DNA of 64,000 nucleotides from Gemmobacter lanyuensis (GTDB lineage: Bacteria; Pseudomonadota; Alphaproteobacteria; Rhodobacterales; Rhodobacteraceae), in the NCBI RefSeq assembly GCF_014652355.1, contig NZ_BMYQ01000001.1:742180-806179 (forward strand), read 5' to 3'. Position 1 is the stretch's first letter, and each line of letters begins with the position of its first letter. Below the pieces are notes generated by a model that did not search any database, was not told the DNA's origin, and saw only the letters and a list, made by a program, of their open reading frames with translations. The position numbers and the translations under genes were made by a program. Shown one piece after another: positions 1 through 64,000 of the stretch.

Positions 1-1056
1 GGGGAATTGGCCCGCTACAACGCCATGCAGCCTGGCGGCACTCTGCGGGAAGGTGAGGTCATCGCCCTGCCACGCCGCGTGGCCGAGGCCGGAGGCGCCA
101 TGCCCACCGCCGCCCCCGGGGCCATCGTCGGCGCGCCGATCCGCGCCGGTGCCATCGACGTGACCTCGATCGCCGGTCAGGCCATCAACCGCGCCGCCCC
201 CGGCATGCCCGCAGGGGCGACGGGTGCCACCACCTCGAAAACCCCGGGCGCTGCCCCTGCCGGCTGGCAGAAAGGCCCCGACGCGACGAGCCAGGCCCCC
301 GGCGTGGAACCCGCCCGCCACCAGGTGCAGCGCGGCGAAACCGCCTTCACCATCGCGCGGGCCTACAATGTCTCGCCCAAGGATCTGGCCGACTGGAACG
401 GGCTGGATGCCAATCTCTCGGTGCGCGAAGGGCAATATCTGCTGATCCCGGTGGTCGCGGCCGCCGCTGCACCCGCCGCCCCGGTGGCCGTCCCCATGGC
501 AGAACCCGTGACCCTGCCGGGCAGCGGTTCGCCCACCCCCGTGCCGCCCTCGGCGGCCAAGCCGCTTCCGGCGCAGGATGAACCGCCGATTGCCGCCGCC
601 CCGGCCCCCGCGACAACCAGCCCCACCGCCAAAGCGCCCGCCCCCGCGGCGGCACCTGCGCCCAGCAAACCCGTGGCCGACCTCGGCGCTACCCGCAGCG
701 ACAGTGGCGGCAAACTCGCCATGCCGGTGGGTGGCCAGATCATCCGCGGCTATTCCAAGGGCAAGAATGATGGCATCGACATCGGCGCCGCGGCCGGTAC
801 CAGCGTTGCCGCCGCAGGCGACGGCACTGTTGCCGCCATCACCAAGAATACCGAAGGCGTGCCGATCCTCGTGATCCGTCATGCCGACAACCTGCTCACC
901 GTCTATGGCGGCATCGATGCGGTAAGCGTGGCCAAAGGCGCCACCGTCAAACGCGGCCAATCCATCGCCAAGGTCCGAAGCGGGAATCCGTCCTTCCTGC
1001 ATTTCGAGGTTCGCAAGGGCTTTGATTCCGTCGATCCGACGAAATATCTGCAGTAA
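1..1056 (+). CDS. NlpD-like LysM / M23-fold protein (5' end outside window)
   Basis: The reading frame is already open at base 1 and begins inside a LysM repeat, so the true start lies upstream. A second LysM follows at about residues 105-150, counted from base 1. Next comes a long Pro/Ala linker, then a C-terminal M23/LytM fold of about 110 residues ending at the stop. The zinc ligands look lost. The usual HxGxD motif reads NDGIDIG, and the HLH motif reads FLHFEVR, so its first His is Phe. That pattern is known from NlpD/EnvC-type proteins, which activate amidases at division sites instead of cutting peptidoglycan themselves. I infer an envelope-localised amidase activator, but a weak residual peptidase cannot be excluded. 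A bidirectional terminator follows the gene. Confidence 0.85.
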   Translation, partial: GELARYNAMQPGGTLREGEVIALPRRVAEAGGAMPTAAPGAIVGAPIRAGAIDVTSIAGQAINRAAPGMPAGATGATTSKTPGAAPAGWQKGPDATSQAPGVEPARHQVQRGETAFTIARAYNVSPKDLADWNGLDANLSVREGQYLLIPVVAAAAAPAAPVAVPMAEPVTLPGSGSPTPVPPSAAKPLPAQDEPPIAAAPAPATTSPTAKAPAPAAAPAPSKPVADLGATRSDSGGKLAMPVGGQIIRGYSKGKNDGIDIGAAAGTSVAAAGDGTVAAITKNTEGVPILVIRHADNLLTVYGGIDAVSVAKGATVKRGQSIAKVRSGNPSFLHFEVRKGFDSVDPTKYLQ

Positions 1057-1075
1057 GGGCCACCGCCCCAACGTC

Positions 1076-1104
1076 AAAAGGCCGGGCATTTGCCCGGCCT
1101 TTTT
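1076..1104. terminator. Bidirectional intrinsic terminator
   Basis: A near-perfect GC-rich inverted repeat (GGCCGGGCA / TGCCCGGCC) is flanked by AAAA on the left and TTTTT on the right. It lies between the convergent NlpD-like gene and the DUF815 ATPase gene and can serve both. Confidence 0.85.
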
Positions 1105-1182
1105 CATGCCTCGATCCGTCATCCGCACCGCGGCAGCCGGTCCGGCGGGGGCTCGATGCCCCGGCCGGGCCGCCCCCGCCCG

Positions 1183-2037
1183 TCAGGAAATCCTTGCGCC
1201 GTAGCGGGCGGCGAGATCGGTAAAGAACTGCCAGGCCACCCGGCCCGACCGTCCACCCCGCGTGGCCTGCCATTCGATCGCCTCGGCGCGCAGCACCTCG
1301 GGCGCCACCGCCACGCCATGGGCCGCACAATAGCCCTCGATCATCGCCAGATATTCGTCCTGCGAACAGGGATGGAAGCCCAGCCACAGCCCGAAACGAT
1401 CGGAAAGCGAAACCTTCTCCTCGACCGCCTCGCCGGGGTTGATCGCGGTCGAGCGTTCGTTTTCGATCATGTCGCGCGGCATCAGATGCCGCCGGTTCGA
1501 CGTGGCATAAAGGATCACATTCTCGGGCCGCCCCTCGATCCCGCCATCCAGCACGGCCTTCAGGCTCTTGTAATGCTGGTCATCATGGCTGAACGACAGA
1601 TCATCACAGAACAGCACAAACCGCGCAGGCGCGCCCCGCAACACGTTCAGCAGCCGCCCGACCGAAGGCAGATCCTCGCGGGCCAGCTCCACCAGCTTCA
1701 GGTCATGCCCTTCGACCCGCACGGCGGCATGGACCGCTTTCACCAGGCTCGATTTCCCCATGCCCCGCGCACCCCAGAGCAGCGCGTTATTCGCGGGCAG
1801 CCCCTTGGCGAAATGCAGCGTATTGGCAAGCAGCGTATCGCGCGAGCGGTTGATCCCCACCAGAAGCGACAGATCGACCCGCGCCACTTTTGCCACAGGC
1901 TCCAGCCGGTCGGGCGCCGTATGCCAGACGAAGGCCCCGGCCGATCCGACATCGGGTACCGGATGCGGCGGTGGGGCCAGCCGTTCAAGCGCCTCGGCGA
2001 TCCGCTGAAGCGCCGCAAGAGGCAGCGTCTCACTCAT
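1183..2037 (-). CDS. DUF815-family AAA+ ATPase
   Basis: A 284-residue soluble ATPase. The Walker A motif GARGMGKSS lies at about residues 89-97 and a Walker B-like stretch [10 protein letters not shown] at about 139-149. The sequence matches the DUF815 group of AAA+ proteins, whose substrate is not established. It overlaps the tatC stop by 4 bp (ATGA), so it is translationally coupled as the last gene of tatA-tatB-tatC-ATPase. The coupling suggests co-expression with the Tat translocase, but nothing in the sequence proves a Tat role. Length and motifs look intact. Confidence 0.88.
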
Positions 2038-2915
2038 GCTGCGTCCCCTTCATCCTCATCTTCATCCCACAGCCCCTCGGCCCGCAGACGCGCTTCGCGC
2101 TGCTTTTCGATCCGGCGGATCAGGATCACCGAGATCTCATACAAGGGATAGACCGCAGCAAAGAGGATAATCTGGCTCATCACATCGGGGGGGGTGGCCA
2201 CAGCGGCCAGGATCAGGATCGCGACTACGGCATATTTGCGCATGGCCGACAGACCGGCAGCTGTGACGATCCCCGCCTTGCCCAAAAGCACCAGCAGGAC
2301 CGGCAGCTGGAAGCACAGGCCGAAGGCCAGCACGAATTTCATCGTCAGGCCCAGATATTCCTGCGCCGACCCCTGAAACACGATCCCCGGAACATTCGGG
2401 TCTGCCGTGGCGCTGGCCGCGGCCTCGCCCCCGGCGGTCGCAGCCGCAGTTGCGACCTCGGGCCCGATCTGCTGAAAGCCCAGAAAGAACGCAAAGGCCA
2501 TCGGCAGCACGACATAATAGGCAAAGGCCGCACCCAGCATGAACATGGCCGGCGAGGCGATCAGGAAAGGCAGCAGCGCATTCTTTTCCGACTTGTAGAG
2601 CCCGGGCGCCACAAAGCGCCACAGCTGGAACGCGATGACCGGAAAGGCCAGCACAAGGCCACCGAACAGCGCGATATTGATGGCAACGAAGAACCCTTCC
2701 TGCGGCGAGATCAGCTGCAACATGCAGTTCTGGCCGGTTGCGGCCAGGGCCTCGCAAATCGGATGCGACAGGAAGTTGAAGATCTGCATCGACAGCGGAT
2801 AAACCGCAAACATCGCCACAATATAGGACAGCACCGCCCAGATCAGGCGGCGACGCAGCTCCGCAAGATGTTCGACCAGCGGCGCTGCGGTATCGTCGAT
2901 CGTATCATCAGTCAT
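2034..2915 (-). CDS. tatC: Sec-independent protein translocase TatC
   Basis: A 293-residue inner-membrane protein with six expected hydrophobic segments. It has the TatC N-terminal signature ([15 protein letters not shown] at about residues 13-27), part of the twin-arginine signal-peptide recognition site. TatC with TatB binds folded precursors that TatA then helps across the membrane. A loop of about 30 residues rich in Ala/Gly/Thr near residues 150-180 ([15 protein letters not shown]) lengthens the periplasmic region relative to E. coli TatC (258 aa). It starts 6 bp after tatB and overlaps the ATPase gene by 4 bp. Confidence 0.97.
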
Positions 2916-2921
2916 CTCAGA

Positions 2922-3434
2922 TCATTCCCCGGCCTTCTGCGCCGCAGGGGGCACGGCCGTCTTGTCAGAAGCCGCAGGTGCGGCGGGCGGCGTGGCCGCG
3001 ACAGGGGCGGGCTTCGCCCCCGTTTCGGTCGCCAGCAGCAGGCTGTCCTCCAGATCGGCATCCGCCTCGATTTCGGCCGCGGTGGCTGCGGTCCGGGCAC
3101 GTTCGGCGGCGGCGGCCGCCGCCTTGTCCATCGGGGTGGGGGTCTGGCTGGGCTTGGTCGGGTCCCAGCTTTCAAACTTGGCGGCAGCCCGATCCAGGGC
3201 ATCAAGCCCCAGGCTCTTTTTCGACACGATGTCATTCATGTCGCGCCGCATCTCATCAAGACCGGTGGACTTCGCGGCATCGTTCATCGCCGACTGGAAC
3301 TCGCGCCCCATGGCGCGCAGTTTGCCGGTAAAGCGTCCAAGCGTATGGAACATCCGCGGCAGGTCTTTCGGGCCCACCACGATCAGCGCAACGATCCCGA
3401 TCAGGATCAGCTCGCTCCAGCCGATATCCAGCAT
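2922..3434 (-). CDS. tatB: Sec-independent protein translocase TatB
   Basis: A 170-residue protein with one N-terminal membrane helix (about residues 5-22) followed by the GPKDLPRM hinge and an amphipathic helix, which is the TatB layout. TatB partners TatC in binding twin-arginine signal peptides. The C-terminal half is a low-complexity Ala/Pro/Glu tail typical of alphaproteobacterial TatB. It lies between tatA (44 bp upstream) and tatC (6 bp downstream) in one operon. Confidence 0.95.
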   Translation of the reverse strand: MLDIGWSELILIGIVALIVVGPKDLPRMFHTLGRFTGKLRAMGREFQSAMNDAAKSTGLDEMRRDMNDIVSKKSLGLDALDRAAAKFESWDPTKPSQTPTPMDKAAAAAAERARTAATAAEIEADADLEDSLLLATETGAKPAPVAATPPAAPAASDKTAVPPAAQKAGE

Positions 3435-3478
3435 TCCCTAACGCGCTCCGCTTGCCTGAGGGGGTCCGGCCCGGTGGC

Positions 3479-3694
3479 TCAGACCTTGTCCTTGTCGATG
3501 GTGGACGGGGTCACGTCCCGCGCGGTATCGGACGAGGCATTTTCGACCTCGGCGGCGCTGTCCTTCACGCCCTTCTTGAAGGCGGTGATGCCCTTGCCCA
3601 CTTCGCCCATCAGATTGCTGATCTTCCCACGCCCGAACAGCACCAGCAGCACCACGGCGATGATGAGGATTTCAAGCGGCCCGAATCTTCCCAT
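3479..3694 (-). CDS. tatA: Sec-independent protein translocase TatA
   Basis: A 71-residue protein with a short N-terminal membrane helix (LEILIIAVVLLVLFG), the FGRGKI hinge and an amphipathic helix (about residues 25-45), the pore-forming TatA pattern. The start is set by an AGGAGA ribosome-binding site 6 nt upstream of the ATG. It is the first gene of the minus-strand tat operon. Its promoter must lie in the 161 bp shared with the divergent gene at 3856. Confidence 0.95.
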   Translation of the reverse strand: MGRFGPLEILIIAVVLLVLFGRGKISNLMGEVGKGITAFKKGVKDSAAEVENASSDTARDVTPSTIDKDKV

Positions 3695-3794
3695 GTCAGT
3701 CTCCTATTGGATGCACCCGCATCCCGGTTCCCTTTCATTCCTGCCCCCACAGCCCGGCAGGCGCAGCAGAAAAACGCGTGACCGGGGCGGATTG

Positions 3795-3812
3795 CTGACA
3801 GGTATATGTCAG
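3795..3812. promoter_or_regulatory. Candidate operator palindrome, tatA / WYL-pair divergent region
   Basis: CTGACA-GGTATA-TGTCAG has perfect 6-bp arms, and the symmetry extends weakly outward to GGGGC / GCCCC. It lies 43 bp upstream of the ATG of the small barrel-like gene. I infer a binding site, possibly for the WYL regulator encoded next to it; this is not proven. Confidence 0.45.
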
Positions 3813-3855
3813 TTGCCCCCTGCCATACCGAACCGGCATGACAGAGGAGTTTCCC

Positions 3856-4227
3856 ATGCCTGACACCCAAGACCTACCGCAGATCGCCGAGGCCAAGGCC
3901 CAAGCCACGCCCGCCCCCACCGCCGCCCTGGTGGCCGAGATCGTGCGCTTTCGTCTGAATGAAACCATTACGGAACAAACACTTGTTGATTTCGCCCGTG
4001 CGACCGGGCCGCTGGTGCGCGCCTGTCCCGGCTTTCTCGGGCGGCACTTGATGCGGGATTCGGATGGGGTCTGGACGGACCTTGTGCTGTGGGAAAACCT
4101 TGATGCGGCGCGAGCGGCGGCCCTTGCCGTGACAGCAGACCCGGCCTTCGCGCCCTTCATGGCGGCGCTCGATGTCAGCAGCATCGAGATGTCCCATCAG
4201 CCGGTTCTGTGGTCTTTGGACGGTTGA
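3856..4227 (+). CDS. Small dimeric alpha/beta-barrel-like protein
   Basis: A 123-residue protein with no signal peptide. After a Pro/Ala-rich N-terminus, residues about 28-120 have the pattern of an ABM-type ferredoxin-like barrel: a strand (VAEIVRFRL), a helix, CPGFLGRHLMRD, then DLVLWENLDAARAAA. Such proteins form dimers with varied roles, including monooxygenase-like ones, so no reaction is assigned. The ATG at 3856 is chosen because GAGGAG lies 6 nt upstream; an in-frame ATG at 3838 lacks such a site. The gene is followed after 32 bp by a WYL regulator in the same direction, so the two probably form a regulated pair. Confidence 0.7.
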   Translation: MPDTQDLPQIAEAKAQATPAPTAALVAEIVRFRLNETITEQTLVDFARATGPLVRACPGFLGRHLMRDSDGVWTDLVLWENLDAARAAALAVTADPAFAPFMAALDVSSIEMSHQPVLWSLDG

Positions 4228-4259
4228 CGCGACCCGCCGTTGGGGTGAGTCTGTGCGCC

Positions 4260-4973
4260 ATGCGCCGCACAGACCGCCTCTTCGAACTGATCCAGCTTTT
4301 GCGTGACGGGCGCCTGCACCGCGCGTCAGAGCTTGCCGAACGGCTGGAGGTTTCGGTCCGCACGATCTGGCGCGACATGGCGACGCTCATGGCCTCGGGC
4401 CTGCCGGTCGAGGGTGAGCGCGGCGTAGGCTACATCCTGCGCGCCCCGATCACCCTGCCGCCGATGATCCTGACCTCCGAGGAAATGGAGGCGCTGCGTC
4501 TGGGCGTGCGGCTGGTGGCGGAAGGAGCCGACCCCGGTCTTGCCCGCGCCGCGCGCGGCCTGGCCGCCAAGATCGCCGCCGTCATGCCCGTGACCAGCGC
4601 CGAAGACCCCGATGACCTGTTCGTCTTTACCGGGGATGAGGCGACCCGCGCCGCACCCCACCTGCCCATCCTGCGCGCCGCGATCCGCGAGCGGCAGCGC
4701 GTCTCGATTACCTATATCGATGTCAACGGCGGCGAGAGCCACCGCGACATCCGCCCGCTACAGCTTGAATTCTGGGGCCGCATCTGGACGCTTGCCGCCT
4801 TTTGTGAGGCCCGCGGCGATTTTCGCAGCTTCCGGCTCGACCGGATCGTCTCGATCCACGAAACCGGTGAAACCTTCCCGCGCGAGACGGGCCGCGAACT
4901 GGCCGATTACAAGGCCCGCATCGCGACCGAGCTTATGCCGGAAATACGAAACAACGATCGCGCCGGATCATGA
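4260..4973 (+). CDS. YafY-type HTH/WYL-domain transcriptional regulator
   Basis: A 237-residue protein. The N-terminal DeoR/HTH_11 helix-turn-helix is at about residues 1-60 (ASELAERLEVSVRTIWRDM). The WYL domain follows at about 130-215, with the characteristic RDIRPLQLEFWGRIWTLAAF stretch. WYL proteins are ligand- or nucleic-acid-responsive regulators. The ATG at 4260 fits the family N-terminus MRRTDRLFELIQ. The 3' end overlaps the convergent ABC ATPase gene by 41 bp. It likely controls the upstream barrel-like gene and possibly itself through the palindrome at 3795-3812. Confidence 0.88.
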   Translation: MRRTDRLFELIQLLRDGRLHRASELAERLEVSVRTIWRDMATLMASGLPVEGERGVGYILRAPITLPPMILTSEEMEALRLGVRLVAEGADPGLARAARGLAAKIAAVMPVTSAEDPDDLFVFTGDEATRAAPHLPILRAAIRERQRVSITYIDVNGGESHRDIRPLQLEFWGRIWTLAAFCEARGDFRSFRLDRIVSIHETGETFPRETGRELADYKARIATELMPEIRNNDRAGS

Positions 4974-6039
4974 GCCAGAGAACCGTGCCCGGCTTGGGCA
5001 GGAATACCCCCGGTACCGCAGCAGTCAGCTTCTCGCCCGCATAATCCATCGAGAATTCGACAAGGCTTTCGCGCCCCAGAAAGCGCGACCGCACCACCGT
5101 GCCGCGCGCGGGCGTGCCGTCCATCGGCGTGGGGTTCGGGCCGCGCCCGCCGCGGTCAAAGTCGATCTTCAGATGCTGCGGTCGGATGATGATTTCGACC
5201 GGCGCGCCATCGGCATGGCCGGGCGTCAGGAATTCGCCGAAGGGGGTCAACGTCAGCGCCCCGCGCGAAACACCGCGGATCACATTGACATCGCTGAAGA
5301 AAGCGGCGGCGGCCTTATCGGCGGGGCTGTTGTAGATGTTGTAGGGCGACCCGCATTGCACGATCCGCCCGCCGCGCATCAGCGCGATCTCGTCAGCCAT
5401 GCGCAGCGCCTCATCTGGTTCATGCGTCACCAGCAGAACGGCGGCGCCTTCTTCCTTCAGCACCTCAAGCGTGGTGTCGCGGATGCCGTCACGCAGTCGG
5501 TTGTCGAGGCCCGAAAACGGTTCATCCATCAGCATGATGCGCGGGCGCGGCGCCAGCGCCCGGGCCAGCGCCACGCGCTGCTGTTCGCCGCCCGAAAGCT
5601 CATGCGGGTGCTTGGCGCCATAGCCCGAGAGGTTCACCCGATCCAGCAGTTCACCCACCCGGCGGGACTTGGCCTCACGGTCGCCCCGCAGGCCAAAGGC
5701 CACGTTCTGGGCCACGGTCAGATGCGGAAAAAGTGCGAAGTCCTGAAACATCAAGCCCACGCCGCGCGCTTCGGGCGGCAGGCTCAGCCCCGGGCCGCAG
5801 ACCTCGGCCCCGTCGATGCGGATATGGCCTGCATCCGGCGTATCCACCCCGGCGATCATCCGCAGTGTCGTGGATTTCCCGCAGCCCGACGGCCCCAGCA
5901 GGCAAGTCACCTGCCCCGCGGCAATGGTCAGTGACACCCCGTCCACCACCGGGCGCCCGCCGAAGGTGCGGCTCAGGGATTGCACCTCAAGCCGGGGCGG
6001 CGCAACGGCGGGAACGGAACTGAAGACAGGATGCGGCAC
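4933..6039 (-). CDS. ABC transporter ATP-binding protein, Fe3+/polyamine type
   Basis: A 368-residue ATPase with Walker A GPSGCGKST (residues 49-57), Q-loop (Q99), signature LSGGEQQR (148-155), Walker B IMLMDEP (168-174) and the H-loop in LVTHEPDEA. A C-terminal TOBE-like region (about 265-365) contains IIRPQHLKI. This is the layout of FbpC/PotA importers for iron(III) or polyamines. No permease or binding-protein gene is adjacent, so the substrate is unknown and the ATPase may serve a distant operon. The gene ends inside the convergent WYL regulator gene. Confidence 0.88.
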   Translation of the reverse strand: MPHPVFSSVPAVAPPRLEVQSLSRTFGGRPVVDGVSLTIAAGQVTCLLGPSGCGKSTTLRMIAGVDTPDAGHIRIDGAEVCGPGLSLPPEARGVGLMFQDFALFPHLTVAQNVAFGLRGDREAKSRRVGELLDRVNLSGYGAKHPHELSGGEQQRVALARALAPRPRIMLMDEPFSGLDNRLRDGIRDTTLEVLKEEGAAVLLVTHEPDEALRMADEIALMRGGRIVQCGSPYNIYNSPADKAAAAFFSDVNVIRGVSRGALTLTPFGEFLTPGHADGAPVEIIIRPQHLKIDFDRGGRGPNPTPMDGTPARGTVVRSRFLGRESLVEFSMDYAGEKLTAAVPGVFLPKPGTVLWLMIRRDRCFVFPA

Positions 6040-6108
6040 GGCCCTACCCGAGAGATTTCATCGGAATTCTGCCTAGCAGGCCCCCCCGGCCGAGACAAGC
6101 CGCAGGCA

Positions 6109-6888
6109 TCACAGCGTGGAATTGAAGGCCCCACCATCCACCAGCAGGTTCTGCCCCACGATGAAGGCCGCCTGCTGCGAACAGAGAAAGGCGCAAGCCG
6201 CGCCGAAATCGGCGGGCGATCCATAGCGACGGGCGGGAATGCCCGCCATCCGCTGCGCGCGGGCCGCCTCACGCGTGATGTTTTCGGCCTTCATCACCCC
6301 CGCATCCAAGGCCTCGGCCCGGTCGGTATCATGGATGCCCGGCAGCAGGTTGTTGATGATGACACCATGGGGCGCCACCTGCCGCGCTGTGCCCGCAACA
6401 TAGCCCGTCAGCCCCGCCCGCGCGCTGTTCGACAGGCCCAGAACCCCAATCGGCGATTTGACCGAGGCCGAGGTGATATTGACCACCCGGCCCCAGCCGC
6501 GGTCGATCATGCCGGGCAGCAGCGCCTTCATCAACGCGATGGGCGTCAGCATATTGGCATCCAGCGCGCGGATGAAATCCTCGCGCTCCCAATCGGGCCA
6601 ATGGCCGGGGGGCGGACCGCCGGCATTGGTGACAAGGATGTCCACCGCACCCGCTGCCGCCAGAACCTCGGCCCGGCCCTCGGGGCTGGTGATATCGGCG
6701 GCGACCGTGATCACGTCCACGCCAAAGCGGTCGCGCATCGCGGTGGCAGCGGCCTCAAGTGCCTCGGTCCCGCGCGCGTTCAGCACCAGATCAACGCCTG
6801 CCTCGGCCAATGCCTCGGCGCAGCCCCGGCCCAGCCCCTTGCTGCCCGCACAGACCAGCGCCCGCTTGCCCCGAATACCCAGATCCAT
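6109..6888 (-). CDS. Atypical short-chain dehydrogenase/reductase lacking the YxxxK pair
   Basis: A 259-residue Rossmann-fold protein. It has the dinucleotide motif GSKGLGRG (15-22), the TNAGG motif (88-91) and the catalytic-region Ser (NITSAS, about S140). Where classical SDRs have Tyr-x-x-x-Lys, this one has S153-N-S-A-R157 (GLSNSARAG), so both the proton donor and the Lys are replaced. A group of FabG-like SDRs with imperfect tetrads is known, so this is a lineage feature and not a sequencing error. The reaction is unknown. The start at 6888 gives the normal SDR N-terminus. It stands 70 bp upstream of the ABC ATPase gene and may share its transcript. Confidence 0.85.
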   Translation of the reverse strand: MDLGIRGKRALVCAGSKGLGRGCAEALAEAGVDLVLNARGTEALEAAATAMRDRFGVDVITVAADITSPEGRAEVLAAAGAVDILVTNAGGPPPGHWPDWEREDFIRALDANMLTPIALMKALLPGMIDRGWGRVVNITSASVKSPIGVLGLSNSARAGLTGYVAGTARQVAPHGVIINNLLPGIHDTDRAEALDAGVMKAENITREAARAQRMAGIPARRYGSPADFGAACAFLCSQQAAFIVGQNLLVDGGAFNSTL

Positions 6889-6974
6889 GCCCCGCCCCCT
6901 TCGCGCATCATGATGATCCGAACCTAGCCCATGTCGGACCGGACGCAAGCCCGGCGCGTTTTGGCCCGAAAATT

Positions 6975-7007
6975 GCTGTATTCTTTCGATCAAATTCTGG
7001 ATACAGC
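6975..7007. promoter_or_regulatory. Inverted repeat upstream of Hint-domain gene
   Basis: GCTGTAT at 6975-6981 and ATACAGC at 7001-7007 are perfect 7-bp arms around an AT-rich 19-nt centre, about 43 bp before the next start codon. It could be an operator or part of the promoter. It also lies in the divergent region with the SDR gene. Confidence 0.35.
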
Positions 7008-7049
7008 GGCGCGTGGACGACAGCTCCGCCGACGAAGGAGAAGGGCATC

Positions 7050-8066
7050 ATGGCTTCCGCAGACGACCATCTGCCACCGGGACAGACCTGTCTCGTGTTT
7101 CCGGCCGATGCAATCTACGTGGCGCAGGGTGTCAATCTGGGCGAGTCTCTGGCTGGCCCCGAAGAGGTCTGCCCCGGCGACATCTATGAACTTGATCGCG
7201 GCGAAGGCCCGCTGCGCCTGATCGTGGCGCGGAGCAACGGCACCCAGCTTGTGGGGGCCCAGTCGCCCTTGGGCGCACCGGGCGACAGGGTCGATCTGCG
7301 CGCGCGCTACACGTTGATGGGCGATGATGGCAACCGGGTCGAGCTGCTGCTGCTGGAGCTTTCGGGCCGCGATGCAGGGCTTTACGCCCTGCCCCTGTCG
7401 CCGATCGGGGCGGGGATCGAATATCAGCTTTTGATGGTCGAAGAGGCGCCGGAAACTGCGGCCCTGTCAGCCCTGCTCTGCGTCAGTTTTGTGCGTGGCA
7501 CGCTGATCACCATGGCCGATGGAACCCAGCGCAGCATCGAGGATTTGGTGATCGGTGATCGCGTGCTGACCCGCGATCACGGGCCACAGCCGGTGCGCTG
7601 GGTCGGCCATGCCACGCTGCGGGGTGTGGGCGCCTTTGCACCCGTCGTGATTACCGCGGGTGCGATGGGCAATGCGGGCGACCTGATCGTCAGCCAGCAT
7701 CACCGCATGTTCCTGTATCAGCGTGATCGCGTGCCGGGCCTGCCCACCGCCGAACTGTTGGTCCAGGCACGGCATCTGGCCAATGGCGAAACTGTCTTCA
7801 TCCGCGAGGGCGGCTTTGTCGATTACTTCAGCCTCGTCTTCGACCGGCATGAGATCGTCTATGCGGAAGGGATTCCCGCCGAAAGCCTGCTGGTGACAGA
7901 GGCCGTGCTGAACCGCCTTCCGGCCGAACTGTCGGAAGAGGTCAAGGCGCGCTTCCCCGGTCTGACCCAGCACCCGCATTTCGGAACCGCGACCAGCGCC
8001 CAGATGTTGGATATGCTGGAACCGGTGCTGCGCGCCCGTGTGCGGGGTAACCGCGCAGGCAGCTGA
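7050..8066 (+). CDS. Hint-domain protein
   Basis: A 338-residue protein. Residues about 1-140 form a beta-rich N-terminal part. A Hint (hedgehog/intein) domain follows at about 145-290: RGTLITMADG, IEDLVIGDRVLTRDHGPQPVRW and the SQHHRMFL block with conserved His. Hint domains can self-cleave next to a Cys or Ser nucleophile. Here the residue just before FVRGT is Ser, with a Cys two residues further upstream (CVSFVRGT), so activity is uncertain. Such proteins are common in Rhodobacteraceae and are often surface or secreted. The start is set by GAAGGAG about 9 nt upstream of the ATG. No classical signal peptide is seen. Confidence 0.85.
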   Translation: MASADDHLPPGQTCLVFPADAIYVAQGVNLGESLAGPEEVCPGDIYELDRGEGPLRLIVARSNGTQLVGAQSPLGAPGDRVDLRARYTLMGDDGNRVELLLLELSGRDAGLYALPLSPIGAGIEYQLLMVEEAPETAALSALLCVSFVRGTLITMADGTQRSIEDLVIGDRVLTRDHGPQPVRWVGHATLRGVGAFAPVVITAGAMGNAGDLIVSQHHRMFLYQRDRVPGLPTAELLVQARHLANGETVFIREGGFVDYFSLVFDRHEIVYAEGIPAESLLVTEAVLNRLPAELSEEVKARFPGLTQHPHFGTATSAQMLDMLEPVLRARVRGNRAGS

Positions 8067-8098
8067 TGCCCCACGACAGAATTTGCACAGGACTTGCC

Positions 8099-8524
8099 AT
8101 GACCCGGCCTTTCGCCCTGCCCGCGCTTGCGGCTGTGATCTTTGCCTCTGCCGCCAATGCGCAAGAGCTGACCCCCGTCGCCGATCTGCCCGCGGCGGCG
8201 CTTGCGATCCTGTCGCAAGAGACCGCGCCGGAATTCTCGCTGGGTTGGGAGGGCGATCTGGATGATGACGGCGATGCCGACCTGCTTGCGCAAGCGGCCT
8301 ATCCGGCCTCGGCAGAGGGTGGCAATGCCGCGATCCTGCGGCAGATGATCCTGCGGCGCGAGAATGACAGCTTTCAGCCTTGGCAAGAGATCGCCCTGCC
8401 CGACGGGATCAAATCTGCCCGGCGCGATGGCGCCTCGCTGGTGCTGACGCTGTACGCCTATCAGCCCGAAGATCCGCAGTGCTGCCCCAGCGGCGAAAGC
8501 GAGATGACCCTGCCGCTCGACTGA
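8099..8524 (+). CDS. Small secreted protein of unknown function
   Basis: A 141-residue product with a clear Sec signal peptide (PFALPALAAVIFASAANA, cleavage after ANA at about residue 22). An acidic stretch EGDLDDDGDADLL at about 46-60 resembles a calcium-binding DxDxDG loop, and the C-terminus holds a CCPSGE motif. I do not recognise the family. The ATG at 8099 is preferred to an in-frame start at 8066 because it begins the signal peptide and has ACAGGA upstream. It lies 32 bp after the Hint gene and may be co-transcribed. Confidence 0.72.
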   Translation: MTRPFALPALAAVIFASAANAQELTPVADLPAAALAILSQETAPEFSLGWEGDLDDDGDADLLAQAAYPASAEGGNAAILRQMILRRENDSFQPWQEIALPDGIKSARRDGASLVLTLYAYQPEDPQCCPSGESEMTLPLD

Positions 8525-8579
8525 CCCCGGACGCGCCCTTGGCATTGCGAAAATGCGCGGCGCGGGCTATGGGCTGGCC

Positions 8580-10178
8580 ATGCTCGACAATCGCCCCACC
8601 CTCCCGCCTGAAATCGCCCGCCGTCGGACCTTCGCGATCATCGCGCACCCCGACGCCGGCAAGACCACGCTGACCGAAAAGTTCCTCCTGTTCGGGGGCG
8701 CCATCCAGATGGCCGGTCAGGTGCGTGCCAAGGGCGAGGCCCGCAGAACGCGGTCGGACTTCATCAAGATGGAGCAGGAGCGCGGGATTTCGGTCTCGGC
8801 CTCGGCCATGTCCTTTGATTTCCGCGAATACCGCTTCAATCTGGTGGATACGCCCGGCCACAGCGACTTTTCCGAAGATACCTACCGCACGCTGACGGCG
8901 GTGGATGCGGCGGTCATGGTGATCGACGGCGCCAAGGGTGTGGAAAGCCAGACCCGCAAGCTGTTCGAAGTGTGCCGTCTGCGCGACCTGCCCATCCTGA
9001 CCTTCTGTAACAAGATGGACCGCGAGGCCCGTGACACCTTTGAAATCATTGACGAGATTCAGGAAAACCTCGCCATTGACGTGTCGCCCGCCAGCTGGCC
9101 CATCGGGTCTGGGCGCGATTTTCTGGGGTGCTATGACATCCTGAACGACCGGCTGGAACTAATGGACCGCGCCGACCGCAACCGCGTGGCCGAAACCATC
9201 CAGATCAACGGGCTGGATGATCCGAAACTGGCCGAACATGTCCCCGCGGACATGCTGGCCAAGCTGCGCGAAGAGCTGGAGATGGCGCGCGAACTGCTGC
9301 CCGCCTTCGACCGCGCGGCGCTGCTGAACGGATCGATGACGCCGATCTGGTTCGGTTCGGCCATCAACTCGTTCGGGGTCAAGGAACTGATGGACGGGAT
9401 CGGCAAATTCGGCCCCGAACCGCAGCCGCAACCCGCCGCCGACCGCAAGGTCGCGCCCGAGGAACGGCCGGTGACGGGCTTCGTCTTCAAGGTGCAAGCC
9501 AATATGGACCCCAAGCACCGCGACCGTGTGGCCTTTGTGCGGCTTGCCTCCGGGCATTTTGAGCGCGGGATGAAGCTCACGCATGTGCGGTCGGGCAAGC
9601 CGATGGCCGTGTCGAACCCGGTTCTCTTCCTTGCCGCCGACCGCGAACTGGCGGAAGAGGCTTGGGCCGGCGATATTATCGGCATTCCGAACCATGGCCA
9701 GCTGCGGATCGGCGACGCCCTGACCGAGGGCGAAAAGCTGCGCTTCACCGGCATCCCCTCTTTCGCGCCGGAACTGCTGCAGGGTGTGCGCGCGGGCGAT
9801 CCCATGAAGGCCAAGCATCTGGAAAAGGCGCTGATGCAATTTGCCGAGGAAGGCGCGGCCAAGGTCTTCAAGCCGATGATCGGGTCGGGCTTCATCGTTG
9901 GTGTGGTGGGTGCGCTGCAGTTTGACGTGCTGGCCAGCCGCATCGAGCAGGAATACGGCCTGCCCGTGCGGTTCGAACCCTCGCAATTCACCTCGGCCCG
10001 CTGGCTTTCGGGACCGAAGCTTGAAGTCGAGAAATTCATCAACATCAACAAGGGCCATATCGCCTATGACAATGACGGCGATACCGTTTACCTGACCCGT
10101 CTGCGCTGGGACATTGACCGCGTCGAACGCGACCACCCCGAGCTGAAGCTGACGGCGACCAAGGAAATGATGGTCTGA
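8580..10178 (+). CDS. prfC: Peptide chain release factor 3
   Basis: A 532-residue translational GTPase. G1 is HPDAGKTTL near residue 19, G2 GISVSAS, G3 DTPGHSDF, and G4 NKMD. It has the RF3-specific C-terminal domains ending in LKLTATKEMMV. RF3 recycles RF1/RF2 from the ribosome after peptide release. The length matches the family (about 529 aa). The ATG at 8580 is chosen because homologues begin shortly before the RRRTFAIIAHPDAGKTT block. It stands alone between the small secreted protein and a glycosyltransferase. Confidence 0.97.
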   Translation: MLDNRPTLPPEIARRRTFAIIAHPDAGKTTLTEKFLLFGGAIQMAGQVRAKGEARRTRSDFIKMEQERGISVSASAMSFDFREYRFNLVDTPGHSDFSEDTYRTLTAVDAAVMVIDGAKGVESQTRKLFEVCRLRDLPILTFCNKMDREARDTFEIIDEIQENLAIDVSPASWPIGSGRDFLGCYDILNDRLELMDRADRNRVAETIQINGLDDPKLAEHVPADMLAKLREELEMARELLPAFDRAALLNGSMTPIWFGSAINSFGVKELMDGIGKFGPEPQPQPAADRKVAPEERPVTGFVFKVQANMDPKHRDRVAFVRLASGHFERGMKLTHVRSGKPMAVSNPVLFLAADRELAEEAWAGDIIGIPNHGQLRIGDALTEGEKLRFTGIPSFAPELLQGVRAGDPMKAKHLEKALMQFAEEGAAKVFKPMIGSGFIVGVVGALQFDVLASRIEQEYGLPVRFEPSQFTSARWLSGPKLEVEKFININKGHIAYDNDGDTVYLTRLRWDIDRVERDHPELKLTATKEMMV

Positions 10179-10266
10179 CCCCGGTGGGGCGGCTTCTGTC
10201 GCCCTGCCCCTTGTCCTTGTCGGCAAAGCACGCAAGATTGCCTCGATGGTGAGTGTGGAGGTACGG

Positions 10267-11271
10267 ATGCCTGCCCTGCGGGCCTTCCTGGTCGGAACCG
10301 CCAAGAACGAGGGGCCCTTCCTGCTGGAATGGGTGGCCCATCATCTTGAGGTCGGCTTTACCGACATCGTGCTCTATCAAAATGATTCGGATGACCTGAC
10401 GCATGAAATGGCGTCGATCCTGCGCGATCTGGGGGTGATCCAATATTACATCAACCGCGCCCCGCGCGGCGGCCATCAGGTGCGCGCCTATACCCGTGCC
10501 GCCAACCTGCCGGAATATGCCGCGGCAGATTACGCCATGGCGCTCGATCTCGATGAATTCCTGATCATCAAGGTGGGCGACCACCGCCTGCCCGACCTGA
10601 TCGCCGCCGCCCCGCCCTTTGACCAGATGCAAGTGAACTGGCGTCTCTTCGGGTCCAGCGGCAAGCGCCAGCAGAGCTTCCGGCTCCAGATGGAACGCTT
10701 CGTGATGGCGGATTACCTGATGGCCGACAACGCCCATTTCAACGCCTTCAAGGCGTTGTTCCGCCCCGCGCGTTACAGTCGGCCGGGCGTGCATCAACCC
10801 AAATTGCGCGAAGACGCCCCCACGCAGGTCCGCGTGACCAACGGGTCGGGCCTGCCCCCGGACGCCTACCAGATCCGCAACTACAACACGACCGATCCGG
10901 GTGGGCAGCGTCTGGCACAGGTCAACCATTACATCGTCCGCGATCTGGATACCTTTGTCGTCAAGACGCGCCGTGGTTCCGCCCATCAGGACGACCGCGA
11001 GGTCGGCGTGAAATACTGGGCGGTCCGTAACAGAAACTATGTCGAGGATCTGACTGCCCATGCCCAGGTTCCGCGTGTTGCCGCGCGCATCGCGGCGCTG
11101 GATGATCTGTCGGGCGGCAGGCTCAAACGTTTGCGGCGCCAATCCATTGCGCTGCACAAGGAAAAATTCGTCATCCTGATGGATGATCCGGAAACGCGCA
11201 AATTGCGCCGCGATTGCCAGAAGTTCGACGGCCTCGTTCCCCTTGTCGGCAGCTTCCAGGATTACCTTTGA
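10267..11271 (+). CDS. GT2-like glycosyltransferase (Glyco_tranf_2_4 type)
   Basis: A 334-residue protein beginning FLVGTAKNEGPFLLEWVAHH, the typical N-terminus of Glyco_tranf_2_4 proteins. An acidic DLDEF motif at about residues 92-96 probably binds metal and nucleotide sugar. There is no signal peptide or membrane helix, so it is probably cytosolic or membrane-associated and acts on a surface glycan; donor and acceptor are unknown. The ATG at 10267 is favoured by GGAGGT just upstream over an in-frame ATG at 10246. No other glycan genes adjoin it. Confidence 0.85.
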   Translation: MPALRAFLVGTAKNEGPFLLEWVAHHLEVGFTDIVLYQNDSDDLTHEMASILRDLGVIQYYINRAPRGGHQVRAYTRAANLPEYAAADYAMALDLDEFLIIKVGDHRLPDLIAAAPPFDQMQVNWRLFGSSGKRQQSFRLQMERFVMADYLMADNAHFNAFKALFRPARYSRPGVHQPKLREDAPTQVRVTNGSGLPPDAYQIRNYNTTDPGGQRLAQVNHYIVRDLDTFVVKTRRGSAHQDDREVGVKYWAVRNRNYVEDLTAHAQVPRVAARIAALDDLSGGRLKRLRRQSIALHKEKFVILMDDPETRKLRRDCQKFDGLVPLVGSFQDYL

Positions 11272-11421
11272 CCCTGCCAGACTTGACGGCGACGCCATTT
11301 TGGGCTAACGCCGATGCAGGTTGCAGGGCCGAATTGCCCCATAGACCACGACGCCGGGGCGCCCGGAACATTGCGTCCCTTCAAGACCTCTGCGGGCCGA
11401 TCCCGCCGTGACAGGACGCTA

Positions 11422-12981
11422 ATGACCAAATTCTCCGATCTCGCGCTCGATCCGCGTGTACTCCAGGCCGTTTCCGAAGCCGGCTATGAAACGCCGACGC
11501 CGATCCAGGCACAGGCCATCCCCCATGCCCTGCAGGGCCGCGACGTTCTGGGCATCGCCCAGACCGGCACCGGCAAAACGGCGAGCTTTTCGCTCCCGAT
11601 GATCACCCTGCTGGGTCAGGGCCGCGCCCGCGCCCGGATGCCCCGCAGCCTCGTGCTGTGCCCCACGCGCGAACTGGCCGCGCAGGTGGCGGAAAACTTC
11701 GACACCTACGCCAAATACACCAAGCTGACGAAGGCTTTGCTTATCGGCGGTGTGGCCTTCGGCGAACAGGACAAGCTGATTGACCGCGGCGTTGACGTGC
11801 TGATCGCCACCCCCGGCCGCCTGCTCGACCATTTCGAACGTGGCAAGCTGCTGCTGACCGGCGTGCAGATCATGGTGGTGGACGAGGCCGACCGGATGCT
11901 CGACATGGGATTCATCCCCGATATCGAACGCATCTTCAGCCTGACGCCCTTCACCCGTCAGACCTTCTTCTTCTCGGCCACCATGGCACCCGAGATCGAG
12001 CGGATCACCAAGACCTTCCTCTCGAACCCCGCCAAGATCGAAGTGGCCCGCCAATCGACCACCTCGGAAACCATCGAACAGGCGCTGGTGCAGTTCACGC
12101 CCTCGCGCAAAGACCGCTCTTTCGCGGAAAAGCGCGCCGTGCTGCGCGCCCTGATCCGTGCCGAGGGTGAAAGCTGCACCAACGCCATCATCTTCTGCAA
12201 CCGCAAGATGGATGTGGATGTGGTGGCGAAGTCGCTGAAATCGCACGGTTTCAACGCAGCCCCGATTCACGGTGATCTGGATCAGTCGCAGCGGATGAAA
12301 ACGCTCGACGGGTTCCGCGATGGGTCGCTCCAGCTTCTCGTTGCCTCGGATGTGGCGGCGCGCGGGCTGGACATTCCTTCGGTCAGCCATGTGTTCAACT
12401 TCGACCTGCCCTCGCACCCCGAGGATTACGTCCACCGCATCGGCCGCACCGGCCGCGCCGGGCGCAAGGGCAAGGCTTTCTCGATTTCGACCCCGTCGGA
12501 TGAGAAATACCTGACCAATATCGAAAACCTCGTGAAGCAGGAAATTCCGCGCGGTTCGCTGCCCGCTGATTTCGCCCTGCCCGAGCCGCGGGAACGCAGC
12601 GACCGCCGCGATGATCGCCGGGACGACCGTGGCCCCAAAGGCCGTGGCCCGAAAACCCCGCGTGATGCCGCTGAAGCCCCGCGCGAGGAACGCCGCGAGG
12701 AGCGTCGCGAGGATCGCCGTCAGCCTGCCCCGGCCGCCGTCGCACCGGCTGTCCCGGTGCATCACCACGGCACCGCCGCCCATACCCATCACCACCGGGA
12801 AGAGCGTCGTGATGACCGCCGCAACGATCGCCGCAATGACCGCGATGACCGCGTCGTCGGCATGGGCGATCACGTGCCGGACTTTATCCTGCGGAGCTTC
12901 AAGCTGCCCGAGCGGGCCGTGACCGAAGATCCGGAACCGGCCCCAGAGCCGATGGTCCGCGAACAGGCCGACGCAGAATAA
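11422..12981 (+). CDS. rhlE: DEAD-box RNA helicase, RhlE-like
   Basis: A 519-residue helicase with a Q motif (TPTPIQAQAIP), Walker A AQTGTGKT (about 46-53), DEAD box (VVDEADRMLD), SAT motif, and C-terminal motifs ARGLD and HRIGRTGRAG. The last 130 residues or so are a charged tail of repeated Arg/Asp/Glu blocks (DRRDDRRDDRG, REERREERRED) with a His-rich patch, as in RhlE-type helicases that bind structured RNA. The start at 11422 has ACAGGA upstream; the longer in-frame start at 11314 gives an unconserved leader. A strong terminator follows at once. Expression in the cold or for ribosome assembly is a family-level guess. Confidence 0.93.
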   Translation: MTKFSDLALDPRVLQAVSEAGYETPTPIQAQAIPHALQGRDVLGIAQTGTGKTASFSLPMITLLGQGRARARMPRSLVLCPTRELAAQVAENFDTYAKYTKLTKALLIGGVAFGEQDKLIDRGVDVLIATPGRLLDHFERGKLLLTGVQIMVVDEADRMLDMGFIPDIERIFSLTPFTRQTFFFSATMAPEIERITKTFLSNPAKIEVARQSTTSETIEQALVQFTPSRKDRSFAEKRAVLRALIRAEGESCTNAIIFCNRKMDVDVVAKSLKSHGFNAAPIHGDLDQSQRMKTLDGFRDGSLQLLVASDVAARGLDIPSVSHVFNFDLPSHPEDYVHRIGRTGRAGRKGKAFSISTPSDEKYLTNIENLVKQEIPRGSLPADFALPEPRERSDRRDDRRDDRGPKGRGPKTPRDAAEAPREERREERREDRRQPAPAAVAPAVPVHHHGTAAHTHHHREERRDDRRNDRRNDRDDRVVGMGDHVPDFILRSFKLPERAVTEDPEPAPEPMVREQADAE

Positions 12982-12982
12982 G

Positions 12983-13011
12983 AAAAAGGGGCGCAAATTG
13001 CGCCCCTTTTT
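12983..13011. terminator. Bidirectional intrinsic terminator
   Basis: AAAAA-GGGGCGC-AAATT-GCGCCCC-TTTTT is a perfect 7-bp GC stem with A- and T-tracts on both sides. It lies 2 bp after the helicase stop and 31 bp from the end of rnj, so it ends both converging transcripts, including the long nuo-birA-coaX-rnj unit. Confidence 0.93.
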
Positions 13012-13041
13012 CATTGTTACTGCAGGCCTGCCAAGGCCGGG

Positions 13042-14718
13042 TCACTCCGTCGCAAGACGGCTGACCACGACCGTAACCTCGGGCTTTTTGCCAATCTCTT
13101 CGACCGCAACCTGACGGACGACACGGCGAATCGCCTCATCCATCTTGTCGTCGTCGCGCATCACCTTGGCGGGCGCTGTTTCCAGGAACTCGGTCAGCTC
13201 GGTCTCCATCAGATCGGCCAGCCCCTGCCCGCGCTTGCCCACCTCCGGCAGACCGGACAGCTCCACCCAGGCCTCGCCCAGCGGATCATCGTTTTCATCG
13301 AGGATTACGTTGACCATCGCGTGGCCATTCAGCGCCAGCCGGATACGGTCGCGCACGACCCCGTCCATCGCACCGATCAGCACCGAGCCATCCAGATAAA
13401 GCCGCCCGGTTTCGATATATTCGACCACCTCGGGGGCATCGCCGCTCAGATCGACCATCATGCCATTGGTGACGATCTCGCCGGGGATGCCGCGCTGTTC
13501 GCCCAGTTTCACATGCTCGCGCAGGTGGCGGTGTTCACCATGCATGGGGATCAGCATCTGGGGCTTCACGATCTCATGCATCTGCTCCAGATCGGGGCGG
13601 TTGGCATGGCCCGACACGTGGTAGCGGCCGCCGGTATCATCGACGACATCCACGCCCATTTCCGAAAACGAGTTCATGATCCGCAGCACGCCGCGTTCAT
13701 TGCCCGGAATGGTCTTCGAGGAAAAGAGGAAGGTATCGCCCTCTTTCAGCTCCAGCCCGAGGTATTTCCCCCGCGACAGCTGCGCCGTGGCCGCGCGCCG
13801 TTCGCCCTGGCTGCCGGTCACGATCAGCATCAGGTTCTGACGCGAGACTTCGGTGGCATGTTCCGACGGGATGATCGGCGGGAAATCGGTCAGAACGCCG
13901 GTTTCCTGCGCGACTTTCACCATGCGCTGCATCGCGCGGCCCAACAGACAGACCGACCGGCCCGCCGCGCGCCCGGCCTCGGCCAGCGTTTTCAGACGGG
14001 CCACGTTCGAGGCAAAAGTCGTCGCCACCACAAGCCCGCCAGCATTGGCAATCAGCCCGTGGATCGGATCGGCCAGCGTCGCCTCGGACCGGCCCGGCAG
14101 CGGCGAAAAGACGTTGGTCGAATCGCACATCAGCGCCTTGACCGGCGTCTCGGCGGCGATTTCGCGGAACAGCGCCTCATTCCAGCCTTCGCCCACGATG
14201 GGCGACGGGTCGAGCTTGAAGTCCCCCGAATGCAGGATGCGCCCCGCGGGCGTGTCGATGATCAGCGCGGCGCTTTCCGGGATGGAATGGGCCACCGGCA
14301 CGAATTGCACGCGGAAGGGCCCGGCCTCGACCACCGCTGGGCGCGCCTCGACAGTGTGGATCACATCCGTCGGCAGCCCCGCCTCGTCGAACTTGAGCCG
14401 CCCAATGGCCGCCGTAAAACGACGGGCATAGACGCGTTTCTTCAGCTTGGGCCACAGATGCCCCAACGCGCCGATATGGTCTTCATGCGCGTGCGTGATG
14501 AAGATCGCCTCGATCCGGTCAGCCCGCTCTTCCAGCCAGCTGACATCGGCCATGATGACATCCACACCCGGCGCCGTGTCCATATCGGGGAAAGTCACCC
14601 CCAGATCGACCACGATCAGACGTTCCCGATCCTCGGGGCCGTAGCCGTAGACATAGGTGTTCATCCCGATTTCGCCGGCGCCGCCAAGGGGCAGATAGAT
14701 CAGGCGGTTCGTGCTCAT
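13042..14718 (-). CDS. rnj: Ribonuclease J
   Basis: A 558-residue metallo-beta-lactamase/beta-CASP nuclease. The zinc motif HAHEDH is near residue 75, with further ligands in HSGDFKLD and in SGHANRPD. The beta-CASP region and C-terminal domain are both present. RNase J combines 5'-3' exonuclease and endonuclease activity and matures or degrades mRNA and rRNA. Its start overlaps the coaX stop by 4 bp (ATGA), so it is the last coupled gene of the long unit that begins at nuoA. The length is normal for the family. Confidence 0.95.
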   Translation of the reverse strand: MSTNRLIYLPLGGAGEIGMNTYVYGYGPEDRERLIVVDLGVTFPDMDTAPGVDVIMADVSWLEERADRIEAIFITHAHEDHIGALGHLWPKLKKRVYARRFTAAIGRLKFDEAGLPTDVIHTVEARPAVVEAGPFRVQFVPVAHSIPESAALIIDTPAGRILHSGDFKLDPSPIVGEGWNEALFREIAAETPVKALMCDSTNVFSPLPGRSEATLADPIHGLIANAGGLVVATTFASNVARLKTLAEAGRAAGRSVCLLGRAMQRMVKVAQETGVLTDFPPIIPSEHATEVSRQNLMLIVTGSQGERRAATAQLSRGKYLGLELKEGDTFLFSSKTIPGNERGVLRIMNSFSEMGVDVVDDTGGRYHVSGHANRPDLEQMHEIVKPQMLIPMHGEHRHLREHVKLGEQRGIPGEIVTNGMMVDLSGDAPEVVEYIETGRLYLDGSVLIGAMDGVVRDRIRLALNGHAMVNVILDENDDPLGEAWVELSGLPEVGKRGQGLADLMETELTEFLETAPAKVMRDDDKMDEAIRRVVRQVAVEEIGKKPEVTVVVSRLATE

Positions 14719-15497
14719 GCGGTTTCCAGTTCCTTGTTGTAGCGATGGATCAGCACCAGACCATGCATGGTCAGATCATCTTCCACCGAGTCAAATAGTT
14801 CTGTTCCCTGTTGGAACAACGGGGCCAGCCCCCCGGTGGCGATCACTTTCATCGGGCGCTCACGCTCGGCCCGGATCTGCCGCACGATGCCCTCGACAAG
14901 GCCGATATACCCCCAATACACGCCCGACTGCATACAAGCCACCGTATTCGTGCCAATCGCACTTGCGGGCCGGGTGACATCCACATGCGGCAGCGCAGCT
15001 GCCGCCATATGCAGCGCCTCAAGGCTGAGGTTGACGCCGGGCGCGATGACGCCGCCGATATAGGCCCCGTCGAGGTCCACCACGTCAAAGGTTGTCGCCG
15101 TGCCGAAATCCACCACCACCAGATCACCACCATGCCGGTCAAACCCCGCGACGGTGTTGACCAAACGGTCCGGCCCGACGGTGGTTCCCTGATCGACGCG
15201 GGGCGCCACGGGCAGCTCGCATCCGGGCTTGCCCACTACCAGCGGGCGACAATCGAAATAGCGGTTGCAGAGGATGCGGAGGTTAAAGACCACCCGCGGC
15301 ACCGTCGAAGAGATGATCGCCTCGGTGATCTGTGCCTCGGTCTTGGTGAGCATCATCAGCGAAGACAGCCAGACGAAATATTCATCCGCCGTTCGTTTGT
15401 GATCGGTCGCAATGCGCCAAGTGGCGGCAAAGCGGCTGCCATCCCAGATGGAAAACACGGTGTTGGTATTGCCGCAGTCGATGGCAAGAAGCATCAC
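14715..15497 (-). CDS. coaX: Type III pantothenate kinase
   Basis: A 260-residue ASKHA-fold kinase that phosphorylates pantothenate, the first step of CoA synthesis. It has the N-terminal phosphate motif AIDCGNTNTVF, the DQGTTVGPDRLVN motif and VVDFGTATTFD with the catalytic Asp. Type III enzymes need a monovalent cation and are not feedback-inhibited by CoA. It lies 9 bp after birA and overlaps rnj by 4 bp. The birA-coaX pairing puts two cofactor enzymes behind the nuo genes. Confidence 0.95.
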   Translation of the reverse strand: MMLLAIDCGNTNTVFSIWDGSRFAATWRIATDHKRTADEYFVWLSSLMMLTKTEAQITEAIISSTVPRVVFNLRILCNRYFDCRPLVVGKPGCELPVAPRVDQGTTVGPDRLVNTVAGFDRHGGDLVVVDFGTATTFDVVDLDGAYIGGVIAPGVNLSLEALHMAAAALPHVDVTRPASAIGTNTVACMQSGVYWGYIGLVEGIVRQIRAERERPMKVIATGGLAPLFQQGTELFDSVEDDLTMHGLVLIHRYNKELETA

Positions 15498-15506
15498 ACG
15501 CCCCTG

Positions 15507-16265
15507 TCAGAAAAAGACCTCGGCCGCCGGGATCGCCTCGCGCCGGCCGTCGATGTTCAGAACCAGCGCACCGGTTTCGTCGATGGTTTCAAAGATACCG
15601 TGCCGTTCGGTGGTGCCGGTGCGGGCGCGGATGCGTTCTCCCAGCCGTGCGGCCCGGTCAAGCCATGCGGCGCGCAGGGGGGCAAAACCCTCGGCCTGAA
15701 AGCGCGCCTCCCATGCAGCAAAAGCTGCGGCCAGATGCGTGAGGAAACGCTCAGGCGTGATACGCAGGCCGGTCTCACCCAGCAGACTGACGGGCGTCAC
15801 TGCCCCCGGTTCGACAAGCTCTGCCGGGGGCGCGCCGATCAGGTTGACGCCGATACCGATCACCAGATGGTTGATGCGCGCACCCGAGCCGACGCTTTCC
15901 AGCAGGATCCCCGCCAGCTTGCCGCCGTTCAGCAGCACGTCATTGGGCCATTTCAACGCGAAGGCCTGCGGCAGACCCGTCAGCCCGACACAAGCGTCAT
16001 GCAGCGCCAGCGCGGCCGCAAAGCTCCGCAACGCCACCTGATCGGGGGCACCTTCGGGCTTCATCACCAGCGATCCGTAGAAATTGCCCCGCGGGCTTTG
16101 CCAAGGGCGGCCACGGCGGCCACGACCGGCCGTCTGCTCCCCCGCAATGACCCACGCCGGACCTGTCAGGCCCGGCGCGAGGGATGCCGCATAGGCATTG
16201 GTGCTGTCGACCGAGGCAAGGGCGTGGCGGGCCACGCCCTCGGGCCAGAGCGGATCAGCGGACAA
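15507..16265 (-). CDS. birA: Biotin-[acetyl-CoA-carboxylase] ligase
   Basis: A 252-residue class I biotin protein ligase with no N-terminal DNA-binding domain, so it modifies biotin carboxyl carrier protein but probably does not repress biotin genes. Visible motifs are the adenylation loop [16 protein letters not shown] and KLAGILLE. The 5' end overlaps the end of nuoN by 11 bp, so it is translationally coupled to complex I genes; coaX follows after 9 bp. Confidence 0.94.
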
Positions 16266-17694
16266 GAGCTTCCGCCGCGACCGCAGCCGCGCCTTCGATG
16301 CCGAACATCTGCACCGCCGCGCCTGCCGCCACGAAGGCGACCATGGCCACGAAGATCACCCATTGCACGGCCGCCATGCGGCTGACCACGCCCTCAGCCT
16401 CTTGGCCGAAGTACATGAAATAGACGATGCGGAGGTAGTAGAAGGCCCCGATCACCGACGCGACGACCCCGGCGATGGCAAGCCAGGTCAGACCCGCCTG
16501 CACCGCCGCCGTCAGCACCGCGTATTTCGCGAAGAAGCCCAGGAACGGCGGCACACCGGCCAGCGAGAACATCAGCACCAGCACGGCCATGGCCTTCAGC
16601 GGCTCTTTCCGCGACAGCTGGTTCAGCGCGGCAATGTCGGTGACCGGCTTGCCGTCACGCTCCAGCGACAGGATGAAGCCGAAGGACGCGATGTTCATGG
16701 CCACGTAAATCGCCATGTAGATCAGCATCGACTGCACACCGGCCGCCGTGCCCGACGCCAGACCAAGCAGGGCATAGCCCATATGCGCGATCGACGAATA
16801 GGCCATCAGGCGCTTGATGTCTTTCTGGCCAATCGCGGCAACGGCGCCCACGAACATCGAGAGCAGCGCCATCACGGCAACCACCTGCTGCCAATCCTTG
16901 ACCGCCGCGCCAAAGGCGTCATGCGCCAGACGGGCGAACAGCGCCATCGCCGCAACTTTGGGCGCCGTCGCGAAGAAGGCGGTCACCGGGGTGGGCGAGC
17001 CTTCGTAGACGTCCGGCGTCCACATGTGGAAGGGGGCGGCCGAAACCTTGAACGCCAGCGCCGACAGCATGAACACCAGACCGAACAGCAGACCCAGCGG
17101 CATACCATGGCCCAGCGTCGAGATGATGCCCGAGAACAGCGTGGTGCCCGCATAACCATAGGTCAGCGACGCCCCGTAGAGCAGCAGACCCGAAGACATC
17201 GACCCCAGCACGAAATACTTGAGACCGGCTTCGGTCGACTTGGCGCTGTCGCGACGGATCGAGGCGACCACGTAAAGCGCCAGCGACTGCAGCTCCAGCC
17301 CGACGTAAAGCGCCATCAGGTCGCCCGCCGAAACCATCATCATCATGCCGACCGTCGCCAGTGCCACGAGGATGGGGTATTCAAACCGCGCCAGACCGCG
17401 ACGGGCCATGTAGTCCTGGCTCATAACCAGCACGGCTGCAGCGGAAAGAAGCACGGTGACTTTCGCGAAACGGGCGAAGGGGTCATCGTTGAACATGCCG
17501 CCAAAGGCGGTCCGCGCGCCCTGCCCGTTCAGGCCGATCCAGACCGCCAGCGCCACGAGAACCGCAGCAGTGGCCCAGGTCAGGATGCCGGTGGCCTTGT
17601 CCTTCGAGGTGTAGACGCCGAAGAGCAGCGCCGCCATCGCATAGAGCGAAAGCACGACCTCGGGCAGGATGATGTTGAAATCGGTGCCGGTCAT
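16255..17694 (-). CDS. nuoN: NADH-quinone oxidoreductase subunit N
   Basis: A 479-residue polytopic inner-membrane subunit of complex I (ND2-like), one of three antiporter-type proton channels. It shows the proton-antiporter-type core [21 protein letters not shown] near residues 290-310, conserved Lys/Glu in membrane helices and about 14 hydrophobic segments. It lies 10 bp after nuoM and overlaps birA by 11 bp. It is the last nuo gene of the cluster. Confidence 0.96.
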
Positions 17695-17704
17695 GTCTCA
17701 GCCC

Positions 17705-19246
17705 TCAGTGCGAAGCTGCTTCGGCCACGTCGGAAGACGCAGGCAGCGCAGCGTGATAGTCGGTAACCAGCGCCTCGACCGAGGGACCGATGATATCGGT
17801 CACCAGCGACGGGTAGACGCCGAGGAGAAGGGTCATCACCACGAGCGGCGCGAAGATCAGACGCTCGCGCAGGTCCATGTCGGTGATCGACTTCAGCGCC
17901 TCTTTCACCAGATCGCCAAAGACGACCCGACGGTAGAGGTAGAGCGCATAGGCCGCCGAGAAGATGACGCCCGAGGTCGCAACCGCGGCCACCCAGGTGT
18001 TCACTTGGAAGATGCCCATCAGCGTCAGGAATTCGCCGATGAACCCCGAGGTGCCCGGCAGGCCCACGTTCGCCATGGTGAAGAACATGAAGATCAGCGC
18101 ATAGGCCGGCATTCGGATGACCAGACCGCCATAGGCGTCGATCTCACGGGTATGCATACGGTCATAGATCACGCCGACGCAGAGGAAGAGCGCGCCCGAG
18201 ATGAAGCCGTGCGACAGCATCTGGAAGATTGCGCCGTCAATGCCCTGCTGGTTCACCGCGAAGATGCCCATGGTGACATAGCCCATATGGGCCACCGACG
18301 AATAGGCGATCAGCTTCTTCATGTCGGCCTGCGCCATGGCGACCAGCGAAGTATAGACGATGGCAATCGCCGACATCCACAGCACGAGGTCAGACATGAC
18401 ATCCGCCCCCACCGGGAACATCGGCAGCGAGAAGCGCAGGAACCCGTAGCCGCCCATCTTCAGCAGGATCGCAGCCAGCACGACCGAACCGGCCGTCGGC
18501 GCCTGCACGTGGGCATCGGGCAGCCAGGTATGCACCGGCCACATCGGCATCTTCACCGCGAAGCTGGCGAAGAAGGCAAGGAACAGCAGCGTCTGCAGAC
18601 CACCCATAATGTGGAACCCGCCGAGCGACAGCGTTTCCGACGCAAAGGTGTGGTCCATCAGGGTGACGATATCGGTGGTGCCCGCATCGACATACATCAG
18701 GATCATTGCCACCAGCATCAGCACCGAGCCGAGGAAGGTGTAGAGGAAGAACTTGAACGAGGCGTAGATGCGATCCTTGCCGCCCCAAATCCCGATGATC
18801 AGGAACATGGGGATCAGGCCCGCTTCGAAGAACACATAGAACAGCACCAGATCCAGCGCGCAGAACACGCCGAGCATCAGCGTTTCCAGCAGCAGGAAGG
18901 CAATCATGTATTCCTTGACGCGATGCTCCACGCTCCAGCAGGCGGCGATGGTGACCGGCATGAGGAAGGTGGTCAGCATCACGAACAGCACGGAAATGCC
19001 GTCGACGCCCATCTTGTAGCGCAGGCCCATGATCCAGGCATGGTCCTCGACGAACTGCATGCCGGTATTGGCCGGGTCGAACCCAGACAACACGAAAAGA
19101 GACACCAGGAACGTGAAGCCCGTGGCAAACAGCGCGACCCATTTGGCGTTGCGCTGCGCCGCTGCATCATCGCCCCGGAGGAACAGCGCGAGGATCGCGG
19201 CTGCGACCGCCGGGATGAAGGTGATGATGGAAAGGAGGTTTTCCAT
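17705..19246 (-). CDS. nuoM: NADH-quinone oxidoreductase subunit M
   Basis: A 513-residue polytopic subunit (ND4-like), the second antiporter-type proton channel of complex I. The antiporter core [21 protein letters not shown] lies near residues 298-318, and [17 protein letters not shown] lies at about 235-251. Its ATG overlaps the nuoL stop (TAATG), so the two are coupled. The length equals the usual 500-515 residues. Confidence 0.97.
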
Positions 19247-21408
19247 TAGTGCGCGCCCCCCGAGAGCGACATCCAGGTGATCAGGGCGGCGATGCCCAGA
19301 ACCATGGCGAAAGCGTAGTGGAAGATGTAGCCGGACTGCATCCGGTTGACGAAGCGGGTGACCATCGGGATGAGGCCCATGGCCACGCCGTTGATCGTAC
19401 CGTCAATCACCGCGCCATCGCCCTTCTTCCACAGCACCAGGCCCAGCCAGCGCGCAGGCGTGACGAAGACGGCGTTGTAAAGCTCATCGAAGTACCACTT
19501 GTTCAGCAGGAATTCGTAAAGCGGGCGCTGCGTGGCGGCCAGACGCTTCGGCAGGCCGGGGTTCTTGATGTAGAACAGCCAGGCGGTGAACAGGCCGATC
19601 AGCATGGCGACGAAGGGGGAAACCTTGACCCAGGTCGGCACGGCATGCGCCTCGTGGATCATGTGGTTGTCGGCACCGAGGTAGATGGCCCCTTTCGGCG
19701 CGACAGCCGCGGCATGGCCTTCGGTGGCAACGGGGGCCGCATGACCTTCAGTTGCTTCCGTCGCGGCGGGGGCGGCATGGCCCTCGGCCTCGGCCGTGGC
19801 GCCATGGCCTTCGGTCGCATGGGCGGCCGGTTCCATCCCGAACCAGTTCCGCATCGCAACCTCATCCCCGAAGAAGACGTTGTACCACAGCATCCCCGAG
19901 AAGATCGCGCCCATTGCAAGCACACCGAGCGGGATCAGCATGACAGCCGGGCTCTCATGCGGTTCGTGGTGGCCGTGGCCGTGGTCATCATGCCCATGGG
20001 CATCATGGCCGTGATGGTGATCGTCATGCCCATGCGCCTTCGCGCGGCTTTCGCCGAAGAAGGTCAGGAACATCAGGCGCCACGAATAGAACGAGGTGAA
20101 GCATGCGGCGACAACCAGCAGCCAGAAGGCATACTGCGAACCGACATAGGCGCTTTCGATCACGGCGTCTTTCGACAGGAAGCCCGCGAAACCGAAATGC
20201 GTCAGCGGAATGCCCACACCGGTGATGGCCAGCGTCCCGATCATCATCGCCCAGAAGGTCAGCGGGATCTTCTTCCGCAGGCCGCCATAGTTCCGCATGT
20301 CCTGTTCGTGATGCGTTGCATGGATCACCGAACCGGCGCCGAGGAACAGCATCGCCTTGAAGAAGGCATGCGTGAAGAGGTGGAACATCGCGACCGAATA
20401 GACGCCCACGCCCGCGGCCACGAACATGTAGCCCAGCTGCGAACAGGTCGAATAGGCGATCACGCGTTTGATGTCATTCTGCACCAGACCCACGGTCGCG
20501 GCGAAGAAGGCAGTCGTTGCGCCCAGCACGGTGATGAAGGCCGTGGCCTGCGGCGCAAATTCATACAGCGGCGACATGCGGCAGACGAGGAAGACGCCCG
20601 CGGTCACCATGGTTGCCGCGTGGATCAGCGCCGACACCGGGGTCGGGCCTTCCATCGCGTCGGGCAGCCAGGTGTGCAGACCCAGCTGCGCCGATTTCCC
20701 CATCGCACCGATGAAGAGCAGCACGCCGATCAGGTTGGCCGCGTTCCATTCCGTCCAGAGGAAGGTCAGATTGGTTTCCGCCAGCGCCGGCGCCGCCGCA
20801 AATACGTCATCGAAACGGATCGAATCCGTCAGGAAGAACAGGCCGAAGATCCCCAGCGCAAAGCCGAAGTCACCCACGCGGTTCACGATGAAAGCCTTCA
20901 TCGCAGCCGCATTGGCCGAAGGCTTGCGGTAGTAGAAGCCGATCAGCAGATAGGAGGCTACGCCCACGCCTTCCCAGCCGAAGAACATCTGCACCAGGTT
21001 GTCCGAGGTGACGAGCATCAGCATCGCGAAGGTGAAGAACGACAGATAGGCGAAGAAGCGCGCCTTGTAGGCCTCGCCCTCATGCCAGTTGTCGTCATGG
21101 GCCATGTAGCCGAAGGAGTAGAGGTGCACGAGCGCCGAGACCGAGTTCACCACGACCAGCATGATCGCGGTCAGACGGTCGAGCCGGATGCCCCACTCGG
21201 TCGAGAGCGCGCCGGATTCGATCCAGCGCAGCAGCGTGATATGCTGGGTTTCCCCGTCAAAGCCCAGGAAGATGGTCCAGGACAGCGCGGCCGCAAGGAA
21301 GATCAATGCGGTGGCGACAACCTGGCCGGCTTTCTCGCCGATCAGCCGCCAGCCGAAGCCGCAGATCAGGGCCCCGACAAGGGGGGCAAGAAGAATGATC
21401 GTGGCCAT
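19246..21408 (-). CDS. nuoL: NADH-quinone oxidoreductase subunit L, with His-rich loop
   Basis: A 720-residue polytopic subunit (ND5-like), the distal proton channel with the long lateral helix of complex I. It has the antiporter core [19 protein letters not shown] and [20 protein letters not shown]. It is about 100 residues longer than E. coli NuoL (613). The excess lies between about residues 450 and 580: first a stretch extremely rich in His/Asp/Gly ([12 protein letters not shown]), then a membrane helix, then Ala/Thr/Glu/His repeats (ATEGHAAP-like). The core otherwise looks intact. It begins 6 bp after nuoK. Confidence 0.97.
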
Positions 21409-21414
21409 GGATCC

Positions 21415-21720
21415 TTAGCCTTTCATCACGTTGGCGTCTTCGACGTCGATGGTGCCGCGGGTCCGGAAGAAGCTTACCAGGATCGCAAGACCGATCGCCG
21501 CCTCAGCGGCGGCCACGGTCAGCACGAACATGGTGAAGACCTGCCCGACCAGATCGCCGAGGAACGACGAGAAGGCGACGAGGTTGATGTTCACCGAAAG
21601 AAGCATGAGTTCGATCGACATGAGGATGACGATCACGTTCTTCCGGTTGAGGAAGATGCCGAAGATGCCAATGACGAACAGCGCAGCCGCCACCGTCAGG
21701 TAATGTTCCAGTCCTACCAT
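21415..21720 (-). CDS. nuoK: NADH-quinone oxidoreductase subunit K
   Basis: A 101-residue protein with three membrane helices (ND4L-like). The two conserved membrane Glu residues sit in [10 protein letters not shown] and [10 protein letters not shown], which belong to the proton path next to the quinone site. The ATG at 21720 gives the standard length; an upstream in-frame extension would read GC-rich noncoding DNA. It follows an unusual 107-bp gap after nuoJ. Confidence 0.95.
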
Positions 21721-21740
21721 TCTCGTCCCTCCGGGTCCGA

Positions 21741-21827
21741 CGCCCGATTTGTTCCTGTGCGGCCCTGCCGCCGCGGGGCGGGTGGGCCCGCCGCCGCATT
21801 GGGCGGGTTGGTCCCGCCCGGTCTGTT
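21741..21827 (-). repeat. GC-rich tandem hairpins between nuoJ and nuoK
   Basis: This gap lies inside an otherwise tightly packed operon. Next to the nuoJ stop is GGGCGGG-TTGGT-CCCGCCC (21801-21819, perfect 7-bp arms). It is followed toward nuoK by a second, imperfect GC-rich palindromic stretch (about 21768-21796). No T-tract follows, so it is more likely an RNA-processing or stabilising structure than a terminator. Confidence 0.55.
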
Positions 21828-22442
21828 TCAGAGCCCCTGCCCCGGCTTCACGTCTTTCAGTTCCATCGCCTTGGCCGGGTCGCGCCACATCTGGTGCAGC
21901 ACGTTCTGGCGCTTGACATCCTTGCGGTGGCGCAGCGTCAGCACGATCGCGCCGATCATCGCCACCAGCAGAACCAGACCCGATGCCTGGAAGAGGTAGA
22001 TGTACTTGTCATAGATCAGCAGGCCGAGCGCCTTGGTGTTCTCCACCTCGGTGATCGCGGGCGTCACCGCCTGACGCAGACCCAGCGCGCCGTCCGCTTG
22101 CTGCCAGGCGGCATAGGCCATGCCGAATTGCAGGATGATGATGACCCCGACCAGCAGCGCCAGCGGCATGGTGCGCGCCATTTCGCCCTTCAGCTCGGCA
22201 AAATCGACGTCAAGCATCATGACCACGAAGAGGAACAGCACCGCCACCGCGCCGACATAGACGATGATCAGCAGCATGGCGACGAATTCTGCCCCCAGCA
22301 GCACGAACAGCCCGGCCGACGACAGGAAGGCCAGGATCAGCCAGAGAACAGAATGCACGGGGTTGCGCGATACGGTGACCATGAGGCCCGCCGCCACCGT
22401 CACCACGGCGAAGCAATAGAAGGCAATATCCGCAACGCTCAT
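21828..22442 (-). CDS. nuoJ: NADH-quinone oxidoreductase subunit J
   Basis: A 204-residue membrane subunit (ND6-like) with five predicted helices. The conserved [20 protein letters not shown] and the pi-bulge helix region [20 protein letters not shown] lie in the first 90 residues. It contributes to coupling quinone reduction with proton pumping. Its start overlaps the preceding CMD-family gene by 4 bp (ATGA). Confidence 0.96.
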
Positions 22443-22849
22443 GCGTCTTTCTCCTCGGTTTCCGCAAAAACCGCCTGAGCCATCTCAAGCGCCTTCTGCA
22501 TGGCGGGCAAACCGCCGAACATGCTCATCTGCCAGATCACTTCCGCAATCTCGCGTTTGGTCGCCCCGGCTTCGAGCGCGTGGCGGATCGTCAGCTTCAG
22601 CTGCGCCTCCGCATGGGCACCCAGAACCGTCAGCGCCGCGATGGTGACCAGAAGCCGAGTCTTGGCATCCAGCCCCTCGCGGTTGAAGGTCTTTCCGAAC
22701 CACATCTCCATCATGTCTTTCGTCATGGTGGGGATGAAGTTTTCGAGGCCCTTCGCCGAGAAACCTTCCAGAGAGGGGTTGAAGGCGCGGACCATATCCT
22801 GGCCCTGCTCCATCATATTCTTGAAAAGCTTGGCGAAATCCTCGGTCAT
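22439..22849 (-). CDS. Carboxymuconolactone-decarboxylase-family (AhpD-like) protein inside nuo operon
   Basis: A 136-residue all-helical protein of the CMD fold: [20 protein letters not shown] then [20 protein letters not shown]. AhpD-type members use a CxxC pair for peroxide defence, but no CxxC is visible here, so a redox role by that mechanism is unlikely. It lies between nuoI (6 bp upstream) and nuoJ (4-bp overlap) and must be co-expressed with complex I. The function is unknown; an assembly or protective role is a guess. Confidence 0.85.
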
Positions 22850-22855
22850 GGCCGC

Positions 22856-23359
22856 TTACCGATAGGGCGCGTCAAGTTCAAGGTTCCGCGCGATCTCGGC
22901 TTCCCAGCGGGCGCCGTTCGAAAGCAGCTTTTCCTTGGTGTAATACAGCTCTTCGCGGGTCTCGGTCGAAAACTCGAAGTTCGGCCCCTCGACGATGGCA
23001 TCCACCGGGCAGGCTTCCTGACAGAAGCCGCAGTAGATGCATTTCGTCATGTCGATGTCATAGCGCGTCGTGCGGCGGCTGCCGTCTTCGCGCGGTTCGG
23101 CATCGATGGTGATGGCCTGGGCCGGGCAGACCGCCTCGCAGAGTTTGCAGGCGATGCAACGCTCTTCCCCGTTGGGATAGCGGCGCAGCGCATGCTCACC
23201 CCGGAACCGCGGTGACAGCGGGCCTTTTTCATGCGGGTAGTTCAGCGTTGCCTTGGGCGCAAAGAAGTAGCGCAGCCCAAGGCCGAAGCCCTTGATGAAG
23301 TCCACGAGCAGGAAATACTTCGCGGCGCGGTTGAAGTCGATTGCGCGAGTTTCGCCCAT
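22856..23359 (-). CDS. nuoI: NADH-quinone oxidoreductase subunit I
   Basis: A 167-residue peripheral-arm subunit (TYKY-like) carrying two 4Fe-4S clusters, N6a and N6b. The two cysteine motifs are [12 protein letters not shown] and [12 protein letters not shown], about 40 residues apart. The ATG at 23359 gives the family N-terminus MGETRAIDF; the longer frame upstream runs into nuoH. It starts 1 bp after the nuoH stop codon. Confidence 0.97.
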
Positions 23360-23360
23360 T

Positions 23361-24398
23361 TCAGCCCCCGATGGTCCAGCGTGCCCACAGGCCGCCGAGC
23401 ACTTCGTATTTTGCAAGGAATGCCACGATCACGACCCAAGCGAGCGACAGCGGCAGGAACACTTTCCAACCGATCCGCATCAGCTGGTCATAGCGGTAGC
23501 GCGGCACGATGGCCTTCACCATGGCGAACATGAAGAAGAAGAAGGCCATCTTGGCGACCATCCACCACGGGCCATCCGCCAGACCCGGGATCGGCGATAG
23601 CCAGCCCCCGAAGAACAGCAGCGAGATCAGCGCGCACATCAGGAAGATGGCGATATATTCGCCGGCCATGAACAGCAGGAACGGGGTCGAGCTGTATTCA
23701 ACCTGATACCCGGCCACGAGTTCCGACTCCGCTTCGGGAAGGTCAAAGGGCGGACGGTTGGTTTCGGCCAGCGCCGAGATGAAGAACAGCGCGACCATCG
23801 GCAAGTGCGGCAGCCAGTACCAGCCCAGCAGACCCCAGCCATTATCCTGCGCGCGCACGATATCGCCAAAGTTCATCGACCCGGTCGAGATGATGATCCC
23901 GATGATGATCAGACCCAGCGACACCTCGTACGAGATCATCTGCGCGGCAGAGCGCAGCGAGCCCAGGAACGGGTATTTCGAGTTCGACGCCCAGCCCCCC
24001 ATGATCACGCCGTAAACCTCGAGCGAGGAGATGGCGAAGACATAAAGGATAGCCACGTTGATATCGGCCAGAACCCAGCCGTCATTGAACGGCACCACCG
24101 CCCAGGCGATCATCGCCAGAACGAAGGACAGCATAGGCGCAAGGAAGAACACCGGACGGTCTGCACCCGCCGGAATCACAACCTCTTTCACCACGTATTT
24201 GAGCGCATCCGCCACGGATTGCAGCAGCCCGAAGGCACCGACCACGTTCGGACCACGCCGCATCTGGACAGCAGCCCAGATCTTGCGGTCGCCGTAGACG
24301 AGGAACAGCAGCGAGATCATCACGAAGGCGATGACCAGAAGACTTTGCGCCGCGATCAGCAGCGCCGTCCCCAGCCCGGTTTGCAGAAATTCAGCCAT
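23361..24398 (-). CDS. nuoH: NADH-quinone oxidoreductase subunit H
   Basis: A 345-residue polytopic subunit (ND1-like) that forms the quinone-binding chamber at the junction of the two arms. It has the conserved ERRGPN-like stretch ([16 protein letters not shown]), the acidic [23 protein letters not shown] region and [14 protein letters not shown]-like [12 protein letters not shown]. It lies 35 bp after the small lipoprotein gene at 24434. Confidence 0.97.
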
Positions 24399-24433
24399 TT
24401 TGCCTTTGGTCCCTCAGCCCAAATTCTCGTTCT

Positions 24434-24835
24434 TCATACCGTCGGTATCCCCAGTTCGCCACAGTCGCGCACCATGACTTCGGCGTCGATCGTCCGCAGC
24501 CCCCGGGGCAGCGCGGCGGAAATGGTGTAAACCGCATCCCCGCGCCAAGTATTTCCTGTCCGTCCCACGGTGGTCCGGACATGGCGCGCAAACCCGAACC
24601 CCCGGATCAGCGCATATTGGGCCGCCGCACAGCGCGCATAGGCCTCGACATCGGTCGTATTCCGCGCGTTCGTCATCTCGACGCGGAAATTCACCAGATC
24701 ACCGTCCAGAAGGATCGTCTCGATCCCCTTGTAGGCGGCCGCTTCCGGCGTTTTGCTTTGAACCTCGCCCCCTGTGCAACCCGAAAGCATCACGAAAGCA
24801 ATGCCAAAGGTCAAAATCAGGGCGCGCGGCCACAT
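24434..24835 (-). CDS. Putative lipoprotein between nuoG and nuoH
   Basis: A 133-residue product with a lipoprotein signal: hydrophobic ALILTFGIAFVML followed by the lipobox LSGC (Cys at about residue 19). The mature part has two further Cys (YARCAAAQYA and VRDCGELGIP) that could pair. I do not recognise the family. It begins 4 bp after the nuoG stop and is followed by nuoH, so it is part of the complex I transcript. A periplasm-facing accessory or assembly role is only inferred from position. Confidence 0.75.
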   Translation of the reverse strand: MWPRALILTFGIAFVMLSGCTGGEVQSKTPEAAAYKGIETILLDGDLVNFRVEMTNARNTTDVEAYARCAAAQYALIRGFGFARHVRTTVGRTGNTWRGDAVYTISAALPRGLRTIDAEVMVRDCGELGIPTV

Positions 24836-24839
24836 TCCT

Positions 24840-26849
24840 TCACTCCGCCGCCAGCGGGGCCTGTGCGCGGCCGTGGGCCATCGCGGACAGTTCCCCCATC
24901 AGCGCCGAGGCGCGGGCGATCGGGTTGGTCAGGTAATAGTCGGTCACCGCAAGGCCGAAAGCCGCATTGCCCAGCTGGGCGCGCGGCAGCGCGGTCCAGC
25001 CGTTGTCGGCGACTTCGTCGATCCGGCCCAGGTGCGGATGGGCGGCAACAATGCGCGCGCGCAGCTGCGCGAGGCTATCCCAAGCGAAGGTGGCGCCGAT
25101 TTCCGCCGAGAGCGCCCGCAGGATGGCCCAGTTTTCCTTGGCCTCGCCCGGCGCAAAGCCCGCGCGCAGTGCAAGCTGCGGACGACCTTCGGTATTCACG
25201 AACAGGCCATTTTCTTCGGTATAGGCCGCACCCGGCAGGATCACGTCGGCACGATGTGCGCCGCGGTCGCCATGGCTGCCCTGGTAGATCACGAAGGCAC
25301 CGGCATCGATGTCCACCTCGTCAGCGCCAAGGTTGTAGATCACCTCGGCCCCATCGGTCGCGGGTTTCAGGCCACCCTCGGTCGTGCAACCGATATCCAT
25401 CGCACCCACGCGGCTGGCAGCGGTGTGCAGCACCAGAAGGCGCGCGCCGGTCGCTTCACACAGCGCCTGCGCCTCGGCCAGAACGGCGGCGCCGTCGGCG
25501 TCGCGCAGCGCGCCCTGCCCCACGATGACCACGCCACCCTGATCGGCCTTGGCCCCGGCAACCAGCGCCTGCAGCGCCTGACGGTCGGTGCCCAGATGGG
25601 CCACGTCATAGGTCAGATCCACGGCCTGACCGATCAGCGACACTTGCGCGCCATGCGCCCAGGCCTTGCGGATACGGGCATTCAGCACCGGCGCCTCGGT
25701 GCGCGGGTTGGTCCCGATCAGCACGATGACCTTGGCCTGATCGATATCCTCGATCACGGCATTGCCGACATAGGCCGAACGGTTGCCCGCGGGCAGCTTG
25801 GCGCCATCGACGCGGCATTCCACCGTGCCACCCAGCGATTCCACCAGCGTTTTCAGCGAATAGGCCGCTTCCACGGGAACCAGATCGCCGATCAGGCCGG
25901 TCACTTTCTTGCCCTTCATCGCGGCGGCGGCCACGGCCAGCGCCTCGCCCCAGCCTGCTTTCCGCAGGCGGCCATTTTCCCGGATGTAAGGGGTGTCAAG
26001 CCGTTGACGACGCAGGCCATCCCAGATGAAGCGGGATTTGTCGCTCAGCCATTCCTCGTTCACGCCGTCATGGTTGCGCGGCACGATACGCATCACTTCG
26101 CGGCCCTTGGTGTCGATGCGGATGTTCGACCCGAGCGCATCCATCACGTCGATGGATTCAGTCTTGGTCAGCTCCCACGGACGGGCGGTGAAGGCATAGG
26201 GCTTAGAGGTCAGCGCGCCAACCGGGCACAGGTCGATGATATTGCCCTGCAGGTTCGAATCCAGCGTCAGGTTCAGATAGCTGGTGATCTCGCTATCCTC
26301 GCCGCGGCCGGTCTGGCCCATCTGGGTGATGCCCGCGACCTCGGTCGTGAAGCGCACGCAGCGGGTGCAGCTGATGCAGCGGGTCATCTCGGTCTTGACC
26401 AGCGGACCGAGGTTCAGGTTTTCGGAGGCGCGCTTCGGCTCGCGGTAGCGGCTGAAATCCACGCCATAGGCCATGGCCTGATCCTGCAGGTCGCATTCGC
26501 CGCCCTGGTCGCAGATCGGGCAATCGAGCGGGTGGTTGATGAGCAGGAACTCCATCACCCCTTCGCGGGCCTTCTTCACCATGGGCGAATTGGTCTTGAC
26601 GACCGGCGGTTCACCGTTCGGGCCGGGGCGCAGGTCGCGCACCTGCATGGCGCAGCTGGCGGCAGGCTTCGGCGGGCCGCCGACGACCTCGACCAGACAC
26701 ATCCGGCAGTTGCCCGCGATCGACAGACGCTCGTGATAGCAGAAGCGCGGGATTTCGATCCCGGCGACCTCGGCTGCCTGAATGATCGTCATCGCGCCGT
26801 CGACTTCGACCTCGATGCCGTCGATGATGATTTTCTTGAGGTTGCTCAT
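24840..26849 (-). CDS. nuoG: NADH-quinone oxidoreductase subunit G
   Basis: A 669-residue peripheral-arm subunit, the short form like the mitochondrial 75-kDa subunit (E. coli NuoG is 908). The N-terminal 2Fe-2S ligands are in [15 protein letters not shown] and a later Cys (PAASC). The His-ligated N5 cluster region is [19 protein letters not shown], and the N4 motif is [10 protein letters not shown]. The four-Cys N7 site of E. coli/Thermus-type NuoG was not seen. The C-terminal part is molybdopterin-oxidoreductase-like without cofactor. The gene sits between two small lipoprotein genes. Confidence 0.97.
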
Positions 26850-26853
26850 CAGC

Positions 26854-26916
26854 TTACTCCGCCGAAATCCGCGCTGCGGCCAAGGCCCGCGCCGTCATCT
26901 GTTGGGAAGGGGTCAT
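26854..26916 (-). CDS. 20-residue start-stop-coupled micro-ORF upstream of nuoG
   Basis: ATG at 26916 overlaps the stop of the preceding lipoprotein gene by 4 bp (ATGA) and the frame ends with TAA at 26854, 4 bp before the nuoG ATG. It reads [20 protein letters not shown]. The coupling on both sides suggests ribosomes may pass through it to reach nuoG. It may be a remnant of a longer gene or a simple coupling device; expression is unproven. Confidence 0.35.
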
Positions 26917-27269
26917 GCACAGCCCCCTTCGAAAATCCATGCACCGCGGTCATAACGACCCACGGCCTGCGGCTGAAACCGCCCGCGCGCATCCGCACAG
27001 GCCGCCGCCGCCACTGTCTTGGCCAGACGCCCCTGATCGAACCCGAGCGCGCCGACAACCACCGTCTGCCCCGCCACGGGCTGTGCCCCGGCCGAGGTGA
27101 GCTGATGTCCGACCGCCCCTGCCCCGATCCGCGCCGGATACACCGCAGCCCCCTGCGAAACGGCATAGTCCCCGGCCTTGGCCGGGGCTGCCGCTTCGGG
27201 CGCGGGTGCGGCGACACAGGCCGAAAGGCCCGCTGCCATACCCATGCTGATCAGGGGACGCGCGTTCAT
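26913..27269 (-). CDS. Putative small lipoprotein between nuoF and nuoG
   Basis: A 118-residue product with an N-terminal signal and lipobox (GMAAGLSAC, Cys at about residue 18), then an Ala/Pro linker and a Gly/Ala-rich domain with two Cys near the end (AAACADARGR, FEGGCA). No known family is recognised. The ATG at 27269 overlaps the nuoF stop (TGATG), so it is translationally coupled; a GTG one codon earlier is the alternative. It is the second lipoprotein encoded within this nuo cluster. Confidence 0.72.
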   Translation of the reverse strand: MNARPLISMGMAAGLSACVAAPAPEAAAPAKAGDYAVSQGAAVYPARIGAGAVGHQLTSAGAQPVAGQTVVVGALGFDQGRLAKTVAAAACADARGRFQPQAVGRYDRGAWIFEGGCA

Positions 27270-28564
27270 CACTCGGCCGCCATCGCACCCATGCGGCCGG
27301 TCTTCTTGGCCTTGATGCGATCTTCGATCTCTTCGCGGTAGTGGCGGATCAGACCCTGGATCGGCCAGGCGGCGGCATCGCCCAGGGCGCAGATCGTGTG
27401 GCCTTCCACCTGTTTCGTCACGCTGAGCAGCAGGTCGATCTCTTCGACCTCGGCCTCACCGCGGACCAGACGGTCCATGACGCGCATCATCCAGCCTGTG
27501 CCTTCGCGGCACGGCGTGCACTGGCCACAGCTTTCGTGCTTGAAGAACTTCGACAGACGCCAGATCGCCTTGATGATGTCGGTCGACTGATCCATCACGA
27601 TCAGGCAGGCCGTCCCGAAGGACGATTGCAGCGCGCGCATGCCATCATAATCCATGATCGCATCTTCGCATTTGTCCGCCGGGATCACCGGGCAGCTGGC
27701 GCCGCCGGGGATGACTGCCTTCAGGTTCTTCCAGCCGCCACGCACACCGCCGCCGTGCTTTTCGATCAGCTCGCGCATGGGGATCGACATCGATTCCTCG
27801 ATGACGCAGGGGGTGTTGATATGGCCCGACATGCCGAAGAGCTTCACGCCCGCATTGTTCGGACGCCCGAACGAGGCGAACCAGGCCGCGCCACGGCGCA
27901 GGATCGTCGGCGCCACGGCGATGGATTCCACGTTGTTCACGGTGGTCGGGCAGCCATAAAGGCCCGAGCCTGCCGGGAACGGCGGCTTCATCCGCGGCAT
28001 GCCCTTCTTGCCCTCAAGGCTTTCAAGCAGCGCGGTTTCCTCACCACAGATATAGGCGCCGGCCCCGTGGTGCAGGTAGACGTCGAAATCATAGCCCGAC
28101 TTGCAGGCATTGCGGCCGATCAGACCGGCGTCATAGCATTCGTCGATCGCGGCCTGCAGGGCCTCTTTCTCGCGCACATATTCGCCGCGAATGTAGATAT
28201 AGGCAGCCGAGGCGCCCATCGCGAAGCCCGCCACAAGGCAGCCCTCGATCAGGGTATGCGGATCATGGCGCATGATCTCGCGGTCCTTGCAGGTGCCCGG
28301 CTCGGATTCGTCGGCGTTCACCACCAGATACGAGGGACGGCCATCCGACTGCTTGGGCATGAAGGACCATTTCATGCCGGTCGGGAAGCCTGCGCCCCCA
28401 CGGCCCCGAAGGCCCGAGTCCTTCATGATCTGGATGATCCCGTCGCGGCCAAGCGCCAGCAACCCTGCGGTGTTGTCCCAATGGCCGCGCGCCATTGCAC
28501 CCTTCAGGGAACGGTCGTGCATCCCGTAGAGGTTGGTGAAGATCCGGTCCTGATCCTTCAGCAT
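27269..28564 (-). CDS. nuoF: NADH-quinone oxidoreductase subunit F
   Basis: A 431-residue NADH- and FMN-binding subunit (51-kDa-like), where electrons enter complex I. It has the FMN/NADH loop [13 protein letters not shown] near residue 52, the second glycine-rich region YIRGEY, and the N3 4Fe-4S motif [12 protein letters not shown] near residue 345 with a later Cys in TICALGD. It lies 9 bp after the small membrane protein gene. Confidence 0.97.
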
Positions 28565-28573
28565 GTTCTGCCC

Positions 28574-28807
28574 TCAATTCCCCCGGTGAACGGCCTTGCG
28601 CCGCCGCCAGATCTGATACGTGACGACCAGCGCCCAGAAGAACGCGGCCAGTGCGGCAAGGTCGAAAAGAAAGACGTAGCGGGCCTCAAGCCCGATCTTC
28701 CCGCCCAGCCATTGCGCCCCCATCCACAGCAACATGGTTCCCGCGATGACGAATGCCACAAGGCGCGCGCTGCGCTTGAGGCTGTCATCCTGGAGGGGTG
28801 CGCTCAT
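28574..28807 (-). CDS. Small two-helix membrane protein between nuoE and nuoF (DUF5337-like)
   Basis: A 77-residue protein with two membrane helices (AFVIAGTMLLWMGAQWLGG and YVFLFDLAALAAFFWALVV) and a basic C-terminus (WRRRKAVHRGN). It resembles the small DUF5337 family, which I remember as a rhodobacterial nuo-cluster protein; I could not check this. The ATG at 28807 lies 11 bp after the nuoE stop. The role is unknown. Confidence 0.78.
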   Translation of the reverse strand: MSAPLQDDSLKRSARLVAFVIAGTMLLWMGAQWLGGKIGLEARYVFLFDLAALAAFFWALVVTYQIWRRRKAVHRGN

Positions 28808-28818
28808 TGTCTCTTGCC

Positions 28819-29856
28819 TCAGTAGTCGTTCGTCTTTGCGCGGCGCTGGAATTCTTCCATGCCCTGCTCGACGATGATCTTGGCCTGATTGACCCATTTG
28901 TCGCGCGAGACGCGGCCCTTGAAGCCCTTCAGGTTGCTGTCCATCCAGGCAACTTCAGCCGGACCCCAAGCAGCGATCTGGTCAAAGTGGAAAATGCCCA
29001 GCTCATGGCAAAGCTGTTCCAGCTTCGGGCCCACGCCTTCCAGCGCCTGCAGGTCGTCGGCCTTGCCGTCACGCGGCGCGGCCAGGGCGGCGGGCTTGCT
29101 GCCCACGGCAACCTCGGCGGCCTCGGGCGCGGCGTCGGCCACAGCGGCGTCCTGGCGCCAGGGCGTCAGGATCGGCACTTCGGTGCCATCGATGCGCTTG
29201 ACGGTATCGCCAATATCCACGGCCCGCTGGACCGAGGCATTGTACTGCGTGCGGCCCGATTCAAATTCCTGCAGCGCGGTCAGACCCTTGGCCGGTTCGG
29301 ACGAATAGCGCCCGATCTGCGACCCCGGGGTCGGAACCTCACCGGCCGAGAATTTGGCGATCATCTCGCGCAGTTTCGCGGGGCTTAGGTCTTCGTAATA
29401 GTCCTTGCCGATCTGGGCCATGGGCGCGTTGGCGCAGGCACCAAGGCATTCCACCTCTTCCCAACTGAACTTGCCATCCGCCGAAAGCGTATGGGGCGTG
29501 GGCGCGATCAGCTCTTTGCAGACGGCAATCAGGTCCTCCGCGCCACAGATCATGCAGCTGGTGGTGCCGCAGATCTGGATATGGGCCACGGTGCCGACCG
29601 GCTGCAGCTGGAACATGAAGTAGAAGGTCGCCACTTCCAGCGCGCGGATGTAGGCCATCCCGAGCATGTCGGCGACATATTCGATCGCCGGTTTCGTCAA
29701 CCAGCCTTCCTGTTCCTGCGCCCGGAACAGCAGCGGAATGATGGCCGAGGCCTGACGACCTTCGGGATATTTCGAGATCTGCCCCTTCGCCCATTCCAGG
29801 TTCTTGGGCGTGAAGGCGAAGGAAGCAGGTTGTTCCTTGTGAAGGCGGCGCAGCAT
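28819..29856 (-). CDS. nuoE: NADH-quinone oxidoreductase subunit E with C-terminal extension
   Basis: A 345-residue protein. Residues 1-175 are the thioredoxin-like 24-kDa subunit with the N1a 2Fe-2S ligands in [10 protein letters not shown] and [11 protein letters not shown] variable linker follows. Residues about 265-340 form an extra helix-hairpin-like domain ([20 protein letters not shown] then FDQIAAW) with [14 protein letters not shown] at the end. E. coli NuoE has 166 residues; C-terminally extended NuoE is, as I recall, usual in Rhodobacteraceae. The ATG overlaps the nuoD stop (TAATG). Confidence 0.96.
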
Positions 29857-31067
29857 TAGCGGTCGATCTCCCCAAACACCACGTCCATCGTGCCGATGAT
29901 GGCAGCGACGTCGGCCAGCTGGTGGCCCTTGGCGATGTAGTCCATGGATTGCAGGTGCAGGAAGCCCGGCGCGCGCAGCTTGGCGCGATAGGGCTTGTTG
30001 GTGCCGTCGGCCACCATATAGACGCCGAATTCACCCTTGGGCGCCTCGACGGCGGCGTAAACTTCGCCGGCCGGAACGTGGAACCCTTCGGTATAAAGTT
30101 TGAAGTGGTGGATGAGCGCCTCCATCGAGGTTTTCATGTCACCACGCTTGGGCGGGGTCAGCTTGCCACGCGCCAGCACGTCACCCTTTTCGACGCGCAG
30201 CTTGGCGATGGCCTGCTTGATGATCGAGGTCGATTCACGCATTTCCGCCATGCGGCAGAGATAACGGTCATAGCAATCGCCGTTCTTGCCGACCGGGATC
30301 TTGAAGTCGAATTCGTCGTAGCACTCATAGGGCTGCGCGCGGCGCAGGTCCCAGGCAAGGCCAGAGCCGCGCACCATGACGCCCGAATAGCCCCATTTCT
30401 GGATGTCGTCTTCGGTCACGATGCCGATATCGGCATTGCGCTGTTTAAAGATGCGGTTTTCGGTCAGCAGACCGTCAATATCATCGAGAACGCGGGGGAA
30501 TTCCTCGGCCCATTGTTCAATGTCATTCAGCAGCGCTTCGGGCAGATCCTGATGGACACCGCCGGGGCGGAAATAGGCGGCGTGCAGACGAGCGCCACAA
30601 GCACGCTCGTAGAAGACCATAAGCTTCTCACGCTCTTCAAAACCCCAGAGCGGCGGCGTCAGGGCGCCAACGTCCATGGCCTGCGTCGTGACGTTGAGCA
30701 GGTGGTTCAGCACCCGGCCGATTTCAGAATAAAGCACCCGGATCAGGCTGGCACGACGCGGAACCTTGGTGCCGGTCAGCTTCTCGATGGCCAGGCACCA
30801 GGCATGTTCCTGGTTCATCGGGGCCACGTAATCCAGACGGTCCAGATAGGGCAGGTTCTGCAGATAGGTCCGGCTTTCCATCAGCTTTTCGGTCCCGCGA
30901 TGCAGCAGGCCGATATGCGGATCGCAGCGTTCGACAATCTCGCCATCCAACTCAAGCACCAGACGCAGCACCCCGTGGGCAGCCGGGTGCTGGGGACCGA
31001 AGTTGATGTTGAAATTGCGGATCTTCTGTTCGCCCGTCAGCGCGTCGTCGAATTTTCCGTCCATCAT
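29856..31067 (-). CDS. nuoD: NADH-quinone oxidoreductase subunit D
   Basis: A 403-residue subunit (49-kDa-like) that forms the quinone-binding pocket with NuoB. It has the N-terminal [33 protein letters not shown] and a C-terminal [20 protein letters not shown]. It is separate from nuoC, unlike the fused E. coli protein. Two adjacent ATG codons (31067, 31064) are possible starts; the first overlaps the sulfotransferase stop (ATGA). A nuoE start overlaps its stop. Confidence 0.97.
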
Positions 31068-31945
31068 GCGTGAACCTCATTCAGGGTCTTGCGCCAGCTT
31101 TCCGGCAGAGCCGGAAACAGGCGGGCGACGAAGTCATATTGCGGCCGCAGGGCAGCCAGCGCGCGGGCGCGCAACTCGCCCGGCAGGGGCAGCGGCTTGC
31201 CTTCCAGCACCCGCTTGTCGAAATCGGCATCGGCTGGGCGGATGCCCAACCAATCGCACAGCCGCGCGAAACCGGGGCGCGACAGCATCTCATCCTGGAA
31301 CATCACCAGAAGGCGCGCGGGGGAAACCGCAGCTTTCAGGCGGGTGATGGTCCCGGCGTAATCCTCGCGGTCGGTCTCACCGGATTCGATGCGGGTCAGC
31401 ATCTGGTCCATGACCTGCACGCAATCGGCGGCATAATCCGCGCCGCGGCGGCGGAAGGCCACCATGCGCGCATTGCTCCAGAGCCGGGCCAGCGGGTCGC
31501 GCAGCAGGTAAAGAAAGCGGGTATCCGCCCCCACCGTTGCCATGCGGCGAAAGCTGTCTTCGGGCAGCAGCGCGTAACCGGGGGTCACATCTGCGACCAG
31601 ACGACGCCCGCGCAGCCCCTGCGTCAGATAGGCGCGATAGGCCGCCAGATCCTCGCCACGCTTCAGCACCACGGCCAGCCAATCGGTCACATCCTGCAAG
31701 CGACGCTGGAACTTCCGCAGCCGCCCACCTGAAAGTGCGGGCAACTCGGCCTCAATCCCCTGCGCGCGACGGGTGAACCCCTCGACATAGCGATCGAAAT
31801 TGCCGCGATAGAGCATGTCGAAATAGTGCAGTTCCTTGATCGTGCGAAGATGACAGTCCTCATGCGCGGAGAGACGATCGAAAAGCCAGGATGTTCCTGC
31901 CTTCGTCGCCCCCACACACATCAGGAAAGTCGGCTCTTGCTGCAC
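31064..31945 (-). CDS. Sulfotransferase-family protein embedded between nuoC and nuoD
   Basis: A 293-residue soluble protein with the PAPS 5'-phosphosulfate loop [10 protein letters not shown] near residue 12 and the 3'-phosphate motif [15 protein letters not shown] near residue 150, the sulfotransferase pattern. It should move sulfate from PAPS to an unknown acceptor. The GTG start at 31945 is chosen because GAGGGG lies about 6 nt upstream and it falls 11 bp after the nuoC stop; no suitable ATG exists. The stop overlaps the nuoD start by 4 bp. Its place inside the complex I operon is unexplained. Confidence 0.85.
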
Positions 31946-31956
31946 GATGCCGCCCC

Positions 31957-32556
31957 TCAGGCTTTCTTCTCGTCGCCCGGAAGCACGTATTGCGCGCCTT
32001 CCCACGGGCTGAGGAAATCGAACTGACGGTATTCCTGCACCAGCTTCACCGGCTCGTAGACCACGCGCTTCTGCGCCTCGTCATAACGCACTTCGGTATA
32101 GCCGGTCGTCGGAAAATCCTTGCGCAGCGGATAACCGCGGAAGCCATAATCGGTCAGGATGCGGCGCAGGTCGGGGTGACCCGAGAACAGGATCCCGAAC
32201 ATGTCGAAAACCTCGCGCTCGAACCAGTTGGCCGAGGGATGCACCGGCGTGATCGAGGGCACCATCTCATCCTCGCGGACGGCAGCCTTCACGCGGATGC
32301 GCTGGTTCTGGTACATCGACAGGAAATGATAGACCACGTCGAAGCGCGCCGCGCGTTCCGGATGATCGACGCCCGTGATGTCCACCAGCGTCGAGAAGCG
32401 GCAGGCGCTGTCGGTCTTGAGGAAGTCGATGAAAGGCACCAGCTGGGCGGGCTGCACTTCGACCGTCAGCTCGCCAAAGGCAATCGAGGTCGAAATCACG
32501 GCCTGCGGGCGCTTGGCCGACAGATGTTCAGCGAGTTGTGCGAGAGCTTCGGACAT
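31957..32556 (-). CDS. nuoC: NADH-quinone oxidoreductase subunit C
   Basis: A 199-residue peripheral-arm subunit (30-kDa-like), with no metal cofactor. The signature [20 protein letters not shown] then [20 protein letters not shown] is intact. The ATG at 32556 lies 10 bp after the nuoB stop with AGGAGGGG-like sequence upstream. A sulfotransferase gene, not nuoD, follows it after 11 bp. Confidence 0.97.
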
Positions 32557-32566
32557 CTTCCCCTCC

Positions 32567-33100
32567 TCAGCGGACCAGCGTGCCGGTGCGGCGGATCTTC
32601 CGCTGCAGGGCGAGGATGCCATACATTAGCGCTTCGGCCGTGGGCGGGCAGCCCGGAACATAGATGTCCACCGGCACCACGCGGTCGCAGCCGCGCACGA
32701 CGCTATAGCTGTAATGATAATAGCCGCCGCCATTGGCGCAGCTGCCCATCGAGATCACATAGCGCGGCTCGGGCATCTGGTCATAAACCTTGCGGAGCGC
32801 GGGCGCCATCTTGTTGGTCAGCGTGCCGGCCACGATCATCACGTCCGACTGGCGCGGGCTGGCGCGCGGGGCAAAGCCGTAACGCTCCACGTCATAGCGC
32901 GGCATGGCGGTGTGCATCATCTCGACCGCGCAGCAGGCCAGACCGAAGGTCATCCAGTGCAGGCTGCCCGTACGGGCCCAGTTGATGATGTCCTCGGTCG
33001 AGGTCAGCAGGAAGCCCTTGTCCTGCAGATCGCGGTTCATCGCGGCGACGCCGGCGTCCAGATCGTTCGCCGCGTGGTTGAGGCTGGTGCTCACGCCCAT
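32567..33100 (-). CDS. nuoB: NADH-quinone oxidoreductase subunit B
   Basis: A 177-residue PSST-like subunit carrying cluster N2, the last iron-sulfur cluster before quinone. The adjacent Cys pair is in [11 protein letters not shown], with the other ligands in MGSCANGGG and [11 protein letters not shown]. The ATG at 33100 overlaps the nuoA end by 10 bp. Length and motifs are normal. Confidence 0.97.
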
Positions 33101-33456
33101 TCCAGCGCCCCTTTCTTCCATTCATAGGCAAAGCCGACGGTCAGAACGCCGAGGAAGACCATCATCGACCAGAAACCGACCATCGACAGATCCCCGAAGG
33201 CCACGGCCCATGGGAAGAGGAAGGCGACCTCAAGGTCGAAGATGATGAAGAGGATCGACACGAGGTAGAACCGCACGTCGAATTTCATCCGGGCGTCATC
33301 GAAGGCGTTGAAACCGCATTCATAGGCCGAGACCTTTTCCGGGTCAGGGTTGCGCACCGCGACAATCACGGCGGCGAGGATCAGCACGAGGCCGAGGCCG
33401 ACGGCGAGTGCCAGAAAGATGAGGATGGGAAGATACTCTCGGAGAAGTTCGTCCAC
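33091..33456 (-). CDS. nuoA: NADH-quinone oxidoreductase subunit A
   Basis: A 121-residue membrane subunit (ND3-like) with three helices. The conserved loop [19 protein letters not shown] carries the Cys near the quinone site. The start is GTG at 33456, supported by AAGGAG 7 nt upstream. It is the first gene of a co-directional run of 20 larger genes reaching rnj, with gaps of at most about 110 bp, so its promoter in 33457-33898 probably drives all of complex I. Confidence 0.96.
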
Positions 33457-33898
33457 GAGTGGCTCCTTCGGCTGGCGGCATGGGCCATTGCGGCCCGGCG
33501 CGCGCGGATCGTTGCTGGGTTCCGTTTACTCTGCCCCCTTGGCGGGGTCAACCGAAGCCAAAGGGAAAAACCCCCCGCTTTCGTGTGATTTCCAGCCACT
33601 TGGCATCGCGGCATACCACCGCACACCGATTTTCTGCCGCAATGCAGAAGAAGCAGGTCGCATTCGGCAAAGACCAAGGGAATCTCTAGGGCTTGCCACA
33701 CCCCGTCTGCCCCCTGGCCCCAATCAGAACGAAAATGCCCCGAAAGGCCCATCTTCAAAACATGAATAGTGAATTCATTTCATATGCTTAAGCCTGCCAA
33801 TCTGGCGCAGGCCTGCGGGCGTTCCGGTTGATGCAGGTCAAAGTTGCCCGCACCCGCCCGGCGCAGGGTCGGGCCGCAAACAATCTGCGAGTAACATC
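33457..33898. other. Divergent intergenic region, nuoA / ompW
   Basis: 442 bp without a convincing gene. It must hold the nuo promoter (minus) and the ompW promoter (plus). The middle is AT-richer than the surroundings, with a patch at about 33757-33790 (CATGAATAGTGAATTCATT). An FNR-type box lies at 33828-33841, near ompW. I could not pick unambiguous -35/-10 elements for the nuo direction. Confidence 0.6.
33828..33841. promoter_or_regulatory. FNR/FnrL-type box upstream of ompW
   Basis: TTGATGCAGGTCAA fits the FNR-family consensus TTGAY-N4-RTCAA (TTGAT-N4-ATCAA with one change). It ends 57 bp before the ompW ATG, a suitable place for activation or repression by an oxygen-sensing FnrL. FNR control of ompW is known in E. 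coli. Binding here is inferred. Confidence 0.65.
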
Positions 33899-34492
33899 AT
33901 GAAAACGATCGCCCTTGCCCTTCTGGCCTCTGCCGCCCTTGCCCTGCCCGCCGCGGCACAATCGGCCGGTGACATGACCCTTGGCCTCGGCCTCGGCTCT
34001 GTTGGCCCGAAATCCGACAATGTCACCGTGGCCGGGGGCGCGGCCACCATCGACGGCAATGCCCGCCCGACCATCACCTTCGAATACTTCCTGCGCGACA
34101 ACGTGGGGATCGAGGTCCTGGGCGCCCTGCCCTTCAAACACGTCGTCAATGTGAATGGCGCCCGCGCCGGCGTGACGAAACACCTGCCGCCGACCGTCTC
34201 GATCAACTACCACATCCCGACCGGCGGCCCGATCACCCCGCTCCTGGGCTTGGGCGTGAACTACACGCATTTCTTCGAAGACCGCTCGCCTCTCGGTGAT
34301 CTTGACATCTCGGACAGCTGGGGCCTCGCCGCCCATCTCGGCGTCGATTACGCCATCAGCGAAAAGGGCGCCATCCGGGCCGACCTGCGCTATATCGACA
34401 TCGACAGCGACGTGAAGCTCAATGGTGCCACCGTCGGCAAGGTCGAGGTTGACCCCGTGGTCGCAGGCCTCTCCTATATCATGAAGTTCTGA
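33899..34492 (+). CDS. ompW: OmpW-family outer membrane protein
   Basis: A 197-residue protein with a signal peptide (IALALLASAALALPAAAQ) and an eight-strand OmpW barrel: GSVGPKSDN near the start, PTITFEYFLRDNVGIEVL, TPLLGLGVNYTHFFED, RADLRYIDID, and a C-terminal aromatic residue (YIMKF) for barrel insertion. OmpW forms a narrow hydrophobic channel for small molecules. It is followed by a clear terminator. An FNR-type box upstream suggests control by oxygen. Confidence 0.93.
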   Translation: MKTIALALLASAALALPAAAQSAGDMTLGLGLGSVGPKSDNVTVAGGAATIDGNARPTITFEYFLRDNVGIEVLGALPFKHVVNVNGARAGVTKHLPPTVSINYHIPTGGPITPLLGLGVNYTHFFEDRSPLGDLDISDSWGLAAHLGVDYAISEKGAIRADLRYIDIDSDVKLNGATVGKVEVDPVVAGLSYIMKF

Positions 34493-34505
34493 TCGGTGGG
34501 CCGAC

Positions 34506-34539
34506 AAAAGGGGGCGGACCCGCCGGTCCCCCCCCTTTT
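34506..34539 (+). terminator. Intrinsic terminator after ompW
   Basis: AAAAGGGGG-CGGACC-CGCC-GGTCC-CCCCCC-TTTT: a long GC stem starts 14 bp after the ompW stop and ends in a short T-tract. Confidence 0.85.
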
Positions 34540-34607
34540 GCCCCTCAGCCCCTTGCACCAGAGGCTCCGCCGCCCCACCTCAGTCAGACCCGTGACCAGA
34601 GCCTCCC

Positions 34608-35066
34608 ATGCCCTTTCCCCGCCTTCTCCCGCTTGCCGCCCTCACCCTGCTCACGGCCCTCCCCCTCCGGGCCGATCCCGTGGGCAAAGTCGGCGTCGAC
34701 TGGGTCGGCAATGACATCCTCGTCGAATCCTTCGCCGACCCCAAGGTCAAGGGCGTCACCTGCCATCTCGCCTATTTCGACCGCTCGGTGATCGACCGGC
34801 TGCAAAACGGCAACTGGTTCGAAGACCCCTCCTATTCCGCCTTGGATTGCACGCGCACCGGCCCCGTAACCCTGGGCGACATCGACCGCGACCCGGAAGG
34901 GGAAGAGGTCTTCCGCGAAGGCCGCTCCCTCATCCTGAAATCCCTGCGCGTGACCCGGATCTATGACGCGAAGAACAACGCGCTCATCTACCTTGGCCAT
35001 GCCAGCGAACTGACCCAGGGCTCGGGCAAGATGTCGCTCTCGGTGGTCCCGCTCGACACACCCTGA
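34608..35066 (+). CDS. creA: CreA-family secreted protein
   Basis: A 152-residue protein with a signal peptide (LLPLAALTLLTALPLRA). The CreA core is intact: KVGVDWVGNDILVESF, DPKVKGVTCHLAYFDRSVID and LQNGNWFEDPSYSALDC, with a Cys pair likely in a disulfide. CreA is a periplasmic protein whose function is unknown, although it sits with creBCD in E. coli; no creBCD genes are here. It is convergent with the aminotransferase gene; repeat copy A separates them. Confidence 0.93.
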   Translation: MPFPRLLPLAALTLLTALPLRADPVGKVGVDWVGNDILVESFADPKVKGVTCHLAYFDRSVIDRLQNGNWFEDPSYSALDCTRTGPVTLGDIDRDPEGEEVFREGRSLILKSLRVTRIYDAKNNALIYLGHASELTQGSGKMSLSVVPLDTP

Positions 35067-35083
35067 GCTTTGGATCAAAGCCC

Positions 35084-35148
35084 CATTTTCTGTCTGAAAA
35101 TATCCTCGGGGGGATTGGCCGCAGGCCAAGGGGGGCAGACAGCCCCCC
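35084..35148 (-). repeat. GAGGATATTT two-hairpin repeat, copy A
   Basis: Read on the minus strand, it starts 6 bp after the aminotransferase stop with GGGGGG-CTGTCTG-CCCCCC. A second hairpin GGCC-TGC-GGCC follows, then CCCCCCGAGGATATTT and the tail CAGACAGAAAATG. It closely matches copy B, including the tail. Confidence 0.85.
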
Positions 35149-35154
35149 GCGCCC

Positions 35155-36378
35155 TCACTCGACCCGCGCCACGCCACCGGGGGCGCTCAGATCCCCCTGA
35201 AACACAGCCGAAACTTCGGCGCGGATGATGCGGGCAATCAGCGCGCAATCCTCAAGGCTGAAGGTCAGCGGCAGGCGCATGTCCAAAATCCCGTACAGCA
35301 CCCGGTCGGTCGCGGGCATCGGCTCTGACGGCACATAGCCCCAGCTGTCATAGCGGCTGGTAAAGGCCACCGGCTCCGGCGCGCCGAACCACTTCAGCTC
35401 CACCCCGCGCGCGGCGCAGCGCGCGATCACGGCGCGGATTGCGTCATCCTGCCAATCCAGCAGCAGGAACTGGTAAGAAGAGGCCACGAAGCCCTCAGCC
35501 TCGGGCCGCGCCACACGGGTCAACCCCGGCACCCCGGCCAGCCCCGCGTCCAGAACGCGGTAGCGGTCATTCCAGCGCGCGCATTGGCGGGCCAGATCGC
35601 GCAGCTGCGGTCGCAGGATCGCCGCGCGCAGATTATCCATCCGGCCCGAGATATTGGGCGTCTGCAGGCGCAGATCGGCAAAGGCCTCGGGCGGGGGCGC
35701 CGCGCGGTGGCGGTCATAGAGCATATAGCTCCCCGACAGCAAAATCGCCCGCGCCATGACCTCGGCATCGTCCGAGATCAGCAGCCCACCCTCGCCGGAA
35801 TTGGCGTGTTTGTAGGTCTGGGTGGAAAAGCACCCCACCGTGCCCCAACGCCCTGTCAGCCGCCCGGCCCAGCCCGCCCCCATCGTATGGGCGCAATCCT
35901 CGATCACCGTGATGCCCCGCGCGGCACAAAGCGCCATAAGCGCGTCCATATCGCAGATATGCCCGCGCATGTGGCTCAGCATCAGCACCCGCGCCTGATC
36001 GGCCTTGGCGGCCAGATCCTCAAGGTCGATCACCAGCCCCTCGGTCACACCGACAAACACAGGCACCGCCCCGACCGAGGCAATCGCCCCCGGCACCGGC
36101 GCCAGGGTGAAGGCATTGGTCAGCACCCTGTCACCCGGCCCCACCCCCACCGCACGCAGCGCACAGGCCAGCGCATAGCCGCCAGAGGCGACGGCAAGGC
36201 AATAAGACGCCCCGGTCTGGGCGGCAAATTCCTCTTCCAGCAGGGCGGCTTCCGCCACCTCGCCCGGGATGGTGTTGTAACGGTGCAGCCGCCCCGATTG
36301 CAGGACGCGCAGCGCCGCGGCGATGGCCTCCTCGGGTATCGGTTCCTGCTGGGTGAATGATCCGGTGAAACGTTCCAT
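35155..36378 (-). CDS. DegT/DnrJ/EryC1-family aminotransferase
   Basis: A 407-residue PLP enzyme with SGRLHRYN near the start, VASGGYALACALRA, the IEDCAHTMGA motif and the Schiff-base Lys in TQTYKHANSGEGG near residue 205. Such enzymes transaminate keto-sugars, but the family also includes other substrates. No sugar-nucleotide pathway genes adjoin it, so the substrate is open. The ATG at 36378 gives the natural N-terminus MERFTGSF; a longer open frame upstream reads into the divergent region. Repeat copy A directly follows the stop. Confidence 0.88.
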   Translation of the reverse strand: MERFTGSFTQQEPIPEEAIAAALRVLQSGRLHRYNTIPGEVAEAALLEEEFAAQTGASYCLAVASGGYALACALRAVGVGPGDRVLTNAFTLAPVPGAIASVGAVPVFVGVTEGLVIDLEDLAAKADQARVLMLSHMRGHICDMDALMALCAARGITVIEDCAHTMGAGWAGRLTGRWGTVGCFSTQTYKHANSGEGGLLISDDAEVMARAILLSGSYMLYDRHRAAPPPEAFADLRLQTPNISGRMDNLRAAILRPQLRDLARQCARWNDRYRVLDAGLAGVPGLTRVARPEAEGFVASSYQFLLLDWQDDAIRAVIARCAARGVELKWFGAPEPVAFTSRYDSWGYVPSEPMPATDRVLYGILDMRLPLTFSLEDCALIARIIRAEVSAVFQGDLSAPGGVARVE

Positions 36379-36523
36379 GCCCCTCACATGCGCCGCGTCA
36401 TGGCGTCTGTCAACGCGGCGTTTCCGGGCGAAGATTCTGGCGCGCCGCAAAGGGGAAGCGTCAGGGCTTGGATTCCCCCGCGCCGCATGGCAAGGGGGCG
36501 ACCTGCCCTGCCGGAGCCCCTTG

Positions 36524-36874
36524 ATGCGCCTTCTTCCCGCCTGCCTGATCGTTACCGCCTTTCTGGGTGCGGCGGCGCCCGCCCGTGCCGATCTGGTGCT
36601 GACCGGGGTCGATGCACAGCGTCTGCATTGCGCGGCGATGCTCATGGTGATTTCGGACCGTCTGGCACAGGCAGGCTTCATCCCGGCCGAGGCGCGCGCG
36701 CAGGCCCAGGTGGTCGCCGTCGCGCTTCTGTCGGAACTGCCGGGCAGCGAACGCGACCGCGTCCGAGCCCTTGTGCAGCGGGCCGACAAGCTGATGCGGA
36801 CGCGCACCATGCCCGCACTTCTGGATGAATTCGAAGCGACGGTCGACTGGTGCGCGGCGCAGGTTCCGGAATAA
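36524..36874 (+). CDS. Small secreted protein of unknown function
   Basis: A 116-residue product with a signal peptide (LLPACLIVTAFLGAAAPARA) and a mature helical domain with two Cys (LHCAAML and VDWCAAQV) likely joined by a disulfide. No family is recognised. A GGAG sequence about 7 nt upstream supports the ATG at 36524. It converges with gph, whose stop is 1 bp away. Confidence 0.7.
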   Translation: MRLLPACLIVTAFLGAAAPARADLVLTGVDAQRLHCAAMLMVISDRLAQAGFIPAEARAQAQVVAVALLSELPGSERDRVRALVQRADKLMRTRTMPALLDEFEATVDWCAAQVPE

Positions 36875-36875
36875 C

Positions 36876-37538
36876 TCAGCCCCGCAGGCGTTCGACCAGC
36901 CCGGGCAAGTCGGCATAGTCATCCAGCATTGCCGTCGGCGCCAGACGCGCGATCCCTGCGCCCTCGGGGCCGAAGCTGACAAGGATGCAGGGCACCCCCG
37001 CGGCCTCGGCCGTGCGGCGGTCGGTTTCGGTATCCCCCACCAGAAGCGATCGGCGCGGATCGCCCCCCGCCCGCAGAACAGAGGCGACATAGGGCGCCAC
37101 ATCGGGCTTGCGCGTGGGCAGCGTATCCGCCCCGATCAGACTGTCAAACAGCCCCCGCACCCCAAGCCGGGTCAGCAGAAGTTCGGCCAGACCTTCGGGC
37201 TTGTTGGTGCAGATCGCCGTGCGATAGCCGCCTTCACGCAGCGCCAAGACCGCCTCGACCGCGCCGGGGTAAAGCCGGGTATGGGTGTCGATCCCCTCGG
37301 CATAAGCAGCCAGCAGGGGCGCATATTGGGATCCGACCAGAGCGTCATCCTCGATCCCCAGCCGGGAAAACCCCAGCCGCAGCATCGCCCGCCCGCCGTG
37401 AAAGGCCGTCAGCGCATCTTGGCCCGGATCCAGCAGGTCGCCATGGCCAAGCCCGCGGAAACAGGCATTGGCCGCCGCGATCAGATCGGCCGAGGTATCG
37501 GCCAGCGTGCCGTCCAGATCGAAAACCACGGTGAACAT
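36876..37538 (-). CDS. gph: Phosphoglycolate phosphatase (HAD family)
   Basis: A 220-residue HAD hydrolase with motif I FDLDGTLADT, motif II CTNKPE and motif IV VGDTETDRRTA, with an alpha-helical cap between motifs I and II. This is the Gph layout; it would clear 2-phosphoglycolate made by oxygenation or DNA repair. Other HAD phosphatase roles are possible. It is divergent from glmU with 108 bp between. Confidence 0.9.
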   Translation of the reverse strand: MFTVVFDLDGTLADTSADLIAAANACFRGLGHGDLLDPGQDALTAFHGGRAMLRLGFSRLGIEDDALVGSQYAPLLAAYAEGIDTHTRLYPGAVEAVLALREGGYRTAICTNKPEGLAELLLTRLGVRGLFDSLIGADTLPTRKPDVAPYVASVLRAGGDPRRSLLVGDTETDRRTAEAAGVPCILVSFGPEGAGIARLAPTAMLDDYADLPGLVERLRG

Positions 37539-37646
37539 GGCGTGTCCTTTTTGGTTGAAACCTGCCGAAAGATTGTGTGATGGGGCATGTCTTGCGCCCC
37601 AAGGCCATGGGGTTAAAACGGGCGCAACGCCAAGGAAAGGGGTGTC

Positions 37647-38999
37647 ATGTCGGTTTCTCTTGTCATTCTCGCCGCGGGCCAGGGCACGCGGATGAATTCC
37701 GACCTGCCGAAGGTGCTGCACAAGGTTGCCGGGGCGCCGCTTCTGCACCATGCCATGCAGGCCGGGGCCGCCCTTGCGCCCGAAAAGGTGATCGTGGTGG
37801 CCGGTCACGGCGCCGAGGCCGTGTCCAAGGCCGCCCGCGCCTGGGATGACAGCTGCGAGATCGTGGTGCAGGACGAACAGCTCGGCACCGCCCATGCCGT
37901 CGCGCAGGCCGCCCCCCTGCTGACCGAGGCGCGCGGCGATTGCGTCGTGCTTTACGGCGACACCCCCTTCATCCGACCCGAAACGCTGGAAGCCATGCGC
38001 GAGGCCCGCGCCCGCCATGCCGTCGTCGTGCTGGGATTCGAGGCCGCCGATCCGGGCCGTTATGGCCGCCTGATCACCAATGGCGATCAGTTGGAGCGCA
38101 TCGTCGAATTCAAGGACGCGACCGAGGCCGAACGCGCCATCACGCTTTGCAATTCGGGGGTGATCTGCGCGGATGTGCAGACGCTGTTCAGCCTGATTTC
38201 GGCCGTGGGCAATGACAATGCGGCGGGCGAATATTACCTGACCGACATCGTGGCGCTGGCCCGCGCGCGCGGCCTTTCGGCCGGTGTCGTCACCTGCTCC
38301 GAGGCCGAGACGATGGGCGTCAATACCCGCGCCCAGCTGGCCGAGGCCGAGGCCGCCTTCCAGACCCGCGCCCGCGCCGATGCGCTGGAAAACGGTGTCA
38401 CCCTCACCGCGCCCGAAACCGTGTTCCTGTCGCTGGATACCGTGATCGGGCGGGATGCGATCATCGGGCCGAATGTGGTTTTCGGCCCCGGCGTGACCAT
38501 CGAAAGCGGCGCGGAAATCAAGGCTTTCTGCCATCTGGAAGGCTGCCATGTGTCGCGCGGCGCCGATGTCGGCCCCTTTGCCCGCCTGCGCCCCGGCGCG
38601 GAACTGGCGGAATTCGTCCATGTCGGCAATTTCGTCGAGATCAAGAATGCCATTCTGGACGAGGGCGTGAAGGTCGGCCACCTGACCTATCTGGGCGATG
38701 CTGATGTGGGCGAACATACCAATATCGGCGCGGGCACCGTCACCTGCAATTATGACGGGGTGAACAAGCACCGCACGCGCATCGGCAAACGGGCCTTCAT
38801 CGGGTCGGATACCATGCTGGTCGCGCCGGTCAGCGTGGGCGACGGCGCGATGACGGGGTCAGGCTCGGTCATCACCGAGGATGTGCCGGCCGAGGCGGTC
38901 GCGCTTGCGCGGGCAAAGCAGGTGGTGAAGCCGGGTCTCGCGCCGCGGCTCTTTGAGATGTATCGGGCCATCAAGGCCAAGCGCCAGAAAGGCGAATGA
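37647..38999 (+). CDS. glmU: Bifunctional UDP-N-acetylglucosamine pyrophosphorylase / GlcN-1-P acetyltransferase
   Basis: A 450-residue enzyme that acetylates glucosamine-1-phosphate and then forms UDP-GlcNAc, the precursor of peptidoglycan and LPS. The N-terminal uridyltransferase has LAAGQGTRMNSDLPKVLH and YGDTPFI. The C-terminal left-handed beta-helix has hexapeptide repeats (VIGRDAIIGPNVVFGPGVTI) and TVTCNYDGVNKHRT. A purine-rich AAGGAAAGGGG precedes the ATG. glmS starts 1 bp after the stop, so the two steps are co-expressed. Confidence 0.97.
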   Translation: MSVSLVILAAGQGTRMNSDLPKVLHKVAGAPLLHHAMQAGAALAPEKVIVVAGHGAEAVSKAARAWDDSCEIVVQDEQLGTAHAVAQAAPLLTEARGDCVVLYGDTPFIRPETLEAMREARARHAVVVLGFEAADPGRYGRLITNGDQLERIVEFKDATEAERAITLCNSGVICADVQTLFSLISAVGNDNAAGEYYLTDIVALARARGLSAGVVTCSEAETMGVNTRAQLAEAEAAFQTRARADALENGVTLTAPETVFLSLDTVIGRDAIIGPNVVFGPGVTIESGAEIKAFCHLEGCHVSRGADVGPFARLRPGAELAEFVHVGNFVEIKNAILDEGVKVGHLTYLGDADVGEHTNIGAGTVTCNYDGVNKHRTRIGKRAFIGSDTMLVAPVSVGDGAMTGSGSVITEDVPAEAVALARAKQVVKPGLAPRLFEMYRAIKAKRQKGE

Positions 39000-39000
39000 C

Positions 39001-40815
39001 ATGTGCGGGATTGTTGGGGTTCTGGGCAACCATCAGGTGGCGCCGCTGCTGGTCGAGGCGCTGAAGCGTCTGGAATATCGCGGCTATGACAGCGCGGGGA
39101 TCGCGACGGTCAATGACGGCCGTCTGGATCGCCGCCGCGCGGTGGGCAAGCTGCAAAACCTGTCGGACCTGCTGGTGCATGAACCGCTCGCCGGGCGGGC
39201 CGGGATCGGCCATACCCGCTGGGCCACCCATGGCGCGGCGACCGTGGCCAATGCCCACCCCCACCGCGCCGGCGCCGTGGCCGTTGTCCATAACGGCATC
39301 ATCGAGAATTTCCGCGAACTGCGGGCCGAGCTGACCGCCGCGGGCTACAGCTTTGAATCCGAAACCGATACCGAAACCATCGCCCTGCTGATGCGCCATG
39401 CGCTGGCCGATGGCAAAACCCCGCAAGAGGCCGCGGCCGAAATCCTGCCGCGGCTGCACGGCGCTTTCGCGCTGTGCTTCCTCTTTGAAGGCGAAGATGA
39501 TCTGATGATCTGCGCCCGCAAGGGCAGCCCGCTTGCCATTGGCCATGGCGAGGGCGAGATGTTCGTGGGATCGGATGCCATCGCCCTTGCCCCCATGACC
39601 GACCGCGTCACCTATCTTGAGGAAGGCGACTGGGCCGTCATCACCCGCAAGGGGGCCGAGATTTTCGACGCCGAGAACCGCCGCGCCAATCGCGCGATGA
39701 CGCGCATCCAGGTCGATGCCACGCGGATCGAAAAGGCGGGCTACAAGCATTTCATGGCCAAGGAAATCGCCGAACAGCCGGTGGTCTTGGCCGATGCGCT
39801 GAAACATTACACCACGGGCGGCGCCATCACCCTGCCTGAGGGGCTTGATTTCGCGGGCGTGGACCGGCTGACCATGGTGGCCTGCGGCACGGCCTCTTAC
39901 GCCTGCCATGTGGCGAAATACTGGTTTGAAAGCCTCGCCGGGCTACCCTGCGACATCGATATCGCGTCGGAATTCCGCTACCGCGAACCGCCACTGTCGG
40001 AAAAGGGCTGGGCGCTGTTCGTCAGCCAGTCGGGTGAGACCGCCGATACGCTGGCCGCGCTGCGCTATGCGCGTGACAAAGTGGCACGGATCCTGTCGAT
40101 CGTGAATGTGACCACCTCGTCCATCGCGCGGGAAAGCGACCTGGCGCTGCCGATCCTTGCCGGGGTCGAGGTGGGCGTGGCCTCGACCAAGGCCTTTACC
40201 TGCCAGTTGGCGGTTCTGGCGCTGCTCGCGCTCAAGGCGGGGTTTGACCGTGGTCGGCTGACGGCGGATCAGGTCGCCGACCATCTGGCGACCTTCCGTC
40301 TGCTGCCGGGGCTGATGAACCATGCCATCGGCCTTGCGCCCGAGATCGAGAAGCTGGCCGAACAGCTGGCCGAGGCACAGGACGTGCTGTTCCTGGGCCG
40401 GGGTGCGATGTTCCCGCTGGCGCTGGAGGGGGCGCTGAAGCTCAAGGAAATCAGCTATATCCACGCCGAGGGCTATGCCTCGGGCGAACTGAAGCACGGC
40501 CCCATCGCGCTGATCGACAACCGCGTGCCGGTGGTGGTGCTGGCCCCGCGTGACCATTTGTTCGAAAAGACCGTCTCGAACATGCAAGAGGTGATGGCGC
40601 GGCACGGGAAGGTGCTGCTCATGTCCGACGCGGCGGGTGTCGCCGAGGCAGGGGCGGGCTGCTGGAAAACGCTGACCTTGCCGCAAGTGCCCGATCTGCT
40701 GGCGCCGATCCTCTATGCGATCCCGGCGCAATTGCTGGCCTATCACACGGCCATTGCGAAGGGGACGGATGTGGACCAGCCGCGCAACCTTGCGAAATCC
40801 GTGACGGTGGAGTGA
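39001..40815 (+). CDS. glmS: Glutamine-fructose-6-phosphate aminotransferase (isomerizing)
   Basis: A 604-residue enzyme making glucosamine-6-phosphate from fructose-6-phosphate and glutamine. The N-terminal Cys nucleophile is in MCGIVGVLGN. The glutaminase motifs are GIGHTRWATHG and HNGIIEN. Two SIS domains follow (VACGTASYACHVAKYW, VASTKAFTCQ), and the C-terminus is LAKSVTVE. The length is standard. No glmS-type riboswitch is expected, since the gene follows glmU by 1 bp. Confidence 0.98.
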   Translation: MCGIVGVLGNHQVAPLLVEALKRLEYRGYDSAGIATVNDGRLDRRRAVGKLQNLSDLLVHEPLAGRAGIGHTRWATHGAATVANAHPHRAGAVAVVHNGIIENFRELRAELTAAGYSFESETDTETIALLMRHALADGKTPQEAAAEILPRLHGAFALCFLFEGEDDLMICARKGSPLAIGHGEGEMFVGSDAIALAPMTDRVTYLEEGDWAVITRKGAEIFDAENRRANRAMTRIQVDATRIEKAGYKHFMAKEIAEQPVVLADALKHYTTGGAITLPEGLDFAGVDRLTMVACGTASYACHVAKYWFESLAGLPCDIDIASEFRYREPPLSEKGWALFVSQSGETADTLAALRYARDKVARILSIVNVTTSSIARESDLALPILAGVEVGVASTKAFTCQLAVLALLALKAGFDRGRLTADQVADHLATFRLLPGLMNHAIGLAPEIEKLAEQLAEAQDVLFLGRGAMFPLALEGALKLKEISYIHAEGYASGELKHGPIALIDNRVPVVVLAPRDHLFEKTVSNMQEVMARHGKVLLMSDAAGVAEAGAGCWKTLTLPQVPDLLAPILYAIPAQLLAYHTAIAKGTDVDQPRNLAKSVTVE

Positions 40816-40816
40816 G

Positions 40817-41377
40817 ATGGCCAAGCAGTTCGCGGGCTTTGGGGCCGATCATCAGGCCTTCATCGCCGAACAGCCGGTCTATTTCGTGGCAACCAGCGCC
40901 CCCGACGCGCGCATCAACCTGTCGCCCAAGGGGATGGACAGCCTCCGCGTGATCGGCCCCAACCGGCTGATCTGGCTGAATGTCACCGGATCCGGGAACG
41001 AAACCGCGGCACATCTGCCGCGCGATCCGCGCATGACGGTGATGTGGTGCAGCTTCGGCACCCGCCCGCTGATCCTGCGGGCCTATGGCAGGGCGCGGGT
41101 GATCCATCGGGGCGATGGCGATTGGGCGGATCTGGCAGCGCAGCTGCCCGCCCTGCCCGGCGCGCGGCAGATCTTTGATCTGGCGGTGGATCTGGTGCAG
41201 ACCTCTTGCGGTTTCGCCGTGCCGCAGATGGAATCGGCACGTGAACGGCCGGTGCTGCGGACATGGGCAGAACAGAAAGGCCCCGAAGGCATTGCCGCCT
41301 ATTGGGACGAACGCAACCGGGTGTCGATCGACGGTCTGGCGACCGGGATCGAGGCCAATCTTGAGGGCGAGGCATGA
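40817..41377 (+). CDS. Pyridoxamine-5'-phosphate-oxidase-like flavin protein
   Basis: A 186-residue split-barrel protein. The first half reads FIAEQPVYFVATSAPDARINLSPKG-like (shown here in parts: YFVATSAP, INLSPKGMD) and NRLIWLNVTGSGNETAAHL, which fit an FMN-binding PNPOx-like fold. It does not look like true PdxH. The reaction is unknown. It begins 1 bp after the glmS stop and overlaps the next gene by 4 bp, so it is part of the glmU-glmS transcript. Confidence 0.85.
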   Translation: MAKQFAGFGADHQAFIAEQPVYFVATSAPDARINLSPKGMDSLRVIGPNRLIWLNVTGSGNETAAHLPRDPRMTVMWCSFGTRPLILRAYGRARVIHRGDGDWADLAAQLPALPGARQIFDLAVDLVQTSCGFAVPQMESARERPVLRTWAEQKGPEGIAAYWDERNRVSIDGLATGIEANLEGEA

Positions 41378-42147
41378 ACGGGACCGAAGGCGAGACCCCC
41401 CAGAGCGAGGATTGGAGCGACTGGGTCGAGGACGAGACCCCGCCCCCCGCCCCGGCACCGGACACGGCCGAGGCCGCGCTAGACCAGATCGCCGCCGCGG
41501 GCGACCCCGCCAAGGCGCCCGAGATGGCCGCCTATCACAAGGCCGAGCGGCGCTATCTGGGCACCCCAGTGCCCGCGATTGATGCGCTGACGCGCGACTG
41601 GCGTCTGGGTCTGGACCTTGAAGGGCGGCTCAAGCTTGCCGCCGGATTGTGGGACAGCAATGTACATGAGGGCCGCGTCGCCGCAGCCAAGCTGCTGACC
41701 CAGGCGCGCATCCGCCCCGATGACGGCGTCTGGGCGCTGATACAGGCTTGGGTGCCCGAGTTCGACGCCTGGGCCATCGCCGATCATGTGAGCAAGGCCG
41801 GAGAAAAGCGCATCATGGCCGATCTGGGGCGGCTGGATGCGGTGGAAGGCTGGATCGCAGCGCCGCTGATGTGGCAACGCCGGGCGGCGCTGGTGATGAC
41901 GCTGCCGCTGACCAAGCTGAATTTCCCCAAGCCGGCCGAGCTTGCCGCTCGGGAGCGGGTGCTGGGCTGGGCCGCGGCCATGGTCGGGGACCGGGACTGG
42001 TTCATCCAGAAGGCCATCGGCTGGTGGCTGCGCGAATTGTCAAAGCATGATCCCGTGCGGGTTCAGGCCTTTTTGGCCGAGCATGGGCCGGGATTGAAGG
42101 CCTTTGCCCGCAAGGAGGCCGCGCAATATCTGCCCAAGGCAGAGTGA
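41374..42147 (+). CDS. DNA alkylation repair-like (AlkD, HEAT-repeat) protein
   Basis: A 257-residue all-helical protein. After an acidic N-terminal 50 residues, the rest fits the AlkD/PF08713 HEAT-like superhelix: LWDSNVHEGRVAAAKLL, FDAWAIADHVSKAG, WRRRAALV-like MWQRRAALVM, and DWFIQKAIGWWLRELSKHDP near the end. AlkD-type enzymes excise alkylated bases, but many relatives are untested. The start overlaps the PNPOx-like gene by 4 bp. Repeat copy B follows the stop after 10 bp. Confidence 0.85.
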   Translation: MNGTEGETPQSEDWSDWVEDETPPPAPAPDTAEAALDQIAAAGDPAKAPEMAAYHKAERRYLGTPVPAIDALTRDWRLGLDLEGRLKLAAGLWDSNVHEGRVAAAKLLTQARIRPDDGVWALIQAWVPEFDAWAIADHVSKAGEKRIMADLGRLDAVEGWIAAPLMWQRRAALVMTLPLTKLNFPKPAELAARERVLGWAAAMVGDRDWFIQKAIGWWLRELSKHDPVRVQAFLAEHGPGLKAFARKEAAQYLPKAE

Positions 42148-42157
42148 GCGGAAGGGA

Positions 42158-42226
42158 GGGGGCTGTCTGCCCCCTCTGGGCCTTCGGCCCATTCACCCCC
42201 GAGGATATTTCCGGACAGAAAATGAG
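42158..42226 (+). repeat. GAGGATATTT two-hairpin repeat, copy B
   Basis: GGGGG-CTGTCTG-CCCCC, then GGGCC-TTC-GGCCC, then CCCCCGAGGATATTT and the tail CCGGACAGAAAATGAG. It begins 10 bp after the stop of the AlkD-like gene in the same orientation. Its tail matches that of copy A (GACAGAAAATG). Confidence 0.85.
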
Positions 42227-42301
42227 AGGCGTGGCGCCGGGGGGCGCAGGGGCGGCGCAATGCGCCTTGTCGCTGCGGGCGGGGGGGCGTAAAATCTGCC
42301 C

Positions 42302-43309
42302 ATGGAACCTGCGCCCCTGATTGACCCCTTTGCCCGCGCGATCCGATACCTGCGGGTATCGGTGACGGATCGCTGCGATTTCCGCTGTGTCTATTGCATG
42401 GCGGAGAACATGACCTTTCTGCCAAAGGCGGATCTTCTGACGTTGGAGGAATTGGACCGGATGTGTTCGACCTTCGTGCGGTTGGGGGTCGAGAAGTTGC
42501 GGATCACCGGCGGAGAGCCGCTGGTGCGCAAGGGCATCATGACGTTTTTTCGGGCCATGTCGCGGCATCTGGAGAGCGGGGCCTTGCAGGAGCTGACCGT
42601 GACGACCAACGGCAGCCAGCTTGCGCGCTATGCGAGGGAGCTGGTGGAGTGTGGTGTGGAGCGGATCAATGTCTCGCTCGATACGCTGGAGCCGGAGAAG
42701 TTTTCCCGCATCACGCGGTGGGGGCGGCTGGCGCAGGTGCTGGAGGGGATCGAGGCGGCGCGGGCGGCGGGGCTGCAGGTGAAGATCAATGCCGTGGCAC
42801 TGAAGGGCGTGAATGACGGCGAGCTGTTCCCCATCGTGGAATGGTGCGCGCGCGAGGGCCATGACCTGACCTTCATCGAGGTCATGCCGATGGGGGATCT
42901 GGGCGGCGAGGATCGGCTGGACCAGTATTGGTCGCTGCGGGAGCTGCGGGCCGAGCTGGCGGGGCGCTATACGCTGATCGATCTGCCGGATCGGACCGGG
43001 GGGCCTGCGCGCTATGTGCGGCTGGCCGAGACGGGCCAGCGGATCGGCTTTATCACGCCGATGACGCATAACTTCTGCGAAAGCTGCAACCGAGTGCGGC
43101 TGACCTGCACGGGGGAGTTGTTCATGTGTCTGGGGCAGGAGGATGTCGCCGATCTGCGCGGGCCGCTGCGGGCGAGTGCCGATGATGCGGCACTGGAACA
43201 GGCCATCCGGGCGGCGATTGCGCGCAAGCCCAAGGGCCATGATTTCGACTATTCGCGGCAGAAGGTGGCGGGGCAGATGTCGCGCCACATGAGCCACACG
43301 GGCGGTTAA
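42302..43309 (+). CDS. moaA: GTP 3',8-cyclase MoaA (molybdenum cofactor synthesis)
   Basis: A 335-residue radical-SAM enzyme that converts GTP to the first Moco intermediate. The N-terminal 4Fe-4S motif is CDFRCVYC, followed by the SAM region [12 protein letters not shown]. The C-terminal cluster Cys are in [14 protein letters not shown] and the catalytic Gly-Gly tail ends the protein (SHTGG). No moaC, moeA or other Moco genes adjoin it. Its 3' end overlaps the convergent LysM gene by 4 bp. The start at 42302 gives the usual N-terminus [19 protein letters not shown] (19-residue part). Confidence 0.97.
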
Positions 43310-44091
43310 GGCGCGGCGCGGTCAGGCAGGATGAGTGTCTGGCCCGGTTGCAGCTGATCGGGCGAGGCGAGATTGGGCTGGTTTGCCGCGAAGAGCGCCG
43401 GGAAAAGCGCGGCATCCCCGTAGAAGCGCAGCGCGATGGCGCCGAGGCTGTCACCGGGCTGCACGGTATAGCTGCTGTCCGGGATGCGGCGTTCGGGGCT
43501 TGGGCGCGGCGTGAAACCTGCGGCAATCCGGGCCTCTTGCACGAGGCTGGCCAGAAGCACCGCCGTATCAACCTGTCCGCTTGCGGTGACAAGGGCCGCG
43601 GGGACCGAAAGCTGGCCCTGCCCTGCGGCCTCATTCACGAGGGCGTCGATATAGGCGTCGGATTGACCTTCGCGCAGGGCCTGGGCCACCAGCCCCTCAA
43701 GCGAGGTGCCGGGGGTTTCGGGCAGGCCCCGCAGGCTGCGCAGGCCCGAAAGCGCGACGGAGGACAGCGCCTGATAATCCGTCCCTTCCGGGGTCTGTCC
43801 CTTGGGCAGCAGGGCCAGTTCCCGCAGGATGGCGGCAGTGGTCCGGCCAAGGGCTGCATCCCCCCCACGGACCAGCGGACGGCCGAGGCCGATCTGCCCC
43901 GGTGGTGCCACGGCGGCCAGCGCGGCGGCGGTCGAGGTGGACATGCCCACCGGTTCCGCGCCGGGCGGACTGCCTTCGGCAAAGATCGCGGCCAGATCGG
44001 GTTCGGGCGGCGACACGAAACTGGGCCCGCCGGTGATGACCCAGGCGATGCCGATGACGATCGTGAGGTAGACGAGGCTCATCCGGATCAT
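43306..44091 (-). CDS. Membrane-anchored LysM protein
   Basis: A 261-residue protein with an N-terminal membrane anchor ([17 protein letters not shown]), a long Ala/Pro/Leu-rich helical middle and a C-terminal LysM ([19 protein letters not shown] then [11 protein letters not shown]). It is periplasmic and probably binds peptidoglycan; no enzymatic domain is seen. Its ATG overlaps the rhodanese stop by 4 bp (ATGA), so the two are coupled. A second ATG 9 bp later is possible. Confidence 0.85.
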
Positions 44092-44759
44092 GGTGCGCCC
44101 CCACCAGCCTGGGCGAGGCTTTGATCCCGCGCCACGGTCAGGCCCAGCATCTGCCAATCCTGCATGCCGCCGCGATACCAATGCAGCCGGTCCACCGGAT
44201 AGCCAAGCGCGACCAGCGCATCGATAGCGCGCAGGGATTGATCGCTCCAGGCGCCATTACAGAAGAGAACCAGCTCCAGCGCGGCCGAGAAATCGAAATT
44301 GCTGCCCCCCAGTGGCCGGGCACCCAGGGCCACGAGGATATCGTTGCGAAAGGGGTTTTCGGCGGAAAGTGTCGCGAACGGCAAGTTCACGGCACCGGGG
44401 ATGCTGCCCTTGGCGAACCATTCCGGCAGGCGCGCGTCGATCAGCGCGCCCTGTCCGCCGGCGACGCGATCCTGCAGGAAGCGGATCACCTCAAGCTCGG
44501 CCACGGGGGTGACGCCGGTGATAGGCACCATGGGCTGGATGCAGAAAGGCGGGCAGGCGCGCGCGGTCTTGGTGAATTCGCCGCTCAGCTTGCTGGTGGG
44601 GTCGGTCGGGCGGCGAATGACGAAGTCCTGCCCGTTCAGGGAAAACCGCGCCTCGGGCAGGTCGGCGGTCAGGCGCACCTCATCAGCCGCCGCAGTCGAA
44701 ACCGCAGCCAAGCCTGCCAGAACCAGCACGAGATGTGTCAGACGTGACACGACCGGCAC
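44088..44759 (-). CDS. Secreted rhodanese-like protein
   Basis: A 223-residue protein with a signal peptide (LVLVLAGLAAVSTAAA) and a rhodanese domain at about residues 95-210. The active-site Cys is in LFCNGAWSDQS, and ALIDARLPEWFAKGSIPGAV contains the CH2A-like motif. The N-terminal part has two Cys (ARACPPFC). Periplasmic rhodaneses move sulfane sulfur or act in redox folding; the substrate is unknown. It is coupled to the LysM gene by a 4-bp overlap. Confidence 0.87.
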   Translation of the reverse strand: MPVVSRLTHLVLVLAGLAAVSTAAADEVRLTADLPEARFSLNGQDFVIRRPTDPTSKLSGEFTKTARACPPFCIQPMVPITGVTPVAELEVIRFLQDRVAGGQGALIDARLPEWFAKGSIPGAVNLPFATLSAENPFRNDILVALGARPLGGSNFDFSAALELVLFCNGAWSDQSLRAIDALVALGYPVDRLHWYRGGMQDWQMLGLTVARDQSLAQAGGGAP

Positions 44760-44845
44760 CCCTTACCACCCGTTGCGCGCAGGCCTGCCGCGCGTGACCG
44801 CATCGTCGCAAAAAAACCGGGCGAATTCAACCGGAACCGGGATGA

Positions 44846-45481
44846 TCAGCGCAGCTTCAGCTCGCCCGCCTCAACCCGCAGCCGGGTTTCGAACGCCTTG
44901 GAGATATGGGCCTTGAGCGCGGTATAGGCGGCATCCCCGTCGCGGGCGGCAATGGCGGCCACGATCGCCTCATGTTCCGAAAGGGCCACCTCGTCGCGCC
45001 CCTCGGCCGCGAAGGAGGTATTGGCCATCAGCGCCATGGACCGATGCACCAGATCAAGCTGCTGCACCAGAAAGCGGTTGTGGCTGGCCAGATGGATCTG
45101 CTTGTGGAACCGCTTGTTCGCACGGCTGAGCGCGCGGGGATCACCACCAAGGAGGGCGCGGTCTTCCTCGGCCATGGTTTTCAGGACGCGGATTTCCTCT
45201 TCGGTCGCGTGGCGCGCGGCAAGACGGGCGGCCAGCCCCTCAAGCTCGGTCCGGACGGCGTAAAGCTCGGCCAGCTGGTTGTGATCAAGGCTGGCCACGA
45301 TCAGGCTGCGGCCATCGCGGGTCAGCATGGACTGGGTTTCCAGCCGTTGCAGCGCCTCGCGCACCGGGGTGCGGGACACGCCCAGCCGTTCCGCCAGTTC
45401 CGATTCCACCAGCCGGTCGCCGGGCTTGTAGACGCCGGCTTCGATGGCCTCGAGGATGAGCGTATAGGCGTCTTTCTGCAC
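44846..45481 (-). CDS. GntR/FadR-type transcriptional regulator
   Basis: A 211-residue regulator. The N-terminal winged helix includes YKPGDRLVESELAERLGVSR and TPVREALQRLE. The C-terminal FCD ligand domain has the metal-binding His pattern (FHKQIHLASHN, SEHEAIVAAI). FCD regulators respond to carboxylic acids. No obvious catabolic target gene is adjacent, though a palindrome lies 17 bp upstream of the start. It reads away from the HAD gene. Confidence 0.92.
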   Translation of the reverse strand: MQKDAYTLILEAIEAGVYKPGDRLVESELAERLGVSRTPVREALQRLETQSMLTRDGRSLIVASLDHNQLAELYAVRTELEGLAARLAARHATEEEIRVLKTMAEEDRALLGGDPRALSRANKRFHKQIHLASHNRFLVQQLDLVHRSMALMANTSFAAEGRDEVALSEHEAIVAAIAARDGDAAYTALKAHISKAFETRLRVEAGELKLR

Positions 45482-45497
45482 GGGATGTCCCTTTGTC

Positions 45498-45513
45498 CTG
45501 TCTTGGGCGACAG
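45498..45513. promoter_or_regulatory. Candidate GntR operator
   Basis: CTGTC-TTGGGC-GACAG has perfect 5-bp arms and is 17 bp upstream of the GntR start, in the region divergent from the HAD nucleotidase gene. Self-regulation is inferred. Confidence 0.4.
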
Positions 45514-45625
45514 TAATGGCTGGGTGGCGCGCCTTTCAAGGGCGCGGGACGGCATTTCACGGCAAGGACCGACGCATTTGCCCCCGACCATTGTCGGCGG
45601 TGGGGTTTCGGGCTAGGTCCGGCCT

Positions 45626-46273
45626 ATGATGTCACAATCCTTCTCTCATGTCCGTCACTGGGTCTTTGACCTCGACAACACGCTTTATCCGCCGGCCGCG
45701 CGGCTCTTTGACCAGATCGAGGTCCGCATGACCGACTGGGTCATGCGCGTGGCCGCCGTGGACCGGCCCGAGGCGAACCGCCTGCGCCAGCATTACTGGA
45801 AGATGTATGGCACCACACTGGCGGGGCTGATGGCCGAACACCGGCTGGACCCGATGGATTACCTGCGCGACGTGCATGACATCCGCTTTGACGCACTGGA
45901 ACCCGACGCCGCGCTGGCGGGACATATCCGCGATCTGCCGGGGCGGCGGATCGTCTATACCAACGGCAGCGCACCCTATGCGGAACGCGTGCTGGAGGCG
46001 CGGGGCCTCAGCGGCTGTTTCGATGCGATCTATGGCGTTGAACATGCGGAATTCCGCCCCAAGCCGGAACGTGCGGCATTTGAGCACATCTTCGCGCTGG
46101 ATCGGCTGGACCCTGCACAGGCGGCGATGTTCGAGGATGATCCTCGAAATCTGGCCGTTCCGCATGAGCTGGGCATGAAAACCGTGCTGGTAGCGCCTGC
46201 CCCGGAACCTGGCGATCATATCCATCACCACACTGATGACCTGACAGGGTTCCTGGCGCGGCTGCGCGGCTGA
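45626..46273 (+). CDS. Pyrimidine 5'-nucleotidase-like HAD hydrolase
   Basis: A 215-residue HAD protein with motif I WVFDLDNTLYPP, motif II IVYTNGSAPYAERVL, motif III Lys in FRPKPERAAFEH and motif IV FEDDPRNLAVP. The DLDNTLYP form and YTNGS are typical of the SDT1/YjjG-like pyrimidine 5'-nucleotidase group, which dephosphorylates UMP or CMP. The exact substrate is not fixed. It is divergent from the GntR gene. Confidence 0.9.
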   Translation: MMSQSFSHVRHWVFDLDNTLYPPAARLFDQIEVRMTDWVMRVAAVDRPEANRLRQHYWKMYGTTLAGLMAEHRLDPMDYLRDVHDIRFDALEPDAALAGHIRDLPGRRIVYTNGSAPYAERVLEARGLSGCFDAIYGVEHAEFRPKPERAAFEHIFALDRLDPAQAAMFEDDPRNLAVPHELGMKTVLVAPAPEPGDHIHHHTDDLTGFLARLRG

Positions 46274-46349
46274 GACCTGCGACAAGATGCATCGTGGATT
46301 CGCCTTTTCGCGGGCCCCATATCCGGGCCACGCGAAACAGGAGAGCCCC

Positions 46350-46580
46350 ATGTCCACCCTTGCCCCCGCCGCCCCGACCGGCCTTGCCCGCCTGCCCCTG
46401 ATCGGTTTCATCGCCCGCGACATCGAGCGCGACATCAATGTGATCTTTTACCTGATCACCATTTTCGTGACGCTGGTCACGCTCGCGGTGATGCAGTGGG
46501 GTGTGGTCGCGCTGGCGATGACGGCACTGACCGCCGTGCCGGTGATGTTCATCATCCTGATTGCGATCACGCAGGGCTGA
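46350..46580 (+). CDS. Small two-helix membrane protein
   Basis: A 76-residue protein with two adjoining hydrophobic helices (VIFYLITIFVTLVTLAVM and VVALAMTALTAVPVMFII) after a short soluble N-terminus. CAGGAGAG precedes the ATG at 46350 and decides the start. No function is known to me. It lies 69 bp upstream of the UbiH-family gene in the same direction and may be co-transcribed. Confidence 0.72.
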   Translation: MSTLAPAAPTGLARLPLIGFIARDIERDINVIFYLITIFVTLVTLAVMQWGVVALAMTALTAVPVMFIILIAITQG

Positions 46581-46649
46581 TCTGACAAGCCGTCGCGTGG
46601 ACGCCTGTCGCGCTTTGCCCTATCTAACGGGAAAACGGAGGGCGGCCCA

Positions 46650-47846
46650 ATGCGCGAGACAACCGATATCCTGATTTCCGGCGGCGGGGTTGCGGGCCTT
46701 GCCGCCGCCTGCGCCTTCGGTGCCGCCGGGTTTCGGGTGATCTGCGTCGAGCCGAACCCGCCCGTGACCAAGGGCGAGGCCGAGGGGTCAGACCTGCGGA
46801 CCACGGCCTTCCTGCACCCGTCGATCCCGGTGCTGGACCGCGCGGGGCTGTGGGCGCGGCTTGCCCCCCATGCGGCGGCGCTGCAGGTCATGCGGATTGT
46901 CGATGCGGGGGGCGTGGTGCCGGAACCCCGCGTCATCAAGGATTTCGACGCCGCCGATCTGTCGGACAAGCCGTTTGGCTGGAACCTGCCCAACTGGCTG
47001 TTGCGCCGGGAAATGCTGGCCCGCATGGCCGAGCTGGAGACCGTGACCTTCCTGCCGGGCTTGGCAACCGCCGCCGTCACAACGCGGGAAAGCGAGGCGC
47101 TGGTGACGCTGTCCGACGGGCGGCGCTTTGCGGCGCGGCTGCTGATCGGGGCGGATGGGCGCGGCAGCACGGTGCGGCAGGCGCTGGGGATCGGGGTCAG
47201 GACGCTGCGCTATGGGCAGAAGGCGCTGGCCTTTGCGGTGCGCCATACCATCCCACATGGCAATATCTCGACCGAGATCCACAGATCGGGGGGGCCGTTC
47301 ACCTTTGTGCCCCTGCCCGATCAGCACGGTCAGCCCTGTTCGGCAGTGGTCTGGATGGACCATGCCGCCGAGATCGACCGCCGCATGGCCCTGCCGCCCG
47401 AGGCCTTCCGCGAGGAGATGATGACCCGGTCCTGCGGGCTTTTGGGCGAGCTTACGCAGATCTCGCGCCTGACGGCCTGGCCGATCATTGCCCAGATCGC
47501 GGCGCAGATGTCGGGCGAACGCACCGCGTTGATGGCCGAGGCCGCCCATGTCATGCCGCCCATCGGCGCGCAGGGGTTGAACATGAGCCTTGCGGACTTG
47601 ACCGTGCTGCTCGATCTGGCCGAAAGCCATCGCGCCGATCCGGGAACTGCCGCGGTGCTGGACGCCTATCACCGCGCGCGGCATCTGGATGTGCAGACGC
47701 GGGTCATGGGGATTGACCTGCTGAACCGCGCCTCGCAGATCGGGGCGCAGCCCTTGCGCGATCTGCGGGCGGCGACCCTGGATGCGATGTATTCGATTGC
47801 CCCGGTACGCAAGACGCTGATGCGGGCGGGGATCGGGGTCAGGTAA
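46650..47846 (+). CDS. UbiH/UbiF/COQ6-family FAD-dependent hydroxylase
   Basis: A 398-residue flavoprotein monooxygenase. The FAD motif ISGGGVAGLAAACAFGAAGF is at about residues 9-28, the DG motif LLIGADGRGSTVRQ near residue 165, and the GD-type motif AHVMPPIGAQGLNMSLAD near residue 300. This is the family that hydroxylates the ubiquinone ring. Which ring position it acts on cannot be told, so no symbol is given. Repeat copy C follows directly after the TAA. Confidence 0.92.
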   Translation: MRETTDILISGGGVAGLAAACAFGAAGFRVICVEPNPPVTKGEAEGSDLRTTAFLHPSIPVLDRAGLWARLAPHAAALQVMRIVDAGGVVPEPRVIKDFDAADLSDKPFGWNLPNWLLRREMLARMAELETVTFLPGLATAAVTTRESEALVTLSDGRRFAARLLIGADGRGSTVRQALGIGVRTLRYGQKALAFAVRHTIPHGNISTEIHRSGGPFTFVPLPDQHGQPCSAVVWMDHAAEIDRRMALPPEAFREEMMTRSCGLLGELTQISRLTAWPIIAQIAAQMSGERTALMAEAAHVMPPIGAQGLNMSLADLTVLLDLAESHRADPGTAAVLDAYHRARHLDVQTRVMGIDLLNRASQIGAQPLRDLRAATLDAMYSIAPVRKTLMRAGIGVR

Positions 47847-47906
47847 GGGGGCTTTGCCCCCTCGGCCTGCGGCCTCACCCCCAGGATATTTTTGCCAAGA
47901 TGAAAG
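47847..47906 (+). repeat. GAGGATATTT two-hairpin repeat, copy C
   Basis: GGGGG-CTTTG-CCCCC, then GGCC-TGC-GGCC, then CCCCCAGGATATTT and the tail TTGCCAAGATGAAAG. It starts at the base after the UbiH-family stop codon. The constant tail has lost one G and the outer tail differs from copies A and B. Confidence 0.8.
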
Positions 47907-47921
47907 GGCGCCGTCGGGATA

Positions 47922-48383
47922 TCAGCCCAGCGGGCCGGGGCGGGTTTCCTCGCTCAGAAGGACATTGGCCTCGACCTGGCCCACGCCCGGCAGGGTCATG
48001 ATCCGGCGGCGGAGAACGCGTTCGAAATCGGCAATATCGCGGGCGACGACGCGCAGGCGGTAATCAAACAGGCCGAGGACGTGCTGCACCACCTGCACCT
48101 CGGGGATGGCAGTCACGGCGCGTTCGAAATCTTCCAGGCTGACGCGGCCCTTGGTGGCAAGTTTGATGCCCAGAAACACCGTGACGCCGAAGCCGAGCGC
48201 GGTGCGGTTGACGACCACGCGCTGCCCCTTGAGCACGCCCGCCGTTTCGAGGCGCCGCACCCGCCGCCAGGCCGAGGGCTGCGAGACGCCGTGGCGGCGG
48301 CCGAGTTCCCCGGCCGACAGTGTGCCGTCGCGCGCCAGATCGCGCAGCAGCGCGCGGTCGAGATCATCCAGATCAAGCGTCAT
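47922..48383 (-). CDS. Lrp/AsnC-family regulator (1)
   Basis: A 153-residue regulator with an N-terminal HTH (LSAGELGRRHGVSQPSAWRR) and a C-terminal RAM ligand-binding domain (VVQHVLGLFDYRLRVVARDI). Members sense amino acids. Its start overlaps the stop of the second Lrp/AsnC gene by 4 bp (ATGA). The two proteins are related but clearly different, so they may form homo- or hetero-oligomers. Confidence 0.92.
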   Translation of the reverse strand: MTLDLDDLDRALLRDLARDGTLSAGELGRRHGVSQPSAWRRVRRLETAGVLKGQRVVVNRTALGFGVTVFLGIKLATKGRVSLEDFERAVTAIPEVQVVQHVLGLFDYRLRVVARDIADFERVLRRRIMTLPGVGQVEANVLLSEETRPGPLG

Positions 48384-48844
48384 AGCGGCAACCCCGCACT
48401 GTCCTTGATGGTGGCAATCAGCATCAGCGCCTCGATATCCGAGATATGCGGCAGGGTCAGGATGCGTTCGCGGTAGATCTGCTGGTAATGTGCCATGTCG
48501 CGGGCGATTACGTTCAGGCGCACATCGACGCGGCCCAGGAAGGTTTCGATGCCGATCACCTCGGGCACCTCACGCGCGGCGGCGATGAAATCATCGAAGG
48601 CGCGGGGTTCGGTCTTGTCCAGCGTGAAGCGGAGCGAGACCTCGACCTCATAGCCCAGGGCGCGCCAGTCGACCACCGCTTCGCGGGCGAGAAGGAGGCC
48701 CGCCTCGGCCAGTTTCTCGAGCCGGCGCCAGCAGGTCGCCTGTGTCACCCCGGCACGTTCGGCCAGATCGGGGGTGGCCAGCGCCGGATCGGCCAGCAAA
48801 TGGCGCAGGATGCGCCGGTCGGTATCGTCGATCTGAATGGACAT
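48380..48844 (-). CDS. Lrp/AsnC-family regulator (2)
   Basis: A 154-residue regulator with HTH (LATPDLAERAGVTQATCWRR) and RAM domain (VIGIETFLGRVDVRLNVIAR). It is transcribed away from ilvC across 121 bp, which suggests that it controls itself and perhaps ilvC in response to branched-chain or other amino acids. It is translationally coupled to the first Lrp/AsnC gene. Confidence 0.92.
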   Translation of the reverse strand: MSIQIDDTDRRILRHLLADPALATPDLAERAGVTQATCWRRLEKLAEAGLLLAREAVVDWRALGYEVEVSLRFTLDKTEPRAFDDFIAAAREVPEVIGIETFLGRVDVRLNVIARDMAHYQQIYRERILTLPHISDIEALMLIATIKDSAGLPL

Positions 48845-48860
48845 TTCACACTTACGCTTT

Positions 48861-48882
48861 TCTGCGCATGATCTTTCGCAGA
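48861..48882. promoter_or_regulatory. Candidate Lrp/AsnC operator between regulators and ilvC
   Basis: TCTGCG-CATGATCTTT-CGCAGA has perfect 6-bp arms, 17 bp upstream of the start of regulator (2) and 84 bp before the ilvC ATG. The position suits control of both directions; binding is inferred. Confidence 0.4.
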
Positions 48883-48887
48883 TTTGA

Positions 48888-49988
<1,101 letters not shown>

Positions 49989-50029
49989 TCGGGCGGCGGG
50001 CACTGCGCCCGCCCTTCCCACCCTAGACG

Positions 50030-50061
50030 AAGGCCGGGGTGTGCTGCACCCCGGCCTTTTT
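50030..50061. terminator. Intrinsic terminator after ilvC
   Basis: AAGGCCGGGGTG-TGCTG-CACCCCGGCCTTTTT is a perfect 10-bp GC stem with flanking A and T pairs and a T-tract. It lies 41 bp after ilvC and just before the end of the convergent GT8 gene; the short AA on the other side makes it mostly a plus-strand terminator. Confidence 0.9.
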
Positions 50062-50065
50062 GCTG

Positions 50066-50968
50066 TCAAAGTTGCAAGATCGCCTCGGCCTCGGCCTGCA
50101 GCGCCTTGTAGGCGCCGAGCCAGGGGTGACGCTTCGGGTAAAGCCAGGGATGGCGGATCTCCCACGGGCGCAGGCGACCAGTGAAATGCACAATGGCCGG
50201 ATCGCGGCGCGAGGCGGAGAAGGCGGCGCGATCGGCCTGCGGAAAGGGGCTGCGCCCAGTCAGGCGATTGCCCCAGAGGGTGTTCCAGGTCGGGTCCAGC
50301 AGATCAATCTGGCCCTTGAAGACAACATTCAGCCAGTTCTGGTCGTTGAAGCGCAAGCCAAGCCGCTTGCGCAGATCGACCGCCGCCGCCAGATCACCCA
50401 TGCGCCGATGCAGCCCCAGCGCCCGGATGCGCGGCAGATCGAACAGCACCACGCCGCTGTTGATATAAGTGGACGGATCGACCAGATCGGCCAGCTGGTC
50501 CAGATCGCGCAGATGCCGCGCCGATTTGCGCGAGGGGAGCCAGCCCCGCCCTGCCCTTTGGTGCAGCGCCTTGAGGATCCCCGGATCGCGCACCGCCGCC
50601 AGTGGCGCCCCATTGGGCCGAGGGGCGAAAAGCGGGCCGATATCCCGCCGCACCATCGTGTCACCATCCAGATAAAGCGTCGGCTGATCCAAGAGTGCGG
50701 GCAGGTTCAGCCGTGCCAGCGCCGCGGCCGAGACATGGCCCTGCACCGCAAGGCTGCTGTCGAAATCGATGGGCTGCACCTCGATCCGCGCCTTGGGAAA
50801 GGCCGCGCGCAGATGATCAGCAGCCGGGACCAGCGCGGGGATGGCTTCCGTCACCAGAAAGCGCAGCGTCAGATCGGCGGGGCGGTGTTTCAGCACCGAA
50901 TAGGCCGAAATCAGCGAAGGGCGCAGATAGCCGCCGTCAAAGACATAGGTGACATCAACCGCCGTCAT
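50066..50968 (-). CDS. GT8-like glycosyltransferase
   Basis: A 300-residue protein. It begins TYVFDGGYLRPSLISAYSVL and carries a DxD motif in TLYLDGDTMVRRDI near residue 100, STYINSGVVLFDL near 167, and NDQNWLNVVF near 205, which is the family-8 pattern (LgtC/glycogenin-like). It should use a UDP-sugar. There is no signal peptide. It overlaps the upstream sulfotransferase by 4 bp and forms the end of the folB-folP-glmM-sulfotransferase-GT8 run. Confidence 0.87.
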   Translation of the reverse strand: MTAVDVTYVFDGGYLRPSLISAYSVLKHRPADLTLRFLVTEAIPALVPAADHLRAAFPKARIEVQPIDFDSSLAVQGHVSAAALARLNLPALLDQPTLYLDGDTMVRRDIGPLFAPRPNGAPLAAVRDPGILKALHQRAGRGWLPSRKSARHLRDLDQLADLVDPSTYINSGVVLFDLPRIRALGLHRRMGDLAAAVDLRKRLGLRFNDQNWLNVVFKGQIDLLDPTWNTLWGNRLTGRSPFPQADRAAFSASRRDPAIVHFTGRLRPWEIRHPWLYPKRHPWLGAYKALQAEAEAILQL

Positions 50969-51669
50969 GCAAGGCTGGCCCCGTGCAGATCGGCCTCGAT
51001 CCGGCGGCAGATGTCATAAAGCGCATATTCCCCCTGCAGACGGTCCCGCAGCATGGCGCGGGCGTCGTCGGAGCATTCCGTGCGGAAGGCCGCACTGGAA
51101 TGGCTGCGCGCGGTTTCCGGCTCGCGCAGCGGGCGGATGCCATAGGCGCGCGCGAAATCGGGCAGCAGGCGGCGGACATTCTGTGTCTCGGCGCAGAAAA
51201 GCACACGGTTCCGGGCCGCAAGCAGGCGGTCGTGGTCGCCAAAGAAGAACCCCAGCCCGCGCTTGAAATGCCCCACACCCGCCAGGGCCGCCTCGGCCGC
51301 GGCACGGTCGGGGTGGGTGCTGTTCTCCCCGAAGGCGCGCGCGAAGGCGTCAAAACTGGAGAAGCGGGTGAAGCAGGCGGTTTCCGCCTCGGTCCAGGGG
51401 GTGTTCCGGGTGGGGCGCGAGAAATTGCGGCGGCTGTCAAAGGCGGAATGCAGCCGTGCCATCGGATCGCGGAACACGAACCCCACCTTGACCGTCGGGC
51501 CAAAGCGTTCGTCCACCCGTGCAAGGCTGTTGCCATGTGATAGTTGCCGCACCAGAGGTGCCTCATACCAGCGGCGGTTGGCCGCGATCACATCGCCCAG
51601 CCAGGTGCCGCCGGTTTTCGGGATATGCAGCAAAACCTGATGCGGGCGCAGATAGGACAGGACGGACAC
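50965..51669 (-). CDS. Sulfotransferase-family protein next to glmM
   Basis: A 234-residue protein with the PAPS 5'-loop VLLHIPKTGGTWLGD near residue 15 and a 3'-phosphate motif VGFVFRDPMARLHSAFDSR near residue 65, the Sulfotransfer_2 pattern found in carbohydrate sulfotransferases. The acceptor is unknown. It starts 2 bp after the glmM stop and overlaps the GT8 gene by 4 bp, so a sulfated, GlcNAc-containing surface glycan is a reasonable guess. It is not closely similar to the sulfotransferase in the nuo operon. Confidence 0.85.
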   Translation of the reverse strand: MSVLSYLRPHQVLLHIPKTGGTWLGDVIAANRRWYEAPLVRQLSHGNSLARVDERFGPTVKVGFVFRDPMARLHSAFDSRRNFSRPTRNTPWTEAETACFTRFSSFDAFARAFGENSTHPDRAAAEAALAGVGHFKRGLGFFFGDHDRLLAARNRVLFCAETQNVRRLLPDFARAYGIRPLREPETARSHSSAAFRTECSDDARAMLRDRLQGEYALYDICRRIEADLHGASLA

Positions 51670-51671
51670 CG

Positions 51672-53015
51672 TCAGACCACCGCCTCGATGGCGGCGACCA
51701 TGCCGTCCACCTCGGCCCGCAGCAGCGCCTCATCCTCACATTCCGCCATCACGCGGATCAGGGGTTCGGTGCCGGATTTGCGGATCAGCACGCGGCCCTT
51801 GCCCTGAAGGCGGGCTTCGGCCTCGGCGATGCGGGCCTTGACCGTGCCTTCGGCCAGCGGCTGCTTGTCGGCACCGTAGCGCACATTCCGCAGCATTTGC
51901 GGCACGGTCTCAAAGCTTTGCACCAGTTCGGAGGCGGGCTTTTCGGTGCGCGCCATCTCGGCCAGGAATTGCAGCCCCGCGATCAGGCCATCGCCCGTAG
52001 TGGCGTAATCGGTCATCACGATATGGCCCGATTGTTCCCCGCCCAGGTTATAGCCGTTGCGGCGCATTGCCTCGACGACATAGCGGTCACCCACGGCAGT
52101 GCGTTCCAGACGCAGGCCACGCGCGGTCAGGAATTTCTCAAGCCCGAGGTTGGACATCACCGTCGCAACCAGCGTGCCGCCTTTCAGCCGCCCCTCCTCC
52201 GCCCAACGGGCCGCCATCAGCGCCATGATCTGATCGCCGTCCGCCACACGGCCATTCTGATCAAGGATCATCACCCGATCCGCATCGCCATCAAGACTGA
52301 TGCCGACATGGGCGCCATGAGCCACCACCGCTTCGGCGGCGGTCTGGGTATGGGTTGATCCGCAACGGTCATTGATATTGGTGCCATTGGGCGCAACACC
52401 CACCGGGATCACCTCGGCGCCCAGTTCCCACAGCACCTCAGGCGCGGCGCGATAGGCGGCGCCATTGGCGCAATCGATCACCACCTTCAGCCCGTCCAGC
52501 CGCAGTCCCGCCGGGAAGGTCGTCTTGACAAATTCCTGATAGCGGCCGCGGCCATCCTCGATCCGCTTGGCGCGGCCGATGTTCTGGGGTTGGGCAGGCA
52601 GGATCTCGCCTTCCAGAATGGCCTCGATCTCGGCCTCGGCCTCATCCGACAGTTTGAACCCGTCGGGGCCAAAGAACTTGATGCCATTGTCATGATGCGG
52701 ATTGTGACTGGCCGAGATCATCACCCCCAGATCGGCACGCATCGACCGGGTGAGAAAGCCCACCGCCGGCGTCGGCACTGGCCCCAGCAGCAGCACATTC
52801 ATCCCGGTCGAGGTCAGACCCGCCGTCAGCGCATTTTCCAGCATATAGCCCGAAAGCCGCGTATCCTTGCCGATGACAACCCGATGCGCCGAACTGCCGT
52901 CGCGGCGGAAGAACCGCCCCGCAGCCGCCCCAAGGCGCAGCGCCATTTCCGCGGTCATCGGATAGGTATTGGCGCGCCCGCGCACGCCATCGGTGCCAAA
53001 AAGCTTGCGGCTCAT
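51672..53015 (-). CDS. glmM: Phosphoglucosamine mutase
   Basis: A 447-residue enzyme that converts glucosamine-6-phosphate to glucosamine-1-phosphate, between GlmS and GlmU. It has [11 protein letters not shown] at the start, the phosphoserine loop [18 protein letters not shown] near residue 100, the metal site SLDGDADRV and the C-terminal phosphate site [12 protein letters not shown]. The ATG at 53015 overlaps the folP stop by 4 bp; folP-glmM order is common in bacteria. Confidence 0.97.
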
Positions 53016-54025
53016 GCCAAATCCCCCACGGTGACAGACCGCCAGAGCGCGAGCGCCTGACGGGTTTCCCAAACATCATGCACGCGCAAGACCTGCGCGC
53101 CCTGCGCCACCCCGGCCAGCGCCACCGCGACCGATCCGGGCGCGCGCCGCGCGGCCTCGGCCTCACCGCCGATGGTGCCGATGAATTTCTTGCGGCTGAC
53201 GCCCAGAAGAATCGCGCAGCCCAGCCCGTGAAAAAGCGACAGGCCCCGGATCAGCGTCAGGTTATGGTCCAGCGTCTTGCCGAACCCGATGCCCGGATCA
53301 ACCATGATGCAGTGACGCGGGATGCCCGCTGCCTCGGCCTCGGCCACTTTCTCGGCCAGAAAATCGTAAACGTCGAGCAGCACATCCTCATATTGCGGAT
53401 CATGCTGCATGGTCTGCGGCGTGCCTTGGGCATGCATCAGACAGATCGGCGCCTGTGCGGCGGCGGTCACATCCTTCAGCGTCGTATCCCAGGTAAAAGC
53501 CGAAACATCATTCACAAAGCTCGCCCCCGCCTTCAGGGCAGCCTCGGCCACCGCGCCCTTGCGGGTATCGATAGAGATTGCCGTGTCGATCCCGCCTTCA
53601 CGCAAAGCGGCAATAACGGGGGCGGTGCGCTGAATTTCCTCGACCACCGGCACTTCGGCCGCACCGGGGCGCGTGCTTTCGCCGCCGATGTCGATGATCT
53701 CGGCACCGGCACCGGCCATGACCTGCCCCTGATGCACGGCAGCCTCGGGCGCAAGGAAGCGACCGCCGTCGGAAAAGCTGTCGGGCGTCACGTTGAGGAT
53801 GCCCATCAGCCGCGGCCGGTCCATAGACAGCCCTGCAAAATCGGCGCGGGGCGCGGTCAGCCGGTCGCGCATGTCGGTGGGCAGATCGGCGGCCGCAATC
53901 AGCCGGGGGCTTTGGCCACGTTCCAACACCTCGACCCGGTCGAACCAGAGCCAGCCGCCCGCAAGCGGCAAGGCCCCTGCGGGGCGTGCGGTGTCACTCA
54001 TCGGGATGGGACGGTAATAGATCAT
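53012..54025 (-). CDS. folP: Dihydropteroate synthase
   Basis: A 337-residue TIM-barrel enzyme joining pterin pyrophosphate with p-aminobenzoate in folate synthesis. Motifs are [48 protein letters not shown] and [11 protein letters not shown]. About 65 residues precede the first motif, a longer N-terminus than in E. coli (282 aa). The ATG at 54025 (MIYYRPIP) fits that extension; a start at 54001 is possible. It lies 43 bp after folB and is coupled to glmM. Confidence 0.96.
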
Positions 54026-54068
54026 GCCTTCGATTAGGCCCAACCGCCCTTGCAGGCAAGGCCCGCTG

Positions 54069-54977
54069 TCAGGCGCGTTCGACCGTCACGCGGCTTCCTG
54101 CCGGGACTGTTACATCGCCGTGAACCACCATCGCCTCGGCCGCCGTCAGTTCGGCCAACCAAAGCGCCAGCGCCACCGGTTCGCGCGAATGGGGGCCATC
54201 GACCGCATCCAGCACCAGTTTCGACGGCGCCCAGACGATCATCTGGCCGTTCTTCATGGCCCAGTCAATTTCCGTCCGCGTGCCGACCACGACACACCGG
54301 TCATCCCGCGCGGCCAGGGTCCAGGCGTTCTGTTCAATGGCAAGAAGGTCGATCCGGCGCTGGGTCGGTTTGTGGCCCGTCACCGGACGCGGAAAATCGG
54401 GCAGACCCACGGTCAGGATCACCGGGAGGCCGCGCGCCTGAAGCCGGTCCAGCCGCGCCGAAAGATCAGGCGCCGCAATCGCGGCATTGTCGAAGAACAC
54501 GACCAGCGGATGCAGCGCCGCCATGACGCCATCGCTGCCCACGGCACGCAAGGGCGCCTCGGCCCGGGTCCGCACGATCTCGACCCCAAGCGCACCGGGA
54601 CCGCGATCCAGCTTTTCGATGCGGATGAAGACGCGCATGGCCTGCGGCTCTTGCAAGATGCGCTCGGCCACTTTTTCTGCCAGCGTCTCCAGCAGGTTCA
54701 ACCGTTCGGCGGCCAGTTCGGCGGCAATCGCCTCAGTGATCCGGTCATAGGACAGGATCAGATCGACATCATCGCCCAGCTGCGCCGGATGGGGGCGCAC
54801 CTCGACCACGATGTTGAAGCGCAGGCGCTGCGTCTTGCCGCGTTCCTGCTGGAAGGCCCCGATGTCGGCCTCCACAATATGATCACGCAGCGAGATGCGG
54901 TCACGCGGGTCGGCCGAGGCGGACGCGACAGAGCGTTCCTCGGGATGCGCAAAGGCAAGGCGGATATCAGTCGTCAT
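54069..54977 (-). CDS. folB: Dihydroneopterin aldolase with unknown C-terminal domain
   Basis: A 302-residue protein. Residues about 25-135 are a FolB domain (ISLRDHIVEADIGAFQQERG, LSYDRITEAI, LNLLETLAEKVAERIL, with the catalytic-region Lys retained). FolB normally ends near 120 residues. Here about 165 further residues form a domain I do not recognise (VVFFDNAAIAAPDLSARLD, VILTVGLPDFPRP, GHKPTQRRIDLL, VVVGTRTEIDWAM). No folK is nearby. It is the first gene of the folB-folP-glmM-sulfotransferase-GT8 run. Confidence 0.88.
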   Translation of the reverse strand: MTTDIRLAFAHPEERSVASASADPRDRISLRDHIVEADIGAFQQERGKTQRLRFNIVVEVRPHPAQLGDDVDLILSYDRITEAIAAELAAERLNLLETLAEKVAERILQEPQAMRVFIRIEKLDRGPGALGVEIVRTRAEAPLRAVGSDGVMAALHPLVVFFDNAAIAAPDLSARLDRLQARGLPVILTVGLPDFPRPVTGHKPTQRRIDLLAIEQNAWTLAARDDRCVVVGTRTEIDWAMKNGQMIVWAPSKLVLDAVDGPHSREPVALALWLAELTAAEAMVVHGDVTVPAGSRVTVERA

Positions 54978-55072
54978 ATTCGCCCTCCGGCGCGGTCAGA
55001 ATGGCGGGACACTACCCGCCAGCCCAGCCTATGCCCTGCCCGCCCGCGGCAGGCAAGATGATCTGCGCGACA

Positions 55073-55813
55073 TCAGTGACGATAAAAAAGGTGCGCGCCG
55101 ATGGCAGCCGTCCGATCGAAGCGATGCGACCAATCGGGACGAACACCGACCGTATGGAAATAAAGCGCCCCATTCGTAAGGCCGCGGGGGGCACCATCCA
55201 TCATCAGGCGGGCAATCTTGCCTGCCGTTTCCCAAGCGCCACGATCATGCACGGCATCTGATTTGCCATCGCAAGTGAACGAGAACTGACACCCGCCATT
55301 GCCGCTTTGCCGCACCACGCCGCAGATGCTGCGCGGATAGGCCGGGTTGTCGGTGCGGTTCAGAACGACCTCGGCCACCGCGAACTGGCCCTTGAGGGAT
55401 TCACCGCGCGCCTCATGGTAGACCGCCGTCGCAAGGCATTGCCATTCCGCATCCCCGGATGCGACCGGCAGCGCCGCCAGATAGGCGGGATCATAGCTGA
55501 TCAGGGCGGGCGAAGATTTCACGGCCGTTTTGGACGGCTTAGCCACAACGGCCTTTTCAGGTTTCACCTCGGCCGCCGCGGGTTTTGCCACGACCTTGAC
55601 CTGCGGCATGGCCACACCATCGGCCAAGGCCGCAAGCCGCGTGGGGGCAACTCTGTCCAAGGCAGATTTTTCCAACCCGAGGAGAGAGGACATCCGACCG
55701 TCAATACTGACGGACGGGTCGTTCGACTGGCTCACCGTGACATCGGCGAAGGCCGCTCCATTCAGGACCAACGCGCCCAGAAGGGCCGCCGTCCAGCAAA
55801 GTCGCAAGCGCAT
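55073..55813 (-). CDS. SleB-type cell wall hydrolase
   Basis: A 246-residue protein with a signal peptide (LCWTAALLGALVLNGAAFA), a Lys/Ala-rich linker (about 70-100) and a C-terminal Hydrolase_2 (SleB) domain. The likely catalytic Glu is in AVYHEARGES near residue 135, followed by AVAEVVLNRTDNPAYPRSIC and HDRGAWETAGKIA. Such enzymes cleave the peptidoglycan glycan strand. It is a single gene; the region upstream (to 56043) is AT-rich and should carry its promoter. Confidence 0.9.
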   Translation of the reverse strand: MRLRLCWTAALLGALVLNGAAFADVTVSQSNDPSVSIDGRMSSLLGLEKSALDRVAPTRLAALADGVAMPQVKVVAKPAAAEVKPEKAVVAKPSKTAVKSSPALISYDPAYLAALPVASGDAEWQCLATAVYHEARGESLKGQFAVAEVVLNRTDNPAYPRSICGVVRQSGNGGCQFSFTCDGKSDAVHDRGAWETAGKIARLMMDGAPRGLTNGALYFHTVGVRPDWSHRFDRTAAIGAHLFYRH

Positions 55814-55995
55814 TTACGTGTGTTCCCGGTCTTGTTCCAGCGCCGCCAGCCGGGGATCTTGACCCTACCGTCAGGCAACAGGGGCGGCACCTAGACCAGA
55901 AAACCGCGGGGTGTAAAGTCTTGATGCAAAAGCGATACATGAATTGCTCGCTTTTTGCGCGAATTCTTGCCGATATGGCCTTTGAAAAGATCAAG

Positions 55996-56026
55996 GGGAA
56001 AATGCGCCAAATCCCGCATTTTTCCC
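55996..56026 (-). terminator. Probable terminator of the ppdK-like gene
   Basis: GGGAAAATGCG and CGCATTTTTCCC are near-perfect inverted arms around 8 nt. It lies 18 bp after the ppdK stop in the minus direction, followed by TTGATCTTTTC. The T-tract is interrupted, so strength is uncertain. Confidence 0.55.
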
Positions 56027-56043
56027 TGTTATTGCAAAGATTT

Positions 56044-58584
56044 TCACGCCTTCGGATCGGTCAGCGCAAGGTGTGCGGCGGCAAGACGGGCCTGCGGCAC
56101 GCGATAGGGTGAACAGGACACATAATCAAAGCCCGCACGACGACAAAATGCGATCGATTCGGGGTTTCCGCCATGTTCCCCGCAGATCGACAGGGTAAGA
56201 TTCGCCCGCGTCCGCCGCCCCCGTTCTGCCCCAATCAGCAAGAGCTCTCCAACCCCATCGACGTCGAGAATATGGAAGGGATCTTCGGGGAAAACGCCCT
56301 CTTGGACATAGGTGTTCATGAAGCGCCCGGCGTCATCGCGCGACAGGCCATAGGTCATCTGCGTCAGGTCATTCGTCCCGAAAGACAGGAAGGCCGCATG
56401 CTGGGCAATCTCGCCCGCGCGCAGCGCCGCCCGCGGGGTTTCCACCATGACCCCCAGGCGGTAATCAAAGCTGACGCCGGTCTTGGTCCGCACCGCCGCC
56501 GCCACCGCATCGATACGGGTCTTGACCAGCTCCACCTCGCGCCGGGCCGAAACCAGCGGGATCATGATTTCAGGCACGACAGGTTCGCCCGCGCGGACAG
56601 TTTCGACCGTCGCCTCGAAAATCGCCCGCGCCTGCATGTCGTAGATTTCGGGCAGCACAACGCCCAGCCGCACCCCCCGCATCCCGAGCATCGGGTTGAA
56701 TTCCGACAGCGCCTCGGCCCGTCGCGTGACCTCGGAAAGCGGGCGATCCAGTGCTTCGGCCAGCTCGCGCAGACCCTCGCGCGAATGGGGCAGGAATTCA
56801 TGCAGCGGCGGGTCGAACAGACGGATGCAAACAGGCAAACCCTTCATGATTTCAAAGAGTTGCCCAAAGTCCGCCCGCTGCATCGGCAAAAGCCTTGCCA
56901 GGGCGGCGGCCCGGTCTTTGGGCGTGTCGGCAAAGATCATCTCGCGCATGGCGACCAGACGATCCTCGTCAAAGAACATATGTTCGGTACGGCACAGGCC
57001 AATGCCCTGCGCCCCGAAATCGCGCGCCGTCTGCGCATCAGACGGCGTGTCGGCATTGGCCCGGATACCAATGTCGCGCAGGTCATCCGCCCAGGCCAGC
57101 AGCTGACGGAAGGCATCGTCCTGCGCCGGGGCCAACATCTCGGCCGCCCCCACCAACGCCTCTCCGGTGGTGCCGTCGATGGTGATGACATCGCCCTCGC
57201 GGAACTCGCGCCCGTCCTTGGCCGTCAGACGCTTGTCACGCGTGTCAAGCCGGATGTCCGAGGCCCCGACGATACAGGGCAAGCCGAGGCCCCGCCCGAT
57301 CACCGCCGCATGGCTGGTCATGCCACCACGCTCCGTCAGTACCGCCACGGCGGAATGCATGCCGCGAATATCCTCGGGCGCAGTTTCGCGCCGCACAAGG
57401 ATGCAGGGCTCACCCCGCGCCGCACTCGCCTGTGCCGCCTGCGAGCTGAAAACGATCCGCCCCGTCGCCGCCCCAGGGCTTGCGGCAATCCCCCGGGCAA
57501 AGACATCCCGCGGCCCGCGCGGATCGACCTGCGGATGCAAAAGCTCCGACAGCGCGCGCGGCTCCACCCGCAGCACGGCTTCAGAGGGCGAAATCACCCC
57601 ATCCTTGGCCAGCGCCACCGCAATCTTCAGCCCCGCCCGGGCCGAACGCTGCACCTTGACCGCATCAAGCACCGAAAGCTGCCCATCCTCGATGGTAAAC
57701 TCGATCTGCATCTCCTCGCGCAGACGGCGACGACACACCTCGCCATGGCGCAGCAAATCGGCAAAGAGATCGGGTGCCAGTTCCTCAAGCGATGGACCCC
57801 GCTTGTCACGCGTCAGGTAAATCGCCTCCCCCCGCGTCAGCGCGTCACGCCCCTGGCTCTGGCCCAGATAGCGCCCCTTGACCTGGGCATCCCCCGTGAC
57901 CGGATCGACAAACTGGATCACGCCCGAACCGGAAATCCCCTGCCCGATCCCCTGCGCCATCTGCTGGACAACCAGCCCGAGCCCCGCCTCGGCAGGCGCC
58001 CCCTTGGCCTGCCGCAACAGCCGCGCCGTCGTCCCCTCCCAGGCCCGGGCCATCGAGCGCAAGACATCTGCAAGCTGCCGCGCCGGGTCTTCGGGAAAAG
58101 GCTCGTCCATCTCGATCTGATAGGTCCGCAGCGCATCGCGCAGCGCCTGGGCCGAAGGCTCCACCCCTTCGAACATGTCAGGATCAAGCCGCGCCACATG
58201 CACCGCATAGCCCTGCACGAACCGCAGATAGAGCGCATCCGCCGCCGCCTGCCCATGCCGCTGCGCCAGACGATCATGCCGCGCCATGTTGAAGCCGATA
58301 TTCAGAATGGTTGCAGGCCCACCCCAATCCGGGTTTTCTGGTGACGGCCGCACCGAAATCAGCGGGTCCGCCCCGAAATGGGCAAGAATGGCGCGACAAT
58401 CAACCATCTGCCCCGAGGCAATGGCCCGCACGACATACGCGGGCAAGGCGACCGTCTCGGGCACCGGCAACTCCAGCCGGATCAGGCGCTGCAAACATTT
58501 TGCGCGCCACCCATGCTGCTCACGCGTGATCTGCGCGCTTGGCGTGATGACGGAAAAATCAGTAAGAAGCTCGGTTTTCTGCAC
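56044..58584 (-). CDS. ppdK: Pyruvate phosphate dikinase-like PEP-utilising enzyme
   Basis: An 846-residue three-domain enzyme. The N-terminal ATP-grasp part has VSVRSG-like ISVRPSPENPDWGGPATILN. The swivelling phosphohistidine domain has LTERGGMTSHAAVIGRGLGL near residue 420. The C-terminal PEP/pyruvate TIM barrel has GIGLCRTEHMFF, FNPMLGMRGVRLG, VMVETPRAA and LSFGTNDLTQMTYG. It should interconvert pyruvate and PEP. The N-terminus lacks the usual GGKGANL motif; HGWRAKCLQRLIRLELPVP stands there instead. The GTG start at 58584 is favoured because a longer frame reads through repeat copy D. Confidence 0.88.
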   Translation of the reverse strand: MQKTELLTDFSVITPSAQITREQHGWRAKCLQRLIRLELPVPETVALPAYVVRAIASGQMVDCRAILAHFGADPLISVRPSPENPDWGGPATILNIGFNMARHDRLAQRHGQAAADALYLRFVQGYAVHVARLDPDMFEGVEPSAQALRDALRTYQIEMDEPFPEDPARQLADVLRSMARAWEGTTARLLRQAKGAPAEAGLGLVVQQMAQGIGQGISGSGVIQFVDPVTGDAQVKGRYLGQSQGRDALTRGEAIYLTRDKRGPSLEELAPDLFADLLRHGEVCRRRLREEMQIEFTIEDGQLSVLDAVKVQRSARAGLKIAVALAKDGVISPSEAVLRVEPRALSELLHPQVDPRGPRDVFARGIAASPGAATGRIVFSSQAAQASAARGEPCILVRRETAPEDIRGMHSAVAVLTERGGMTSHAAVIGRGLGLPCIVGASDIRLDTRDKRLTAKDGREFREGDVITIDGTTGEALVGAAEMLAPAQDDAFRQLLAWADDLRDIGIRANADTPSDAQTARDFGAQGIGLCRTEHMFFDEDRLVAMREMIFADTPKDRAAALARLLPMQRADFGQLFEIMKGLPVCIRLFDPPLHEFLPHSREGLRELAEALDRPLSEVTRRAEALSEFNPMLGMRGVRLGVVLPEIYDMQARAIFEATVETVRAGEPVVPEIMIPLVSARREVELVKTRIDAVAAAVRTKTGVSFDYRLGVMVETPRAALRAGEIAQHAAFLSFGTNDLTQMTYGLSRDDAGRFMNTYVQEGVFPEDPFHILDVDGVGELLLIGAERGRRTRANLTLSICGEHGGNPESIAFCRRAGFDYVSCSPYRVPQARLAAAHLALTDPKA

Positions 58585-58649
58585 TGCGGCACCCTTCTGT
58601 TGACCGCAGCATAAACAGATCGAACCTTCGCGCAAGAACCTGCATGAAA

Positions 58650-58713
58650 AGGGGGGCTGTCTGCCCCCCTCGGCCTTCGGCCTCACCCCCCGAGGATATT
58701 TCAACAACGGGAA
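58650..58713 (+). repeat. GAGGATATTT two-hairpin repeat, copy D
   Basis: GGGGGG-CTGTCTG-CCCCCC, GGCC-TTC-GGCC, CCCCCCGAGGATATTT and the tail CAACAACGGGAA. It lies in the gap upstream of the ppdK-like gene and faces copy E. It is the only copy not directly after a stop codon. Confidence 0.85.
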
Positions 58714-58736
58714 GAGGCAGTGCGATTTCCTTCAAA

Positions 58737-58787
58737 TTCCCGTTGGACAAATATCCTCGGGGGTCCGGGGGCAGACAGCCCCCGGCC
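58737..58787 (-). repeat. GAGGATATTT repeat, copy E (single hairpin)
   Basis: On the minus strand it starts 5 bp after the glyS stop: CCGGGGG-CTGTCTG-CCCCCGG, then CCCCCGAGGATATTT and the tail GTCCAACGGGAA. The middle GGCC hairpin is missing. Its tail matches copy D, giving an inverted pair with D. Confidence 0.85.
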
Positions 58788-58791
58788 TTTA

Positions 58792-61074
58792 TCACCCCTC
58801 CACCTTGGTCAGGTCGGCGACCTGAGCGACAAGGGCGCGGATGCGGTGCAACAGGTTCAGGCGGTTCCGGCGGACAATCTGATTGTCGCTGTTCACCTGC
58901 ACGGCGGTGAAGAAGGCATCGATCGGCGCACGGAGGCGGGCCATGGCGGCCATGGCGGCGGCGAAATCCTCTTTGGCCATGGCGGGTGTGATTGCGGCCT
59001 CGCCAGCGTCGAGGGCGGCGAAGAGGGCACGTTCCTCTTCGGTTTCTGCAAATTTCACATCGGCGCCGAAGGAGTATTCCACGCCGTCCTTGGCCTCGGC
59101 CTGGCTGAGGATATTGTTCGCGCGTTTGAAGCCTTGCAGCAGATTGGTGCCGTCTTCCGTTGCGAGGAAGGCGCCGAGCGCTTCGGCCCGTTTGACCAGT
59201 AACGTCAGGTCGTCATTGCCCGGCATGGCAAGGCAAGCATCGATCACGTCATGGCGGGTGCCTTGATCGCGCAGGAAGACCTTCAGGCGGTCGTGGAAGA
59301 AGGAGAGGAGGCTCACTTCATCGCGCTCGGCTTCAAAATTAATCTTATGCGTTTCTTTGAGCGCGGTCGCTTCATCAAATTTGCCCTGTGCCTCTAGGGA
59401 ACGTGAGGCCAAATCTACGACAAGGAATTTCTTGAAGTTCCTGAGCATTGCGGCAGCGTGCTCGGTGCTACTGCCTTCCCGATTGGACCAAAGCGCAATC
59501 CATTCCTCTTGTGTGCCAGACGCCAACTTGTCGAACGCTCGGTCCAAGAGGTCAAGAATTGCCTTCGCAAATACTGCCTCTAACCCAACCCGCACCCCGT
59601 TCCCCAGCACCAGCCGGATCACGCCAAGCGCGGCGCGGCGCAGGGCGAAGGGGTCTTTGCTGCCCGTGGGTTTCTCGTCAATCGCCCAGAAGCCGGTCAG
59701 CGTGTCGATCTTGTCGGCCAGCGCCACCGCGACCGAGATGGACTCAGCGGGCACGGCGTCCGAGGGGCCGAGGGGGGAGTAATGGTCGCGCGCGGCATTG
59801 GCGATGGCCTCGGGTTCGCCCGCCTCCAGCGCGTAATAGCGGCCCATCGTCCCTTGTAATTCGGGGAATTCACCGACCATGGCCGAGCGGAGGTCGAGCT
59901 TGGCGAGTTTCGCCGCGCGTTCTGCCTGGGCCGGGTCGGCACCGACAAGGGGCGCAATTTCGCGCGCGAGGGCGGCGATCCGGGCGATGCGGTCGGACTG
60001 GCTGCCGAGCTTGTTGTGGAAGGTCACGGACTTGAGGCCCTCTTCCCATTCGCCCATGCCCGCCTTGGCAACGCGCAGGTCATTTTCCCAGAAGAACCGC
60101 GCATCGCTGAGACGCGCAGACAGCACCTTGAGATTGCCCTTAAGGATCGTCGCGCCGTGATCGGCGGTTTCGCGGTTGGCGACGGTCACGAAGCCTTCGA
60201 TCCGCCCGGTCTTGGGGTTCTTGACCGAGAAGAACTTCTGATGTTCGCGCATCGAGGTTTGCAGCACCTCGGGCGGCAGATGCAGGAAGTCTTCGCCAAT
60301 CGACCCCATCAGGACCACCGGCCATTCGACAAGACCGGCCACTTCGGCCAGTAGCGCGGCATCGGGCACAAGTTCCAGCCCGCGGGCGAAGGCCTGGTTC
60401 TGGGCATCGTTCCAGATCGCGGCCTCGCGCTCGGCGCTGTCGAGCATGACATGGGCGCGGCGCAGTTTGGTGGCGTAGTCATCGAACGACGTCACGGCAA
60501 AGCGCGCGGGCGCCATGAAGCGGTGGCCGCCGGTGGTGTTCCCGGCCTCGATCCCGTCAACGTTCAGCGGCACGATCTGGGCGCCGGCCTCATCCACCAG
60601 AATGCAGAGGATCGAATGGAGCGGCCGCACCCAGCGCAGCGCGCCGCTGCCCCAGCGCATCGATTTCGGCCAGGGGAAGTTGCGGATCGTACGCTCCAGC
60701 ACTTCGGCCACGATGTCGGCCGCCGCGCGACCGGGCTTTTCAATCGCGGCGAAATAGACTTCGGCCTTTTTGTCGGCACGCTTTTCAAGCTGGTCAAGCG
60801 TAAGACCGGTCGAGCGCAGGAAGCCCTCGATCGCCGCGGCCGGGGCATCGGTGCGCGGGCCTTTGCGTTCTTCGCGCACGGCGCGGCTTTGCGCGCTGAG
60901 GCCGGTGAGCGAGAGCGTCAGCCGCCGCGGGGTCGAGAAAGCGCCCGCGCTTTCATAGGTCAGCCCGGCGTCGACCAGCCCGTCCGTCACAAGCTTGCGG
61001 AGGTTTTCACGCGCCGCGGCCTGCATCCGGGCGGGGATTTCTTCGGAGAAGAGTTCGATGAGTAGGTCGGACAT
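58792..61074 (-). CDS. glyS: Glycyl-tRNA synthetase beta subunit
   Basis: A 760-residue subunit that, with GlyQ, charges tRNA-Gly. It begins MSDLLIELFSEEIPARMQ (family start) and contains EERKGPRTDAPAAAIEGFLR, VEWPVVLMGSIGEDFL and SVALADKID-like VALADKIDTLTGFWAI. Near the C-terminus are SFFHDRLKVFLRDQGTRHDV and the anticodon-binding-like end. It is some 70 residues longer than E. coli GlyS (689). Codons for about residues 495-580 (bases 59331-59590) are AT-rich and use TTA, CTA and AGG, unlike the rest. The frame is unbroken. Confidence 0.96.
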   Translation of the reverse strand: MSDLLIELFSEEIPARMQAAARENLRKLVTDGLVDAGLTYESAGAFSTPRRLTLSLTGLSAQSRAVREERKGPRTDAPAAAIEGFLRSTGLTLDQLEKRADKKAEVYFAAIEKPGRAAADIVAEVLERTIRNFPWPKSMRWGSGALRWVRPLHSILCILVDEAGAQIVPLNVDGIEAGNTTGGHRFMAPARFAVTSFDDYATKLRRAHVMLDSAEREAAIWNDAQNQAFARGLELVPDAALLAEVAGLVEWPVVLMGSIGEDFLHLPPEVLQTSMREHQKFFSVKNPKTGRIEGFVTVANRETADHGATILKGNLKVLSARLSDARFFWENDLRVAKAGMGEWEEGLKSVTFHNKLGSQSDRIARIAALAREIAPLVGADPAQAERAAKLAKLDLRSAMVGEFPELQGTMGRYYALEAGEPEAIANAARDHYSPLGPSDAVPAESISVAVALADKIDTLTGFWAIDEKPTGSKDPFALRRAALGVIRLVLGNGVRVGLEAVFAKAILDLLDRAFDKLASGTQEEWIALWSNREGSSTEHAAAMLRNFKKFLVVDLASRSLEAQGKFDEATALKETHKINFEAERDEVSLLSFFHDRLKVFLRDQGTRHDVIDACLAMPGNDDLTLLVKRAEALGAFLATEDGTNLLQGFKRANNILSQAEAKDGVEYSFGADVKFAETEEERALFAALDAGEAAITPAMAKEDFAAAMAAMARLRAPIDAFFTAVQVNSDNQIVRRNRLNLLHRIRALVAQVADLTKVEG

Positions 61075-61085
61075 GGGCTTCTCCG

Positions 61086-61172
61086 TCAATCGCGTCTGGC
61101 CATGGGGATCATGCGTTTCTTGGGCGGGTCCGCATCCGGCAGGCCCCGATGGACTGCCGGGCGGGCGGTCAT
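61086..61172 (-). CDS. 28-residue start-stop-coupled micro-ORF upstream of glyS
   Basis: ATG at 61172 overlaps the stop of the preceding membrane protein gene by 4 bp (ATGA), and the TGA at 61086 is 11 bp before the glyS ATG. The product ends in a basic PPKKRMIPMARRD. It fills the whole gap between two genes, so it may be a real small protein or a coupling ORF. Expression and conservation are unknown. Confidence 0.4.
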   Translation of the reverse strand: MTARPAVHRGLPDADPPKKRMIPMARRD

Positions 61173-61678
61173 TTCATAACATCCGCGGTCGGATCGACCT
61201 TGAGCGTCTCGTTCAGCTGGTGCCATGCATAGGCGGCGCCATCGGGGAAGACCGCGACCACACGGTCCACGCCCGGCACGATGTCGCGCACGGAAAGGAA
61301 GGCGATTGCCTCGCCGGTTTCCAGTGCCTGACCGATGCGGACGGCATCGAAACAATCGAACCAGCCGGGGGCGATCAGCGGCTCGGCCGCTTCATAGACC
61401 TTGTAGGTCTCGGTCAGCATGGCCTGCGACAGGGGCGTGTGGAAACAGGCCCGGAACCGCAGGGGCGAGCTGTCGGAATCGATGCCGGTCACGCCGTCGG
61501 CCAAAATGACCTCGGGCTCGGCGCCGAGGATCGGGGTCAGGACGATTTCCTGACCGGGGGTGAAGGCTGCATCATGGTAATAGGCATAGCTCTGGGTCCA
61601 CCAGACCCCTGCCCCCGCGATGGCCGCCGTCAGAACCAAGCCCGCTGCCAGCATCTTGCCGCTTACGCCTCCGCTCAT
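61169..61678 (-). CDS. Membrane-anchored protein of unknown function between glyQ and glyS
   Basis: A 169-residue protein with one N-terminal membrane helix (MLAAGLVLTAAIAGAGVWW) and a periplasmic domain with two Cys (FRACFHTPLS, WFDCFDAVRI) likely paired. It resembles a family I recall only from Rhodobacteraceae glyQ-glyS loci (DUF6446); this needs checking. The ATG at 61678 is 2 bp after the glyQ stop codon. Why a membrane protein sits between two tRNA synthetase subunits is unknown. Confidence 0.75.
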   Translation of the reverse strand: MSGGVSGKMLAAGLVLTAAIAGAGVWWTQSYAYYHDAAFTPGQEIVLTPILGAEPEVILADGVTGIDSDSSPLRFRACFHTPLSQAMLTETYKVYEAAEPLIAPGWFDCFDAVRIGQALETGEAIAFLSVRDIVPGVDRVVAVFPDGAAYAWHQLNETLKVDPTADVMK

Positions 61679-61680
61679 CT

Positions 61681-62625
61681 TCACGCCTGTGCCGCGGCGG
61701 ACCAGCCGCCTGCTTCGGTCTGCACGAAGGCATCGGCGCATTTTTTGGCCAATGCGCGCACGCGCCCGATATAGGCCTGACGTTCCGTGACCGAGATCAC
61801 ACCCCGGGCATCGAGCAGGTTGAACAGGTGGCTCGCCTTGATGCACTGGTCGTAGGCGGGATGGGCCATGATGATGCGCTTGCCGGAATTGGCATCCTGC
61901 GGGTCAAAGGCCAGCAGGCGTTCGCATTCGGCCTCGGCGTCCTTGAAATGCTGGAACAGCATCTCGGTGGTGGCGCCGTTGAAGTTATGGCGGCTGTATT
62001 CTTCTTCCGTCTGGCGGAAGATGTCGCCGTATTTCAGCGGAATGGGGCTGTCGGGATCGTTGAAGGGCATGTCCATGACATGGTCAATCCCCAGCACATA
62101 CATGGCCAGACGTTCCAGACCATAGGTCAGCTCGCCCGAAACCGGCTTGCAGTCATGGCCGCCGACCTGCTGGAAATAAGTGAATTGCGACACTTCCATG
62201 CCGTCGCACCAGACCTCCCAGCCCAGCCCCCAGGCGCCCAGCGTGGGGCTTTCCCAGTCGTCTTCGACGAAGCGGATGTCATGCAGGCTGGTGTCGATCC
62301 CGATGGCCTCGAGGCTGCCAAGATAGAGATCCTGCAGATCCGGCGGGCTCGGTTTGATCAGCACCTGATATTGATAATAGTGCTGCAGGCGGTTGGGGTT
62401 TTCGCCATAGCGCCCGTCGGTCGGCCGGCGCGAGGGCTGGACATAGGCCGCAGCCCAGGGGGTCGACCCCAGCGAACGCAGGGTGGTGGCCGGGTGGAAG
62501 GTGCCCGCGCCAACCTCCATGTCATAGGGCTGCAGCACCGCGCAGCCCTTGGCGCCCCAGTAGGTCATCAGGCGCAGGATGATTTCCTGAAAGCTGCGGG
62601 GCGTGGTCACGGCGGCGGCGGTCAT
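61681..62625 (-). CDS. glyQ: Glycyl-tRNA synthetase alpha subunit
   Basis: A 314-residue class II synthetase core. It has [60 protein letters not shown] and [20 protein letters not shown] (20 residues). With GlyS it forms the heterotetramer found in many bacteria. It is the first gene of glyQ / membrane protein / micro-ORF / glyS, with 165 bp to the divergent gene at 62791. Confidence 0.97.
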
Positions 62626-62790
62626 CTTCTACCTCTTCGCAAAGCAGTGTCTCCATAGGAGACGGGCGCCGAGGCGTCAATGCGGGCACGCTCGCGCAAC
62701 TGTCAGAATCCATCAGACCTTCGTCGTTTGCATGGGTCGCCCGCAGCGTGTAACGGTCAGGTCAGGCAGTTTGACGGGACCGTGACAAGA

Positions 62791-64000
62791 ATGATGCAAG
62801 TGATTTACGGGCTGGTGCTTTGCGCGGCGTTGGCCCTGCCTTCCGCAGCTGCGGCGCAGGACCAGATCTGGCTTCAGATCGAGGCACAGCCCACTCTCAA
62901 TGAGGCGTCCGACCGCGCGCAGGCCTATGCGGCTCTGTTTCCCGATGTGTCGGGGTTCTCCACCGGGGGGTGGTATGCCATCGCGCTGGGGCCGTTTCAG
63001 GATCGTGCCGCCGCCGAAGACCGCCTGCGGCAGCTGAAATCCGAAGGGCTGATCCCGCGCGACAGCTTTATCGCCTCGGGCGGGGATTACCGCGCGCCCT
63101 TCTGGCCTGCGGGGCAGTCTGCCCCTGTCGTGGCGCTGTCCGATCCGGGTGACACCCCTCTCGTCGCCGCCGAACCCGCCCCGCTGTCCAGCACGGAAAC
63201 CCCGGAGGAGGCCCGTGCGGCCGAAGCGGCCCTGCCCCCCGAAGCACGCCAGAAGCTGCAGGCCGCGCTACAATGGTTCGGCCATTACGATGGCAAAATC
63301 GACGGGTCTTTTGGCGCGGGCACCCGGCGCAGCATGGCCGATTGGCAGACCGAGCAGGGAGAAGAGCCGACGGGTATCCTGACCAGCACCCAAAGACAAA
63401 GCCTTGTCGCGGCCTATGATCAGGCACAGGCCGAGCTGGGCCTTGCCACCCAGACCGAGACCGAGGCCGGGATCGAGATCACCCTCCCGACCGCACTTGT
63501 AGAATTCGACCATTATGAACCTCCATTCGTTCACTTCCGGGCCAAGAACGGTTCCGAGGTGCAGGTCATCCTGATTTCGCAGCCCGGCGACCAATCCACG
63601 CTTTATGGCCTTTACGACGTGCTGCAAACGCTCGAGATCATGCCTGTCGAGGGGGAGCGTTCCAGGTCCGAGGCGTCATTCACCATCGACGGACGCAGCG
63701 CGACCCGCGCGACCCATGCCTATGCCGAACTGTCAAAGGGTCTGGTCAAGGGCTATATCCTGGTCTGGAACCCGAAGGAGGATGCGCGGATGGCGCGCGT
63801 TCTGGCGGCGATGCAGTCCAGCTTCCGCTCGGTGGGCGATACCGCGCTTGACCCGGGGCTTGTCCCGCTCAGCGATGAAACCCGCCGCGGCCTGATGGCC
63901 GGGCTTGAGGTGCGTCGCCCCGTCTTGTCGCGCAGCGGGTTTTATGTGGACGGCAATGGCACTGTCGCCACCGTGGCCGAGGCCGTCGAGGGCTGCAACC
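62791..64000 (+). CDS. Secreted SPOR / peptidoglycan-binding protein with degenerate trypsin-like domain (3' end outside window)
   Basis: The frame is open from the ATG at 62791 to the window end (403 residues). A signal peptide (VIYGLVLCAALALPSAAAA) is followed by a SPOR-like region (about 24-100: WYAIALGPFQDRAAAEDRL). A Pro/Ala linker and a peptidoglycan-binding repeat follow (about 150-210: ALQWFGHYDGKIDGSFGAG). After about 160 further residues a trypsin/HtrA-like domain seems to begin: SRSGFYVDGNGTVATVAEAV, then EGC. In proteases this segment reads GTGF...TNAHVV.GC, so the catalytic His position holds Glu (E397). A catalytically dead protease-fold protein is inferred; the rest of the triad lies beyond the window. 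Confidence 0.75.
   Translation, partial: MMQVIYGLVLCAALALPSAAAAQDQIWLQIEAQPTLNEASDRAQAYAALFPDVSGFSTGGWYAIALGPFQDRAAAEDRLRQLKSEGLIPRDSFIASGGDYRAPFWPAGQSAPVVALSDPGDTPLVAAEPAPLSSTETPEEARAAEAALPPEARQKLQAALQWFGHYDGKIDGSFGAGTRRSMADWQTEQGEEPTGILTSTQRQSLVAAYDQAQAELGLATQTETEAGIEITLPTALVEFDHYEPPFVHFRAKNGSEVQVILISQPGDQSTLYGLYDVLQTLEIMPVEGERSRSEASFTIDGRSATRATHAYAELSKGLVKGYILVWNPKEDARMARVLAAMQSSFRSVGDTALDPGLVPLSDETRRGLMAGLEVRRPVLSRSGFYVDGNGTVATVAEAVEGCN

Follow-up and report, generated by a model that had tools for sequence, protein, structure and literature searches.

Potential triplex repeats were described in bacteria from the 1990s to 2000; the available part of the source reports no role for them as promoters or terminators, nor that they form stably in vivo (PMC4666352). 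Two codes are distinguished there: a parallel one, the pyrimidine motif (T.A-T and C.G-C), and an antiparallel one, the purine motif (A(T).A-T and G.G-C) (PMC4666352, same part). The closest known kind to the element described here is the BoxC/PIT triplex repeats of E. coli, for which the accessible sections record no terminator activity and no triplex footprint in vivo (PMC4666352).

As far as this partial source goes, the BoxC/PIT/TM_ECO repeats of E. coli and other proteobacteria are like the Rhodobacterales element in being intergenic, GC-rich three-run repeats with a purine-motif code, which occur in tens of copies, some of them as inverted pairs, and very unevenly across relatives (PMC4666352). 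TM_ECO belongs to class II, its runs measuring 9 nt and its loops 3–6 and 3 nt; the same sections describe it as free of strand bias and as lying at no fixed distance from ORFs, whereas the Rhodobacterales copies are polar to gene ends (PMC4666352). The Rhodobacterales element would be of class I on the antisense strand. Its runs are mostly 4–6 nt long and often separated by a second hairpin, and it has, besides, a loop paired to the flank and a GGATATTT-N3-tail module. Compared by eye with the TM_ECO consensus, CCCTCNCCC-N3-6-GGGNGAGGG-N3-GGGNGAGGG, the runs of the five copies from which this analysis started are shorter and follow each other in a different order. The part of the paper available mentions neither tail dialects nor loop pairing nor a polarity to gene ends for BoxC/PIT (PMC4666352). 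The ITxF search, according to the same part, was limited to stems of 6–15 nt and loops of 1–6 nt (PMC4666352); the arms of the five copies measure 5–6 nt and, in A to D, 16–21 nt separate the C-arm from the third run, so that an ITxF search should miss them. No account of the Rhodobacterales element appeared among the papers listed for the open-access PMC literature, either by sequence word or by topic.

Intrinsic (Rho-independent) terminators offer another comparison. The element is like them in having a GC-rich hairpin soon after a stop codon, then an AT-rich stretch, and in forming inverted pairs at convergent genes. It differs by a third run, loop pairing and a conserved dialect word, about 21 nt long, beyond the fold; directly after the hairpin, where these terminators have a T-tract, stand the second C-run (C-run2) and GGATATTT. 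REP and REPIN sequences, associated with RAYT transposases, are likewise short extragenic hairpins with inverted pairs and genome-specific sequences. Single traits are common to REPs and the element, as far as the available part of the source shows (PMC12306157). Unlike REP/REPIN, the element is strongly polar to stop codons, and its stems vary while the flanking word stays constant.

Copies in the window and the two-part word

The window, a 64,000-nucleotide stretch of the Gemmobacter lanyuensis genome, was originally predicted to hold five copies at four loci, with three classes of outer tail. All five are present at the predicted positions and fall into these classes (Table 1); D and E form an inverted pair of one tail class. 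The prediction that A, B, C and E begin 0–10 bp past a stop codon in their own orientation agrees with the measured distances. CCCCCGAGGATATTT, with up to 3 mismatches allowed, matches the window six times against 1.31 expected; none of 100 shuffles reached six matches, the largest count being 5. The sixth match, at 57366-57380 inside the ORF of a PEP-utilising enzyme (56044-58707), looks like chance. An RNase J gene is indeed encoded in the window (13042-14718, minus strand), at least 20 kb from all five copies, and nothing was found that links it to the element.

Table 1. Layout of the five window copies (window positions).
Copy	Position	Strand	Placement	G-arm	Loop	C-arm	Second hairpin	Third run	Loop-pairing base(s)	GGATATTT	N3	Tail
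A	35084..35148	minus	6 nt past stop of ORF 35155-36810 minus (PF01041, DegT family)	35143-35148	CTGTCTG 35136-35142	35130-35135	inside 35114-35129	C6 35108-35113	GA 35106-35107	35098-35105	35095-35097	GACAGAAAATG 35084-35094
B	42158..42224	plus	10 nt past stop of ORF 41374-42147 (PF08713)	42158-42162	CTGTCTG 42163-42169	42170-42174	GGGCC/GGCCC	C5 42196-42200	GA 42201-42202	42203-42210	42211-42213	GACAGAAAATG 42214-42224
C	47847..47906	plus	right at stop (0 nt) of ORF 46650-47846 (PF01494)	47847-47851	CTTTG 47852-47856	47857-47861		C5 47878-47882	A 47883	47884-47891	47892-47894	CCAAGATGAAAG 47895-47906
D	58651..58713	plus	antisense to neighbours, between glyS and next gene	58651-58656	CTGTCTG 58657-58663	58664-58669		C6 58686-58691	GA 58692-58693	58694-58701	58702-58704	CAACGGGAA 58705-58713
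E	58737..58783	minus	8 nt past stop of glyS (ORF 58792-61089 minus, PF02092)	58779-58783	CTGTCTG 58772-58778	58767-58771, then GGA	none	C5 58759-58763	GA 58757-58758	58749-58756	58746-58748	CAACGGGAA 58737-58745

The number of copies is far above five and, judged from sequence, what is new here is the putative three-strand fold. The 4.03-Mb genome (G000) carries 118 copies of GGATATTT-N3-tail, in which three tail words coexist: CCAAGATGAA (38 copies, 35 exact), GACAGAAAATG (59 copies, 46 exact) and CAACGGGAA (21 copies, all exact, with one match to the reversed control). These counts keep the spacer between GGATATTT and the tail fixed at 3 nt; when 1–6 nt were allowed, 53 of 55 matches had 3 nt, one had 2 nt (L029) and one is unrelated. 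The sequence of the three-base spacer varies freely and is T-rich in part of the copies, and the per-base information drops to background soon past the tail. The whole word is exact in 102 of the 118 copies, and 112 parse with a G-run hairpin. Contig C2 holds few copies.

A genome-wide search for the constant word had been proposed, and it gave 79 matches to CCCCGAGGATATTT with at most 1 mismatch and none to its reversed control; two of the 79, which have no hairpin (L053 and L062), look like chance. The notion of a single constant GAGGATATTT has to be given up. Its GA changes along with the loop of the hairpin; what stays constant is rather a two-part word, namely GGATATTT, three bases and a tail, with tails that are specific to the genome. 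Since this word hardly changes within the genome, a factor that reads its sequence is plausible. Of the proposed protein- or RNase-recognised site, the first half remains plausible, and in place of the second the sequence points to a three-stranded fold, more probably in DNA.

Pairing codes of a putative three-strand fold

When the elements are aligned side by side, the loop of hairpin 1 co-varies with the base or bases just before GGATATTT. Duplicate contexts were removed from these alignments and from the counts of loop pairing, second hairpins and hairpin-1 mismatches. In the strict set, which is anchored on GGATATTT in fetched loci and excludes five-base loops whose end bases could pair, position 3 of the five-base loops pairs with the last flank base in 143 of 146 elements and position 4 with the preceding base in 143 of 146. 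Both pairs are present in 140 of 146, against a shuffle mean of 70.8 and a maximum of 85 in 10,000. The centre of three-base loops pairs in 100 of 103 (shuffle mean 61.3, maximum 75). All four pair types occur (T-A, C-G, G-C and A-T). The shuffles ignore kinship, and one combination, TGTCT/CGA, accounts for 75 of the 146 five-base loops; counted as distinct loop/flank combinations, 21 of 27 (five-base) and 15 of 18 (three-base) obey the rule. A looser parse that includes the GCC short form finds it obeyed in 298 of 304, and G-run hairpins alone give 229 of 248. The short form, GCC-TYC-GGC-RG, obeys the loop rule and has no third strand; it looks too tight for this fold in cis, and a stem CCTY/RRGG is a candidate alternative in it. 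Pairing of a CTGTC loop with a GACAG tail was dropped as a candidate because tails and loops combine freely (CTGTCTG with CAACGGGAA, CTTTG with GACAG).

A matched third run of at least 4 is found in 202 of 248 parsed elements, and G-run and C-run2 are equally long in 175 of 217 (shuffle mean 75.9, maximum 97); this parse leaves out 89 of 337 elements that have no parsable G-run hairpin, the GCC short form among them. For the choice between parallel and antiparallel matching, 390 genomes were searched for stems with an internal A. For GGAGGG arms there were 29 matches, in 18 genomes, of which 28 were left after one chance match was dropped, and for GGGAGG arms 31 elements in 12 genomes, with 23 and 20 distinct sequences, respectively. 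The third-strand row dropped before the count was that of G066 (GGTGGG, without C-run2), judged to be chance. In these 59 elements the arm A faces T 46 times and A 13 times, and never C or G. Under a loose register all 59 fit the parallel arrangement, and 19 of the 28 GGAGGG rows fit the antiparallel one too; once loop length fixes the register, it is parallel in 27 of 28 GGAGGG rows and in all 21 typed GGGAGG rows, which cover all 20 distinct sequences, and 58 of the 59 elements fit. The sole exception (G239) has no loop-pairing base and takes the antiparallel position under the loop-length rule. At three more loci (L195, L251 and L274), GGGGGA arms face CCCCCT.

Between the second C-run and the G-arm the match is parallel. 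This register in the A-containing stems rules out antiparallel pairing between G-arm and C-run2, as in a terminator/antiterminator switch. Because duplication yields direct or inverted repeats and not parallel complements, the sequences are most naturally read as a three-strand or parallel-strand fold. Read on the complementary DNA strand, the pairing code is that of a purine-motif intrastrand triplex (G.G-C; A or T facing A-T), and the predicted fold has the three runs on one strand, with the A(T).A-T and G.G-C code, that characterise BoxC/PIT. On that strand, T and A facing A-T become A and T, and all 59 facing bases conform to the purine code, against 46 to the pyrimidine code.

In the second-hairpin stems, 644 of 663 pairs are Watson-Crick, with 6 G-T against 10 A-C. 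There is no excess of G-T over A-C and therefore no sign of selection at the RNA level. This restricted count replaced a mismatch count over all hairpins (own G-T 55 and A-C 34; others 126 and 90), which was swamped by chance hairpins. Among 380 elements, hairpin 1 is perfect in 228, has one mismatch in 31 and is unparsed in 121; the single mismatches are G-G in 23 of the 31, mostly misread GCGCTCGCGC stems, with 4 A-C and 2 G-T. The full coverage by the purine code, together with the missing G-T preference, favours DNA over RNA, but the polarity of the element, which runs with transcription, would also suit an RNA fold.

An element acting in RNA is unlikely. The mRNA 3' end would then form a pyrimidine-motif triplex pseudoknot (C+.G-C, U.A-U) and either terminate at AUAUUU or protect the 3' end. 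Sense polarity, a tight distance to the stop codon, the AU-rich stretch immediately past the fold and the predicted RNA hairpins of the five window copies (-20 to -33 kcal/mol) suit this reading, but copy C has no advantage over its shuffles, of which 69 in 200 fold as well. Purine-motif triplexes do not form in RNA and pyrimidine-type intrastrand ones can, according to the accessible sections of the source, which also state that C-rich triplexes of the latter type favour acid pH (PMC4666352). The 13 facing bases that are A break the pyrimidine code and fit the purine code, the second-hairpin stems point away from RNA, and the conserved tail past any plausible 3' end is left without explanation. 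A known RNA family was rejected, as Rfam gave no match in the window at gathering score.

Placement at gene ends and tail dialects

Random placement relative to stop codons had been set beforehand as the refutation test for the original prediction, and the placement is far from random. In G000, 88 of 113 copies lie 3' of a same-strand stop codon (42 co-directional and 46 convergent; binomial p = 2e-9), which is the sense placement of intrinsic terminators, at a median distance of about 50 nt from stop to GGATATTT. The other 25 comprise 18 copies antisense to the flanking genes and 7 between divergent genes; in 10 of the 18, the core ends at most 14 nt from the end of the opposite gene, as expected of D-type halves. 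The polarity count omits 5 of the 118 copies (4 inside predicted ORFs and 1 without an upstream gene), and the gene contexts come from a gene finder trained on the window, so that genes and starts are predictions. Four annotated plasmid contexts are mixed: only one is 3' of a same-strand gene end, and the others lie between two opposite-strand genes, in a gap with opposite-strand genes and inside an annotated putA. Only the putA copy has a tail of the named sets.

A full word facing the copy within 200 nt accompanies 32 of the 118 copies, and its tail is of the same class in 28 of the 32. Counted as about 16 facing pairs, 14 of them alike, this gives p = 8e-5, an approximate value, as the set of 118 does not include a few of the partners. 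A facing tail alone occurs within 200 nt of 8 of the 118 copies, and in 24 of 589 control windows.

Relatives carry the core with other tails. The combined tail pattern matches 9 of 11 genomes of the genus, G000 included, but not G001 and G004. Another form, GGATATTT-N3-AACAGATGA, is present in G010 (149 copies), G004 (118), G007 (55), G009 (23), G003 (11) and G006 (9) and has no copy in G000, G001, G002, G005 or G008; in G001, neither of the tested word sets was found. It follows from the two sets of counts that genomes can mix dialects. Across the order, the combined pattern matches 171 of 390 genomes and is represented in 80 of 139 genera; the reversed control matched in two genomes, many of the low counts (one to three) may have arisen by chance, and the pattern misses other dialects. 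Paracoccus, Tabrizicola, Phaeovulum, Gemmobacter and Cypionkella are carriers among the matches listed, and further tails in relatives are GCCAGAAGAA, GAAAGAGGAA, GAAAGATGAA and GCAAGAGGAA.

Dialects of this kind recall the neisserial DNA uptake sequences (DUS), which, in the available part of their description, have a near-invariant short word per genome, dialects and inverted pairs linked to terminators (PMC3630211). A DNA-uptake-like signal, whose dialects would mark kin DNA and whose copies would settle in terminators as inverted pairs, is nevertheless very improbable. Neisseriaceae DUS show dialects and inverted pairs at terminators, but they number thousands per genome according to the same part (PMC3630211). 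Hundreds to thousands of copies would be expected of such a signal, against 118 copies, in three words, per 4.03 Mb here. The element also differs in having a hairpin partner in nearly every G000 copy and no known reader, and tails facing alone are few in the count, which is confined to 200 nt around the copies.

One orthologous place could be compared, the flank downstream of glyS, whose 3' end is readable in 8 of 10 congeners. A D-oriented element is present in five of the eight (G003, G004, G005, G006 and G008), with different hairpins and three different tails, and copy E is absent from all five. Among the other three, an element lies further downstream in G007, an unrelated hairpin stands in G002, and different sequence follows in G001. 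At this one locus the place persists through changes of hairpins and tail, a pattern that an inert insertion inherited vertically would not produce.

The same data bear on a non-autonomous, REP- or BoxC-like mobile repeat, a possible but rather doubtful reading. A putative enzyme would read GGATATTT-N3-tail, then cut and copy the folded single strand; new tail dialects would be new waves of spread, and gene ends would be merely tolerated or targeted. Single-strand transposase ends do resemble folded ssDNA with loop-flank pairing. Tail words that are homogeneous per genome and differ abruptly between congeners would fit such waves, as would facing pairs that share a tail class, the absence of E where the D-oriented element is kept, and the copies inside putA and within predicted ORFs. 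The strong sense polarity and the glyS place kept through changed hairpins and tail argue against it; moreover, no fixed 5' boundary is visible and no clean empty site came to light. Mobilisation by RAYT was rejected, since PF01797 (Y1 transposase, Y1_Tnp) has no match in G000; among the 11 genomes only G003 has matches (5), which leaves 9 of the 10 congeners without.

A putative boundary at gene ends

The best explanation is a dispersed gene-end element of Rhodobacterales with two modules. In the first, hairpin 1 (G-arm : C-arm) would be joined by the second C-run to give a three-strand fold, and the 1–3 bases after this run would pair with the centre of the hairpin loop. The second would be the two-part word, GGATATTT-N3-10-nt tail, read by a putative sequence-specific trans factor; tails that change from genome to genome point most simply to such a factor, co-evolving with them. 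Fold and bound factor may then stop or slow RNA polymerase past the stop codon. The element would in this way mark and insulate gene ends, and inverted pairs would act both ways. We tentatively prefer such a gene-end boundary with a tail-reading factor because the copies are polar, near stop codons, paired at convergent ends and, in one case, kept at an orthologous place. Evidence against it comes from the BoxC/PIT repeats with their lack of terminator activity, the 25 copies placed otherwise and the 4 inside predicted ORFs, the mixed plasmid contexts, and G001, a congener in which neither word set was found.

A bolder claim, which may well prove wrong, is that Rhodobacterales gene ends carry a working DNA triplex whose base code and loop pairing are kept by selection, together with a species-specific reader of the tail. 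The triplet code co-varies across genera, which is the trace expected of selection on the third strand, and nature has already made the compensatory changes, which a test could reproduce. The tail dialects point to a putative reader that should be retrievable with its own tail. The element thus offers a direct test of whether triple-stranded DNA works in living cells and, if the claim is true, the evolutionary record would prove that an intrastrand triplex is active in living bacteria.

Copy density and genomic neighbourhood

Copies of the element are spread unevenly over the G. lanyuensis contigs: word searches with the three tails place 56 of the 118 copies on contig C1 (1,039 kb), whereas contig C2 (402 kb) holds 4. 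The latter contig could represent a separate replicon or a distinct domain. In the congener G003, all five Y1_Tnp (RAYT-like) transposase matches fall on a single contig, designated C2 in that genome, and no element is among the matches listed there. In the window, the gene for RNase J is adjoined by a DEAD-box helicase gene.

Genes in the RNase J neighbourhood (window coordinates)
Feature	Position	Strand
RNase J gene	13042-14718	minus
DEAD-box helicase gene	11314-12981	plus

A second hairpin type

Another hairpin type, GCCTCCGGC-GG or GCCTTCGGC-GA followed by GGATATTT, is common in relatives (L105, L117, L120, L121 and similar loci). As in the first type, complementarity between the centre of the hairpin loop and the base or bases preceding the core word is mostly kept, and some of these hairpins form tight inverted pairs.

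Viral contigs and plasmids

The element word occurs in seven IMG/VR contigs, four of which (L352, L354, L355 and L356) are 13.6-14.0 kb in length and carry the element 3' of similar gene ends. Judged by the usual size of gene transfer agent clusters, the four contigs may be such clusters. A complete element with the CCAAGATGAAG tail lies on a Paracoccus liaowanqingii plasmid (L350), antisense within the annotated putA reading frame. On plasmids of Paracoccus aminophilus (L348), Cereibacter sphaeroides (L349) and Phaeobacter (L351), the tails that come after the core belong to none of the named sets and perhaps represent further dialects.
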